From Portulaca oleracea (taxonomy: Eukaryota > Streptophyta > Magnoliopsida > Caryophyllales > Portulacaceae): a DNA stretch of 64,000 bases. The translations under genes were made by a program, and so were the position numbers. The notes below the pieces were generated by a model. It saw nothing but the letters and a program-made list of their open reading frames with translations, ran no database searches and was not told the DNA's origin. The stretch is taken from NCBI GenBank assembly GCA_029582165.1, contig CM055892.1, positions 5,118,754-5,182,753 on the forward strand, written 5' to 3'. Positions 1 through 64,000 of this stretch are shown here, piece after piece (within the stretch, counting starts at the first letter, position 1; every line of letters starts with the position of its first letter).

Positions 1-1520
1 TAGGATTACTTTTATTGTTAGGTTTCTTGGCAGATTTTGGCATTGGTAATGTCCCTGCCCTAATCATATCTTCTATTTTGTTCCTGAGAGTCCAGCATTT
101 CTCAATGCCATGCCCTCGCCAACGGTGATAGCGGCAAAATTGGTTGGCATCCCAGTTTCTGCCTTTGATTTCTGGCTCTTTTTTCGGTAAGGGCAAAACC
201 AAGATACCCTTCTTGACCAGATGGTTGAGAGCCTGAGAGTAAAGGACATCCAATGGAGTATAGGTCTCGTACATCGGCACATAAGGCCCCTTGCGCTGGA
301 TAGAGTTAGTCTCCATAATCTTAGAAGGGTGGCTAGCCGCACTAGTGGCCCTCCTGTTGGAGCTGGACCCTTTCCATCCAGGCGAAGTGGTCTTATCATG
401 GTGCATCGCCTCCAGTTGGACACAGATGTCCTTTAGGTAGTCAAAGTCTTTAACGACATGGGACCCCAAATGTTTGGATATACTGCTCTTGAGTCCTTGC
501 TTAAAGGTAGATAATTGCAAGTGGAGAGGAATTGTCTCATTGATGTGGGACAATTTTGTATTCCATCTTTCAAAGTAATCCATAAAGGACTCATCTTCTC
601 ATTGCTTCAGGGCGGTTAGGTCATCCACCGTAGCTTGCCTCTTCTGGATGCGGGTGTAATGGTAAAAAGCCTTGAACAATTCACTCTAGTTGGCTTTGAT
701 TTGAGGGGATAATGCATGATACCATACCTTCGCATCGCCATCTAGAGTGGATGGGAAGACGGTAGAATATAAGTCAACATCAATCCGGTTTAAAGGTTCC
801 AGCCTCATGAACTCCTCAACATGATGAATAGGGTTCTCAGAAGGTTTGAACCTAATATTTGGCACTTCAAGTTTGTCAGCTATCTTCAGAGTTGGCTGAA
901 CAGGCAATGGAACCTCCAAGTATTTGTCAGCAAAGGCCGGCACAGAACTCATTGGTTTGGTGAGGCTTTCTAGCTTCTGCTCAAGGGCTTTAACAGCGGG
1001 GTCCCTTGTAGGTTTTGACACTTCAGGCGTGTTAACCTTAGCCTTAGATATCCCTATTCCTCCAGTGTCTGAGAATGTCTTGATGATTTCAGGTTCAGAC
1101 TCATATCCTAGCACTTCTTCGTCATCCTCTTCAACATTCAGCCCTAACTTGGCGTTGATCTTAGTGATGGCCTGCAGCATACATCCATCACTTGTTGTTG
1201 TTCACTCAGCCTTTTGCTCATCTTCTGCTCCTGTTCTAGGGTATTAGCAAACACAAGTCCTTGCATTTTGGTGTAGAGCTCGTCCAAATGCTTCGTGATG
1301 TTGGCTTCGGTGCTTTGGATCGGGACTTCTTGGAATTGCTCTCCAGACATGATGTAGTCGCTAGTTGCAGATGGATTGTAATGTGGGTTCGGAATCAAAC
1401 GACCAGTTCGTGGATCTCGAATGCGAGCTCGGAATCGATCACCAATGATGCCTGCATGGAAATTCAAAGTTAGAACACTCGATGACATACTCTGACACGT
1501 ACTACCCGATGCATGCATGC
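1..1520 (-). pseudogene. gag: Gag of Tat/Retand-like element B (partial, broken)
   Basis: Retrotransposon capsid/nucleocapsid polyprotein read leftward and cut by the window edge. Residues such as TLNFHAGIIGDR near the start, a central capsid region (FMRLEPLNRIDVDLYSTVF, then YFERWNTKLSHINETIPL) and a C-terminal zinc-knuckle-like stretch (FCRYHRWRGHGIEKC) match the gag at 59661-61470 along its length. A one-base loss near 1150-1180 shifts the frame, and two in-frame stops (about 690 and 600, both explicable as G-to-A changes) break the rest. The sequence before TLNFHAG ends in TTTCCATGCAG, a plausible splice acceptor also present in the other copy, so the true start codon is uncertain. Family assignment rests on the pol of sister elements A and E. 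Confidence 0.85.
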
Positions 1521-2833
1521 CCTAAAAGACCTATATGATCCTAACTGACTCGACACATATATGCTGACGCAAAGGACTCACCCACTTTTCGTGAGTACAT
1601 GACCTAACTCTATATGGACCTATAGACAAAACATTATAAAGGGCTGAATAAAGTCAAATATAGCGAGCGGGACATAAATTGATAGGTTCAAGTCAGTGTT
1701 TCTCAATTCTGATGGGCCCAAACCATAGGCCGACCGTTTTAAGGAGAATCCGTAACTTGAACTAGCAACTTAGACAGCTCAAGCCACAATGACTATTATG
1801 CGGACTATAATAATGCTTAACAAGACTGACGACCCACTTTTTTTTTATCCTCTTTTTTTATTTTTTTACCTTATTTTGCATTTTTTTTCTTTTTTTTTCT
1901 TTAGTCGAGGAAAATGGATATTGCAAAGGATTGAATAAAGTCAACAATAAGCGAGTCATAATTAATTTATAGGTTTAATCAACAAATCCAATATGGTTGG
2001 GCCTAACAACGGGCCGGCAATAAATTCGGTGAACTCATTAATTAAATCGACAAATTAATTTTCTCGAGCTTAGTGACTATTATGCAATCTAAAATGCTAT
2101 CAATTAACTTTGTTGGACTTTTTTAATTAATTTTTTTGGACCTTTCGTTAAGAGAATTTTGTAAAGGACCATATAATATCATCAAAGGTGAGTCGATTTT
2201 TATTTGTTAATTAAAATAATTACCCTTCAAGCATAAATGGACCCTCCCACTTGGGCTAACCATGATGCCCTTTGGGTTAATTATTCTAATTAATAAATAA
2301 TCATTTTCTCAACCCAATGAATTTTATATGGACTAGAACAAAACCTCTAAACTAGGGTCGACTCTAAAACAAAAGAAAAAGGAGGGGAAAGGGTACACAT
2401 AGCACATAGCATACACATGAGGGGATACCCTAAACCAAGGCTCTATGTTCATGGATTTTTCTATAGTTGGATTACATGGCCTACCGCACGTTTTCATCTC
2501 CGTGCTCCATACCCTAGGGTAAGGAGTGTGAGGTATTTCTCAAAGAACTTCCACGAAGCCTTATGAGTGTAACGCGGGGAGAGAAGGGACCAAATGCTTG
2601 GCGATGTAGCTAAGGTGCATCCCACAAGTAGTGGCCCGCCCGCTCTCGAGGGAATCACCTAGGTATAACTTATCCGTCGCCTTTGTGCTAATGTGTCAAA
2701 AGACGCGATTAGTGGCCCGGTATGCAAAGGATGCCTAAAAAGAATTATAAAATCACGAAAATAATCAACTTCTCCCTTTTACAATTTCAAATTAATTTGA
2801 TTATTTCAATTTTTACCCTCTTTTTAAGTTTAA
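1521..2833 (-). other. 5' leader of element B, non-coding
   Basis: About 1.3 kb between the primer-binding site and gag. No believable gene on either strand. Its gag-proximal part (about 1521-2330) aligns in order with 58288-59660 of element D, with shared landmarks such as the run after the LTR-side Thr/Lys-poor segment and the paired 'cttagtgactattat' and 'aactttgttgga' blocks. T-rich tracts lie at about 1838-1920. The LTR-proximal part (2340-2830) has no counterpart in D, where it is replaced by a PMD fragment. Confidence 0.7.
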
Positions 2834-2852
2834 GTCCCCAGTGGAGTCGCCA
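2834..2852 (-). promoter_or_regulatory. Primer-binding site of element B
   Basis: On the minus strand, three bases after the LTR end, lies TGGCGACTCCACTGGGGAC. It would pair with a tRNA ending in GTCGCCA. Ogre/Tat elements are known to use tRNA-Arg primers and this is compatible, though I did not check it against a tRNA set. It fixes the orientation of the element and the inner edge of the 5' LTR. Confidence 0.75.
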
Positions 2853-2855
2853 ATC

Positions 2856-4375
2856 TGTAGGACCCCGGGAAAAGGGGGCATCCCCTTTTCTCCGTGATGC
2901 GCTACTTAAACGATCGGGAGCCGACTAAGGTTGCTTAATCCTTAAATAAGGATATTTTTTATTTTATTAAATTAGTTTTCGGGGTGGTGAAATTTTATTT
3001 ATTTTACAAATCCGTTTTTATTATTTAAATATTTGAAATTATGCCAAAAACATATTAAATATAACTTAAAACCGACCCAAACAACAAACTCAAGCCCAAA
3101 AGAAAGCAACCGAACCGCCAAGAACTGTCAAAACCCGCGCGAGTTTTGACTGGACTTGGGCTAGGCCATCCACTTTCGTGGGCCAGAGAAAATGAGTTAG
3201 AAACAGTAAAACCCGTGCGGGTTTTATAGTTTCATGGCTCATTTTGTCTCGACTTTAGCCTTGAATGTGATGAATGGGAAATGTTAAGTCATTTTTAAGT
3301 AATTTTAGTGTAAATTCCAAGATTAAATAATTAAACACATTATAAAAAGAATAAAAAGAGTCGCCAGCCGATTTAAGGAAATCGACAAACCATAAAATTA
3401 AAAATAACTCCGGTCTACGAAACCTGACTCTAAGTCTGGGGGTAAGGTTACGAATTCGAGAATTATAAGAATTCTTGAATTCGGCTGTTAGAAAACAGAC
3501 TCTACTAAAATCGACATTAAAATGAAAATAGAGCGGGGAGAAGTTTAATTAATTTCGCAACTTTATATTCTTAACATGCATTATAAAACAAGGTTTTTAT
3601 TTACAAAATATGCATAAGTAATGGAAACGAAATATGAATTACATAATTAAAATAACAATAACGAAAGACACATAGGGCGAACCTCGTTGGTTTAGGAATC
3701 CGAATGCGCCGATCAAAATCTTGACTTCCTTTGACTTGGTGGATGAGAGGATGAGTATGAGGATGATAGAAGGGTGATATGTGCATAATGATGTGATGAG
3801 AATTTGGTAGAGTAAGAGGATGATAATAAGAGAATGGATAATAGAGAGAGTTTAAGAGAGTGTAGGTAGGATTATGATAATAGTTGGTGAAAATGAATGG
3901 AATGGAGGGGGGTATTTATAGGTGATGAGGGTAGTGTTTAGGATGGTAATGGAGGGAGACACATCCCAACAATCATGCCCCTATCCCCATGCAATCACCA
4001 AGTCAAGCTTTAGGGTCAACACACTTGGGCTAATATCATGGGATAATGATCAAGGTTTTTTGGCGCCGGATTTTTGAAGATAAAACCCGCGCGGGTTTTA
4101 TAATCCTTATACACGGATTGCTGACGTAGGCATGCAAAACGACGCACTTATGCCTTAGAAAACCGGCGGGGGTTTTGAAGTGCCTGGGCCGGGGCGCGCC
4201 TTGGGCCTGTCCTGGTTCTGGGTCGTCCTCTTCAACTAAAGCCCGTGCGGGTTTTAATGTTTGTAATGGGCCGGCTTGATTTGAATTGTTTGCATTGTTT
4301 GCTGCATTGGCCCAATGATGTATCCGGCCCTTTTGACAATTCGGAATTATATCGTTGCAAATCCCAATATCTACA
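2856..4375 (-). mobile_element. 5' LTR of element B
   Basis: A 1520-bp LTR reading leftward from TGTAGATATTGGG (at 4375) to GGTCCTACA (at 2856). It is homologous along its length to the LTRs at 14229-16150 and 56260-57797. A TATAAATA box lies on the minus strand at 3913-3920. It carries five hairpins of the AAAACCCGCGCGGGTTTT word (3130, 3208, 4082, 4159, 4238). It abuts the RT coding sequence of element A at 4376, showing that B inserted into A. The expected target duplicate (agtgc) would lie left of the window. Confidence 0.9.
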
Positions 4376-5059
4376 AGTGCGCATGTGTGTTGACTTCCGA
4401 GACCTCAATAAAGCTAGTCCCAAGGATAGTTTCCTGTTACCTCACATCGATGTATTAGTGGATAACACTTGCAGGCATGAGCTCTTGTCCTTTATGGATG
4501 GATATGCTGGTTACAATCAAATCAAAATGGCAGAAGAAGACATGGAGAAAACTTCATTCACTACACCGTGGGGAACATACTGTTATGTGGTTATGCCTTT
4601 CGGTTTCAAAAATGCCGGAGCGACAAATCAAAGAACTGCCAACACCCTACTTCATGACATGATGCACATAGAGGTAGAGGTTTATGCGGATTGTTAAGTC
4701 CAAAACAAGGGAGGAGCACATTCCTAACTTCCGCAAGTTCTTTCAGCGACTTCGCAAATACAAGATGCAGCTTAATCCAACAAAGGGCACCTTCGGTGTT
4801 ACCTCTGGGAAGCTGTTAGGTTATGTGGTTAGCCAACGAGGCATTGAAGTTGACCCTTCAAAGATAAAGGCTATCCAAGAGTTGCAGCCGCCCAGGAAGA
4901 AAAAGAGATAAGAGGCTTCCTAGGACGAGTTCAATACATCAGCAAGTTCATCTCAAAGCTCACCATGACTTGTGAACCTTTATTCAAGAAACTAAAAAAA
5001 AGGAAGTAAAATAGAATGGTACGATCAATGTCAAGAGGCCTCTACTCCTTTACCTTACC
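4376..5059 (+). pseudogene. pol: Reverse transcriptase of element A (5' cut, frameshifted)
   Basis: RNA-dependent DNA polymerase domain. The reading starts mid-domain at KVRMCVDFRDLNKAS because element B is inserted there. FMDGYAGYNQIKM and VMPFGFKNAGAT are clear RT motifs. The catalytic YVDD box is destroyed: the copy reads VYAD and then shifts frame at about 4690, where the intact sister has VDDMIVK. The thumb region (HIPNFRKFFQRLRKYKMQLNP to about 4911) follows in a second frame. 4912-5059 is frame-broken, and the segment joining RT to RNase H is largely deleted. Confidence 0.9.
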
Positions 5060-5860
5060 GTGACTAGCTCTACAATGGGGGCTATGCTAGCTAAAAAGGT
5101 CAAAGGTCAAGAGAGTGTCATCTACTACTTGAGCAAGAAGTTCCTGGACTATGAAAGTCGATACGCAGACATAGAGAAAATGGCTCTCGCATTAGTATGG
5201 GCCACTAAGAAGTTAAGGCATTACATGCTTTCACATACAGTATATGTCATAGCTGAGAATAATCCCATCAAGTTCATCATGGAGCAACTTACCATGAACA
5301 ACTGCATCGCTCGATGGGTGGTCATGCTTTCAGAGTTCAATCTTCAGTACTTGCCTCAAAAATCCATCAATGGGCGGGTTGTTTCAGATTTCGTAGCTGC
5401 TTCACCATCACAGGAACCTCTAAGCACTCACTTGGAATTCCCAAATGAGGATGTATTTTCCATTGATGAAATAACATGGGAAATGTATTTCGACGGAGCT
5501 TCTAATCAAATGGGTTGTGGAGTAGAAGTCCTGTTAATATCACCAGAAGGGTCACATGTCCCTGTATATATAAAGTTGGATTTTGATGCTACTAATAACG
5601 CCGCAGAATATGTAGCATGCATCAAGGGTTTACAAGCTGCGTTGACCTTGGGTATACGCCATATAAAGGTCTTTGGAGATTCTAGCCTCATCATTAATCA
5701 GATTAAAAATACATGGAAAGTCCGGAATGAATGTCTTATGGCATACCAACAGAAGCTCTTGGGACTTGCTGACCAATTTGAGCAAATTAGCTTCCAATAC
5801 CTTTCAAGGGATCACAATGAGTTAGCTGATGCTCTAGCCAAGTTGTCTTCAATGATATGA
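5060..5860 (+). pseudogene. pol: Tandem RNase H domains of element A (RT-linked plus archaeal-type)
   Basis: An open stretch of 266 codons. The first half is the RT-linked Ty3 RNase H (SRYADIEKMALALVWATKKL, then ARWVVMLSEFNLQY). The second half is an additional archaeal-type RNase H, diagnostic of the Tat lineage. Its four acidic positions are visible: Asp in YFDGASN, Glu in NNAAEYVAC, Asp in VFGDSSLI and Asp in HNELADALA. This is the best preserved piece of A. The first codons are missing because of the upstream deletion, so 5060 is the start of the open stretch and not a true initiation codon. Confidence 0.88.
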
Positions 5861-7198
5861 ATCCTATCAGGCACGTTCCAACTACCAGTAGTAGTAGAGC
5901 GGCAGTCTGAACCGGCATACGTCTGCAATATAGAGACACACGAAAAAGAATGGTTCCATGACATATACAATTTTCTTCAGAAAGGAAAATACCCAACTGA
6001 GTTAGATGCTCGAGGACAACGAGCAGTCAGATCTTTAGCAGCACAATACTGCTTGATCCAAGATCGCCTCTACAGGAAATCACCTACAGGCATTAATTTA
6101 ATTTATTACGTATTGATGCTAAGAGTGCAAAGAAGGTTATGGCTACTGTACATGGAGGAGAATATGGGCCTCACATGAATGGGCGCATGCTGGTGAAGAA
6201 GATTCAAAGGACTGGTTATTAGTGGTCCTCTATGGAGGCAGACTGCTTAGAGTTCGTTCGAAGGTGTCACAAATGCCAAGAATATGCAAACCTACAGCAT
6301 CAACCCCCATCATATCTAACTACTTTGACATCTCCATGGTCGTTCTTGGTATGGGGTATCGACATCATTGGCAATATACACCCAATCGAAACAGGAGGGC
6401 AAGAATACATCTTGGTTGCCAATGACTACTTTACTAAGTGGGTAGAAGCAGCCTCTTACTCCAAACTCACATCCAAGCAAGTGGCCAAATTCATTCTCCA
6501 AAACATCATATGTTGATATGGAGTGCCTCATGAGATCATTAGTGACAATAGAAGCCATTTTTGGAAGGAAGTAGAAACTTTGCTCACCACTTACAAAATT
6601 CGGCATCACCGGTCTTCGCCATACCGACCTCAAACTAATTGAGCTGTAGAAGCGGCCAATAAAACAGTGGCTGGAATCATCAAGAAAATGGTTGTCACTT
6701 ACAAAGATTGGCCTGACAAGTTGGCATTTTCCTTGTGGGGATACCGAACCTCTATACAAACTGCTACAGGTGCAACACCATATTCTTTGGTATATGGGGT
6801 GGAAGCAGTCCTATCAATTGAAGTAGCAATCCCTTTGTTACGTATAGTGGCCGAAAGTCAATTGCCAGAAGCAGAATGGGCTAGGACAAGGTTCGAGGAG
6901 TTAATGTTGATGGACAAAAGGCGATTGAAGGCATTGCATAATGTACAAGTGTACCAAAGTTGGATCACTCGTGCTTTTAATAAGAAGGTGAAAAGTCATT
7001 CACTTCAAGTAGGTGATTTGGTGCTTAAGGAGATGAGGGACCTATACAAGACCCAAGGGGAAAATTTGCACCTAATTGGAAGGGTCCTTATATGATTAAG
7101 GACATTTTTCTTGGAGGAGCAGCCCGGCTTACTACTATGGATGGAGAAGATATAATTCAACCCACGAATTTGGATCAGCTCAAGCGATATTATGCTTA
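5861..7198 (+). pseudogene. pol: Integrase of element A
   Basis: Integrase with a zinc-binding region (CLEFVRRCHKCQEYA) and a DDE core: Asp in VWGIDIIGN, Asp in EIISDNRSHF, Glu in AVEAANK. There are stops after ILQNIIC (TGA for CGA/AGA-type codon), at TN-stop-AVEA (TGA in place of glycine GGA), several frameshifts at 5990-6230, and a frameshift at about 7090 that ruins the C-terminal end. The expected last residues, of the DQLKRYY type, are near 7180-7198. A pseudogene. Confidence 0.88.
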
Positions 7199-7432
7199 AT
7201 ATATCGCAGCAACTGGAAAACCAATTTTCAGACACTTGGTGTATATTCAATAAATGTTCCTGTATATAAGAAAAATAAAGTTTGCAAGAATACAATAATT
7301 GTGAACAATATTTCTTCTTTATTAATTGATAATGCAAGTACACTGCTTGTAAATAAGAAAATTCAAAAGGCATAATTAAATAAAAGATTATTCCTGCAAA
7401 GCATTTTCAGTTCCTTCATTCCCGTCCATCTT
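7199..7432. other. Spacer between pol and antisense gene 1 of A
   Basis: Two convergent genes end here. I see only AT-rich sequence and no hairpin word or gene. Confidence 0.6.
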
Positions 7433-8902
7433 CTAGTCTTGCCTCGCTTTCTCTACTTTGACAGTGGTCTCATGATCAATCTCCATGTCTCTAGACCCAT
7501 TAGGGTCTTTCTTTTTGTCTTTGGGCTTATAGACCAGCTTGCTTAGTTTCCGTGTCTCCATTCTCGGACCAAGTCTGTCTTTCAACGAATCTTTTACAAC
7601 AAGGTGATCCTTTACTGATGTACGGGGGCCCAATCTTTCCTTCGCAGATGCTTGTCTTCTTCTCCCCTCTCCGGCACGATGAGATTCAATAGCTGCAATT
7701 AGCCATCCATGGTAGCCAGCGTCAGCAATTTGGGATACGTGTGCCTTTGGAAGAGCTTTAAGAGTTGGCCTTCTTTCCCAATATTTTAGCCATGACTCTA
7801 TCACTGAGTTTCGAAGCTTCATTTGTTCATGAGCTTCACACAACAGCTCGGGGATATTTTGTTTGCGACCTATCTGTCGCCTCACCCGCGCCGGAAAATA
7901 AAAGGTCATCTGCGTCAAACCGGCAAGGCACACATAGGCGTTACGTGAATCATGAGTCACATACTCGGAAATGTGCCATTGTTCGATCCACCATGTGATG
8001 TCACGAGGTTCCTTTAGAAATGCGATCCATTCCGTTACCGAGTGGAGATCATTGTACTTCCTCTTCCTCTAACAATAATTCGCCAATGCCGAAGAAGTTC
8101 GGGGTTCTTCGATGAGGCCCAAGGGTTCCATTAACCAGATCTGTCCATAAAGTTAGCCAGGGTAAGATTGCATGCCAATTATCCCAAACTAACGAAAAAA
8201 AAAAATGTGTAAAACCCGCGCGGGTTTTACAGGCAGTAGAGGCAGAAACAAAAGAGAAGAAAGAAGGAAGAGTGAAATACCTGAAGTAGCAGGGGGCTTC
8301 CTCGAAATTCATGCTCTGTATTCGGATCGTCCAAGCCCATCATGGTTTTCGCTAGCATTAGAGGTACAGAATTGTAGCCCCGGGACATGTCTTGAACAAT
8401 TTGAATCAAGTTTGCCAGTCCGGTTCTCTTGCCACCGTGGTAGAAGCAAAACTCACCGAGGAGACATAATACGAGCACTCGCACTCGTATCACTGGGCCA
8501 TATTCCAAGGTATCGGGAGATTGGAAATATTCAACTATGGTTTGAAAGTGTACCTTTTCGCCAAATATTGCACTTCCGATGACCCGAGAGGGAAGACATA
8601 AGAGCTCTTTAGATTGCTTGGGGATGTTAATTGGTGTCAGAGGTGACGTTGGTCGGGCAAAATGATTCGTCCCTAGGATTGAGGACCACTCCTCCGGAAG
8701 CGGACATAACTCTTTCCTAGTGAACCGAAAAACGTGCATTTTCGGATCCCAAAAAGACTCCGCCGCTCGGAGAAAGTCATGATTGACTCTCACTTGTCGA
8801 AGGCTAGCTCAACAAGCTCGTCAATTTGTACCTTTCGAGCTCTTTCTTCTCTTCCTTGGACAAGGTGCTCATCCAAGTAGCAGGTTTCTTCTCAAAAGCC
8901 AT
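7433..8902 (-). pseudogene. Antisense extra gene 1 of element A (DUF7745-like)
   Basis: A gene antisense to the element. The start MAFEKKPATWMSTLSKEE at 8902 is chosen because element E has the same MAFEKK start at 26359. A frameshift follows after about 30 residues. Then FWDPKMHVFRFTRKELCPLP, a long helical middle (SKELLCLPSRVIGSAIFGEK, IRVRVLVLCLLGEFCFYHGG) and a C-terminal exon (AYVCLAGLTQMTFYFPARVR, VIESWLKYW, then a Lys-rich tail). The pattern resembles a family I recall as DUF7745, found in plant retroelement-linked proteins; function unknown. A likely intron runs from a CAG/GTATTT donor near 8282 to about 8145 and contains a perfect hairpin at 8208-8231. Confidence 0.7.
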
Positions 8903-9729
8903 GGGAATTGGGAGGTTTTTTTTGTGTTTTTCGAGAATATGAGATGAAGACTTTAAAGTGAAGATCATGAGTAATTATCATATGCACAAAATGAGGTAAT
9001 TATACACCTTCATCCATGATCAAAATGGAGAAAAGAAGTCAGCAAGTGATCATGTAGCCATTGCATTCAAATCCCATGATTTATGCCATCCACAACGGCT
9101 AGCAAAAAAAAAGAAAAAAAATCAAAACCCGCGCGGGTTTTGATGCTCCCAGACCCACGCGCGCGCTTGGCCAAGCCCAGGCCCAATGACTGCTGAAGGG
9201 AAAACCCGCGCGGGGTTTGTGGCGAAATGGGCCCGCCTTCAGCGATCAGCCCACCTGTTTTACGATTTTAGTTGGGCCTTGTGAATTAAATCGGCCCACT
9301 CATGTATCTTTAATGTTTTGGGTTTGGTCATTGACCCAGTGATGCTCGATTCTGAAATTTTTGCTCGAGTTTGCTCTGACACTTAAGTTTTATGTTTTCT
9401 TCTATTTTCTTTTCTTGTTGGGGAAGCGAGATTAATTTGGGACTAATCCCGTCATGTAGAAAATCATTCAAACATGCATTAATAAAAATGAAGTCGTGCA
9501 TTCACCGAGTCTTGCATATAAAATAAATATAAAATTCATAAAAAGTCTTGCATTAAAATAAAAAAAAGTACAAAATAGCCTTGCATACAAAAGTTTAAAA
9601 TGCATAGAGTCTTGCATAACATCAGTTTGGTCACCACAAGGAGCCCGAATCGCCGCTATCTTCAACCGGATTGTTACCACCATGTGAAGTCCCAGCGTTG
9701 GAGGTGCGAGCCGTGCCAAAATAGGTGTC
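8903..9729. repeat. Spacer between the two antisense genes, with two hairpins
   Basis: No gene seen. Hairpin words lie at 9124-9141 (extended by ATC/GAT arms to 9121-9144) and 9201-9218. About 9468-9620 has several loosely spaced copies of 'agtcttgcat' in an AT-rich background, also recognisable downstream of the matching gene in element E (about 26820-26880). Confidence 0.65.
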
Positions 9730-12700
9730 CTAGGAATAGTAGTCGAGACTAGGAGCCGTCTGCACAGGAGGCGATGGCTCAGACAAGGGAACTCCAGAAA
9801 GATGTACGCTCGATGGTGACGATATGGAATGCTCCTGCGAAGCGGCTAGCCATGAATGGTCAGGAACATGCCACTCAACAGAACGGGTAGGCCATACAGG
9901 ACCAGTTCCATAACCGGGGGCTGGCCAACCAGAAGAAGCAGATCCTCCCAGCCAAGAGTGTTGAGGTGCAGACCACTCTTGCATACCCGTAGGCCATGAG
10001 GGACCCATCCCAGGAGTCGGAACAGGCCATCTAGTAGAATGAGAGCCAGAGCCAAAAAAGGAAGCATCGTAGAATGTAGGACGTGAAGTAGCGTCATCCG
10101 CTAGGGCCTGACTGCCAGGATTCCCTACGGATGCACCTGAGTCATGGTCCCTCACCACTATCTCTCGACCATTTCGAGCAGAACGCATTGAGGCTGGAGT
10201 ACGATGAGAATGAGAGGGCTGGTAGGTGGCGCTTGACTCTGAAGCATCTTCCACCCAATAGGAATGGGGCTGAGTATCACCACCATACCCAACACTGTGA
10301 TACGACCCCCTGACCAAGTGGCTCCTCCAAGGACATCTGAGCCATGTCCTCTTCCATATTCGGAGGACGACGATCTCTGCTACCGGATCTGCTACGATGA
10401 GACCCAGTTGAGTGGTGACCCTCAATCATAATGCCTTTGCCGCGACCCTCTGGCACAACTGCTAGGGGAGGACGAGAAGATCCACCAACTTCTTCCCGAG
10501 ATCGGCCTCGAGAAGAATATTCCCCTACCGAAGAACGGCGTGGGGGCTCGGTGTTGCTCCTGTAGTAGAACGTCGAAGTGGCTCCCTGGGAACAAACTCT
10601 GCATCGGCCTCCATCTCAGCCCTTCCAATGGTATTGCCGCGATATCTACCTGAGCCGGTGAATGCCCGGTCAATATGCTTCTTCATAGTGCTCCAGTTGG
10701 CGGAGGAAAGCCCATCTTGGCTGAAAGATAATGAGACTAATATTATACATGCATAAGTGACATGTGGGATAAAAGGAAGCAACATGAAACGAAGAATTAC
10801 CGGTTTCTGATCGAATGCTTGGAGTGTAGAACACTCATTGATGTTCTCTACATCCAAGAAGCCGCCAATCCGTCTCCTCGCTGGTGGGAGCTCCAACTCA
10901 GCGGCCTTAGCATAAGGCCCTAGCTGTAAACCTTATGGTCAGGGATCAACCAAAATATGACAGAGATAAGGGAAAAAGATACATACCACCCGGGGAGCCA
11001 AACGACTCAGATAACGCTGGATTTCCTCATTGAACTGCTCCTGCGGAACTTCATGTACAAAGTTATCAAAGTCATGACCACGAATCAGATCTCTCAGAAC
11101 ACCCGCATCGACACGCCATGGCTCGAACATGTGCTCCGGAGGATCCTGGGGAATAAGACTGGGATATCCCCCCAAGATTTGCCTCGAAGCTCTCACTCCC
11201 AAGTACCATACGAAGCCTAAGGGTCCCTCCATCAGAATGCGGAGGCGAGTATCATGTTCCTCTAGTTACAAAGGGGTATGCAATCCACCCAAGTTGAATT
11301 CAACCCAAGGACGCCAATTCACTTGATCCTACGAAAGAAAGTGAGTCATTTCAAGCATGGAGGAAAATAAAAGGAGGATGTCAGGCATAAAGAAATACCG
11401 GCGTAAGGTCATCCAGCACACGACGAATATGGTCGAGACTGCTTGGCTGGAATTTCTTCCCATGAATGGCCTCAGCAGTCCAGCGTTCAGCAATCGGGCC
11501 CGTCTTATCTTTCTTTGAGCGACTACCCAAAGGTAGAATGTACTCGTATGCCCACAACTGCATGAACATAAAGTCAAAGAAAGAGCAAAAGAGTAGCAAT
11601 ACTACAAAGAGAAGAGTCTCGGGTACATACCTCGAGCACCTTCCACAGAGAGGGGCCATACTGGTAGCGATATGAGTCTCATGGAGATAAACTGGATCAT
11701 CGTCCAGTGAAAGTCTGACACCGCGGCGAAGCCAGAGAATGATGTTCGCATAAGCCGCTTTGCCCCAGTTCAGATTCCGAACATTATTCAGGTCCATAAG
11801 ATTCCGAAACCATGTCAAGGTGATGTTGTCTCATGGTTAGCGAAAAGGGTGGCGGAAATAATGTACGCCAGGAAGATAAAGCGACGTTGATCCCCTGGCA
11901 CATTTTGGAAGTCGGCATCACGAATGGCCGCTTCGAAATGTGCGTAAGAGAGGTTCGAAAGGCCTTGCCCTTGGCCTAAGCGCGCTAACACCGGACCCAA
12001 CCTGTCCAGGACCATCGGGAGAATCTTGGCATCAAATACTACGTCGCGCCCATCCCAAGGAAGGCCGGTGATCATAACGAAATCTATGGGAGTGACGACA
12101 TTTCACACACAGGCAAATGAAAGGAGTTGGTAGTGTCCCAAAACCTTTCAGCCATAGCATGTCCAATGACGCGGAATGTTCGACCTCTCCAAGCCACCAA
12201 ACATTTCCAAAACGACATAAGACCCGCCGCGGTCAATGTGTTACTGACAAAGTCTCCAGGAATTGATTCAGCTACTTTAAGGGGATCTTTTAGGGCATCG
12301 AGAGTCTTCAAATTATCCTCCTAAAGGCAAACAAATTTTCAGGATGCTATTCAAAACGCGGGGCGGGCTAATTCAAAACTTTGGGCTTAAGGACAATTTT
12401 TGGGCCTAAGCTGGACCCAGCACAGGCACCGGGCTCACAACCACAGCCCGTAAAATAAACAAATAGCCCAAACAACCCGGCCCAGTGATGAAAAAACCCG
12501 CATGGGTTTTTATTCAGAAAAAAAAACAGGCCCGCAGCAAACTGACGGCCCATGAGACAACAAAACCCGCGCGGGTTTTCCTATGCAGCCCGCCTCCTTT
12601 GTCGATTGGGCCAAGCATGCATGGGCCCAGTAAAATAAAACCGGCGGGGGTTTTCTCCAAACTATGGGCCGGGATTGGTCATTTCAGATCCATTTTACAA

Positions 12701-13033
12701 ATTGGGTTCTCGGTCGGAATGCAAGAATAAAAAAGGGTCATCATGGAGTAATACATACGCATCAATTTAAAGCATGCTTAAAATAATGAAAATCGACAAG
12801 ACATGAATAATAAATTCATGCTTGCTCATTTTCACATTAAACTAAGCACAAAAAGAAGATTCAAAAATTACCTTGTCATGGGATCGGAAGAACCAAGCGT
12901 GGTTCCAAGATTGAATGGTGAGCTCCGAAGGATCAGCATTTGCTCCAGGGATGAAGTTGCGCCGTGAAGACATCTCATGGGGCCATGCCGCCGCATTAGG
13001 AAGAGGAGGATTTCTATGGCCTCGGGGATGCAT
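9730..13033 (-). pseudogene. Antisense extra gene 2 of element A (plant mobile domain protein)
   Basis: A multi-exon gene antisense to the element. Exon 1 (13033-12872) starts MHPRGHRNPPLP and ends at an AAG/GTAAT donor. Exon 2 begins at 12320 after a TTTAG acceptor. The plant mobile domain signature follows: AERFWDTTNSFHLPVCEM, then ITGLPWDGRDVVF. Later blocks are WGKAAYANIILWL, AERWTAEAIHGKKFQPSS, EGPLGFVWYLGVRASRQILG and a Ser/Pro/Gly/Trp-rich tail ending DYYS at 9730. Two frameshifts (about 12075 and 11818) break it. The PMD is known in transposon-linked and MAIN-like plant proteins; its role inside retrotransposons is unknown. The 551-nt intron 1 holds three hairpins. Confidence 0.78.
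12493..12654 (+). repeat. Three hairpins inside intron 1 of antisense gene 2 (A)
   Basis: AAAACCCGCATGGGTTTT at 12493, AAAACCCGCGCGGGTTTT at 12562 and AAAACCGGCGGGGGTTTT at 12637. All lie between the donor at 12871 and the acceptor at 12321. The matching intron in element E (about 38221-38382) is only about 160 nt and has none. Confidence 0.85.
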
Positions 13034-13145
13034 TTTCTAAAAAACCCCAAACTATCTTCGAAGAGCAAATTTTTCTAGAGAGAAGAAAGAGCTAAAGAGA
13101 TGGGGAGGAGTGAAGATATGAATGAATGAAATGAGTAAGGCATGG

Positions 13146-13153
13146 TATTTATA
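13146..13153 (-). promoter_or_regulatory. TATA box for antisense gene 2 of A
   Basis: TATAAATA on the minus strand, 113 nt before the ATG at 13033. Element E has TATAAAAG at 38673-38680, 126 nt before its homologous ATG. The conserved spacing suggests the antisense gene has its own promoter. Confidence 0.55.
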
Positions 13154-13353
13154 GAAATACTGAGTGAATATGAGCCGCTCGTTTTTAGGACTCGCCTCGA
13201 GATGCCAAATGCGTTTCATTGGCCGAAAATCCAAGGGTCATCACCTTGCCACCCAAAGAGGAGACACGGCTGCATGGCACATTCTCATCCACACAAAGAC
13301 GGGACCCACTTTGATTCGCTTCACCAGGAAAAAAAAGAAGAAAAGAAAAACTG

Positions 13354-13450
13354 AAAACCCGCACGGGTTTTTGTGGTTTCTGTAGGCCCAGCTTCGCGGC
13401 CCGGCGCCTCTCATCGGCGCAATAAGACTTATAAAACCCGAGTGTGTTTT
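13354..13450 (+). repeat. Two hairpins upstream of antisense gene 2
   Basis: AAAACCCGCACGGGTTTT at 13354-13371 and a degraded copy, AAAACCCGAGTGTGTTTT, at 13433-13450. They lie upstream of the antisense TATA box. Confidence 0.8.
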
Positions 13451-13689
13451 ATTCTGATTAGGGCCTGATTCCGCGGACCAAGATCCCCTCAGTCCATTCA
13501 AAGCAAATCATGCGACACAAAACCGATGGCCCAAAGACTGCGGCCTAGGGTTTCCAAAGTTCCGGCAAAAGTTTGAACCTTCCTCAAATGTCGATAAAAC
13601 GGATACTTATTTTCTTGTGATTTTCAGGTCACCGCTAAAAAAATCCGATAAATCATCGGTTGCCACATAAAAGAGCACCATCATCATCA

Positions 13690-14110
13690 GCAGTCGTCCA
13701 ACGGATGCCACTTAAAGGTCTCCGACGATATCATCAGCAACAGTCGTCCAACGGATTCCACTTAAACGTCTTTGACGATGTTAGCAACAACAGTTGTCAA
13801 ACGGATGCCATTTAAAGGTCTCCGACGACATCATCAGCAGCAGTCGTCCAACGGATGCCACTTAAAGGTCTCAGACAACATCATCAGCAGCAGTCGTCCA
13901 ACGGATGCCACTTAAAGGTCTCCGACGATATCAGCAGCAGCAGTCGTCCAACGGATGCCACTTAAAGGACTCCGACGATATCAGTAGCAGTCGTCCGACG
14001 GATGCCACTTAAAGGTCCCCGACAATATCATCAAGTCTCCAACGACATCCTCAGCATCAGTCGTCCAACAGTTGCCACCTAAAGGTTAGCGACGGCATCA
14101 TCATCAACAA
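13690..14110 (+). repeat. Tandem array, 50-bp unit, before the 3' LTR of A
   Basis: About eight units. The landmark 'cagtcgtcca' starts at 13691, 13741, 13791 (variant), 13841, 13891 and 13941, giving an exact 50-bp period, then at 13988 and about 14055 in degraded form. The unit continues with 'acggatgccacttaaaggtc'. Tandem arrays just before the PPT are a known property of Ogre/Tat 3' untranslated regions and can seed satellites. E has an unrelated array at the same place. Confidence 0.9.
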
Positions 14111-14213
14111 CATCATTTGGTCGCCGTATAAAAGAGCTCCGCCAGCATCAAGACAGACATCAAGCAGGCAGCATCTCAAGCTACTTTGACCTTTGTCCTA
14201 TTCGGACTCGATC

Positions 14214-14228
14214 AAAGTAGGGGCTCTC
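14214..14228 (+). promoter_or_regulatory. Polypurine tract of element A
   Basis: AAAGTAGGGGCTCTC immediately before the LTR start TGTAGACACC. The same arrangement (AAAGTGGGGGCTATC) precedes the E LTR at 39790. Confidence 0.75.
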
Positions 14229-16150
14229 TGTAGACACCGGGATTCGCACCGATATAATCCCGACTCATCAAAAGTTCAATAAATCATTTGGGCCGGATGC
14301 TAAGATCGGTCATTGGGCCCATGTAATAAGCGAAGCAAGCTCAACGGTACAAAACGGCCCAGTACTTGGAACGAAACCCGCACGGGTTTTAATAAGTAAA
14401 GGCGGCCCAAAAGCAGGACAAGCCCAAGGCGCGCCCTGGCCCAGCGACTTCAAAACCTGCGCGGGTTTTCTATTGTCTGAAGCGCGTCGTTTTGCCCCGT
14501 CCACGTCAGCGATCCGTGCGAGATTATTTAAAACTTGCGTGGGTTTTCTTTTTTAAACTCGGCGCCAAAAAATGATCACAACCCCTTGATAAACAAAAAA
14601 TTACTCGGAGGTACCCCAATATTTGGGGAAACTATTTTTTGGTACCCCAACTTTTCAAAACTCATTTTGAGGTACACTTACTTTTCGGGTTAATAATTAT
14701 TTGATGCTTTTTCGGCCATAAATTTTATTAAGTGACCGAAATACCCTTATTGTTCTTCTTTAAGGGTATTTCCTAAAAAAAAATGAAAGAATAAGGGTAT
14801 TTCGGTCATTCAACCAAATTGATGACCGAAAAAGCACCTAATAATTTCTAACCCAAAAAGTAAGGGTACCCCAAAATGAGTTTTGAAAAGTGAAAAATAT
14901 TTCACCAAAAGTTTGGGTACCTTTGAGTAATTTTTTGCTTGATATTAGCCCCATGTGTTTGACTTTATTTTTCCTTGACTTGCCAAAACCTGTGGGGGTT
15001 TTGTGATTTGCATGGCATGATCAATGGGGATGTGTCCCCATGATTTTCCCTCCAAATCACTACCTCCTCACCTATGAATACCCCCTCTATTTTCACCTTC
15101 ACATCATCAACTATCCTCCACTACACTCATACTATACTTAAATCTTCTCTCAAAATTTCATACTTCCATATTCACTCTCTAAACCTCCTCTAATCTCTTT
15201 TAACACATCCATATTATCACCCTAGTACCATTTTCCAAACCACTTCTATCTTTCCATCAAGGTCCAAGCTCAAGGCAAAGTCAAGGATTTCAACCGGCAC
15301 ATTCGGGTTCCTAAAATTAAAAGAGTTCGCCTTATTGCTTTCTTTATTATTATTATTTAATCATGTAATTTATACATTAATTCCATTACTTGTGCACATT
15401 TTGTAAATAAAAACCTTGTTTTATATTGCATGATGAGAATATAATCTCGTGAAATTAATTAAACTTCCCCCCGCTCTTTTTCATTTTAATGTCAATTTTA
15501 GTAGAGTCTGTTGACTAACTGGCGAATTCGAGAGTTCTTATAATTCTCGAATTCGTAACCTTACCCCCGGACTTAGAATCGGGTTTCGTAAACCGGAGTC
15601 ACTTTTCATTCTTTTATGGTTTGTCGATTTCCTTAAATCGGCTGGCGACTCTTTATCACCCTTTTCTACAAATCCTTTAGTTATTTAAAATAAACGATAA
15701 TTGCACAAAAATCATTATAAATAATTTAGTACCACTTTTTTATTAATCTAAGGCCACCCAAGAGAAAACGGGCCAGAAGATTAATAAAACCCGCACGAGT
15801 TTTATTAATCTTCACCCCTTTTCTATGGGTCGAAGTTGCACAAGGCCCGGCCCATGGCACCATAAATTCCGCGCGGGTTTCAAGGTCCCATGGCGGTCTC
15901 TTTGTTACTTCTTGGGCCCGGATGGAATAATGGGCTGATACTAAATTTATTAGTAAATTATTTTAGTGTAATTTCGGATATTTTAATAATATAAAAGAAT
16001 TTGTAAAATAAATAAAGTTTCATCACCCCGAAAATGAATTTCGAAAATAAAAATATCCTTATTTAAGGATTAAGCAACCTTAGTCGGCTCCCGATCACTT
16101 AAGTAGCGTATCACAGGGAAGAGCGGTCGCTTCTCTCCCGGGGTCCTACA
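14229..16150 (+). mobile_element. 3' LTR of element A
   Basis: A 1922-bp LTR from TGTAGACACCGGG to GGTCCTACA, or 1569 bp once its internal MITE and one target duplicate are removed, close to the 1520 and 1538 bp of the sister LTRs. Degenerate TATA box TATGAATA at 15073-15080. Six hairpins lie at 14373, 14452, 14530, 14985, 15786 and about 15864. It abuts E codons at 16151; the first five bases there are gtaag. Confidence 0.93.
14594..14937. mobile_element. MITE family 1, copy 1 (9-bp TSD, Mutator-like)
   Basis: A 344-bp non-coding inverted-repeat element with termini CAAAAAATTACTC and its complement, flanked by cttgataaa and cttgatatt (7 of 9 bases match). The arms carry repeated 'ggtacccyaa' motifs. 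It is absent from the same place in LTRs B and D. Same family as 48100-48458. A 9-bp duplication fits a Mutator-like transposase acting in trans. Confidence 0.85.
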
Positions 16151-16556
16151 GTAAGCGATGAAGAAGATGTCTATGACGAAGGTCCTAACGATGACTTTTG
16201 GTCCGATCAAGAAGAAATTCCACCTAGTTTCGCATTCTTGACCACGTATGGGAAACATAATCAACCTAGAAGTGATCCTATGGTTCCAAGATCAAATTCT
16301 CCTAGGGCGGAGATACCAGTTGCACTTGAGGATGCGGTCCTCACACTAATGAAGAAGACGGTGGCGAATGTCTCCATTTGGAAACTAATATGTACTTCTA
16401 AACCACACCGAGAGCCTGTACTGGGGGCTCTCCAGAATGCCATCATTTCTACTTCTAAAACTCCAGAAGCCATGGTTTCTCATGTTACTACTAGTCAAGG
16501 GGTGATCTCCTTTCATGATGAGGACTTGCCTGTATCCGGTGTAAATCACAACAAAG
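16151..16556 (+). pseudogene. gag: Late gag / start of protease region of element E (fragment)
   Basis: Open on the plus strand: an acidic stretch (DEEDVYDEGPNDDFWSDQEE) then AFLTTYGKHNQPRSD, VSIWKLICTSKPHREPVLGA and GVISFHDEDLPVSGVNHNK. Element D has the matching order at about 61250-61400 and 62765-62980 (IIAFGDEDLPQGGASHNKALY). The left end is cut by LTR A. The right end is cut by K exactly at the HNK position, just before the protease active site. Confidence 0.82.
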
Positions 16557-17600
16557 TGATGTATATTTGATGGCCATACATCAAGGACATCAAGGAAGAC
16601 ATCCAATATGCATCATAGGGGCCTAATACTCGGTTATATGGCAAAAGAGCATCATTCACTCAAGTATCCCTCTCGTTTGAATGGTTTCAAGAAGGGCAGT
16701 TTAGTAATTTACTCTATAACTCTAGATACATGCGTCTAATGAGGAAGTCATCCAAAGACAGATTGAAGAGCATTGAAAGAGCTTTCCAATGGTCTTTGAA
16801 TCTTGAAGTTTGAACAAGTATTGAAGGAGTTATAGTCTTTTCTTTCTAGAGTTGTATTTTAGAGTTTTTATGATTTAATAAATGTGTAGGATGATGTAAG
16901 CCTCAATGGGACTAATTTCATGATTAATACACGTCCAAGGGGGCTAGGATTACTATAAATACCCCCCTTAGGCCTCTTGTAATCTCATTCATTCATTCAT
17001 ATATCAAATACAACATGATATTGTTTTCTCTCTAGCTTTTGCTAGTCTTTCGTTTCTCTTGAGGGAGATTCGATCATATCATCTTCTTCTAGCCTTGGGT
17101 GGTGTCCTTGGTGGTGATAGGAAGAGATTGAAGCATTCTTGAAGGTGGTGTGCCTGTATCCTCCAAGATTCTTCAAAAGCGAAACATATCATTCAAAGCC
17201 ATTATCATTCAAATCTATCTTAGTGAGTTTCTTTTGATTCGTTTGATTCTATCTTGCTTTTCTATTGTTTCTATCATCTAATCAAACGTTCAAAGTCTTA
17301 AATGACAAGATACATTCATCCATCCATTCGTTACATTCATCCATCCATTCGTTCCTTTCATTCATTCACACGTTCATTCATCTATTTCCATTCCATTTTC
17401 TTCCATTCATACGTTCATCATTGATCCATCAAAACATTCAACCTTTGGTAATCATCTTTCATTGTTCTTTCTACGTTTTCCATCTCTTTTATTCCCTTTT
17501 AGTTGATCTTTAGTACTTTGAGAAGCAAGATTCTTATTTTTGTTTTTAAAGATCCTGATTTCTATGTGTAATGAGATCTCTTTGATCCCATTATACATCA
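16557..17600 (+). mobile_element. 5' LTR of K
   Basis: 1044 bp, TGATGTATATTTGATG to CCATTATACATCA. TATA box TATAAATA at 16954-16961. Contains runs of CATT-type simple repeats (17305-17420). Compared with the 3' LTR it has about 80 extra bases near 17025-17095. Left flank caaag. Confidence 0.93.
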
Positions 17601-17604
17601 AAAT

Positions 17605-17617
17605 TGGTATCAGAGCT
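17605..17617 (+). promoter_or_regulatory. Primer-binding site of K
   Basis: TGGTATCAGAGCT, the standard match to initiator methionine tRNA in plant LTR elements, four bases after the LTR end. Confidence 0.9.
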
Positions 17618-17838
17618 TAGGAATTTGATTCTCTTAGTTATTGCACCATCGTTTTACCATCTTTCCATCACAAATCCATTCCCCATCATCCCTCCATTAC
17701 ACGTCCACCAAGAACACCACAAAGAACCCCAAAATCAAACACAATCAAACCTGTTTACATACCCCCTCTCGTCCCCCATGTACTAACCCCAAGTTTGTGA
17801 GTTTCTTGTGATCTTTTTGTATCAAAGATTGATATTAC

Positions 17839-19580
17839 ATGGTGTGTGTGAGTTCTCTATTGGATTCACAAGATGATATGCAACAAATGAAACAACAACT
17901 TGATTGTCTCACCAAACAATTGGAGAAACTTATACCCCTTCAAAAGGGAGGAGTACGAATTGAAGTTGATTCACGTATAGTGAATCTTCATGATGTCAAG
18001 TATGAAACACAATATGAATGGAGTACATGTCCAAGGAAGGAGGACAAATTTGGTTGCAAAGAAGAGATACCGGAATTCTATGGGAGTCATGATCCGGAAG
18101 TATTCTTGGAATGGATGCAAACTGTGGAATTGATCTCAAAGGCATGAATAATGATAAGGTCAAGTATATTTCCTCAAAGTTACGAAAGCAAGCAAGCATT
18201 TGGTGGAAAAACTTCCAAAAGAAGCGAGAAGCCAAAGGAAAGAATAAAGTACGTTCTTGGGATAAGATGAAGAAGAAGCTTCAAGAGAAGTTCTTACCAC
18301 CTAGCTACCTACGTGACAACTACTACAAGCTAAAAAAGTTGATCCAAGGAGGAAGAAGCGTAGAGGAGTACACCAAAGAATTTGAGCATTTGCTTCGGAA
18401 GTGTGATCTTAAGGAGGAGGATCCACAAACTTTGGTATGTTATCTAATTGGTCTTGATGATTATATTAGACACATTGTTGAATGGCAACCATATAAAACT
18501 TTGGATGAATTAAGTTCTTTAGCTCTTAAAGTTGAAAGACAAAGGAGATGTTGTCATTGCCAAAGTTTAGGTCACATTGATTTGGAGTGTCCTAACAAGA
18601 AAGAAGTGTCTTTGGTTGAGTACCAAACGTATGATAATGAATTATTTGAGGAGGAAAGTGTAGTAGAAGAGGAGTATGTAGAAGAATTGCTTGTGGCAAG
18701 GAGAGCCTTAAAAGAAGTATATGTGCCGAATGAACATCAAAAAAGAGAGTGCAAGATCTCTCATTGTACCAAGAAAGGAGAAGTATGTTCATTGATCAAA
18801 GAAGGAAAAAGTTGTGCCTCTTATGGTGACATTGGCGCCCCTACAACAATGATCCACACGTCAAACTTGGAGAATTATTCACGCCCTACACAATGGCTAA
18901 ACCATGACAAAGACATTCATGAGGATCCAAGAAGCTTAGTAAGTCTTTCCATGTACAAGAATTGTAGAGATTCATTATGGTGTGATATTACTTCTATGGA
19001 TACTTTTCATACTTTGTTGGAAAGACCAAAGTTGCTTGATAGGAATATCATGCATCAAGAGACATCTCTACTTCCATCTTATACCCCACGGCCTAAGGAG
19101 AATGTAAATAGCATCGTAACGATTATGAAGGAGGAATATCATGGGTATGAAGAGCATAAGGGTCTTGTTCTTGCAAACTTGGAGGAGAGCAAAACAAGCA
19201 ACCATCCAATTTTGAATTCTCCAATGAAACATATCTTTCATGTGCACCCTAGAGATATCCACTTGAATCTTATGGTTGAAGTGCCAAGGATTCGAAGAAG
19301 ACAAGAGACTATAGTCGCGGGTGATCATTCAAGAATGGATCGCTTCATACTAAATGATGAAGGCCAAATTGTAGACTTTGAAATTTTGGAGTTACATGGA
19401 ATTCCTACATCCATGATGGAGTGTCGAAAATCAAAGTCCAATAATGTCAATGGGTTATTTTGGAAGAAGTTGAAGAAGTTTTGTAAAGGAGTCTATGATG
19501 ACTTCAAAGCCTTTCAGAAGAAAGCTTGTAAATCTCTTGTGAAGAAGGCGAACAAAAGAGAGTTGATGCTCAAAGTTTGA
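17839..19580 (+). pseudogene. gag: Gag of K with a dead protease remnant
   Basis: Capsid polyprotein in two overlapping frames joined by one frameshift near 18111-18147. The N-terminal part has a coiled-coil-like QQMKQQLDCLTKQLEKL, then EIPEFYGSHDPEVFLEWMQ. The second part has LRKQASIWWKNFQ, FLPPSYLRDNYYKLKKLIQG, VEEYTKEFEHLL and a perfect CX2CX4HX4C knuckle (CCHCQSLGHIDLEC). A protease-like fold follows (VCSLIKEGKSCAS, then CDITSMDTFHTLLERP), but the catalytic Asp-Gly-Gly is Glu-Gly-Lys, so it should be inactive. Apart from the shift, 489 codons are open, so this copy decayed late. Start ATG 17839 is the first in a good frame after the PBS. Confidence 0.85.
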
Positions 19581-19609
19581 GGACAAACTTTTTTTCAACC
19601 GGAGGGGTA

Positions 19610-20573
19610 TGATGTATATTTGATGACCATATACATCAAGGACATCAAGGAAGACATCCAATATGCATCATAGGGGCCTAATACTCGGTTATATGGCAAA
19701 AGAGCATCATTCACTCAAGTATCCCTCTCGTTTGAATGGTTTCAACAATGGCAGTTTGGAAATTTACTCTATAACTCTAGATACATGCGTCTAATGAGGA
19801 AGTCATCCAAAGACAGATTGAAGAGCATTGAAAGAGCTTTCCAATGGTCTTTGAATCTTGAAGTTTGGACAAGTATTGAAGGATTTATAGTCTTTTCTTT
19901 CTAGAGTTGTATTTTAGAGTTTTTATGATGTAATAAATGTGTAGGATGATGTAAGCCTCAAGGGGCCTAATTTCTTGATTAGTACACGTCCAAGGGGACT
20001 AGGATTACTATAAATACCCCCCTTAGGCCTCTCGTAATCTCATTCATTCATTCATATATCAAATACAACATGATGTTGGGGCGTCCTTGGTGGTGATAGG
20101 AAGAGATTGAAGCATTCTTGAAGGTGGTGTGCCTGTATCCTCCGAGATTCTTCAAAAGCCAAACATATCATTCAAAGCCATTATCATTCAAATCTATCTT
20201 AGTGAGTTTCTTTTGATTCGTTTGATTCTATCTTACTTTTCTATTGTTTCTATCATCTAATCAAACGTTCAAAGTCTTAAATCACAAGATACATTCATCC
20301 CTCCATTCGTTACATTGATCCATCCATTCGTTCCTTTCATTCATTCACACGTTCATTCATCTATTTCCATTCCATTTTCATCCATTCAAACGTTCATCAT
20401 TGATCCATCAAAACATTCAACCTTTGGTAATCATCTTTCATTGTTCTTTCTACGTTTTCCATCTCTTTTATTCCCTTTTAGTTGATCTTTAGAACTTTGA
20501 GAAGCAAGATTCTTAACTTGGTTTTTAAAGATCTTGATTTCTATGTGTAATGAGATCTCTTTGATCCCATTAT
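19610..20573 (+). mobile_element. 3' LTR of K (terminus lost)
   Basis: Starts TGATGTATATTTGATG right after a purine-rich GGAGGGGTA tract. TATA at 20009-20016. Nearly identical to the 5' LTR except for an internal deletion after 'catgatgttggg' and loss of the last six bases. 'cttggtttttaaagat' appears at 20517 and again at 20574. Confidence 0.9.
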
Positions 20574-20604
20574 CTTGGTTTTTAAAGATCCTGATTTCTA
20601 CGTG

Positions 20605-22250
20605 TTCCTGGATTGGAGATCTTTAATGACTGTGAAGTTTCGGTGAATGAAGTGGTTAAGCCAAAATCAGATGAGTCATCGCCTCTTGAGTGGACTCATC
20701 TCACTAGAGGAAACATGTTTGGTCTGTTATTTGGCCAAGAAGCTGCAAAAGAGGAAAAAGAAGTGGACTCGATGGTTGTTGTGTTGTCTAGTCCTGAATT
20801 TGATCCAAGCACCATGATCTCTACAGATGGAGGTCGTTGCATGATGTCATGGATCGATTCTGCCCATAATAAATGTACTCTAGTGTTAGGAGAACCTTGT
20901 AAGATCTTGTATGAGTCGAGCACTAGTGGGTCTATAGTTGAGTCAGAGTCAACTGGGATTAGCCCCATATCTAATGAGTTTGTATCCATTTCTGCATTCA
21001 ATGAAGTGAACCTTTCTGAGTATTCTTGTTCTTCTCCTTTTAGTTGTTATGCTAATAATCATGAATTTGATGCTGAACCTTTAAAAGACTTTAATGAATT
21101 AACACGAGCTATGAACGAGCATGAGAATCACATGTCAGCAGTTGAAGAAACCATCACCATGAATATGAGGATGCATAAAACTCCCCGGGAATTGAAAATT
21201 GGCAAATCATTAACCCAAGGGGAGCAACAGGAGTTCTTTGCTCTCTTGAAGGAGTTTATCGACGTTTTCGCTTGGTCTTATCAGGATATGCCCGGGATCG
21301 ACAGGGAAATCATTGAGCATGCTATGCCTCTTTATCTGGATGCCAAGCCAATTCAATAGTGTCCACACAGAATTAAGAATGAATGGTCCAATAAGATTCA
21401 TGATGAGGTCCGAAAACAACTAGAAGCTAAGTTCATCAGAATTGTGGAGTACCCGAAGTGGGTGGCCAATATTGTCCCAGTATCGAAGAAAGATGGGAAG
21501 GTACAAATGTGCGTTGACTTTAGGGACTTAAACAAGGCTAGCCCGAAGGATTGCTTTCCTTTGCCACACATCGACGTCCTGGTCGACCATACCTATGGAC
21601 AGGAACTCCTATCGTTTATGGATGGGTATGCTGGTTACAACCAGATCAAAATGGCTGAATAAGACATGGAGAAAACATCCTTTATCACTTCGTGAGGAAC
21701 CTTTTGCTGTGTGGTTATGCCATTTGGGCTGAAGAATGCTGGTGCTACTTACCAACGCACCGTCACCACCTTACTCCATGACATGATCCACAAGGAAGTA
21801 GAAGCATATGTGGATGACATGATTGTCAAATTTGAAAGGCATGAAGACCACATCCCTAACATGCGCAAGTTTTTCCTGAGGCTTCGCAAGTACAACATGA
21901 GATTGAATCCACAGAAGTACGCGTTTGGGGTAACTTCGGGGAAGTTGTTAGGATATATCGTCAGTCAACGAGGTATATAAGTTGATCCATCTAAGATCAA
22001 AGCTATTCAAGACATGTCACCGCCTAGGACTGAGAAGGAGATTCGTGGTTTGCCAGGGCGAGTTCAATATCTGAGCAGGTTCATTTCCAAGCTCACCATG
22101 ACCTGCGAACCGCTGTTTAAGAAGTTGAAGAAGGGTTCAAAGGTTGAATGGGACGACTAGTGTCAAGCAGCGCTCGACAAGATCAAAGCCGATTTGACCA
22201 GTTTATCAGTACTAGTCCCACCCGTGTTAGGAAAGCCATTACTGCTTTAT
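20605..22250 (+). pseudogene. pol: Linker and reverse transcriptase of element E
   Basis: Begins in a linker matching the last residues of D (GNMFGLLFGQEAAKE versus NIFGMLFGQEVVQE). The linker runs to HKTPRELKIGKS, then RT proper: FIDVFAWSYQDMPGID, WVANIVPVSKKDGKVQMCVD, FMDGYAGYNQIKMAE, VMPFGLKNAGATYQR. The catalytic box VDDMIVK is intact at about 21810, unlike in A. Stops occur after AKPIQ, KMAE, FITS (TGG to TGA) and SQRGI, and again in the thumb. Many are single transitions, consistent with decay of methylated DNA. Confidence 0.9.
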
Positions 22251-23320
22251 CTCACCATCAATCAAGGTGCGATTGGGTGCCATGTTGGCCCGAAAGGTCG
22301 AAAATCTGAAGAAGGCTATATACTACATCATCAAGAAGTTCTCAGGGTGTGAATCCCGTTACTCTGAGATCGAAAAGATGGCTTTGGCATTAGTTTGGTC
22401 TACCAAGAAGCTCCGCCATTATCTGGTCTCATACACTTCTTATGTGATCGCGGCGTGCAACCCGGTCAAGTAAATCATGGAGCAACCTACTGTAAACGCC
22501 AGAATCGCCCGATGGGTAGTCTTGTTGTCCGAGTTCGATCTTCATTTTCAATATCAAAAGTCTATAAAAGGTCGAGCAGTCTCTGATTTTCTAGCTGAAC
22601 TCTCGACAGAAGACTCCAATGTTGGGGGCTTAGATTTTAATGATGAGCAAGTGTTCCAAGTGGAGGAGGAGACTTGGAAGTTATATTATGATAGTGCTGC
22701 AAACAAGATGGGATGCGGAGCTGGGGCTTTGCTGATATCTCCTAAAGATTTACACTTTCCTTTGGCGGTCAAGCTGGATTTTGACGCCACCAACAATGTT
22801 GCCGGATATGAAGCATGCATCTTAGGTATACACACAGCTCTAGAAATGGGTATTGAAAGACTACGAGTGTTTGGAGACTCAAGTTTGATCTTCAATCAAG
22901 CTACTAGTGTTTGGAAGGTGAAGAGCAAGTCTTTGGCGTTATATCAATAACACTTGTCTGATTTAGCCAAGAGATTCAAGCATATTAAGTTCAAATACCT
23001 GCAGCGAAGTCACAATGAATTGGCTGATGCCCTAGCCAAGGTATCGTCTATGGTAGCAATGCCGGAAATGGATCAGACTTTGGCAGTAGTGGTGGAAAAA
23101 AAGGTTCAACCCGCCCACCATCAACCTTTAATGATAAGTTTTATCAACCCTGAGACATGGTTCTTTGACATTTACACCTTTTTTGAAGGATGGTGCATAC
23201 CCGCCAGGTTCTGGACACCGAGCTCGAAGAGTTATCGGATTGATAGCCTCAAAGTATTGCATTATTCAAGATCTCCTATACAAGAAGGTCGCGACCGATA
23301 TAAATCTGTTATGTGTTGAT
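22251..23320 (+). pseudogene. pol: Tandem RNase H domains of element E
   Basis: RT-linked RNase H (SRYSEIEKMALALVWSTKKL, RIARWVVLLSEFDLHF) followed by the archaeal-type domain (LYYDSAANKMGCGAGALLIS, VFGDSSLIFNQ, HNELADALAKVSSM). The catalytic Glu of the second domain is lost: NNVAGYEAC against NNAAEYVAC in A. Stops lie at 22473 and 22950, and the first domain also suffers a frameshift near 22260. Confidence 0.88.
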
Positions 23321-24400
23321 GAGGTAGAAGTCGGAGAACTAATGAGGTGAACTCATGGAGGAGAGTGCGAACCGCACATGATTGGGAGAATGCTAGTGAA
23401 GAAGATTCAACGAGCAGGATATTTCTAGTCCACTATGGAGTCAGACTGTCTGCGATTTGTGAGGAAGTGCCCAAAGTGCCAAGAGTATGTTGATCTTAAG
23501 CATCAACCATCGTCTTACCTGACCACTTTGGCCTCGCCTTGACCATTTTCAGTATGGGGTATCGACATTTTTGGAAAGATCTCACCCCAGGGCATTGGAG
23601 GTCATGAATATGTGCTAGTAGTTGTAGAATATTTCACTAAGTGGGTCGAAGCTGCTTCGTATGCGAAGATTACCTCAAAGCATGTAGCCAAATTCATGCT
23701 GAAGAACATCATTTGTAGATATGGAGTACCGCATGAGGTGATCAGCGACAATGGGAGTCATTTCATGGGTGAATTTGCAACCCTTTTGGCCAAGTACAAG
23801 ATCCAACATCATCACGCATCTTCTTATCAGCCACAAACCAATGGAGCAGTTGAGGTTGTGAACAAAACTCTAGTAAAAATCATTAAGAAGATGGCGGTCA
23901 CTTATAAGGATATGCCTGACAAACTCCCTTTTGCATTATGGGGGTATCTACTTCAATTCGAAATACAACTGGGGCTACACCCTACTCATTGGTATATGGA
24001 ATGGAGTCAGTTTTTCCTGTAGAGATTGTTGTTCCTTCCTGAGAATCATTGCTGAAAGCCAAATTCTTGAAGCTGAGTGGGCTCGGACAAGTATGAGGAA
24101 TTAACTTTATTGGATGAACGTCGACTCCGTGCCTTATATAACATCCAGTTTTATCAGAGCCGAATTTCCCGTGTATTCAATGAGAAAGTCAAAGATCCGG
24201 ATTTGATGGAAGACGATTTAGTGCTGCAAGAAATGAGGGCTGGTCGACAGGACCCCCGAGGCAAGTTTGCTCCAAATTGGAAAGGACCCTATGACATTGT
24301 CTCCATCACGCTTGGAGATGTTGCTCGATTGGGAACACCTGAGGGAGAAGAACTCATTCAGCCTGTGAACTTGGATCAATTGAAAAGGTATTATGTCTAG
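23321..24400 (+). pseudogene. pol: Integrase of element E
   Basis: Zinc region CLRFVRKCPKCQEYV; DDE core with Asp in VWGIDIFGK, Asp in EVISDNGSHFMG and Glu in NGAVEVVNK, all present. There is a stop before PFSVWG (TGG to TGA), frameshifts near 23945 and 24020-24080, then the C-terminal domain (APNWKGPYDIVSITLGDVAR) ending VNLDQLKRYYV at 24400. That natural end is intact. Confidence 0.9.
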
Positions 24401-24935
24401 ACTACTAAGGGTTGGTATCCTTAGCTACTTGAACATGCATTACCTTATAAAAGCAAGCAACCGAACTGCCAATAGGCCACTAGCTTATGAGAAAAAAAAA
24501 GAAAAAAGAGAAAAAAGAGTGAAAAGCTATGGAGTGGCTAACTTGAAAATCCTTTAGGATATGTTAGGCAAAAGGAGAGTACAAAAAAAGAAAAAGAAAA
24601 AGAAAAAAAGAAAAAAAAAAGAAAAACGAGAGAGTAACTTGAAAATCCTTCGGGACAAGTTAGGTAAAAGGAGAGAATGAAGGCGTTACAGGTGAAGACA
24701 CAAGGTTGAGAAGAAGAAGATCATAGCTTGTGTTGATTCTTGTAAAACAAAATGAAATTTATTACTTCTCATATTAATAAAAAGAAGTACATCCTTTTTT
24801 TCGATACATTTTGTTTTACTAATTTTAATACAGGAAAAGTATCAAATAATTAAAATATATAGCATAAGCATTCTTTCCTACATTTATTCCATCTCTTTTC
24901 TCTCCATCCTACTTACTAGATAGGGGTGTCAAGTC
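24401..24935. other. A-rich spacer between pol and antisense gene 1 of E
   Basis: No gene. AAAAG-type simple sequence lies at about 24488-24630. The phrase 'taacttgaaaatcctt' followed by a purine-rich tail occurs twice (about 24539 and 24636), a short direct duplication across the A-rich block. Confidence 0.7.
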
Positions 24936-26359
24936 CTAGTTTGAGTTGGAGTCCTTAGACCCATTAGTGCTCACTTGACAAGTCTTGTTGGTTTTTCCTT
25001 CTTTAGGGTAAGATCCTTTTGGTTGGTTAGAATCTGACCTTGATCCTCCAATGATAATAATGCTCTTTAATTTCGGAGTCTCTAGGGGTGGTGAATGAGA
25101 ATGCCTCCTACGCCAATGTGTTGTACCGATAATGGTGGTCAGCCAACTCTAATATCCGTTGGTTGATGAAGAAGAAATATGATGAGGCGGAGGAACTTCC
25201 ACTCCACTCGTTTCTTCCAGTATTTCATCCATGATTCAACCACCGAAGTTTGGAGATGAGTTTGGCCGGGAATTTCACATGGAAGGAGAGGGATGTCTTG
25301 TAATCGTCCCATTTGACGCATGACCTGGTCCGGGAAGTAGTAGGTGAGTCCCCCGAGATCCAGCAAGGTGATATGAGCCGCTTTATTGGAATGGTTAGAG
25401 AAGCACGGGACCTTCCACCATTGAATTTCTTTGTGATCTTTCAAGAAGATCATCCAGTCTTCAAAGCTTCTACGTGTGTCAAACGTCCTTTTGCGTTGGC
25501 AAAAGTGGGTCGATTCCGAAGGGGTTATGGGAGAGAACACCATGTTGAGGTGTTCCATGAGCCATATCTATGAAGAGAAAAATGCGAAAGTAAGGATCTT
25601 GGTTGCAAAAAAAAAAAGAAAAAAATACAACCAAGTGAAAATCGAGAAAATGATTCCACATGGATTATCTGCAAAATTCATGCAAAATAAAAAATAGTAA
25701 TATAACAAACAAAAAAATAAAGAGCAAAATGTCGATACTTACTTGAAGAGCAAGAAGGCTTCCTCGAAAAGCCCGTGTGGAACTCCAAGAATCAAGGCCC
25801 AATAGAGTTTCCGCAACCATCATAGGAGTCGGGTTGTAACCTCGAGCCATTTTGTCAACAATATGGATGAGAGAAAGAGGAGCGAAACCCGAACCCCCAT
25901 GATAAAATTAAATCTCAGCCAAAATACAGAAAACCAAACCTCGTACTCGAGACGCCGGTTTGAGTTTAAGCGCCTCCGGTGACTGGAAGAATTCCACCAA
26001 GGCTTGAAGATTTACCATATTGTTCACTAGAATATGCTCTAGAGCCCGGTGATTCAAGTTCATCAATTCCTCGAATCTTTCACGGTAATTAGAAGTGAAA
26101 GGAGGAGTTGTTGGTAGAGCGTGAGGATCGAAACCGAGAATGTAGGCCCACTCTTCAAGAAGGGGGCACAACTCGTTCCAGGAGAATCGAAAATGTGAAG
26201 TTTGGAGTCCCAGAATGTAACGGTTTCCTTGAGAAAATCCTAGTTGATTTTCACTTGTTTCAAGCTTAAGATGAGGGATAAATTGTAAAAACTAAGGAGG
26301 CATTTTTCGGGTTTCGATAAGGAATTCATCCAAAGACCAAGTTTCTTTTCAAAGGCCAT
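24936..26359 (-). pseudogene. Antisense extra gene 1 of element E (DUF7745-like)
   Basis: Homologue of the gene at 7433-8902. It starts MAFEKKLGLWMNSLS at 26359, then SFYNLSLILSLKQVKIN, a stop, and CPLLEEWAYILGFDPHALP. RVRGLVFCILAEI is followed by a stop at about 25905. The C-terminal exon reads LKDHKEIQWWKVPCFSNHSN, LDLGGLTYYFPDQVMRQMGR and VVESWMKYWKKRVEW. After a frameshift at about 25190 the tail continues to a stop at 24936. An intron is likely after RGSLLALQ (donor near 25742). Function unknown; conservation in two elements suggests it was maintained for a time. Confidence 0.7.
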
Positions 26360-26971
26360 GATTAGAGGAAAATGAAGGCAAAAGCAAGGAGGTAGAATGG
26401 GATAGAAACAAATGACATCGACCCTTGCTTAAATAGTACTTCAATGTGAAACGGTGGTATAAATGCATTTCCTCTGTCTGAAGTCCGATCGGACTAGGGG
26501 TGAAGAATGACAGCCAGCAACGAGTAGTCGATAAGGACACGGTGTCTGCCACCGTGTCATGGTCGACCGGCCTTCAGCAAAGGGGTGAGGAACCTCTTTG
26601 AAAGTTGGCACCGTGTGTAAGCGTGTATAGAGAAGAAGACACGGTCTTGGGATTCCATAGGCGTGTTAAGTTAAAAAAATGTACATGTAATTATTTTATT
26701 TTATGTTGTATAGTCCTCATTGTAATTGTATGTTACCTAGGGGAACTTGTTGTTTTTTAAATTTTATTTCTTCTAAACAGCCTGAGATTGGTCGATAAAT
26801 AAAAACTAGGGGCTTGCATGCATTTTAGAAAGATTCAAAATCACATGCATAAATAGAGTCTGCTTGCATTTTCCTCGTACATTTGTTTATTTCTCGTACA
26901 TTCATTTACTACTAGAAAAAGAGAAAGAAATGGAAAGAAAAGAGGCCTTGCCGACAATGCCTAAGGAACTA
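26360..26971. other. Spacer between antisense genes of E
   Basis: No gene. A weak TATA-like TATTTAAG on the minus strand at about 26428-26436 sits roughly 70 nt before the ATG of antisense gene 1. 'gcttgcat' copies at 26812-26870 match the equivalent spacer of A. No hairpin word found. Confidence 0.5.
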
Positions 26972-27489
26972 CTAAGGAGGGCCGCCAAACAAGCTTCTGA
27001 AAGTTGCATCCGAAAAGGAACTCGGCTGTGAGTTGTCCTGAGTGCCAGAAGGACCGGGCAAGAACTGACCAGAAGGAACGATGGAATGAGCATGATACTG
27101 AGGTACCCATGGACTAGGAACTCTTTCCATTGAACCGTGCAATCCAATAGATTCTGAGCAATCCTCTACCATAAACTCAGGAATACCGGGAGACCTTTGT
27201 CTACCTCCCGAAGAACTAGAATGGGGAACTTGAAGTTCGCCCATCAAATCCTGATCCCTATGCCTGGATGGTCCTGCCCCTGGATCTCCGCTGTAAGCTC
27301 AATTACTAGTTTCTCCTGCTAAAGAATGACGAGGAGGACACCTTGACGAGCTTCTAGAGCGCGGCAAACTCATATGAGAGTGAGCTTCACCAGCTTCATC
27401 GTCGACGGCCGGCATAGGACCTCGGTACTAGCCATTCACAAAGTTCCGGTCAATGAATTCACAAAGTTTCGGATATGGGCATATGCTTT
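26972..27489 (-). pseudogene. C-terminal part of antisense gene 2 of E
   Basis: Ser/Pro/Gly-rich tail (ELQVPHSSSSGGRQRSPGIP, VPSPWVPQYHAHSIVPSGQF) ending FRSLFGGPP at 26972. It corresponds in position and composition to the tail of the A gene (9730-10425). It is separated from its N-terminal part (36647-38547) by insertion of element F at 27490. Sequence between 27250 and 27489 is frame-broken. Confidence 0.65.
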
Positions 27490-28940
27490 TGATAAGACAT
27501 TTTTATATAGAGTTTTTAGGGCTCAAATTATGTCAGTTTCATGCTTTTTATACCCGATATCTCGTATTTTTATAGAAATTTCTGTTATTTATACGCTTGT
27601 TCGCGAGTTTGGTATGTTTTGCAGGAATGGGTGAAATTATATCAAAAAGCATGAAAATTTGGAGGAAGAATACCAAAAATCAAAGAAATAAAAAAAGAAG
27701 TTGAAGAAGGAGAGAAGAAGATTGGATGGACGGCCCAAATAACTCGACCCAAGATTAGCTGAAGTGGAGAGGCAAGGCGCAGGCAGCGTTTTTAAAACGC
27801 AGCTAGCGCCTTGTCCAGAAAGTTTGGCAGCTAAGAAAAATGAAAACGCAGCCCGCGTTTTGGAGGCGCAGCCAACGCCCTCTCACGGAGAACTCCGCTA
27901 TTTGGGCAAAACGCAGCCAGCGTTTCTAAAACGCAGGCTGCGTTTTGTGCCCTAATCCAGCCACTATAAAAGGAGTCTGATATCCGCCGTTTAAAGGACA
28001 TCATCAGTGAGCGATAATTTTCTCCAGTTTACATTAGTTTTCGAAGAGATTTTTAGGTAGCTTTTAGAGTAGATTTAGATCAATTTATTTACAGTTGATT
28101 CCAAGAGATTGTTATTAGATTAGATTATTGTTAGTGATCGAAGAACATGAAAGAGATCGATTCGGGTGACACGAAGAGATCGATTCCGCCAATTCGAACA
28201 AGATTTACTTCTATTCTTCTTTAATGCTTTCTTGTTGTTATTTGGATTTTAGGATGTTTACTTTTAGAATTATGAGTAGCTAATTTTTTTAGTTTGGGGG
28301 ATAAACTTGATGTCAATTGATTGAATTTGAATACAGTTTCGGTGTTAGGTTATCCTTTTATTCGTTTAATCTGCGTGCAATGTATGTCATGGTAATTTGA
28401 CAATAGAACGACAGTTTGAGTCTGTACCTGGTTTTAGATTTTTGACAATAGAACCACAGTTTGAGTCTTGTATCGGATTGCGTAGATTGAATAGGTTAGA
28501 AAATAGTTAGACATAATGATTCTTGCCTAGGGTAAATTTATAATCAGTTCTTATCTTTGATTTAGCTAAATAGTTAGAAATAATGTTCAGGTTAATCAAT
28601 GTAACTCACCTAGGATCGAAAGATCGAAGTGATAGGGCCTAGAAAGATTATAGACCCCGAATTATCTTGTTTCCTGCACCGGGATTGTTGATAATTTGAT
28701 TAATTGACTAGAGTGGACTCCCCGGAACGCTTTTAATTAATTGATAAAACCCTAATAATTCATGCTTTCTTAGTTAATTTAGAAAACTTTACCACACCCT
28801 TTGGATCGACCTAGCATTCTTTCTAGCGAACTAGTTCAGTGTGTGGTTGAACGCAAATCCCTGCGAGAGAACGATATTTTATTACTACGCAGACCCGTAC
28901 ACTTATGGTACACAGACACCTATTAGTTTTAGGTTTGTCA
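27490..28940 (+). mobile_element. 5' LTR of F
   Basis: 1451 bp, TGATAAGACATTTTTATATA to TTAGGTTTGTCA. TATA box TATAAAAG at 27965-27972. Just upstream is a cluster of hairpins with cgcAGCCagcg-type cores (27774-27946). Confidence 0.93.
27774..27946 (+). repeat. Hairpin cluster in the F 5' LTR
   Basis: At least five imperfect palindromes sit just before the TATA box. Arms around an AGCC/AGGC/AGCT core: AAGGCGC/GCGCCTT (27774-27812, composite), AAAACGC/GCGTTTT (27843-27861), GAGGCG/CGCCCTC (27863-27882), AAACGC/GCGTTT (27908-27924) and AAAACGC/GCGTTTT (27928-27946). Weaker counterparts lie at 35470-35660 in the 3' LTR and at 51310-51485 in the solo LTR. Confidence 0.82.
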
Positions 28941-28946
28941 AGTTTT

Positions 28947-28964
28947 TGGCGCCGTTGCAGGGGA
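28947..28964 (+). promoter_or_regulatory. Primer-binding site of F
   Basis: TGGCGCCGTTGCAGGGGA, the classical Athila-type site (tRNA-Asp), six bases after the LTR. Confidence 0.88.
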
Positions 28965-29086
28965 TTTGTTCCCCCAACCGCCATTGGAGGAACGTGCTCT
29001 GGGTGACTAGGTTATTTAATTTCTGTTATTTTTCTTTATTTTTCTTTATTACATTTGGTGTTCTTATTTTTGTCTTTTGCAGGTTT

Positions 29087-29703
29087 ATGCAAAAGGATTT
29101 CTCTTTCGAGTACGATCCCGAGATCGAACGCACTCTTCGAGAGAGAAGGAAAAGAGCAAGACTGGAGAAAGAATTTCAATAAAACCAAGAAACAGACGAA
29201 GAAGAGCAAAAATCAACGTTCCTACCATCCAAGCGAACGACTTCCAGCTACGTCAATCTTTGATAAACTTAGTGTCAAAATCACCATTCCATGGGTTGAC
29301 TAACGAAGATCCGAACCGACATCTGCGACTCTTCCGTCAAGCTTGTGACACTTACAAGGCCAACAACGTGTCGTAGGACGCCGTCAAACTTCGCCTCTTC
29401 CCATTCTCGTTGGAAGGCAAAGCGTGGGAGTGGCTCGATTCACTTCCACCAAATTCAATCATAACGTTCGACGAACTCGCCAGCACCTTTTTGGCAAAGT
29501 AATTTCCTCCAAGCAAGCTCACCAGCCTAAGGAATCAGATTTCTACATTCACACAAGAGCCGGATGAGTCACTATACAATGATTGGGAAAAATTCAAGGA
29601 CATTCTCCGACAATGTCCTCAGCATGGATTCAAACCTTGGGTTCCTGTCCAATCCTTCTTCAATGGAGCGAATGAGTCAACAAGATGAAGCATCCTCTCT
29701 ACC
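29087..29703 (+). pseudogene. gag: Gag of F (Athila type)
   Basis: First ATG 29087 follows a TTGCAG that could be a splice acceptor. The N-terminus MQKDFSFEYDPEIERTLRER shifts frame at about 29180. The capsid part is recognisable: LINLVSKSPFHGLTNEDPNR, FPFSLEGKAWEWLDSLPPNS, LTSLRNQISTFTQEPDESLY, LRQCPQHGFKPWVPVQSFF. Stops fall at about 29374, 29500 and 29687. Family: plant retrotransposon gag, Athila branch. Confidence 0.88.
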
Positions 29704-30492
29704 TTGATGGAGAGCCTTATCGCCGGACATGAGAAACAAGAAAATGTTATAAAAGACTTAATGCAAAAGGTAGAGGCTTTAGCAACCCACAATAAGATTT
29801 TAGAAAATCAGATCGCTAATTCAGCTACCCCCTCTACTAGTTTACCGCCTCAACCTGTTCCTAATCCGGGTGCTCAATGCAACGCTATAACTTGCGAGGA
29901 AGTGAACCTTGAGTGTGAACCTTTAGGAGAGCATATTTTACATGGGATAGTCAAGACCGACCTTAAACCAGACCTGTTAGAGGGAACTGAAACCCCCTCA
30001 ATTATGCCTAATAAGGAAGACCTAAGCAGTTTTAGGATCCTTGTCCAATTGGATGGTAGACCCATCAAGTATGCACTGTGTGATACGGGATCTGAGGTGA
30101 ATGTTTTGCCTAAGTCTTACCTAAGGAAATATAAACATAGGGAATTAAGGGTAACTGACAAGATTCTTCGTCTAGTAGATAAAACCCTTAGAAAACCTCT
30201 AGGGATCTTACATGACACTCCCCTTCAAATAGGAGAGCATATTGTTCCTGTCGAATTCATGGTACTAGATACAGGAGAAGATCCAGAAGCGGAGATTATT
30301 CTAGGGAGGGCCTTCCTTTCAGCTGTCAATTACAAGATGGATATGAGGAGAGGCACAATGATCATCGAGCTAGGAAAGTCGATGACAGAATACGAAGTAC
30401 AAAAAGGCAAGTTGGTTCAGAGACACGTTCCAAAAATAATTCATGATGAAGGAGATCCGATTCTAAAATGGATCAAGGACCCCGATGAGTAG
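29704..30492 (+). CDS. Gag C-terminus and aspartic protease of F
   Basis: 262 open codons. A helical segment (HEKQENVIKDLMQKVEALAT) is followed by a retropepsin with active site ALCDTGSEVNVLP, hydrophobic second half EFMVLDTGEDPEAE and the flap-end motif IILGRAFLSAVNYKMD. The Asp-Thr-Gly triad is intact. It ends after KDPDE at 30492. In complete Athila elements RT would follow; here it does not. The ATG at 29704 may simply be internal to a longer gag-protease. Confidence 0.85.
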   Translation: MMESLIAGHEKQENVIKDLMQKVEALATHNKILENQIANSATPSTSLPPQPVPNPGAQCNAITCEEVNLECEPLGEHILHGIVKTDLKPDLLEGTETPSIMPNKEDLSSFRILVQLDGRPIKYALCDTGSEVNVLPKSYLRKYKHRELRVTDKILRLVDKTLRKPLGILHDTPLQIGEHIVPVEFMVLDTGEDPEAEIILGRAFLSAVNYKMDMRRGTMIIELGKSMTEYEVQKGKLVQRHVPKIIHDEGDPILKWIKDPDE

Positions 30493-31715
30493 GGTCTGTA
30501 ACGTCGAGCTAACGACGTTAAACAAAACAACCCTGGGGAGGTACGCTATTATCTACATACTTATTCCTCCCCACTTTTTTTATTTTATTTTAGTTCAATT
30601 ATTTTAGCTTTCACTTTTTAATCCCTAGCAATTGTAATTTTATTTTTATTTTGAAGTTTACTAATATTTTTCTTTTAGTGTGTAGAGAAAAAGGAAGAAA
30701 TTCGAGAAATTCATGGCTTTTATTGAATTTGTATTCCTAACCTAATAAATTCTATGTTGGTAGATGTTTGTAGGGATTTTTGATGTGTCAAATTGTAGGG
30801 AAATAAGGAGGAAACAAAGAAAAGGGAGAAAAACAAGCAAAAATTGGCGAAAAACGAGCTGCCAGCATCAGGTAAGAAGACGCAGCCAGCGTTTTCCAGG
30901 CGCTAGCTGCGCCCCGTCCAGAAACTTATGGTACGCAATTTTAACAAAACGTAGGCCGCGTTTTACCTTTTGCCCAGAAATTTTTGCCCGCCTTTTAATT
31001 TAGTCAGCCCCCTTTCTTTTCTTTCAAAACAAACTTCCCCCTCTTTTTCCCTAACATCCCGAAGCATCTCCCCCAAACGCGACCCAAGCGCCACCTGCGC
31101 CGACCACCACCGTGCCGTCGTCGTCGAACCTCGCCGGCGCCGTCACCACACACCATTCTCCTCTCTCTTTTCTCTTCTCACTTGCACTCTAACACTTTGA
31201 GTCTTCAAGCTCCATTCCTCTTCAAACTCAAGGTATGGAATTCTCAAATCTTCCTCTTGTTCTTTGATTATACACTTCGTTCTTAGTATGATTTTGGTTG
31301 AATACTTGAGTTTATTCAGTAATTTGTTCAATTTATACTAATTATTATGTCCTAGATTCAAATTTCTTGATTTAGGTTTGAATTCTTGGATTGATTTCTT
31401 GATTAGGGCTTGGGCTGAGTTGGATGATACTTGATCTTTTTGTTCTAGAATTGAGAGAATTATGTTGTTGGATGTGTTTAGAGAGCAATGTGATGATAAA
31501 ATCGAGGAATTTAGGTCTAGGTTTTGGTTGTGATTATGTTTTGGTGTTATACTCTGTTTTTAGAAAGAATTTAGGTTAGATATATATTGATTTCAATCCC
31601 TAGTATCAAATAAGCATGGGGGGATTGATCGTACTAAGTTTATATGTCATGAACATGCTTATTTGATACCTAGTATTTGTCTTGGTGATTTTACTGATTT
31701 TGTGAGTGTTTTTAG
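30493..31715 (+). other. Non-coding block between protease and ORF-1 of F, with hairpins
   Basis: No RT or integrase remnants seen. Right after the stop comes 'cgagctaacgacgttaaac', a sequence type usually found at the end of Athila pol, so the deletion looks neat. Hairpins of the F word lie at 30876-30914 and 30947-30964. A 15-bp inverted pair TATCAAATAAGCATG at 31604-31618 and 31654-31668 encloses a PPT-like AAGCATGGGGGGATT. The block ends in TTTTTAG before the next gene, a possible splice acceptor. Confidence 0.7.
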
Positions 31716-33011
31716 ATGGTGAGAACTAAGAATCCTAGCTTCTCTGGACCACCGGGAGATGATAGGCAGCCGAAAGAGAAAAGCCACGGCAGCGGAGAAA
31801 GGAAAACAGAAGGTCGCGCCTTCAAAAGATTCGAGAGACCCAAACCCCTTCAACTTTGAAGGGGACGTCAAGAAAAGGTACGACTCCCTCTCCAAAAGAG
31901 CCCTCGTCCCCACCAAATATATGCATGAACCTTTCTTGCGTAGTGGTATGTTGGATGATGTTGATTGGATGTTAGGTCGTTGCCACATGACCAACATAGC
32001 TAGGTCAGGAGAGTCAACCTATAGGGGAATTACCCTTGAATTCATGTCGACCCTAGTTGTAAACCTCCAAGGGAGGGATGGGTGTACTTGTTTCCATCTT
32101 TTGGGGCTAGAGAGGAACATGATCGTATCCCAATTTGCCCGCACCTTTGGTTTTCCTGAACGCACATGTAGGGATTCATCCCTTATATCCATAGAGTGGG
32201 ACGGGAGGGGTTTCTTTTCCAGAATTTCAGGTTTTCACAGTTGGGACCCTAGCAACACCCCCGCGACCTTAATTAGGAACCCCGTATTGAGGTATGTTCA
32301 CCGCATACTCTCTTGCGATATATTCGGGAGGCCCGGTAGCTCAAACAAAGTTGCCCAGGCTGATTGCTACATGTCGCATGCCATGTTGGATACCAACCCT
32401 CGTGCCGACCCAGCAACTATGCTAGCCCACCATCTTTCTAGTGTTGCCACCTCAACCAACAAGGGCATTGTCGTAGGGGGCTACATTACGCACCTTGCAC
32501 GCCAATTCGGCTTTAGGCCACCTAGGAACCCCACTGACCTAGTCCCGGGTAACTTATTCATGGATGGGGGACAGTGTAATTTCTTTGGCTTGTGTAAGTT
32601 TGACAAGGACTCGCGTTGTCTTTGGGTCTATCCCAACAACGCTAGGTTTCCCGTACCTAACCCCCATACCTCTCCCCAAGTTGTTGAGAACTTAATGTGG
32701 ATGCCTTCTTTCCCCGAGTTCGACCCCGAACCAGAACCAGAAATCCACCCTAACCCCAACCCGAACAACCCCAATCAGACTATGAGGCGCGCTTTCGTGA
32801 CCTCCAAATCTCCATTGACCGGACCGAACATCGTGTCAACGAGTTGAGGGATATCTTTATTGAGTATGAGGGGCAATCTGACTTGCGATTTGACCCTCTC
32901 GACTAGTCAATCGCTAACCTCATCGGCCTTATTCAGGCCATGTTCGACCGCGCCTCACCACCACCAGGACCAAGCCATACCGACCCTTCCCCACCGACCG
33001 AGGATCCTTGA
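31716..33011 (+). pseudogene. ATHILA ORF-1-type protein gene of F
   Basis: Starts MVRTKNPSFSGPPGDDRQPK at 31716; one frameshift near 31790 moves to the frame that stays open to 32847 (RALVPTKYMHEPFL, LDDVDWMLGRCHMTNIAR, FHLLGLERNMIVSQFARTFG, RNPVLRYVHRILSCDIFGRP, GGYITHLARQFGFRPPRNP). A second shift near 32780 leads to a short helical tail (FRDLQISIDRTEHRVNELRD) with a stop, ending near 33011. It resembles the Arabidopsis retrotransposon ORF-1 (ATHILA) family, found after or in place of env. No signal peptide or membrane segment is visible. Function unknown. Confidence 0.75.
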
Positions 33012-35160
33012 TCCTTGGCTAACCCTACCCCTTACCATTGTCTTCTGCATTGAGGACGATGCACCATCTAAGCATGGGGGGGTTGAAAAATATTTCTTCT
33101 TGTAAATTTTTCTTATTTCTCTGTTTTTCGTTTATTTTTCTTATTTCTCTGTTTTTTCGTTTATTTTTCTTTTATTTTTGTCTTTCTTTTTCTTGTTTCA
33201 TGCTTATTTTTCAGTTTTTAGTGTGATTTCTCTTGTTTTTGTGTGTTTCTTTTATTTGCTTGTTCTTAGTTTAGTGTGTCTTCTGGTTTTTATCTTATTT
33301 GTTTCTCTATTTGAGCTTTTAGTTGAGTATTTTTCTTTAGTTTTTCTTTTGTTTTTCTTTCTAGTTTTTCTTAAGTTTTTCTTTTAGTTTTTAAAATTGC
33401 ATCCACCTAGATTGCATTAGTTAGTAGCATATAGATTTTTCTTTTTCTTTTCTTAGTTTGTTTCTTCTTCTTTCTTTTGCATCCACCTAATCAAAAATCC
33501 AAAAAAAAAAATCACAAAATTAGTGAAAAAGACCAAAAAAAAATTAGAAAAGACAAAAACCAAAAAAATATAGGATAGTTCTAGGATTAAAACCGGAAAT
33601 ACCTTTGGTGATGATTTGTAAACCTTTCTTACTTTCAGTTTAGCTTGCTTCGCTTAGAAAAGTCTAGATGAGATCTCAAAAGTTTTTGAAACCTTTTCCT
33701 TCAAATCTTCTGATTTTGAGACAAGTTGCGAAAGCTGTATTTGACTGCTTTGACTAACTTAGAAAGTATAAATGTGCGTGCCGTAAATCTTTGGGCTAAG
33801 TTTAGTTGATTGAGCCCCATCCGTGAGTCCACATTGCCTAAATTTTGAATTGTTCACTTTTATCAATTCCATGATCCCCTGAGTGACTCACCCATTAGTT
33901 GCATCTCTAGAACTTGTTTTGCATCTTGCTTGAGACTACATATTTGCATTGCACGCTGTGACAAAGTGATTAAGGCATTCGATTTTATTTTGATAAACTA
34001 CATTTCCAAATAGCCTACCATACATTATATTTACCGTTCTTTTTGCCCCGCCTAGCCTTTGTTTACGCTTCTTTCATGATTGAACCCTGACAATACAAGC
34101 CTTGGCTTCTGTTATCCAGTATTCCTTTGCCTTGCTTGGTTGAATGAGAGTTTATCGTTTTTTGGAAGGAACAGTTGGTTTGGTGTGTTTGTGAACAAAT
34201 ATAAAGTTTGGGAGAAATTGTGCTTAATGTTTCGAATTGGGATAATCTGAAAGTCCCATATTTTGAATGATTGGTATTTGGTTATGTTGTTCATATATTA
34301 TATCGAGGTCGAAGTTATAATTTCATAGTTTTCTTCTCCCCGATCACCCACCAAAAAGAAAAAAAAGGGTAAAAAAGTAAAAAAAAAGAGAAAAAGAGAA
34401 AAAGAGTTCCAAAAAGAAAAGGGTGATTAGGGAGATTCAATCTAAAGTTCAGAAAACTTTGACCAGGTTGTATTCAGTTGAGATGTTTCATACTATTGAG
34501 GGAGAAAGGTGAAATTCCTTGCATACATTAAGCAAGAAGGAGAGTTTAGAGTGTTTTATTCATCGAAAATAAATCCAAGCATGGCTCTTAACTCCTCATT
34601 CCCAAATTTTACCATTCCTTACCCTTAACCTAAGCCCCGTTACAACCCGGAAAAGTCCTTTTGATTGTCACTTGTGCATTGCATTCCAGTAGTGGAGAGC
34701 GAGGTTCTTACCAAGCTTATAGTAGTTTGTTTCTATTGGTTTGAGTATGAGAAAACCTACATACATATTCATAATTGAGTGATTGAGTGTTTATTCCTTC
34801 CTACGTGAGGTTTGCTCTTTTTGACTGACTTATTTCCATAACCAACCGCGCACATTTGCATTATTTTCAAGACTGTTAGCAGGTTTATGCTTCAGAAGTA
34901 CTTGTTCTCACCTTTTGGTTTCAAAATTTTCTTCCTTTCTCTTTTAAACTGAGTTTTGATTTTGTCTAGACTGATCTTTGAGATTGCTTGATTGAATTGA
35001 TGTGTTAGATTGGTTAGCCTGAGGGGGTGTTAAGATTTTGTTTTTAAAATCCTATCGGAAAACTCTTTCCGCCTCTTTCTCTTATTACACTTGGTTTCTC
35101 CTGTTCGAGCCCTAACCCTCCTATTTTTAATTCTGACTTTCTTGAGGACAAGCAAGAGCT
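33012..35160 (+). other. Long 3' non-coding region of F
   Basis: About 2.1 kb without a gene. Strongly T-rich at 33085-33480 (its open frames are only Phe/Leu runs), A-rich at 33500-33570 and 34355-34410. A PPT-like TAAGCATGGGGGGGTT lies at about 33069-33084. Confidence 0.75.
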
Positions 35161-35175
35161 AAGCATGGGGGGATT
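35161..35175 (+). promoter_or_regulatory. Polypurine tract of F
   Basis: AAGCATGGGGGGATT directly before the 3' LTR start TGATAACAC. Confidence 0.85.
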
Positions 35176-36646
35176 TGATAACACATTTTTATATAGAGTT
35201 TTTAGTGCTCAAATCATGTCAGTTTCATGCATTTTATACCCGATATCTCGTATTTTTATAGCAAGAGCTAAGCATGGGGGGATTTATACGCTTGTTCGCG
35301 AGTTTGGTATGTTTTGCAGGAATTGGTTAAATTATATCAAAAAGCATGAAAATTTGGAGGAAGAATACCAAAAATCAAAGAAATAAAAAAAAGAAGTTGA
35401 AGAAGGAGAGAAGAAGATTGGATGGACGGCCCAAATAACTCAGCCCAAGATCACCGAAGCGGAGGCAAAGCAGCGGCGTTTTTAAACGCATCCAAATACT
35501 TTGTCCATAAAGTTTGGCAGCCAAGAAAAAGGAAAACACATCCCGCGTTTTGGAGGCGCAGCCAACCCCTTCTCACGGAGAACTTCGCTATTTGGGCAAA
35601 ACGCAGCCAGCGTTTCTAAAACGCAGCCAAAGTTTCTAAAACGCAGGCCACGTTTTGTGCCCTAATCTAGTCACTATAAAAGGAGTCTGATATCCGCCGT
35701 TTAAAGGACATCATCAGCGAGCGATATTTTTCTCCAGTTTACATTAGTTTCGAAGAGATTTTTAGGTAGCTTTTATAGTAGATTTAGATCAACTTATTTA
35801 CAGTTGATTCCAAGAGATTGTTATTAGATTAGATTATTGTTAGTGATCGAAGAACACGAAAGAGATCGATTCGGGTGACACGAAGAGATCGATTCCGCCA
35901 ATTCGAACACGGTTTACTTCTATTCTTCTTTAATGCTTTCTTGTTGTTATTTGGATTTTGCGATGTTTTCTTTTAGAATTATGAGAAGCTAATTTTCTTA
36001 GTTTGGGGGATAAACTCGATGTCAATTTATTGAATTTGAATACAGTTTCGGTGTTAGGTTATACTTTTATTCGTTTAATCTGCGTGCAATGTATGTCATG
36101 GTAATTTGACAATAGAACGACAGTTTGAGTCTGTACCTGGTTTTAGATTCTTGACAATAGAACCACAGTTTGAGTCTTGTATCGGATTGCGTAGATTGAA
36201 TAGGTTAGAAAATAGTTAGACATAATGATTCTTGCCTAGGGTCAATTTATAATTAGTTCTTATCTTTGATTAAGCTAAATAGTTTGAAATAATGTTTAGG
36301 TTAATCAATGTAACTCACCTAGGATCGAAAAATAGAAGTGATAGGGCCTAGAAAGATTATAGACCCTGAATTATCTTGTTTGCTGCACCGGGATTGTTAA
36401 TTTGATTAATTGACTTGAGTGGACTCCCCTGAACGCTTTTAATTAATTGATAAAACCCTAAAAATTCGTGCTTTCTTAGTTAATTTAGAAAACTTTACCA
36501 CACCCTTTGGATCGACCTAGCATTCTTTGTAGCGAACTAGTTCAGTGTGTGGTTGAACGCAAATCCCTGAGAGAGAACGATATTTTATTACTACACAGAC
36601 CCGTACACTTGCGGTACAAAGACACCTATTAGTTTTAGGTATGTCA
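35176..36646 (+). mobile_element. 3' LTR of F with an internal PPT copy
   Basis: 1471 bp, ends TTAGGTATGTCA. TATA at 35675-35682. At 35262-35283 it contains 'agcaagagctaagcatgggg', a copy of the sequence just left of the LTR (35152-35170), in place of about ten bases of the 5' LTR. Otherwise highly similar to the 5' LTR. Confidence 0.92.
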
Positions 36647-38547
36647 GCTTGCTGAATAAGAAAAGGGATCGAGGAGAATCAATGCGACATGAGAAAGATC
36701 AGCCAAGTATGTGACTTACTGGGTTGGAATCAAAATGATGCAACACTTTATGGTCAATTGGCACGAGCCTGATGAAACCGAGCAGCATGCTCTCGTCCTC
36801 CGCTTGCTCAGGCTCCTCTACATGTTGGTCCAAGAGAGGATCATAATATCCTCCCAACTACAGAAAGATGATTCGTCAGCGAAGAAAGCAAAGAAGCATC
36901 ACTGTATAAACAAGAAGAATTCATACCTGAGCAAAAGCCAAGCGTCCTCTGTGTTGAGCAGTCGCTTCCTCCAAGTTATCTGTGGGGACAACAAGTTCAC
37001 AGCAGACTCCCCAGCCAGCAGCCAAGTCATATCATCATGTGTCAAAGCCTGCCTGTTAAAGAAGCTCTCTCCCAAGTAGAAAACAAGGCCCGAGGGACCT
37101 TCCAACAGCAAGCGATGCTCGCTCGCTTCCCGTGCCAAATGAATATCAAAGTGGAGGCCTTCCAAGAGATAGTCGTCCCATGGAGACCAGACAATATCCT
37201 CCTGCAAAGATCATTATAAGCTCAAGTGCACAGAAAAGAAGATAAGAAGTGGAAAGAAGTGAGTCATACCGATCGGAGGTTGTCAATGATCCTCCTAAGA
37301 CCATTCAAGTCTTTAAAGTGATACTTCGGACGATGATAGTCCGACGATTCTGTCCATCGAAGAGCGACAGGGATCCGCAAATTGCCATTGTTGGTTCCCG
37401 CAACGATAGGGAGAAAATATGCTAAGACCCACACCTGCACACTAGGAAAGATCTTAGTGGAATGGAAAGATCTTAGTGGAATGGAAAAAGATCCCAAAAT
37501 TTCTAAGGAAGATATCTTGGAGCATACCTCCAAGACTCGCCAGAGGCTGCTACCTAAGTTGAGCAGTTTTGATTCTGTGGTCCTCGGACGCCCCACTGTA
37601 TCACAGCCACTAGGATGGCAGGCGACCTGCATTCCTCTCACCAAGTGAGCATAGGCAGCAGCTGCCCAGTTGAAAGTTCTCACCTCGCCATAATCCAGGA
37701 GGTGATGCATCCAAGAAAGAGTAATCGTGTCCCCATGATTTGCAAAGATAGTTGCATTGATAAAGTGCACGAGAACAGGAAACTGACGCTGAAGGAGGGG
37801 TGGACTCTGAAAACCCTCCCTCTTCAAAACAGCCACCAAATGGGTGTATCGTAAAGTACCATTTCGCCCTGCCAGCGTAGTAGCAGGTCGCAAGAGCTCA
37901 TAAACACAAGGGGTCGGACCCCTCTAAAATTCCAACTGGCCACCCCAGCTGAGGCTAGTAATCATCACGAAATTGACAGGACTAAGCATCAGCTCGCCAA
38001 CAGGGAGGTGGCACGAATTTGTTGTATCTCAAAAATGTTCCACTATGGCCCGACCAAATATTCTCCTGCTACGTGTTTTCCAGGCATCCAAACAAGCCAT
38101 GAAAGGACCAAAACCTGCACCCCTGACAGTGTTCGAGTAGAATTTCCCTATTTTTGCATGATGGGACAAAGCCATCACGCTTTGCATGCTCCCACATGCC
38201 TTAAAAGAGTCGTCCTATGGCAAAAGCAGCAAAAAGGGCCTAAATGTTCATTCTAGGACACAACATACTTCAAGCAAAATTTAGAGTATTCACCTACTTT
38301 AAATCCAACTTAAAGTACTAAAGTAAGCAATAACATGCAACACATCTTTGAAAGATAAAACATGTTATGGATAAGTGCATACCGAAACACGGGAACGGAA
38401 AGACCATGCATGTTCATCCCGGCGAAACACAAGTTGTGCTGGAGTGAACTCTCTGTTAGGGTATTCCCTTTGTACTGTCCTCGCATAAGGACACTCCTGG
38501 ACTATTGGCTGAGTAACATGTCTGCGTCCTCTCCTCAAAAAATTCAT
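36647..38547 (-). pseudogene. N-terminal part of antisense gene 2 of E (plant mobile domain)
   Basis: Exon 1 (38547-38383) starts MNFLRRGRRHVTQPIVQECP and ends with HAWSFRSR, matching HAWFFRSH in A. After an intron of about 160 nt, exon 2 carries the mobile-domain signature DTTNSCHLPVGEL with the preceding Trp replaced by a stop. Later blocks: FINATIFANHGDTITLSWMH, FNWAAAAYAHLVRG, GTNNGNLRIPVALRWTESSD, LLLEGPSGLVFYLGE. At least three frameshifts or stops. The last part lies at 26972-27489 across element F. Exon order and introns match the gene at 9730-13033. Confidence 0.75.
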
Positions 38548-38672
38548 CTTTTTGCAATGAAAATCAAAATACCCAAAAGAATTTCTAGAAAGAGAATAAG
38601 AAAGAGAATAAGAAAGAGAAGCAAGTGAAGCTTGAAAGAGAAGTAGTGAAGAATGTCGAGGCTAGAGCTCCC

Positions 38673-38680
38673 CTTTTATA
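38673..38680 (-). promoter_or_regulatory. TATA box for antisense gene 2 of E
   Basis: TATAAAAG on the minus strand, 126 nt before ATG 38547, at nearly the same distance as in A. Confidence 0.5.
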
Positions 38681-39129
38681 ACCAAAATATCTCGGTCCAC
38701 ATTGCTACGTGGCAATTCTTCATTTGCCAAAGCTCTAGGTCGATCGACCTTGGGGCTATCTATAATTATTGTGATCAAACTTGTCTCCTGCATGGCCTGC
38801 AAAATCCGAGGGGTACGAAAAGATTCCTCTCTTCTTCCTAGAGTGTGGTCGGCCTAGGGAAAGAAGGTGTTTCGTCTTGTTCTTCATGCTTGTTTCCAAG
38901 AGTCCAAGCTTGCACATTTTCAAGGAGGAGCACGGCTAGGTGTGCCCAATAAGAAGAGTTGGTCTTCTCAAGATTGAAGCATCAAGTCCCCAAAACAAGA
39001 GCATTTTCCAACGATTACGCTGACAAAAATCTAGGTAAATTATCCAGACCAAAAATTAAATTTCATTAAAACTGATAAAACAAATTTGCATTTTTTGCAG
39101 GAAAATAAGAGTCATCGGCATGAGGTTAG
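38681..39129. other. Non-coding stretch upstream of antisense gene 2 (E)
   Basis: I see no gene and no repeat word. Probably the 3' untranslated region of E on the plus strand and promoter region of the antisense gene on the minus strand. Confidence 0.5.
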
Positions 39130-39435
39130 ATGAAATCTCAAGAACAACAGCCATCAGCGTCGCGTCCAATGAAGTCTCCCAGCATCAAATTGCCATCAAA
39201 ATCAAAACCTCGAGCCATCGGCATCGCGCCCGATGAAGTCTCAAACTTCGATCCATCGGCATCGCGCCCGATGAAGTCTCAATATCCGAGCCACCGGCAT
39301 CGCGCCCGGTGAAGTCTCGACCCCCAAACCATCGTCATCGTGATCGGTGAAGTCCCTTGGCATTGAATTGCCACCATCATCATCATCAACAGCAAATCTC
39401 CAGAGCCAATGACATCGCGATCGATGAATTCTCCC
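39130..39435 (+). repeat. Degenerate tandem array of hairpins before the 3' LTR of E
   Basis: Roughly 37-40-bp units, each with a hairpin around a catcgcgc-type loop: CATCGG/CCGATG at 39216-39235 and 39254-39273, CACCGG/CCGGTG at 39292-39311, weaker copies at 39147, 39331 and 39410. The CATCGG to CACCGG change is matched on the other arm, so pairing is kept. It holds the same position as the 50-bp array of A but is unrelated in sequence. Confidence 0.8.
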
Positions 39436-39773
39436 CAATAAGTAAGGCGTCATTCTCGTTTGAGACCACCTATCGGCACAGTTCGGCAACCGCGACACAT
39501 GACTCATCTTCCAAGTGTCAGCCCACACCTTCAAGTAGGATGCCTTCAGCACCTGAGATCACTTTGAGTAGGACGTCATCAGACGCCCGAGACCATTTCC
39601 AATAGGTGTCTTTCTTTCCCGAGATCATCTGCAAAGAGGCGCATGCTGCTTACAACTGCGATGCAGGACTCAGCTTCCAAGTGTCACCCCAAGCTTTGCA
39701 CCCCAAAGTCATATCTTCAACCGGTGTCCATTAAATCATTCTACTTTGATTTTCATCCTATCCAGGACTTAAT

Positions 39774-39789
39774 CAAAGTGGGGGCTATC
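39774..39789 (+). promoter_or_regulatory. Polypurine tract of element E
   Basis: AAAGTGGGGGCTATC just before the LTR, aligning with the PPT of A including the preceding 'ctactttga' and 'cctat' blocks. Confidence 0.7.
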
Positions 39790-40919
39790 TTAGAATATCT
39801 ATATAAAAAGAATCCAAAATAAAAAGAAGAAGCCAGGAAAATAAAGCTAAGTGTGTGCACCTTACACGTACGAGCTCGCTTTAAAGTTGTATGCATGATC
39901 ACATGCACATTTTTTTTGTAAAAAAGAACAAGCCATGCAAGCCTTGTAAGCCATGCAAGCCACATGCAAGCTCCGGGTAGAGAGGTTAGAGGTTCGAAAT
40001 CTCACAAGAACATCACAAAAAAACATTTCATTTAAGGCCATCTAAATAGAACTACTGTCCAGTGTGAACCAGCGATTCCCGAGGCAAATGTATTCACATG
40101 CCACCTCCATGGGTGCATGGATGAACCATGGTTCATCCCCTCCCCCTGCTGATGGCCGACCAGCCTTAAAGACTGGCCACACGTGGTTCATTCACCACGT
40201 GCTACCGTCCCCTCTCATACACTCCCCCACTCCACCTTGGTTTTCTGTGCTGTTAACCATCAATAGCCGAGGGTGGATGTACATGTATGCATACACGCAT
40301 CCTCTACCCCCCTTATTCCTATAAATACTACCTCCTCTCAAAGCCAAAGATACGAACTAATTCATTCTATCTCTCCCTCACTTCTCACTCCCTCAATTCT
40401 CACACTACCATTCATTCTATTCCATCTCTTCTTCACTCTCAAATCATCCATTCTCTCTACTTCATTCTTATCATTCTAATCTCTATTATTCTATTACCAT
40501 TCCTATCATCCTACCATCTTTCTTATCACTTCATTCTCTATCTTACTATCTCCATAAAGTCCTAAACACATATATCCTCCACCCATCCCAAAAACACAAC
40601 AAAAAGCCTATACCAAATCTCCTAAAAACCTACAAGAAGACCCCTCTTTCCATCCTTTTTTTTCTACAAATTTTTCTATCATCTTTTGGTTCGTTTTGGC
40701 ATCTTGAGAGGAGACATTTAAGGGTATCACGAGGATCATCTTCAAGCAACTTCAAGGGCTAGGTAATGTTCTTCTTCAGTTAGCGCAATGTAAGATTTAA
40801 AGTTCCTAGTTTTCTTGTAAATAAAGTATATATGTTGTATTTCTTTCTTTTAATTCACGTTGCATGCTCAATGAAATAATTCTATAAAGTTCTTCTTTGT
40901 CTCCCTTCCAAACTTTATC
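39790..40919 (+). mobile_element. 3' LTR of element E, left piece
   Basis: Begins TTAGAATATC where TG would be expected (either mutated or off by a base). TATA box TATAAATA at 40320-40327 followed by a C/T-rich leader. Three strong palindromes lie before the TATA: CCATG/CATGG at 40107-40120, a perfect 20-mer GGATGAACCATGGTTCATCC at 40119-40138, and CACGTGGT/ACCACGTG at 40180-40201. It ends abruptly at ACTTTATC against element G. Confidence 0.75.
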
Positions 40920-41830
40920 GTACGATAACGCTCCAACTCGTGGAGGGTGAAGATTAGCTTGAGTAGCTGAAGGGATCGATATTCAACAAGAACAAAGGTC
41001 TTGAACACCCAAAGGATGGATATGACCTTGGGCAAGGAGAACCACAACCCTAGGCCTAACACGCCACCATGATTATCCAAGGTAATCCACTACAGAATCA
41101 CTAAAGGAATGACTTGAAACACCACCAAAATCTATTAGAGAAAGTTAACAAGGTTTTTGGGGAAGTTGGGATAAACCCTACAATGCCAAGCATTACATTC
41201 AAATCTCAAAAAAACTGCCAAAACATTGGAAGGGAGGGGGTATTTATAGGAATGGAGGAAAGACAAGCAAAACGCAGTGTTTAACAGCAAAAATACGCAG
41301 TTCGACAAGGTCGTCGTGGGCGCGACGGGTTGGGTCGGGGGCGTGACCTCCCACTGTCTCGGCACTTCCTCGCCCAACCGACGATAGTCGCGGGCATTAC
41401 CTGTTGCTTCGCGGGCGCGAAGAACTGCCCAGGGCAGGGTCACGGGCGCGACCACCCGCTGCCCAGAAACCCCCTTGGCCCTGCTACCGTATGCCGTGAC
41501 CGCTACATGTCCGGTCGCGGGTGCGACGGTCTGGCCAGGACGATGTCTCGGGTGTGACAGTGCTGACTCGGGCGTGACTGCCTGCTGTCGACCGGCGCTA
41601 GTTTCTCCGTGACTTCAACGCTTCCATAATCACTCCCGAACCCCGATTCTTCGATGTTTCTTGTCCCGAGACAGCCCGGTACGACCGCGAGGCCTACGGG
41701 ATTGGGGGAACAAGACCCGATTCTTCGATGGTTCCCGAAAGAGCACGGGTGACCGGGTTTAGCTCGGGAATGCCAGGTCGGGATTTCAAGCCCGGCTAAG
41801 GGAGGTCGAACCCGAACCCGGCACGTTTCA
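40920..41830 (-). mobile_element. 3' LTR of G
   Basis: Reads leftward from TGAAACGTGCCGGGTTCGGG at 41830. TATA box (minus) at 41241-41248. Hairpins with CGGGCGYGA cores at 41313, 41333, 41407, 41438, 41544 and 41564. The final bases differ from the 5' LTR, and the junction to E contains the perfect palindrome TTATCGTACGATAA (about 40914-40927). Confidence 0.85.
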
Positions 41831-43837
41831 TACTCCCCCTCTTGAAAAAGAGTTGCCCTCAACTCTTGGGGGTTAAAATCGAAGCATTCTTCTTCAATTG
41901 GCTCCATAGGTCTTCGAACATCTCGATCACCACAAGTCATCATGCCGGACATCCAACTAGCTTCGAATCCTACAATGTATCCATCGTCCAAATGCAAGAA
42001 AGTGGAAAGAGGCTTGTTTTGTGAAGGTGAGGGGTTAAGGGGCGGAGGAGGAAACTTATGAGGTGCTTGGGAACTCTCAATCTCACTAGGCTCGCTACAA
42101 GGCAAAGACAAATCAAGAAGTAGCTCGTCCTCGCCAAGAGCACGCTCTTCCCGTGTTTCGCTCATCATGAGAAGGTTCCCCAACTCACTACCCATCCCGG
42201 CTTTTGAAGTTTCGGTTTCTTGGGGAAAAATGGGAAGTAGCTTGATCTTTTTGCCCTTGTGGGTGAACGTACAAGTGTTGCTCAACCCGTTGTGCATCGT
42301 TTTCTTGTAGTATTGCCATGGTCGACCCAATAAAATGTGACAAGCGCTCATAGGAACAACATCATAAACAAGGGAATCATCGTAGTTAGACCCAAAAGAA
42401 AAATTCACTAAGACTTGCTTAGTTACCTTGATGTCGTTGTGATCGTTGAGCCAATGGAGTGAATAGGGTCGAGGGTGTAGCAATAGAGGCAAGCCAAGTT
42501 TCTTAACCATAGTGGTAGACGCGACGTTCGTGCAACTTCCTCCATCAATGACAAGAGTGCACACCTTTCCACCTATGAAGCACCGCGTTTGGAACAATAT
42601 TTTCCTTTGGGCCTTGTCGAAAGGAGTCTCATGGGTATGCAAAGCCCTCCTCACAACAAGTGCGCCTCCACGCACGGGGGGTACGGGGGTGGCGTTCTCC
42701 TCATCACTAGTAACCACATCTTCAACCAACAGTTCGGGTTCCTCATGACCCTTTCGAAGCTCATCATCGATGTCATGGACCTCTTGGAGTGTCAATGTCC
42801 GGCGGTTTGGGCAATCCGCTTGATAATGGCTATACCCATGACATCTGAAGCATTCCGGCCTTCCATCCATCGAGGAGGTCCTGTGGGAGTAGGCACGATG
42901 ATTTCCTTACCTTTGTCAGTCTTAGCAGTAGGAGTGGACCTAGGAGTATCACTTTGCCTTGGAGTGCCGGAGTAGGGAGAAGGCGGGTTTGACGACGAGA
43001 AGGTGGGCTTAGTTGATGGCTTGAAGGCGGACTTCTCGTTTCTTCGCCTTTCAACCTTAAGAGCAAGACTAGACAACTCATCCAGCGAGTGATAAGGTTG
43101 AACCTCGATCTTCTTGGCAATAGAGGGATCCAACCCATTCAGAAATCCCATCATCGTCTGCTCTTCAGGTTCCCGAAGGTCGCTTTTGATGAGGAGTTGT
43201 TCGAACTCCTCAATATAGTAGCTCACGGACCCTTTGCCTTGAGTGAGGGCGTAGTGTTTCCTCAAGACATCCTACTTGTAGGTGTTGGGCAAGAAGCGAC
43301 GGTTCACCAATTGCTTCAATCGTGCCCAAGAAGTGATCTTCGAACGACCTTCCCTAGCCCGTTGCGCCTTAACATTCTCAAACCAAAGTGAAGCGGCTTT
43401 GGTGAGTCTCAAACTGGCGATCTTGAATGCTTTCTCGTCATTGTACTCCTTAGTTTCAAAGATCCTTTCCATCATTTGGCCCATTCAAGATAGTCGTTGG
43501 GGTCACTAGAGCCATTGAACTCCGGAATTTCGATCTTGACATCTTGAAAGTCGTCATGAGGGGGCCTAGGACGCATCTCCCGACGAGGATGACGTCGAGG
43601 GGAGCCTCTATCATTGTCACTCGACTCAAAGATGGGAGGAGGAGGGATAGGGCTTTGGGCGCGCCTCCGACGCTCATGCCAAGGTGGACCTTGTAGGTTG
43701 AAAACAAGGTGGTTCATTTGAGCCGCCATGTTCTCAATAGTTCGCTCGAGGGATGTAAGCCGATTCTCCACACTTCTAGCTCGAGGGCTACTCCGGTGGC
43801 TTGAATTACTTGGATTGGAGCTAACTTCCTCGGCCAT
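41503..43837 (-). pseudogene. gag: Gag-protease of G
   Basis: Starts MAEEVSSNPSNSSHRSSPRA at 43837, with a helix-prone LTSLERTIENMAAQMNHLVF, then IEIPEFNGSSDPNDYLEWAK. Frameshifts near 43480, 43268 and 42830 separate the capsid (LTKAASLWFENVKAQRAREG, YYIEEFEQLLIKSDLREPEE) from the nucleocapsid, which has a perfect knuckle CFRCHGYSHYQADC. A protease with intact LVIDGGSCTNVAST and VVPMSACHILLGRPWQYY follows. The last frame stays open through the PPT and about 110 codons into the 3' LTR, to 41503, so the polypurine tract encodes FQEGEYET. Whether that tail is translated is unknown. Confidence 0.85.
41831..41843 (-). promoter_or_regulatory. Polypurine tract of G
   Basis: AAGAGGGGGAGTA on the minus strand immediately before the 3' LTR; it lies inside the open gag-protease frame. 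Confidence 0.8.
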
Positions 43838-44172
43838 AACGAGAGCAAAGGTAAAGGACGGTTTGTGTTTGGGATAATTTGCGGAGTTTGAGGGTTCTTT
43901 TGTAGTTGGCTAGTGTTTGGCTAAGGTTTCTTTGAGTTTTTTTCACTCAAACATTTCATCGAACACCTTGCGTGCACTATTTTCCAACTTCTTCTCAATG
44001 CACCAAATGACTAAAAATCCAACAAATACACCCACAATACAATAATTTCCAACACACTTTGATAGCAATGGGGTTGGGGGTCACCAATATTTACATACAA
44101 TCCACAAAATTCAATACTAGAGAACACTACTAGCAAAACAATGAAAAAAACTCAAGCTAAATGAAAACCAAA
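43838..44172 (-). other. Leader of G
   Basis: About 335 nt between PBS and gag; no gene or hairpin seen. Confidence 0.6.
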
Positions 44173-44184
44173 GCTCTGATACCA
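44173..44184 (-). promoter_or_regulatory. Primer-binding site of G
   Basis: TGGTATCAGAGC on the minus strand, two bases after the LTR end; initiator methionine tRNA type. Confidence 0.9.
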
Positions 44185-44186
44185 AA

Positions 44187-46272
44187 TGGAGCATTACCGT
44201 ACACGTGGAGGGTGAAGATTAGCTTGAGTAGTTGAAGGGATCGATATTCAACAAGAACAAGGGTCTTGAACACCCAAAGGATGGATACTTGAGCAAGGAG
44301 AACCACAACCCTAGGTCTAACACCCCAGCATGATTATCCAAGGTAATCCACTAAATAATCACTAAAGGAATGACTTGAAACACCTCCAAAATTGATTGAT
44401 AAAGTTAACAAGGTTTTTAGGGAAGTTGGGATAAACCCTATAATGCCAAGCATTACATTCAAATCTCAAAAAAACTGCCAAAATATTGGAAGGGAGGGGG
44501 TATTTATAGGAATGGGTGAAAGACAAACAAAACGCAGCGTTTAACAGCAAAAATACGCAGTTCCTCCCACTGTCTCGGCACTTCCTCGCCCAACCGTCGA
44601 TAGTCGCGGGCGTTACTTGTTGCTTCGCGGGCGCGAAGAATTGCCAAGGGCAGTGACGGAGGTCCTCTATCAAACATCCAAAGTCCAACACCAAGTGATC
44701 AGGAGCCAGCATCTGGAGCAACAACGACCTCACCATCTTCAGCATCAAACACTGACATCCAGGAGTGTTTCATGATGGTCCAGTAGGTCATGAGGTCATC
44801 CAGCAGCAACAACATCAACATCAACAACAGCAGCCAGCCAGTGAGGTTATTTCTCAATTCCATATCTTTGGATTAAGGTCCTCACCCATGTTTGAAGACT
44901 TCACTTTAGAGCTGTTGAGGACATTCCAGCTTAGTGGAGATATCTTCCAGTTTTGAGGTCCTCTTTGAAGACATCACTTCTGGACTATTGAGGATATTCC
45001 AGTTTTATGAGGTGATCCTGCATTGAGGTCCTCCATGAAGACTCATTCCGAGCTGTTGAGGCCATTTCCAGCTTGTGAGGTGATATAACCGTTTGTAATA
45101 AAGAAAACGCGTTTGTTAGATTTTATTTCATTTTACTTTGATGCTACCCGGTTTGTAATGAGGCTTAATTAGCTTACTAAGTTAGTTAAGTAGTTTAATG
45201 TTTAATTAGTGAGTTTCTTGAGCAAGGGGAAACGCTTAATCATCCAGCTCAACCCTAGGTTTAAATACATTGTAATCGGCAGCTTGAGGGGGCATCTATC
45301 AGTGAAATTAATAGCATTTTGAATGCCTTGATTGAGCCTCTTGTTTGTGAGTGCTGTTAAACTCTCATCTCTGGTTAATTCTACTACAGTAGCAAGGATT
45401 TGGCAATCCTTGTGGTGGGTGTAGAGCTTGATAATCTCGATGGTGGTATGCTTGTATCCATTGAGGTCATCCAGTCCATTGCCCTTGATGTTCTAGTTGT
45501 GGTGGGTCTGTATCAGCTTGAGCCTCAAGACTATCTTTGGTTACTGTTTGATTGTAAGTTTGTCATCCGATCATCATTTTATCATCATCCATTTCATCCA
45601 TTTGTTCATTGGTGTTCATACTCTGTTTTGGAGGAGGTTGTAATTGATTTTCTGTGTGAGGTCTGTTTTGGGTGTATTTGTATTTGATTCTCTGTTTAGA
45701 GGCCCGATTGTGTACGAGTTGTGTTAATGTGGTGTACTGTGAGGTCAATACTCTGATCTTAGGACCTTGCATACATCAGGTAGGGTTGCGGGCGCGACAA
45801 ATTTGGTCGCGGGCGCGACCACCCGCTGCCTAGAAATCCCCATGGCCCTGCTACCGTATGTCGCGACCGCTACATGTCCGGTCGCGGGTGCGACGGTCTG
45901 GCCAGGACGGTATCTCGGGTGTGACAGTGCTGACTCGGGCGTGACTGCCTGCTATCAATCGGCGCTAGTTCCTCCATGACTTCAACACTTCCATGATCAC
46001 TCCTGAACCCCAATTCTTCAATGTTTTTTATCCCGAGACAGCCCGGTATGACCTCGAGGCCTACGAGGTTGGTGGAACAAAACCCGAGTCTCTCTAATCC
46101 CCCACAAAGGGTGACCCATTGACACCATGCTAGCTCGATACTCATCAATCCGCCCTTGGAGAAAGTGTAATGGTTCCCGAAAGTGCACGGGTGACCGGGT
46201 TTGGCTCGGGAATGCCAGGTCGGGATTTCAAGTCCGGTTAAGGGGTTTGGAACCCGAACCCGACACGTTTCA
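44187..46272 (-). mobile_element. 5' LTR of G, interrupted by H
   Basis: Starts TGAAACGTGTCGGGTTCGGG at 46272. About 956 bp once H and one duplicate are removed, close to the 911 bp of the 3' LTR. TATA (minus) 44501-44508. Right of H it has a second GGTCGCGGGCGCGACC hairpin (about 45807) in a segment that differs slightly from the 3' LTR. Confidence 0.88.
44654..45778. mobile_element. Solo LTR H inside the G LTR
   Basis: 1125 bp from TGACGGAGGTCC to TTGCATACATCA, flanked by ggcag (44649-44653) and ggtag (45779-45783), one mismatch. No coding capacity. A TATA-like TTTAAATA at about 45262 suggests plus orientation. At 44860-45085 a loose 60-75-bp unit ('gaggtcctc...gaagac...tgttgagg...attccagctt') is repeated about three times. 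Superfamily not determined. Confidence 0.8.
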
Positions 46273-46885
46273 CTTGTTTCTTGTAAATAAAGTGCATATG
46301 TTGTATTCTTTCTTTCATTCATGTTGCATGTTCAATGAAATAATTCAATAAAGTTCTTCTTTGTCTCCCTTCCAAACTTTATCAAAAGCACACTTAAAAC
46401 TTTTAGTAGAGTCTTTCCTTTTGTGAGAGGCGAACTCTTAAAGTTCCTACATTTTGAGTTCGTAGCCTTACCCCCGAATCCATTCTTGGGTTTCGCAGGC
46501 GGAGTTTTTCTTGTTTTCTTTTTGGTTTTGTCTTGGATTTTCCCTTAAAAAGTCGGGTGGCGACTCCCATTTCGAATCAAAGCATATCCTGTTGCATAAA
46601 CTTTGGTAAAACATGGTTTTATAATGTGTCGATGCAACTTTAGGGTGTTCTTTGTATATTTCTAAATAATATTTGCATAAATCGCTTTCTTCCGAACCTA
46701 ACATTTTTCGAGCAAGTTGGGTTAAATTTAGAAGAGTTTGGAACAAGTGGATGTTCACTCTTAAAATGTTTAATTCAATGACTCAAGAAATGGACAAAGT
46801 AAAGGGAAAGTGAGTTTACAAACTATTATTCCTGAAATATATAATTAACTCCTTAAAAAGTTTTCAAAGGTTCAAACCCCAGCAC
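46273..46885 (+). mobile_element. Right-hand piece of an E-type LTR
   Basis: Starts with a segment (46278-46384) that repeats 40813-40919 with several differences, then continues with the R/U5-like blocks 'ttttagtagagtct' and 'gccttacccccg' shared with the A, B and D LTRs. The right limit, against the truncated pol of element I, is approximate. Confidence 0.65.
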
Positions 46886-47846
46886 AAATCACTGAATCAC
46901 ACCCCAATCCGCGTGGACGTTCGGAAGCCCGAACGGCAAGGAAAAATGTCCACACTTATCCCACTCAAATGGTGCATTCTTCTTCATGAGATGATGCAAT
47001 GGATGATAACCGCCCGCGAGGTTGGATATGAACCTTCTAATGTATGCCAAACGTCCTTGGAGACCTTGCAAATTCTTTAAGGTTCTTCGGCGTGGGCATC
47101 TCTTGAATTGCCTTGATTTTGGCGTGGTCAACTTCGATGCCTTTGTGTCATACCAAAAAACCTAATAACTTCCCCAAAACGACAGCAAATGTACACTTGA
47201 GTGGATTCATCTTCAACTAGCAGTTGCTCAACCGTTTGAAAACTTTTCGAAGGTCTTGCAGGTGATTCCCTTTTCTCATTAATTTGACCACCAAATCATC
47301 GACATAACATTCAATAGGGTGGTGCATGTCATCAAAGATGAATTGCATTGCATGTTGATATGTTGCTCCTGCATTCTTCATACAAAGAGGCATTACCTTA
47401 AAATAAAATGTTCCTATCGGTGTACGAAAACTTGTCACCTCTTAGTCCTCGGGTGCCATTTGAATTTGGTTATACCCCGTCGTGCAATCCATGAATGATA
47501 AAGCTTTGTGCCCTGTTGTGGAATCGATCACGAGTTCTGTAACGGGCAATGGGAAGTCATCCTTTGGGCACGCGTCATTAAGATCACGAAAATTAACATA
47601 AATTCAAAGTAGTCCACTTTTCTTTCTAACAAGTACAATGTTCACAATCCATGTTGGGTATGTAACTTCACGAATAAATCCAGCTTCTATGAGCTTGTTT
47701 ACCTCCTTTTCGATCTCAGGTTCTAGCTCCTGGCGAAAACGACGTTGAAGTTGCTTCTTAGATGAAACACCCTTATTAACGAACAAGCGATGGACTACTA
47801 CTATTGGATCTAGTCCGGGCATTTCTTTGTTCTTCCATGCAAACAC
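46886..47846 (-). pseudogene. pol: Reverse transcriptase of element I (3' truncated)
   Basis: KNKEMPGLDPIVVVHRLFVN, then EKEVNKLIEAGFIREVTYPT, WIVNIVLVRKKSG, VMPLCMKNAGATYQHAMQFI and the catalytic CYVDDLVVKL. Stops or shifts at about 47604, 47440, 47217 and 47100. The end reads YIRRFISNLAGGYHPLHHLM and ENAPFEWDKC-like residues before the truncation. Confidence 0.88.
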
Positions 47847-48099
47847 ATCCTTGTATTTAGAAAGGAAGGTAAAATACTCTTTTTCCTACTCTTGTGTATG
47901 TAAGGAACTCATAGAGATTGGGAGAGGTTCCTCGACAGTCCCTATGTTTAATTCTTTCAGCTCATCAACAGTGGCTTGCCCCCCTTCCTCTACAGTTTCA
48001 GGGATTTCTACAAGCTCTACTTCCGACTCAATCTCTTTTTATTCGTGAATCATGATTTGATTAGAGGTAACAACTTCTTTATTCTCAGCCTTATTCTTT
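47847..48099 (-). other. Protease-RT linker of I (part)
   Basis: Acidic, frame-broken remains of the linker between protease and RT; no separate gene. Confidence 0.5.
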
Positions 48100-48458
48100 C
48101 AAAAAATTACTTAGGGGTACCCTAATTTTTGATGAAATGTTTTTCTGGTACCCCAACTTTTAAAAACTAATTTTGGGGTACCCTAAATTTTAGAATTAGA
48201 AATAATTAAGTGAAATTTCGGCCAATTATTTGAATTCGGCGGTGAGTTTTAGGCAGAGAATCGATTAAGTGTTTTTGTGGATGAAAATGCCCTTTGTTTT
48301 CGTGGACGAAAATGATTTGAATCGATCGGAGTTTCGCCGAAAATTCACTTAGTAATTTCTAATCCTAAAAGTTAGGGTACCCCAAAATTAGTTTTAAAAA
48401 ATTAGGGTACCAAAAAATTGTTTCTTCAAAAGTTAGGGTACCTCTAAGTAATTTTTTG
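48100..48458. mobile_element. MITE family 1, copy 2 (perfect 9-bp TSD)
   Basis: 359 bp, termini CAAAAAATTACTTA and its complement, flanked on both sides by ttattcttt (48091-48099 and 48459-48467). Three 'ggtaccctaa'-like subterminal motifs per arm, as in copy 1 at 14594. Perfect flanks suggest a more recent insertion than copy 1. Confidence 0.92.
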
Positions 48459-49386
48459 TTATTCTTTGGTTTACGGTCATTCTATTGGTTGGTCTTCACT
48501 CTAAGGAACCATTTGTTTTTACATCGAGTATTGACATATGCATTATGCGGGAAGGGATAGAACTTTGTACTTCATTCAATTCACCCAGGCGGTTAAAACA
48601 CTGAATTGTTCCCTTCTTGTGGTAAAGGATTTGACGCTTCTCCTTCTCTTTTAAGTCTACTAAACACATATGGCCTTGCTTTCGCATCACCTTTAGCTTT
48701 GTACGATCCTAAAGACTCCCGATTTTTGCCTTTCACTACCCTTATGAGCACATACGGACTCCTCTTTGATGTATGTGACAACATATCAAACACAGAAGTC
48801 ATGGAGTTAGGTTGGGCTTTCTCATCCTCGCTGTTATCGTCCTCTCAGCGGTGATATGATGAACTGTAGACTGTTTATTGTTTCACTGCCCTGAGATTCT
48901 GATAGGTGTAGGTGGTGTATAGCCAAGACCAACCATAGAGGAACTTATTCCTTACCCTTGCTCTTGAATGCGCTTCTAAGTCTCAATAAGATAATACAAC
49001 TTAGCTTCGATGACTTCTAATGCAACGAGATTTATGAAATCATAACTAGCCTTCTCCATGAGTTTATATGCATTAGGACCGAATACCTCATGTTTTTTGC
49101 TCTTGAGGTGAATTCTCCTCCTCCTTCAATTAGGTGTGAGAAGAAAGAACAAACCCCGAAAGAGAGGGCTTGATTGCCTTAGGTTGGTATGTTTTTAGTA
49201 TTGGCAAAGTTGCACTTACTTTGAGTGTGTGCAGGACGGGGTCTTCAACTCTCTTATTCATTCTGCCTCCTATAGTTTAGCTTGTTTGTCAACTGAATGG
49301 GGTTCACCTTCCTTACGACGAGACTTCGGGATATACCTTAGAACTGGCGGTGTAATAGTAGTTGAGGTGTCTACTTGCATTACAAC
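48459..49386 (-). other. Frame-broken linker between protease and RT of I
   Basis: Minus-strand pieces such as RESLGSYKAKGDAKARPYVF are linker-like and belong to the same polyprotein, with many stops. No other gene recognised. Confidence 0.5.
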
Positions 49387-50334
49387 TTATCCAAAGGGTC
49401 TTGATACATCCTTACATTCATCGTTTTGTTTCATAGGTGCTTGACTTTCTTGCATAATCTTTGAACTTCTCTTGCATATAGAGGAGATCGTGGATGGCAT
49501 TGTCTCTTTCAGAGTAGCTTCTTCCTCGAAAATGTTCGCATCGGCAAAATGCGACTCAGCTTGAGAAAATGGTTTAGCATCTCTGTTAATGTTTCTTTCA
49601 CCATCCCGATAATACTTAAGACATTGATGGAGCGTGGAGGCTACTATCCCATGCTCATGGAGCCATAGATGTCCGAGTATCAACTTATAAGATGTCCTGG
49701 CATCAATTACATGAAAGATAGTGGATGTTACCAAATCACCCATAGTTAGCTCTAAACGGATCATGTCAATCATACATTGACCCTCCAAATTAAACCATGA
49801 GTCATCATTCTACTCTTAGATAGTTCTTCTGTCGTGATTCCTAGATAATTCGTGCCAGCATTAGGCATGATGTTAACGGCAAAACCTCCATCCACTAGCA
49901 TATGTTTCACCTTCTGTTCCCGAATATAACCGGTCACGAACAAAGGGCGGTTGTGAGGTTGGTCATCATCTGTAAAGGTGGCTGCCATATTACAACTTAC
50001 AAGCAGAGCATTTCTTCTTGGAAATGGAAGACTTCATTCCAACTCTTGTGCGTTGGCAAAACCTCTAAGATAGCTAGAGTCTTCTCATTACCTTTTGTTG
50101 ATTTTGTCTCCTTTTCTTCTCCTTATTCCCCGTCTACTTGTTCAAAACAAGATGTCACGTTAACGGTGATGTTCCCGAAGGAGTCGTATGGAAGAACTTA
50201 TACTAGTGTATTACCGCGGGTCTTTAGTAGAACATGCTTCGATACAAATATGATTGACCTCAACAGACTATAATGCATTTTTCAAGTGGATGACTTACGA
50301 CCCTATGATAACGACAATACCTGGGGTCAGAAGT
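49387..50334 (-). pseudogene. Protease and gag zinc-finger region of element I
   Basis: Zinc-finger-like CRYHRVVSHPLEKC at about 50310-50270, then many stops, then the protease: QPHNRPLFVTGYIREQKVKH, active site LVDGGFAVNIMP, a deletion after LSKSRMMTHG, and LTMGDLVTSTIFHVIDARTS, LILGHLWLHEHGIVASTLHQ. An Asp-Gly-Gly active site is normal for this group. The usual Gly-Arg-Pro has become Gly-His-Leu. Confidence 0.82.
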
Positions 50335-51769
50335 TGACAGACCTAAAAGTATAAGGTGTCTGTGCACCGCAAGTGTACGGGTCTGTGTAGTAATAAAATA
50401 TCGTTCTCTCTCAGGGATTTGCGTTCAACCACGCACTGAACTAATTCGCTACAAAGAATGCAAGGTCAATCCAAGGGTTGTGGTAAGGTTTTCTAAAACT
50501 AAACTAAGAAAACAGGAATTTTTTTAGGGTTTAACCAATTAATTAAAAGCGTTCAGGGGAGTCCACTCTAGTCAATCAATCAAATTATCAACAATCTCGG
50601 TGCAGGTAACAAGATAATTCGGGGTCTACAATCTTTCTAGGCCTTATCACTTCGATCTTTAGATCCTAGGTGAGTTACAGTGATTAAACTAAACATTATT
50701 TCTAACTATTTAATCTAATCAAAGATAAGAACTGATTATAAATTGACCCTAGGCAAGAATCATTATGTCTAACTATTTTCTAAACCTATTCAATCTACGC
50801 CTTCCAATTCAAGACTCAAACTGTCGTCATGTTGTCAAGAATTTATTACCAAGTAAAGTCTCAAACTATCGTTCTGTTGCCAAATTACTATGACATACAA
50901 TACACGCAGATTAAACGAATAAAAGGATAACCTAACACCGAGACTGAATTCAAATTCAATCAATAGACATCGAGTTTATCCCCCAAACAAAGGAAATTAG
51001 CTACTTATATTATTGAAAGTAAACATCACAAAATCTAAACAAGAATAAGAAAGCATGAAAGAAAAATAGAAATAAACCGTGTTCGAATTGGCGGAATCGA
51101 TCTCTTCGTGTCACCCGAATCGATCTCTTTCGTCTCCTCCGATAACAAGCAACAATCTAATCTAATAATAATGTTTGAGAATTAATTGTAAAGAAAGTAT
51201 CTAAAAGCTATTCTAAAAAGCTCCCTAAAAACTACTCCAAGAAAAACGATAGAAAAACTTATTCAAACGGCGCGGACGAAACCCTTTTATAAGGCTGGAT
51301 TAGGGCACAAAACGCTGCCTGCGTTTTGGAAACGCTGGCTGCGTTTTGCTCCAAAAGTGAAACTCTTCCGTGTCTAGGCGCTGGCTATGCTTGGAAAATG
51401 CCAGCTGCGTTTTGCTTCTTCTCGGTTATCAAACTCTCTGGACAAGGCGTTGGCTGCGTTTTGGAAACGCTGGCTGCGCCTTGCCTTTTAGCCTTAACTG
51501 GACTTGGGCCGTGTGATTTTGGGCCGTTCTTCCTTCTTTCTTCTCTTCTTCTTCAACTTCTTTTTTTTATTTCTTTGATTTTTACTATTTCTCCTCCAAT
51601 TTTTCATGCCTTTTTTATATAATGCACCTAATTCCTGTAAAACACACCAAACTCGCGAACAAGTGTATAAATCACGGAATTTGACATAAAAATACGGGAT
51701 TTCAGATATAAAAAGCTTTAAACTGACATGTTTTGAGCCCTAAAAACTCTATATAAAAACGACTTATCA
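50335..51769 (-). mobile_element. Solo LTR of the F (Athila-like) family in element I
   Basis: Minus-strand LTR reading TGATAAGTCGTTTTTATATA at 51769 to CTGTCA at 50335; 1435 bp, colinear with the LTRs at 27490 and 35176. Flanked by perfect gaagt duplicates (50330-50334 and 51770-51774). F-type hairpins at 51310-51485. Arose by LTR-LTR recombination of a full insertion. Confidence 0.95.
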
Positions 51770-53303
51770 GAAGTCTTCCCAACTTCTTTTGGCCGTTTTA
51801 GTTTGGGAAGTTCATTGATCTTGTTTTCTAACAAGTCGTCTAACATTCCTTGCAAGTCCGAATCAGAAAATGGATACTTCTTCTCTTGGAGCTCCTTCAG
51901 TGTCAAATGTTTCTTCATAATGTCATGAGGGCTTCTTCCCATCAAACTTGGGTCTTCCTGAAATTTTTACGAGCTTACGGAAGAAACGAGCATAACTTCC
52001 TTAACTGAAGACATTATTCACGTAGAAGTCTTATTGATTTCACCTCTATCTTTCTTGGCTTTATATGAAAACCCGGACCTACTCTTACGACTTGCTATCG
52101 TCATCTCCATGTCGTGGGCTTTAGTGGCCGATTCTTGGAAAGTTGTTGGCTTGCTTATATACAAGACATAAAGTAAGTCTCATTACATGTCTTTGCACTC
52201 GAGCCTGAGTGATCTCCAACGATTGATGTAGTCCAAGACCGGCTCCTAGGACCATTGCTTTGTGTTTGTTAGCTCCATCATACTAACAGTGCGATGGGTA
52301 CTATAGAATCGATTAAGGAACTCTTGCTCCAGTTCTCCCCAACTGTCAATGAACTCTGGTTCCAAGTCTGTGTACTAATCAAAGTCGATGCCTTTAAGGG
52401 TTCTAACAAATTGTTTCACCAAACGATCTCTCTTGATCCCGACATTGTTGCAAGTTTCAATGAAATGCGTTATGTGTTGTTTAAGATTCCCCTTGCCATC
52501 AAAGTGAGTAAATTTTGGCGGCTGATAGCCGTGAGGCATGCGAAGGGCGTCAATCCTCTTTGTGTAAGGCTTCGTGTACAACTGAGTATTGTGAGAGCCT
52601 CCCCCAATTTGAGCTTTTAAAACATTGGCTACTAGGTTTTGGATTTAATCCACAAATAACTAGCCCAAGCCGGAACCATCTTCATATTTCTCTCCTTCGT
52701 CAAAATCCTCGTGATTGGACCTTTTGTCTGAATCTTTGTCTCCTGAACCCTCGTCGGAGTCGCTACCGGGTCGTTTTTCTAACTTCTTCGTCAGTTTCTT
52801 GATCCGCTCATCTTATCGCTTAATGTGCTTAGTCTTTTCCTCGCTTTCTTTCACGAGTCTTGTCAGCATGGCCTTTATAGCCTTGAATTTGTCTTCATAA
52901 TTCATAGCATATGTGACCATAACGGGCATAATAACAGTGTCGATAGAGTTGGTATCGGAATCGGAGGAGAGCGAATCCCTTGGAGATTTTTGCGTTTCCT
53001 CGCCATCTTCATGGTCTTCATCCTCATCACTCAATGGTTGATGGTGGGTCTCACACATCCATTGAGGGGCCATCTCCTTCAGGTCAATAGCTTGAATAAA
53101 AATAGTTTGGTTTACTCCCAACAAGTTGGAGTCAAAGATTTGCAACAGGCACTCACGTCAGCTTGTTTCTTGGCCTTAACATCGACAATCTTAGCCATCC
53201 TTCATGTGATTACTTCATTGGATGTTGCACTAGTTATTGATTCTATTGACTTGGATTGAGTAACTTTCTTCGAAGCATGATAGATGTTGATCTTAGGAGC
53301 CAT
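51770..53303 (-). pseudogene. gag: Gag of element I
   Basis: Start ATG 53303 (MAPKINIYHASKKVTQSKSI). Acidic segment (LSDEDEDHEDGEETQKSPRD), a coiled-coil-like NYEDKFKAIKAMLTRLVKES, then the capsid (KRIDALRMPHGYQPPKFTHF, HITHFIETCNNVGIKRDRLV, QFVRTLKGIDF), and further on LTLKELQEKKYPFSDSDLQG. Broken by several stops and shifts and by the solo LTR at its 3' part. Confidence 0.85.
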
Positions 53304-53352
53304 CTTCTTTGAATGATGAGTAGTTCGTTCTTGGAGAGAGATGAGAGGCAGA

Positions 53353-53373
53353 GATGTCCCACCAAGCCTACCA
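53353..53373 (-). promoter_or_regulatory. Primer-binding site region of I
   Basis: TGGTAGGCTTGGTGGGACAT on the minus strand, a few bases after the LTR end. It resembles the TTTGGCACGCCCGGTGGGAC-type leaders of other plant Ty3 elements. tRNA not assigned. Confidence 0.5.
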
Positions 53374-53378
53374 AAATT

Positions 53379-54040
53379 TGTAAACACAACTTTTCGGGTC
53401 TAAAATAAATAAAGATAAGAAATTAGTGAACAAATATAATTGTATTAATTTCAAAGGATTTTGGGTACAATCTCTGTATATTTGTTACAAAATGAAAATT
53501 TAACTCCTCCGATTCGATCTCCTTGAATGAACTTGAACGAGTCTTGAATCTTGGATGAATATAGTCTTGAGTGAATATAATCTTGGATGAATGTGGTCTT
53601 GAACGAGAGTCGTAGAGACTTGATCCCGATCAAGAGGAACCGGTTTGATCTCCCATGAATGTACGACATGAGCTTAAACTTTATTGTGTTTTTTGTCTTC
53701 AAGAGAGAGAGAGAGTATGTGAGCTTTAGTCTTCTTTTGATGTTTTTGAACTCCCATTCAAACGAAGGAGGATGACCTCTATTTATAGAGAACTTAGACT
53801 AGTACTTGAGCTCATTTAATTACTTTTAAAAGAAAAGGAATTAGTATTTAGTTTATGTGTCACCCTCGACATGTGGCGTAATTTAATTGGTCGAGGAATA
53901 ATATCATTTAATTTTTAATTAGATAAGCCACCATAATTATCTTGACAAGTGACAGATTATAATTGGGCGAATTAGTATTACTTTAATTTCCACGTGGCGA
54001 GTCTTTATTGGCTAACAATTTTTTGCCTTCTACAGTTACA
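53379..54040 (-). mobile_element. 5' LTR of element I
   Basis: Ends TTGTGTTTACA at 53379; the start (TGTAAC at 54040, or TGTAGAAGG at 54034) is uncertain without the other LTR. TATAAATA (minus) at 53780-53787. 'gatgaatatagtcttg'-type repeats at 53540-53610. Confidence 0.65.
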
Positions 54041-55735
54041 TTTTGCAACATATCGACCAAAAATACAAAAGCTTAATATGTGCTCCTACAAAAGGCTTAG
54101 AAAATTCAATTATCCAAATAAAATACCAAATTAACCTCATCTGTAGTTTCTAACTAACATAACTTGATTCAAGAGGTGTTGTGCACATAAGCAATGAAGA
54201 TAATATAACTTATAATTACTAATTAGGACTCAAAAACTCCAAAACTCAAACATTAAATAATTTTGGGAGGGAGTTTGGAAGTGAGAGCATAAAAACATGG
54301 AATAATTATCTATAATAACTTCATTCGTCAGATACAAGTTATAGCTTGCGCGTTTGCAATTACAGTATGAAGGAAGAAGTTTATCAGTCAATCACCACTC
54401 ACCCTTCACTTATGTGCTTCATATTAGCCGAAAAAAACAACCATGTAGACAAGAAATAGTGGTTGCTTCATGCTTAATCTGTTAACGCCAAACTAAGACA
54501 TGAACGGACACAGGACATAGCCCGCAAGGTTAAGGCTTGAGCAACCCAATAACACAAGAAAATCAAAATAAGGGTACACATCAAATTGTTAAAATATCTA
54601 GAACTTGTTTACGCTTTAACGGCCCGAAGCCTTGTTTGAATTGCCAACTTTATGTTATTTGACTAAAAACATACCCATTAACAACTATCCCAGCAAAAAT
54701 GCTAAGGGGATGATGATACAAAGCAGGGTAATCATATAATCAATCGATGAAAAGATTAACAAAATTATTTCAGTCAACGTTGGCACCCATATTCTCTACT
54801 ATGAGATACTACATTTTACTTTACAAACGAAATAAGCAGAACAGGTTTGGTATTTGATGCACTTTAATTGTAGACTCCATGTTAATCAAGGAGCAAATAC
54901 CCCTACCTATAACAAATTGAAGAAGATAATTGCGAGGTTAAAAGGCTATCTAAAGATACTCAAGAAGGCCTAGCCCTCACTCACTCTTGAAACTTTCACC
55001 CTCTTCTACTCATTTTCACCCCCGATTATTGCTATCTTTTGGTTAATGCTTGGCCAGAGCGTTACCCCTTATTATGACCTTCGGGTCGTGATCGATCAAG
55101 GTTCGGGCTTTGAATGGCGATCCTTAGTTCGTCAGCTTCCCCTAGCATGCTTAAGTTATTTTGGACTTTAATTGGTGAACATCGAAACACCGACTTTCTC
55201 ATGGTGCATATTGCCATTAAAGATTTGCTTTTCTATTTTTGTCTCATGCACATTCTACATCGAAATTTCCAAAACCTTTGGTTGACCGTTGGTTCCCTGA
55301 AATCAATTAAGGAGTGACGTTAATGGAAACCGTACCAACCATTTCTTGTCTTTCCTAATAACATCAACCATTAGGGCAGCCCTTAACATGCCTCGAGGTT
55401 ATAGTCGTTTCTTTAGGATTTAAGCCGGCTTATCATTCGTGGGCGGTAGCTCATTTTAAAGGTCCTTAAAGAAAAGTCCATAACTCAATCATTTTTTAAG
55501 CTTTGAAGTTGATTCAAGTTGGATTCCTTAAATGAGTCTAGTTATGACCATATTTTTAGATTACCTCAAACTTGAATGCATTAATATAGTATTTAGCAAA
55601 ACCGAAATGTGGTATTCATTGATTTCAAGTAGTAACTCGTTTTAAAGGTTGTTCGGTCTCATTTTGAGACGAATTAAGACCTTAAAATAAGTAATTTGCT
55701 TGTGATTTCTTCACTTTATTGGAGAATTAGTGTGA
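54041..55735. other. Unassigned non-coding sequence
   Basis: About 1.7 kb with no gene, repeat word or element end that I can identify on either strand. The longest open frame (55114-55317) has no recognisable features. Could be single-copy intergenic DNA or an old repeat. Confidence 0.5.
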
Positions 55736-56259
55736 TTTACAGATTTTTGTGGAAATTCATAGAGAAGTGAAGAAAAGCCAAGAAAAATGAAGAAAATGAG
55801 GAAAGAAATGAAGAAAATAATGGAAAAGGTGGAAGAAGGACCAAGACCACCCCCCCCCCCCACCAGGGGGTAATTAGACGCCACCAGGGGGTACTAAGCC
55901 CTTCACCCAACAATGCTACTTCAAAATCCAAGTCCAACACCCCCCACTAGGGGGTAATTAGACGCCACTAGGGGGTACCCCCCAGCAGCGTCCAAGAACC
56001 CCCCACCAGGGGTACTAAGCCTCGCACGTCTAATGAAATCAAAAGCGACGCTACCAGCGTCCAATTTCCCCCCACCAGCATCCAAGTCAGTAGCATCAAG
56101 AGGGCTACACGTTGCCAACGTTTCCCAACCCACGCCCAGCTTTTATGTTCGGAAATTGTTGACGAATACAACAAAATGCCAGCGTTTACGTTTGTCTAAT
56201 TCTTTGGCGCCGTTAATTGAACGCTAGGGTTTTTAAGATGTGTATTTGTTGTTTGGTTT
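55736..56259 (+). repeat. Hairpin-rich, C/G-biased block (probable LTR remnant)
   Basis: A purine-rich stretch (55760-55845, reminiscent of the region before the hairpins in the F LTR) leads into several hairpins sharing an ACCA/ACTA loop: CCCCC/GGGGG (about 55858 and 55990), ACCCCC/GGGGGT (55938-55957) and GACGC/GCGTC (about 56046-56062). It ends where the D LTR starts. I infer an LTR remnant of another family; no ends were found. Confidence 0.6.
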
Positions 56260-57797
56260 TATAGACACCGGGATTTGCACCGAAAAAATTCTGACTCGTC
56301 AAAACTCAGCAAGTCATTTGGACCAAAAATCAAAACGGGTCATTAGGCCCACGGAGTCAACAAAGAGGGCCCAACAAATCAAAGCAACCCACTCGGAAAT
56401 AATAAAGGCCGCATAACCTTTATCAATTGACAAGCAGACCCAAAACGCGAATCCGGCCCAGTAAAAACAATATAAGTCGCCTGACCTTTGAGTTAAGTAG
56501 CGGCCCGCCTTCTCTAGCCACGTCATCAATCCGTGCCATTTAATCTCATAGGCCGCCTGACCTATATCAATTTATTTGATTTTGGCGCCATAATTTCCAA
56601 GCATCCCTTGATCATAGAAACATGTGAATTTGACTTTGGATTGACCATATTATTGCTATAAGCCGCATGACTTATAAGCTTGCATGGAAGGGCTTGATTT
56701 TGGGATGTGTCCCTTACCTTTTCCCTCCAAAACACTCATCCTCCACCTATAAATACCCCACCATTTTCATTCATTCATCATCAACTATTATCATCACTCC
56801 ACCTAAACTCTCTCAAATTTTTCTCTATTATACATCGTCCCTCTCTAATTCTCTTATAACCACTCTCATCATCTCATATCATTCTTATACCACCTTCTAA
56901 TCATTCTCATATCCAACCTTCCATCCAAGCTCCAAACCAAGGTCAAGATAAGGGATCATTCTTCAAACATCCACCATTAAGCAAGGTTTGCTTTTCATTA
57001 TTATTGTATTTAATTATGTAATTTGTGCTTTAATTCCTTCATTTGTACTTCTTTTGTAAAGGAAAACCGCATTTGTTTTATATTGCATGTTCAAAAATAT
57101 GATGTTGTGAAATTTATTAAACTTCTCCCCGCTCTTTTCAATTCAAGCTCGATTTTAGTAGAGTCTGTTTTCTAACAGGAGAATTCGAGAGTTCTTTTAA
57201 TTCTCGGATTCGTAACCTTACCCCCGAGCTTAGAATTCATGTTCGTAGACCAGAGTTATTTTTTATCATTTTATGGTTTGTCGATTTCCTTAAATCGGCT
57301 AGCGACTTTTTCTTCTTTTTACCATTTTTTTAATTTTATAAATACACGTCTTTGCATAAAAATATTTAAAAATGATTTAATACATTTATATCAACCAATT
57401 CAAGGCTAACCCAAGAGAAAATGGGCTCAGAAATTAGTAAAGGCTATGCGGCCTTTACTAATTTCAACCCATTTTCACTGGGCCGAGGGAATGGAAGGAC
57501 CAACCCAGTAAACATCAAAGGTCAGGCGGCATTTGATATTTTCTGAAGGTCCATTTGTTCCCTTTTAGCCTGAATCTGGGGATGGGTCGGTATTAAGTCA
57601 TTGATAAAATATTTTTGTATGATTTCGAGTATTTTTGTCATATAAATAGGTTTGTAAATAAATAAAGTTTCATCACCCTGAAAACGAATTTCATAAAGTA
57701 AAATTATCCTTATTTAAGGATTAAACAACCTTAGTTGGCTCCCGATCACTTAAATAGCGCATTACGGGAAAAGGGTCACCTCTCCCAGGGTCCTACA
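56260..57797 (+). mobile_element. D-type LTR (Tat/Retand-like)
   Basis: 1538 bp, from TATAGACACCGGG (TG mutated to TA) to GGGTCCTACA, homologous along its length to the LTRs of A and B. TATA box TATAAATA at 56748-56755. Six hairpins occupy the same six positions as in A but use a different word (core CCGCMTRA). No primer-binding site follows; instead a PMD coding fragment abuts. No PPT precedes it and no target duplicate is found, so it is a rearranged or solo LTR. Confidence 0.88.
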
Positions 57798-58287
57798 CCA
57801 GCCGCTGAGCGTTGGACTATCGAGGGTATTCGTGGGAAGAAATATAAGCCAAGGAGTCTTGACTTCGTTCGACGCACATTAGACAATCTTACTCAAATAT
57901 TCCTTCCTTCCTACTGATTTTTTTGTCTTTTTTTTTTTTTTTTTTTTTGCATTCTAGTCTCAACTTCTTTTCCCTTTGCAAGCCTAGGTGAATTGGCGTC
58001 CATGGGTTGGTTTTAATTTGGGAGGGTTGCCAACCCCCTTACATTTAGTGGAACATGATATGCGTCTTCGCCTCCTGATTGAGGGGCCTTCAGGTTACGT
58101 GGGGTACCTGGGAGAAAGATCCTCAATGCAGATCCTGGGCCGCCATCCTGGTCTTATCCTCGTAGATCCTCCCGAGAGGATGTTTGATTCGTGGTGTATG
58201 GACCCGAACAACTTGGGGAGAATGGTTCAAGGTCAGGATTTCCAGCAATTTATCAAGGAGGTCCAGCTAGATCAATTTGATGGTTAG
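57798..58287 (+). pseudogene. Plant mobile domain gene fragment, sense orientation
   Basis: Two exon-like pieces of the gene carried in antisense by A and E. The first (AERWTIEGIRGKKYKPRSLD, VRRTLDNLTQIFLP) matches AERWTAEAIHGKKFQPSS of A; an intron-like stretch with a T-run (57924-57949) follows; the second (NWRPWVGFNLGGLPTPL, EGPSGYVGYLGERSSMQILG, DPPERMFDSWCMD) is open to a stop at 58287. Here it lies in the same direction as LTR D and gag, between them, replacing the PBS and first part of the leader. Confidence 0.82.
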
Positions 58288-59660
58288 CCCAAAGGAGGTC
58301 CATATAAAATTTATTGGGTTGAGAAAACGATTATTTATTGATTAATATAATTAACCTAAAAGGCACTATGGTTAACCCAAAGTAAGGGCCCTTATGTTCA
58401 AAGGTTAGCTATGTTAATTAATAAAGGGTTTTTGGATGATAATATACCGACCTTTGGGGGTATTTGATTGTAATATACCAACCTTTACTATTGGATAGCA
58501 ATATCCATGACCTTTATACCTAGGTGACATTATTATACCAACAGTAACTAAGGGGGTGGTGAACCGGTCTCAATGCGTGCTAACGTGGCTAGGAAAGGGG
58601 AAAAAACTGTCCCAGACCAATAACCCCATTAACCCCTTAGTTTTTCTCACTAACCCACATTACAAGACAATGGTTGGTTGTGTCACATTAGTATGAAGAC
58701 TGGTTCACCACCCGTTAGTCATTGTATTAGGGCCGATTTTTGTTTTAAACGTGGGTTAGTGAGAAAAATGGAGGGGTTAATGGGGTTACTGGGCAAGGGT
58801 GTTATTTTCCGTTCGCCAGTCACGTCAGAACAGAGACCAGTTAACCAGTCACCACCCCTTAGTCACTGTTGGTATAATAATCTCACCTAAGTATGAATGT
58901 CAGGGATATTATTGTCCAATAGTAAAGGTCGGTATATTACAATCCAATACACCCAAAGGTCGGTATATTGTGATCTAATATCCCATTAATAAATAAAAAT
59001 TGACTCACCTTAGATGATATTATATGGCCCTTTATGAAATTCTCTCAATAAAGGTCCAAGTTTATTAAACGTCTAACAAAGTTAATGGATAACGTTTTAG
59101 ACTGTATAATAGTCACTAAGCTTGAGTAAATTAATTTATAGGGTTTAATTATTAAATCCATCACATTTATGGCCGGCACATTGTTAGGCCCAACCATATT
59201 TGATGTGTCAATTAAGCCCATAAACTAATTATAACTCGCTCATTGATGGCTTTATTTGGTCCTTTACAATATCCATTTTCCTTGAGTAAAATAAAAAAAA
59301 AAAACTAAATAACGAAAAAAAACAGGTCGTCAGTCTTGTCGTGCATTAGTCTAGTCCACATAATAGTCAATGTAGCTTGAGTTGTCTGAATTGTTGGGCC
59401 AAGTTACGGATTCTCCTTAAAACAGTCAGCCTGTGGATTGGGCCCATCCGAATCGAGAAACACTGACTTATGCCTTTCAATTTATGATCCACTCACTATG
59501 TGTGACTTTATTTAGCCCTTTATAATGTCTTATCGTTAGGTCCATATAGAGTTAGTCCATGCACTTTCGAAAAGTGGGTGAGTCTCTTGTGTCAACATAT
59601 ATATGTCGAGTCTGGTAGGGTCATATAGGTCCTTTAGAGCATACATGCATTGGGTAGTAT
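58288..59660 (+). other. 5' leader of element D
   Basis: Non-coding leader matching the reverse complement of about 1521-2330 in element B. It contains a MITE (58426-58984). The gag-side end has TTTCCATGCAG (59695-59705), a possible splice acceptor shared with B. Confidence 0.75.
58426..58984. mobile_element. MITE family 2 (perfect 9-bp TSD, Mutator-like)
   Basis: 559 bp with long inverted repeats; each arm repeats 'aatataccracctt' twice, then carries 'ctattgga' and 'tattataccaacagt'. Flanked by attaataaa at 58417-58425 and 58985-58993. The empty site is visible in element B's leader. No coding capacity. Confidence 0.93.
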
Positions 59661-61470
59661 GTGTCGGAGTATGTCATCGAGTTCCTAACTTTGAATTTCC
59701 ATGCAGGCATCATTGGTGATCGACTCCGAGCCCACATTAGAGATCCACGAATTGGCCGTTTGGTTCCAAACCCTCACTACGATCCATCTGCAACTCGTGA
59801 CTGCATCATGTTTGGAGAACAGTTTCAAGAAGTCCCGGTTCAGAGTACTGAGGAGCTTTATACCAAGATGCAAGGTCTGGTCTTCGCTATTACTTTAGAG
59901 CAAGAACAAAAGATGGGAAAGAGGTTGAATGAACAGCAACAAATGATGGATGGTGTGCTACAGGCAATCATCAAAATCAATGCTAAGCCAGGGCTGAATA
60001 CTGAAGAAGACGATGAAGAGATTCATGGGTATGAGTCTAAACATGAGCTCATCAAGACGTTAGCAGATTCTGGAAGGGGAGAATCATCCAAAACAAAGGT
60101 TAATGCCTCGGAAGTACCCAAGCCTACAAGGGACCTCGCTGTTAAGGCCCTTGAACAAAGGCTGGAAAGCATCACTAAAGCAATGAGCACTGTGCCAGCC
60201 TTTGCTGACAAATACATGAGGTACCATGGCCTGTTCAACCAATTCTGAAGATTGCTGACAAGGTCGAGGTACCAAACATCAAGTTCAAACCCTCTGAGAA
60301 TCCCACTCATCATATTGAAGAATTCATGAGATTAGCATCGTTGAACCGGATTGACGTCGGTCTATACTCCACAGTCTTCCCATCCACCCTAGATGGTGAA
60401 GCCAAAGTTTTGTATCATGCTCTATCACCCCAGGTCAAAGCCGACTGGAATGAGTAATTCAAGGCTTTCATTAACCATTATAGTCGTATTCAAAAGAAGC
60501 AAGCCACGATGGACGATCTAACCACCATGAAGCAGAGGGACGATGAATCCTTCTTAGATTACTTTGAAAGGTGGCATACCAAGCTGTCTCACATTAATGA
60601 AACCATTCCTCTCCGCCTGCAGTTATCCACCTTCAAGCAAGGGCTCAAGAGCAGTTTGTCTAAGCACTTGGGATATCATGTCATCAAGGATTTCGATTAC
60701 TTGAAAGACATTTGTGTTCAACTGTAAGCAATGCACAATGATAAGGCCACTTCGCCTGGTTGGAAAGGATCTAGCTCCAATAGGAGGGCTACTACTGCAG
60801 CTAGCCACCCTCCTAAAATTGTTGAGACTAACTCCATTCAGCGCAAGAGGCCCTATGTGCTAAAGTACGAGACCTATACACCACTGGACGTTCCTTATTC
60901 TCAAGCTCTTGATCGACTGGTCAAGAAGGGTATTTTGGTTTTGCCTTTACCAAAAGAGGAGCCGAAAATCAAGGGTAGTAATTGGAATGCCAACCAATTC
61001 TGCCGCGATCGCTGCCGAGGACATGATACTGAGAAATGCTGGTCTCTCAAAAACAAGATAGAGGATATGATAAGGGCGGGGACACTCCCGATGCCAAAAG
61101 CTGCTAAGAAGCCCAATAACCAAGATAACCCAATGCCTGAGTATACAAATGTTATCTTTAGTGAAGATTCAAACTTTGACCCTTCCTTTTTATTGTTGAA
61201 GTGGGACAAACTGTCCCAGAAATATTTGGATTTCATGAAGGTTTGTCCATCTATGGTATTTGGGATAGCGATGATGATGACGAATATATATGAACACTCT
61301 GAAAAAGATTGGGTTGAAGCGGATGAGCAAACATCAGACAGTGTGGCATTTCATACTCGATCTGGCCGCCACAACAACAGGAACACCACCATCCAAGTGG
61401 TGTCCCTAATCCTACACCAGTGATTGGCAACGACAATCAGACTCCTCTAGAAGATCCACTCTTTGCTCAA
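59661..61470 (+). pseudogene. gag: Gag of element D
   Basis: Same protein as the gag at 1-1520: TLNFHAGIIGDRLRAHIRDP, LEQEQKMGKRLNEQQQMMDG, ALEQRLESITKAMSTVPAFA; then a frameshift at about 60225, FMRLASLNRIDVGLYSTVFP, a stop at about 60457 (TGGAATGAGTAA region), DYFERWHTKLSHINETIPLR, KGLKSS-type capsid end, stop at 60727, and an open stretch with VKKGILVLPLPKEEPKIKG and a zinc-knuckle-like CRDRCRGHDTEKC. Relative to B it lacks about 8 residues after VQSTE. Interrupted at 61471 by solo LTR J. Confidence 0.88.
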
Positions 61471-62764
61471 TGTTCGGTTGTAATTTTTGTGGTTTTAAAG
61501 GTAGGGTTGTCGGTCCACGAGGATGGGTGTTTAGGCTTGTTTAGGACGAATGATTTGCTAAGGTTTTTCTCAATGCGGAAAGCAATAAACGAATTAAAGG
61601 CAATCAATTAAGCTACACTAGTATTGAAGACAATAAACTATGTAATGGAAGCAAGTAATCTACCCTAATCAACTCAAATAACGATCATATAAACCATCAA
61701 AGCTACACATAGTCAACTCTAGAGAAATTAACAACAAAAAACACCAACTAAGGATGCAATTAATGGCAAGTAACAAAACAACTAAGCTAATCTAATTTAG
61801 ATTATGAAATTGGGAAGTAAAACTCATACCCTTGAAGCATCTAATATCTCTAATCTTCAATCTCCATCTTGATCTTCATCATCATCTTCTCCCGAACAAA
61901 TAAGAAGAAATGTGAATTAGATTATCAAGAACCCTCAATTCCTCACTTAAAAGTGGGAATTGTGATCCTTGATCCCCCGTTTCACTAAACTTAGATTGTG
62001 CTTGTGGCTAATCTAGTAACAAAGCAATAACAATCTCTAATAGAATCAAAAGGATACAAGAGAATGAAGGAAGAAATTTTGGAATTAACTTCAATAAAAG
62101 TTGATTACATCAAAGCTTGAAGGAACTTGAAGAACAAGAAAACTTGAAACCCTAAGAGAGAGAATGCAAAATGCTAAACTTGAAAGGAAATTCTATTGAA
62201 AACTTAAGTAAAACAATAATAAAACTAAGCTGCTACTAAATTCGTGGCTAAGGGTTTATATACAAAGCCAAATCTTTTACATAAAACACAGCATTTCACC
62301 CAGAGAGTTTGCGCGTAAAAGCAGAGTGACTCGGGCGAATCACTCCTTGACTCGGGCGAGTCGAGCTTCTGGTCGCCGGAGGATGTCTTGCTGTAGCACT
62401 TTTCTTGGTCGCATAGGACAAGGTCACGACCGAGTCATGAGGTGACTCTAGCGTGACACCCTTCTGATCCTTCCTTGCCTTAGCCATTTTCTTGGCTTCC
62501 ATGACGAGTTTCAGAGGTTGGTCACGACCGAGTCATTAGGTGACTCGGGCGTGACACCCTGATGGTTCTCCTCCTCCTTAGCCGAGTTCACGAATAAGAT
62601 TGTGTCATTTGGCTCCGTTTTTGCCATTTATGCTTAGTTTTTGGCTCAACACCTTATTCACCTACAAGACTAAGAAAACATCATAACTAACATATATATT
62701 GGGGTTAGAACAAGTAAAAACACCTAATAAAAGAGAAGAATTCGGCTCAGAACGAGACCGAACA
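61471..62764 (-). mobile_element. Solo LTR J
   Basis: 1294 bp with TGTTCGGT/ACCGAACA ends and perfect ctcaa duplicates (61466-61470 and 62765-62769). A TATATAAA on the minus strand (62255-62262) gives minus orientation. Hairpins with a CTCGGGCG-type core at 62349-62362, 62441-62460 and 62539-62558. No coding capacity; family not identified. Confidence 0.92.
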
Positions 62765-64000
62765 CTCAACTCAAGAGAACTAGGGCTGAGGTCACCATTT
62801 GGCAGTTACTATTTACCTCATAAGCTCATAGACAGAAGATGTTAGATGCCCTTACTTCATTGACAGTATCTCCCACAATGACCCCTGAATCCTTGGACGC
62901 TCACGTGACCACCAACGAGGGAATAATTGCCTTTGGAGATGAAGATCTACCTCAAGGAGGGGCCTCCCATAACAAAGCCTTGTACCTCACAGTGCAATGC
63001 TCCAACAAGACTATTCCATTGGTTCTGGTCGACAACGGTTCAGTTGTGAATGTATGCCCTTGGAGAACGGCACAAAAGCTGGGAGTTCAACAACAACATC
63101 TGATCCAAAATGGCGTGCAGCTCAGAGCTACGATAATTCCCCTCGGAAATAAGTTCGATCTATAATATTGCCTATCACTACTGAAAATATCGCTCGGAAT
63201 GTAGAGTTCGTGGTACTAGATATCTCGGCTTCCTTCAATTTGCTCCTGTGAAGGCCCTAGCTTCATGAATGCAATGCTATAGCATCCACCTTGTACCAAA
63301 AGGTGAAAATGATGATTCGAGGCCAAGTAATCACCATCTCGGGAGAACCTATCAATGTTGTCTTTACTCCCATGCAGTCAACTTTAGAAGTGGAGCATAG
63401 TTCAATAGACAAAGAGGTTCACAACTTTGAGATTATGGCAGTTTTGAGCAAGGATTAAGCTCCTTTTGACTTTGATCCCTACTCAAATCCCAAGGTGCAT
63501 TCTATACTCAAGAAACAAGGTTACTTTCCTGGAATGCCATTAGGAAAGGACCCCAAGAACAAGATTTCATCCGGTGTTCAAAACATTTAAGCAAAAGGAC
63601 AGATTCGACTTAGGGTACAAGCAAACTGAGAAGGAGGTCCGACTTGCAAAAATAGCCATATCTAAGCAGAAAATGATGGATAATCCTCCAACCTTGTTCC
63701 AAACAAAGCCTTATCCACTTACTTTGAATGGAAAGTTTGTTAGGGAAGACAATGACTTTCCTTACTATGGGTTCTCTGAACCATTTTACCTCAAGAATAA
63801 AGGAGTTCAAGCTGTTGGATTAGAGATCTTCAAGGATTCCTCCACTAATATGGCTACTGTCTTTGTTTCCGCCCGGGAGAAGCAGCCACCATTAGAGTAG
63901 ACTCACCTTGTTGGGAGCAACATTTTTGGCATGTTGTTTGGACAAGAAGTCGTCCAAGAGAAGTCCGAGGCTGACATTGTTCTTGCTGCACTATCCAACC
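62765..64000 (+). pseudogene. pol: Late gag, protease and linker of element D (runs off the edge)
   Basis: Continues the polyprotein after J: AEVTIWQLLFTS, a stop, then SPTMTPESLDAHVTTNEGII, FGDEDLPQGGASHNKALYLT. The protease active site VLVDNGSVVNVCP has Asp-Asn-Gly where related copies have Asp-Gly/Thr-Gly. Then EFVVLDISASFNLLL, a stop replacing Gly of the usual Gly-Arg-Pro, a frame-broken part with GYFPGMPLGKDPKN (G-patch-like), and KEVRLAKIAISKQKMMDNPP, FPYYGFSEPFYLKNKGVQAV, NIFGMLFGQEVVQE. Confidence 0.85.

Follow-up and report, generated by a model that had tools for sequence, protein, structure and literature searches.

The VANC target motifs of VANDAL elements in Arabidopsis, which are Mutator-like transposons, are the closest described system to the one analysed here. 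According to the available text of Hosaka et al. 2017 (PMC5735166), these motifs are short and are repeated in non-coding parts, introns and the upstream regions of genes; they differ between related elements, with many copies having changed together, and are read by an element-encoded DUF1985/DUF287 protein, which binds the motif and brings about removal of DNA methylation. The part of PMC12844716 that was available also points to VANC. Among LTR retrotransposons, gene23 of Grande has its own upstream promoter and encodes a nuclear protein, while TRP28 of Retand is predicted to bind DNA, and no word common to the LTR and the antisense upstream regions is reported in the available text on either (PMC7264820, PMC11963269). 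The sections available on LTR structure (PMC3601003) and on palindromes at insertion sites (PMC6911290) describe no such words. Words of this kind, palindromic, dispersed and specific to a subfamily, were likewise not described for plant LTRs in the titles and abstracts searched. Outside plants, EBNA1 and papillomavirus E2 are virus-encoded dimers that read dispersed palindromic sites at the promoters of their own genomes, but they belong to DNA viruses and are unrelated proteins, so this is an analogy only.

In the 64-kb window (the whole stretch of Portulaca oleracea DNA that was analysed), three LTRs, called A, B and D, carry 18-bp words at the following positions.

14229..16150, + strand: LTR A, a 3' LTR (position by eye from its flanks) whose element has its internal part at 4376-14228
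14373..14390, + strand: word in slot 1 of A
14452..14469, + strand: word in slot 2 of A
14530..14547, + strand: word in slot 3 of A
14985..15002, + strand: word in slot 4 of A
15786..15803, + strand: word in slot 5 of A, at the apex of a long stem (15776-15813)
15864..15881, + strand: word in slot 6 of A
2856..4375, - strand: LTR B, a 5' LTR followed by a PBS-like sequence (by eye), located within the RT of element A
4238..4255, - strand: word in slot 1 of B
4159..4176, - strand: word in slot 2 of B
4082..4099, - strand: word in slot 3 of B
3208..3225, - strand: word in slot 5 of B
3130..3147, - strand: word in slot 6 of B
56260..57797, + strand: LTR D
56404..56421, + strand: word in slot 1 of D
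56472..56489, + strand: word in slot 2 of D
56548..56565, + strand: word in slot 3 of D
56658..56675, + strand: word in slot 4 of D
57439..57456, - strand: word in slot 5 of D, in reverse orientation
57517..57534, - strand: word in slot 6 of D, in reverse orientation

The three LTRs (A and D on the + strand, B on the - strand) can be aligned end to end, and when A is aligned without its 350-bp foldback insert (14591-14940), the six word columns of A are the six word columns of D. B has the A word in five of the six places and has lost slot 4. Both points agree with the preliminary description of this DNA. The A word, AAAACCCGCRCGGGTTTT, gave 38 two-strand matches with up to 3 mismatches in the window, which correspond to 19 sites, while 0.08 matches were expected. 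The D core, GSCCGCMTRACC, gave 16 matches with up to 2 mismatches against 10.6 expected, a count reached in 10 of 100 shuffles, so that at this threshold the core has no significance by itself; it carries weight because six of the 16 matches fall in the six homologous slots. The words had originally been described as hairpins. They are indeed near-palindromic, but stems clearly longer than the word are found in slots 5 and 6 only, so elsewhere a hairpin means the 18-bp word itself. The core of the A word is CGCG, and slots 1 and 5 of A and B have a same-strand CAC variant.

The survey was extended to 61 LTRs of this single genome (1.13 Gb). From the similarity searches, 40 candidates were scored out of each of 10209, 6700 and 6382, and close relatives are therefore over-represented. 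The word of a slot was the best-matching 18-mer found no further than 10 bp away; as this choice favours matches, the same procedure was applied at random places in the LTRs as a null. Two LTRs, L006, which lacks U3 homology, and L016, in which slots 1-2 are missing, were left out of the slot similarities, the arm and orientation counts, the sub-variants and the last score counts, and the three LTR trees were made without L006, L014, L016 and L018. The A word was the best or tied in 162 of 163 scored slots of the 31 A/B-type LTRs, and either the D word or E1, a close variant of it, was matched in all 163 slots of the 28 D-type LTRs. Scores of 14-18 out of 18 were obtained in 160/163 slots of each type, whereas the null gave 8-13 in 1710 of 1716 trials. 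The slots therefore agree within an LTR in both types, and the coordinated difference between A- and D-type LTRs that had been proposed from the window holds across the set. Word type goes with the LTR tree, in which A+B and D+E are clades. A joint switch of all six slots describes A-type against D-type but does not extend to a third group, the E-type LTRs, which mostly have one word in slots 1-4 (U3) and another in slots 5-6 (U5), indicating that blocks of slots are able to switch separately. The E words constitute a second blockwise difference, within the D+E clade.

The words had been presented as an LTR feature, which is true of the slots but incomplete, as element A has eight further A words in its interior, between 8211 and 13450, in relation to two antisense genes.

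7436..8950, - strand: antisense gene 1, DUF7745/PMD-like, broken, with segments including 8230-8808 and 7436-8068
9660..12087, - strand: antisense gene 2, a broken gene whose first segments are PMD-like
8211..8228, no strand assigned: A word flanked on either side by a coding segment of gene 1 (probable intron)
9124..9218, no strand assigned: two A words at 9124 and 9201, lying 174-250 bp upstream of gene 1, counted from its outermost recognised segment
12493..12654, no strand assigned: three A words at 12493, 12562 and 12637, lying 406-550 bp upstream of gene 2, counted from its outermost recognised segment
13354..13450, no strand assigned: two A words at 13354 and 13433, preceding the 3' LTR by about 0.8 kb

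A second A-type element, L061, also has eight A words in its interior. The interior of the D-type element L062 has 11 matches scoring at least 14 (0.83 expected by chance), all best to D or E1-like words, of which 10 score at least 15 (chance 0.17) and six at least 16 (chance 0.08). D words are also present in the homologous region upstream of gene 2 in L078 and L080, two of three further D-type stretches, and D/E1 words occupy the position of the pair near the 3' LTR in five D-type loci. Counting from the outermost segment of gene 1, the first word lies 174 bp upstream in the window, L061 and L064, and 183 bp upstream in L062, where a weak match at 98 bp was not counted; at gene 2 the words start 405-419 bp upstream. 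In L077, the only E-type internal stretch read, there was no word scoring at least 13 and no match to the antisense region. Thus one word type per subfamily (A/B or D) occupies the fixed LTR slots, two antisense upstream regions and a place near the 3' LTR.

The preliminary description knew of no name for this phenomenon, but VANC offers a close precedent (PMC5735166, in the text available). As in VANDAL, the non-coding DNA repeats an element-specific motif, among other places upstream of accessory genes and in their introns, and this motif changes together between related elements, blockwise in E. The VANDAL motifs, however, are dense tandem repeats in one orientation, whereas the slots here are dispersed 18-bp near-palindromes; VANDAL is a Mutator-like DNA transposon with a DUF1985/DUF287 reader, whereas these are Ty3/gypsy LTR elements with PMD/DUF7745 pieces, and no DUF1985/DUF287 match was obtained in the antisense pieces scanned. 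In the present system the reader, its binding to the word and any anti-silencing are putative. With LTRs, RNase H, integrase and antisense ORFs between pol and the 3' LTR, the element resembles Tat/Retand and Grande, which also have additional antisense ORFs in this place. The lineage name Tat/Retand-type is our assumption from the LTR ends and layout. The antisense ORF of Retand is transposase 28, unlike the PMD/DUF7745 pieces scanned here, and TRP28 (PF04195) was not matched in that subset of all the pieces. Only one match, to DUF7745 in L064, was above its curated cut-off and the others were below; homologues of one gene 1 segment amounted to 1 protein among 158 candidates. By analogy, the dispersed words would be best read as a VANC-like system in Ty3/gypsy LTR elements.

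The explanation that we prefer, with a probability of about 0.48, is that the words could be private operator sites for one sequence-specific double-stranded DNA-binding protein per subfamily, likely encoded by the element. The 18-bp word of each subfamily would mark the element's promoters, including those of the antisense genes at the word sites, and the reader would bind it, probably as a dimer, and either activate these promoters or lift their silencing. Word and reader would change together in small steps, as suggested by the half-site near AAAASCCGC shared by all word types and the intermediate look of the E words, and a changed reader could drive all slots to the new word without any copying. 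The orientation of the words is not fixed (D slots 5 and 6), which suits reading of double-stranded DNA. The homologous slots with their different words, the matching words in the interior, the regular spacing, the lack of any sign of ongoing copying and the GGCCCA-type motifs described below also count in its favour. Either of the two antisense proteins, both PMD/DUF7745-like, may be the reader. That such a PMD-type reader, with its own word at three promoters (the LTR and the two antisense genes), provides element-encoded activation or anti-silencing and insulates the subfamilies from each other is a tentative and rather doubtful extension. Against the operator reading, PMD/DUF7745 has, to our knowledge, no established role as a DNA-binding domain, and the E-type stretch L077 had no word; the antisense proteins do not clearly diverge faster, and the GGCCCA motif is scarce at slots 3 and 4. 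Operators would also leave the long stems at slots 5-6 unneeded, and the two words of E-type LTRs would require two readers or a tolerant one.

A host transcription factor or silencing protein could read the word instead, with different factors for different subfamilies. In favour of this are GGCCCA-type motifs, which we take to resemble host TCP sites and which recur close to slots 1, 2 and 6 whether the LTR is A- or D-type, and the A core, presumably similar to a CAMTA site; the motif counts are raw occurrences, uncorrected for chance, with none at D-type slot 3 and otherwise few at slots 3 and 4. However, an 18-bp word that differs at every slot between related subfamilies is unlike a short host site, and escape from a repressor should lose sites rather than install one new word everywhere, so a host reader seems unlikely. 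The words might also act as hairpins in genomic RNA that serve in packaging, in dimerisation or in end-to-end kissing, their loops co-evolving with a reader, but this fits poorly and is distinctly improbable. All slots may fall in genomic RNA, long stems underlie slots 5-6 in A- and D-type LTRs alike, and in most D-type LTRs these two slots are reverse to slots 1-4, making the loops complementary; arm pairing at the 19 window sites was 63/152 against 45.9, reached in 5 of 5000 shuffles. Over the 61 LTRs, by contrast, pairing beyond the 18-mer was well above the null in slots 5-6 only, slight in slot 4 of A and in slots 1 and 3 of D, and at null level in A-type slots 1-3 and D-type slots 2 and 4. 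Extended-stem covariation was rejected, having looked significant in the window but being due mostly to slots 5-6 in the larger set. Pairing is also often broken within the D words (A at position 4 in 42% and C at position 15 in 89%, as marginal counts), and orientation flips would alter an RNA loop. Kissing between U3 and U5 loops was rejected too, in view of the same-strand variant in A/B slots 1 and 5 and the flips of some D slots.

The copying process first proposed, in which gene conversion or template switching by reverse transcriptase spreads one word to all slots of an element, agrees with the greater likeness of D slots within one LTR (0.746) than of one slot compared between A and D (0.587), control 18-mers showing the reverse (0.32 and 0.48). 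Yet different slots were no more alike within an LTR than between LTRs, either in A (0.856 vs 0.855, reached in 303 of 1000 permutations) or in D (0.746 vs 0.745, 290 of 1000), which does not support copying between slots. The same slot across LTRs was more alike (0.888 in A, 0.817 in D); flanks, sub-variants and mostly orientation are kept per slot within a subfamily, and copying would have to transfer about 18 bp without shared flanks while slot-specific arms and sub-variants persist. Such a copying process is quite unlikely; a burst at the moment of the word switch could still have taken place. Ordinary descent from founder words, with old independent drift and similarity-search sampling producing the A-D difference, would account for the match of tree and word type and draws on the excess of close relatives scored, but we consider it very improbable. 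Drift does not make six LTR sites and some ten internal ones converge on a single new word, the second blockwise difference within D+E speaks against it, and the same comparison of slots and controls contradicts drift alone. An origin of E as a recombinant of an A-like U3 and a D-like U5 is disfavoured, as the flanks of E resemble those of D more closely in U3 and U5 alike and E lies within D+E in all three trees.

If the element's own protein reads the word, plant LTR retrotransposons would have VANC-like address systems, and the antisense accessory genes of Ty3/gypsy elements, whose role is called unknown in the available text of PMC7264820 and PMC11963269, would get a testable one. The subfamilies would also form a natural series of protein and DNA-word pairs for a change of binding specificity that many sites follow. 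Host PMD proteins derived from transposable elements act in gene control and silencing. If the PMD-type reader is true, PMD/DUF7745 proteins would be a new class of DNA readers, which could explain this role of the host proteins.

Between A and D, the pieces of gene 1 were 58-73% identical and those of gene 2 44-77%, compared with 81% for RNase H and, in integrase, 83% over the best 78 residues and 51% over another 37. Two A-type copies, that of the window and L064, shared only 74% identity in RNase H, and faster divergence of the antisense proteins is not clear from these values. A scan of IMG/VR with the LTR-end pattern gave 0 matches; records of this genome may be absent there. The slots are dispersed at about 70-110 bp overall, with mixed orientation in D, where the word lies on the other strand than in most D-type LTRs at slot 5 in 5/28 and at slot 6 in 2/27 LTRs. 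Two spacings differ between A and D by about 10 bp (79/69 and 100/110), near one helical turn, on few data. Among neighbour distances below 150 bp in L001-L030, 95 of 112 were 72-80 bp, and most of those in A-type loci were 76-80 bp.

Nested plant LTR retrotransposons occupy the window, with Pfam matches that include the plant-specific PMD and ATHILA, and three related LTRs among them align end to end:

14229-16150, + strand, LTR A, 3' LTR of an element with its internal part at 4376-14228
4375-2856, - strand, LTR B, a 5' LTR inserted in the reverse transcriptase of element A
56260-57797, + strand, LTR D, with no PBS or clear target duplication seen by eye beside it

An 18-bp near-palindromic word recurs in them at fixed places (slots 1-4 in U3, slots 5-6 in U5), and the six words of D fall in the same alignment columns as those of A, which bears out the homology proposed in the preliminary description. 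The A word AAAACCCGCRCGGGTTTT, at up to 3 mismatches, has 19 window sites where 0.08 matches would be expected, and eight of these, internal to element A, had previously been missed (8211, 9124, 9201, 12493, 12562, 12637, 13354 and 13433). The D core, at up to 2 mismatches, gave 16 matches against 10.6 expected and is not rare alone; what gives it weight is its position in the homologous slots. Two foldback (MITE-like) elements, related to each other and each about 350 bp long, lie at 48100-48458 and at 14591-14940, the latter having inserted between slots 3 and 4 of LTR A.

Searches of the same genome (1.13 Gb) with A and D yielded 60 LTR loci, which are a sample of close relatives since scoring covered 40 of 10209 and 40 of 6700 candidates; adding B brought the alignment to 61 LTRs. 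In the 31 A/B-type LTRs, 163 slots were scored and 23 were empty; the A word was the best match in 157, the others being four A/E2 ties, one A/D tie and one D at 11 matching positions out of 18, in a locus (L006) whose U3 is non-homologous. The 28 D-type LTRs also gave 163 scored slots (5 empty), with 154 D, 6 D/E1 ties and 3 E1. When L006 and L016 were left out, the A score exceeded the D/E1 score by at least 3 in 127/155 A/B words, and the reverse held for 159/163 D words; random LTR places scored 8-13 in 1710/1716 trials.

Majority words by slot
A, slot 1: AAAACCCGCACGGGTTTT
A, slots 2 and 6: AAAACCCGCGCGGGTTTT
A, slot 3: AAAACCCGCGTGGGTTTT
A, slot 4: AAAACCCGTGGGGGTTTT
A, slot 5: AAAACCCTCACGGGTTTT
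D, slots 1-4: AAAAGCCGCATGACCTTT, AAAAGCCGCCTGTCCTTT, ATAGGCCGCCTGACCTTT, ATAAGCCGCATGACCTTT
D, slots 5-6, reverse-oriented: AAAGGCTATGCGGCCTTT, AAAGGTCAGGCGGCCTTT

Trees computed with the slots left out separated A+B from D+E by one branch (support 0.975 for the whole LTR, 0.81 for U3 and 1.0 for R-U5). The E-type LTRs L057 and L060 were nested inside D in all three, with L050 as their sister in the whole-LTR (0.71) and R-U5 (0.97) trees; their U3 placement was unsupported (0.15). Six further E-type LTRs (L065-L076, from 6 of 40 places, two pieces each) had E2, AAAACCCGCTGGGGTTTT, as the best word in 23/24 U3 slots (the other E1) and E1, AAAAGCTATGCGGCTTTT, in 11/12 U5 slots (the other D). 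L057 and L060 were more mixed, their 12 slots comprising 5 E1, 3 E2, 2 A/E2, 1 A/D/E2 and 1 D/E1. As the E-type words are split in this way and the E flanks are closer to D than to A (U3 0.76 vs 0.64; R-U5 0.82 vs 0.78), U3 differs blockwise inside the D+E clade. The claim that all six slots switch together therefore holds between A/B- and D-type LTRs but not as a law.

It had also been suggested that a copying process spreads one word through all slots of an element. Within one LTR, D words from different slots show an agreement of 0.746, compared with 0.587 for the same slot between A and D, and control 18-mers reverse this (0.32 vs 0.48), so that the slot words are a concerted pattern. However, different slots are no more alike within one LTR than across LTRs (A, 0.856 vs 0.855, reached in 303/1000 permutations; D, 0.746 vs 0.745, in 290/1000), and comparing a given slot across LTRs gives higher agreement (A 0.888, D 0.817). 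Each slot keeps flanks and variants of its own and evolves by descent, a pattern that fits common selection by one reader and does not fit ongoing copying.

Neighbouring words less than 150 bp apart (L001-L030) were mostly separated by 72-80 bp (95/112, of which 92 at 76-80). The spacing is constant at 76-79 for slots 2-3 and 5-6; for slots 1-2 it is mostly 79 in A and 69 in D, and for slots 3-4 about 100 and 110. These differences of about 10 bp at two spacings, from few data, suggest a helical-phase constraint. Some A-type LTRs (L012, L020, L025) have a longer array, with one more word placed about 76 bp before slot 1. D slots 1-4 are all in + orientation except one tie, and slots 5 and 6 are reversed in 23/28 and 25/27. 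Outside the 18-mer, slots 5 and 6 showed arm pairing clearly over the null; the excess was slight in A slot 4, D slot 1 and D slot 3, and A slots 1-3, D slot 2 and D slot 4 had none. In both types a GGCCCA-type motif, counted without a chance control, tends to stand at particular offsets from slots 1, 2 and 6 (among others A slot 1 -17, 16/28; A slot 6 -15, 22/27; D slot 1 +33, 19/26) and hardly occurs at slot 3.

Internal words largely follow the subfamily. Element A and the A-type stretch L061 carry eight A words apiece at matching places. A third A-type stretch, L064, which stops short of the region upstream of gene 2, carries A words at three places (score 17-18) together with three weak matches, A-like (14), D-like (15) and E-like (14). 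The D-type stretch L062 has 11 matches at a score of at least 14, all closest to a D or E1-like pattern (2557, 3396, 3481, 3555, 3602, 6859, 6938, 7017, 7095, 7824, 7951), against 0.83 in shuffled sequence (at least 15, 10 vs 0.17; at least 16, 6 vs 0.08); 3396 (score 14) could be due to chance, as perhaps could 2557 (score 15, in a probable intron). Two E1-like matches occur in L063; this stretch is interrupted by another element and lies close to an E-type LTR. About 0.8 kb before the LTR, matches occur in 15/60 loci. Nine A-type loci have a pair of A or E2-like words there (the distance in L016 being uncertain), five D-type loci have a D or E1 pair, and L032 has one E1 match.

Six-frame comparison showed two antisense genes common to A- and D-type elements, gene 1 (DUF7745/PMD-like) and gene 2 (PMD-like). 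Counted upstream from the outermost gene 1 segment, words start at 174 bp in the window, L061 and L064 and at 183 bp in L062; upstream of gene 2 the distances are 406 (window), 419 (L061) and 405 bp (L062). Among three additional D-type stretches, two share homology upstream of gene 2 and have D words there; the third, L079, showed no homology in that region. The antisense pieces match Pfam families weakly, and the DUF7745 match of L064 alone passes its cut-off. Another PMD-like ORF fragment, scoring under the Pfam cut-off, lies elsewhere in the window at 37267-37923 (-). A-D identity is 44-77% for gene 2 pieces and 58-73% for gene 1 pieces; RNase H reaches 81% and the best integrase piece 83%. 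Apparently faster divergence of the antisense genes is not secure, because a second integrase piece has 51%, and two A-type copies share 74% in RNase H.

The near-palindromic form, free orientation, regular spacing, location mostly upstream of element genes and subfamily difference of the word are best explained by a private operator of a predicted dsDNA-binding protein, a reading to which we give a probability just under one half (about 0.48). Each subfamily's word would mark sites for its own predicted protein. VANC is described in PMC5735166 as recognising and binding motifs in the non-coding regions of VANDAL elements and as co-evolving with them; this analogy and the antisense genes point to a reader that may be encoded by the element. 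Grande gene23, an antisense gene of the same type as genes 1 and 2, is described in PMC7264820 as having its own promoter and a nuclear product. For the host PMD proteins MAIN and MAIL1, PMC7156037 reports a role in TE silencing and, in the mutants, one promoter motif in 25/26 commonly down genes. That each subfamily's private operators are served by its own PMD-type reader, running element-encoded activation or anti-silencing, is a more doubtful proposal. The weaker protein-divergence argument slightly lowers confidence in both the operator and the PMD-type reader.

A different near-palindromic word, AAAACGCWGNCWGCGTTTT, was found in an Athila-like element (27488-36646) and a relative LTR (50331-51773), with 16 matches in the window against 0.11 expected. 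It occurs in the LTR and about 0.8 kb upstream of the ATHILA ORF-1-like gene (30877, 30946), at spacings of about 20 and 65-69 bp, in these clusters:

27774-27946, AAAACGCWGNCWGCGTTTT cluster
30877-30964, AAAACGCWGNCWGCGTTTT cluster
35533-35656, AAAACGCWGNCWGCGTTTT cluster
51309-51482, AAAACGCWGNCWGCGTTTT cluster

This case suggests that word systems extend beyond one lineage. Repeated GGTCGCG...CGCGACC palindromes were seen in another repeat family (45804-45886, 41447-41530), and the flank of an A-type LTR (L023:3097-3556, oriented) holds a cluster of the palindromic word AACCGC...GCGGTT at short spacing.
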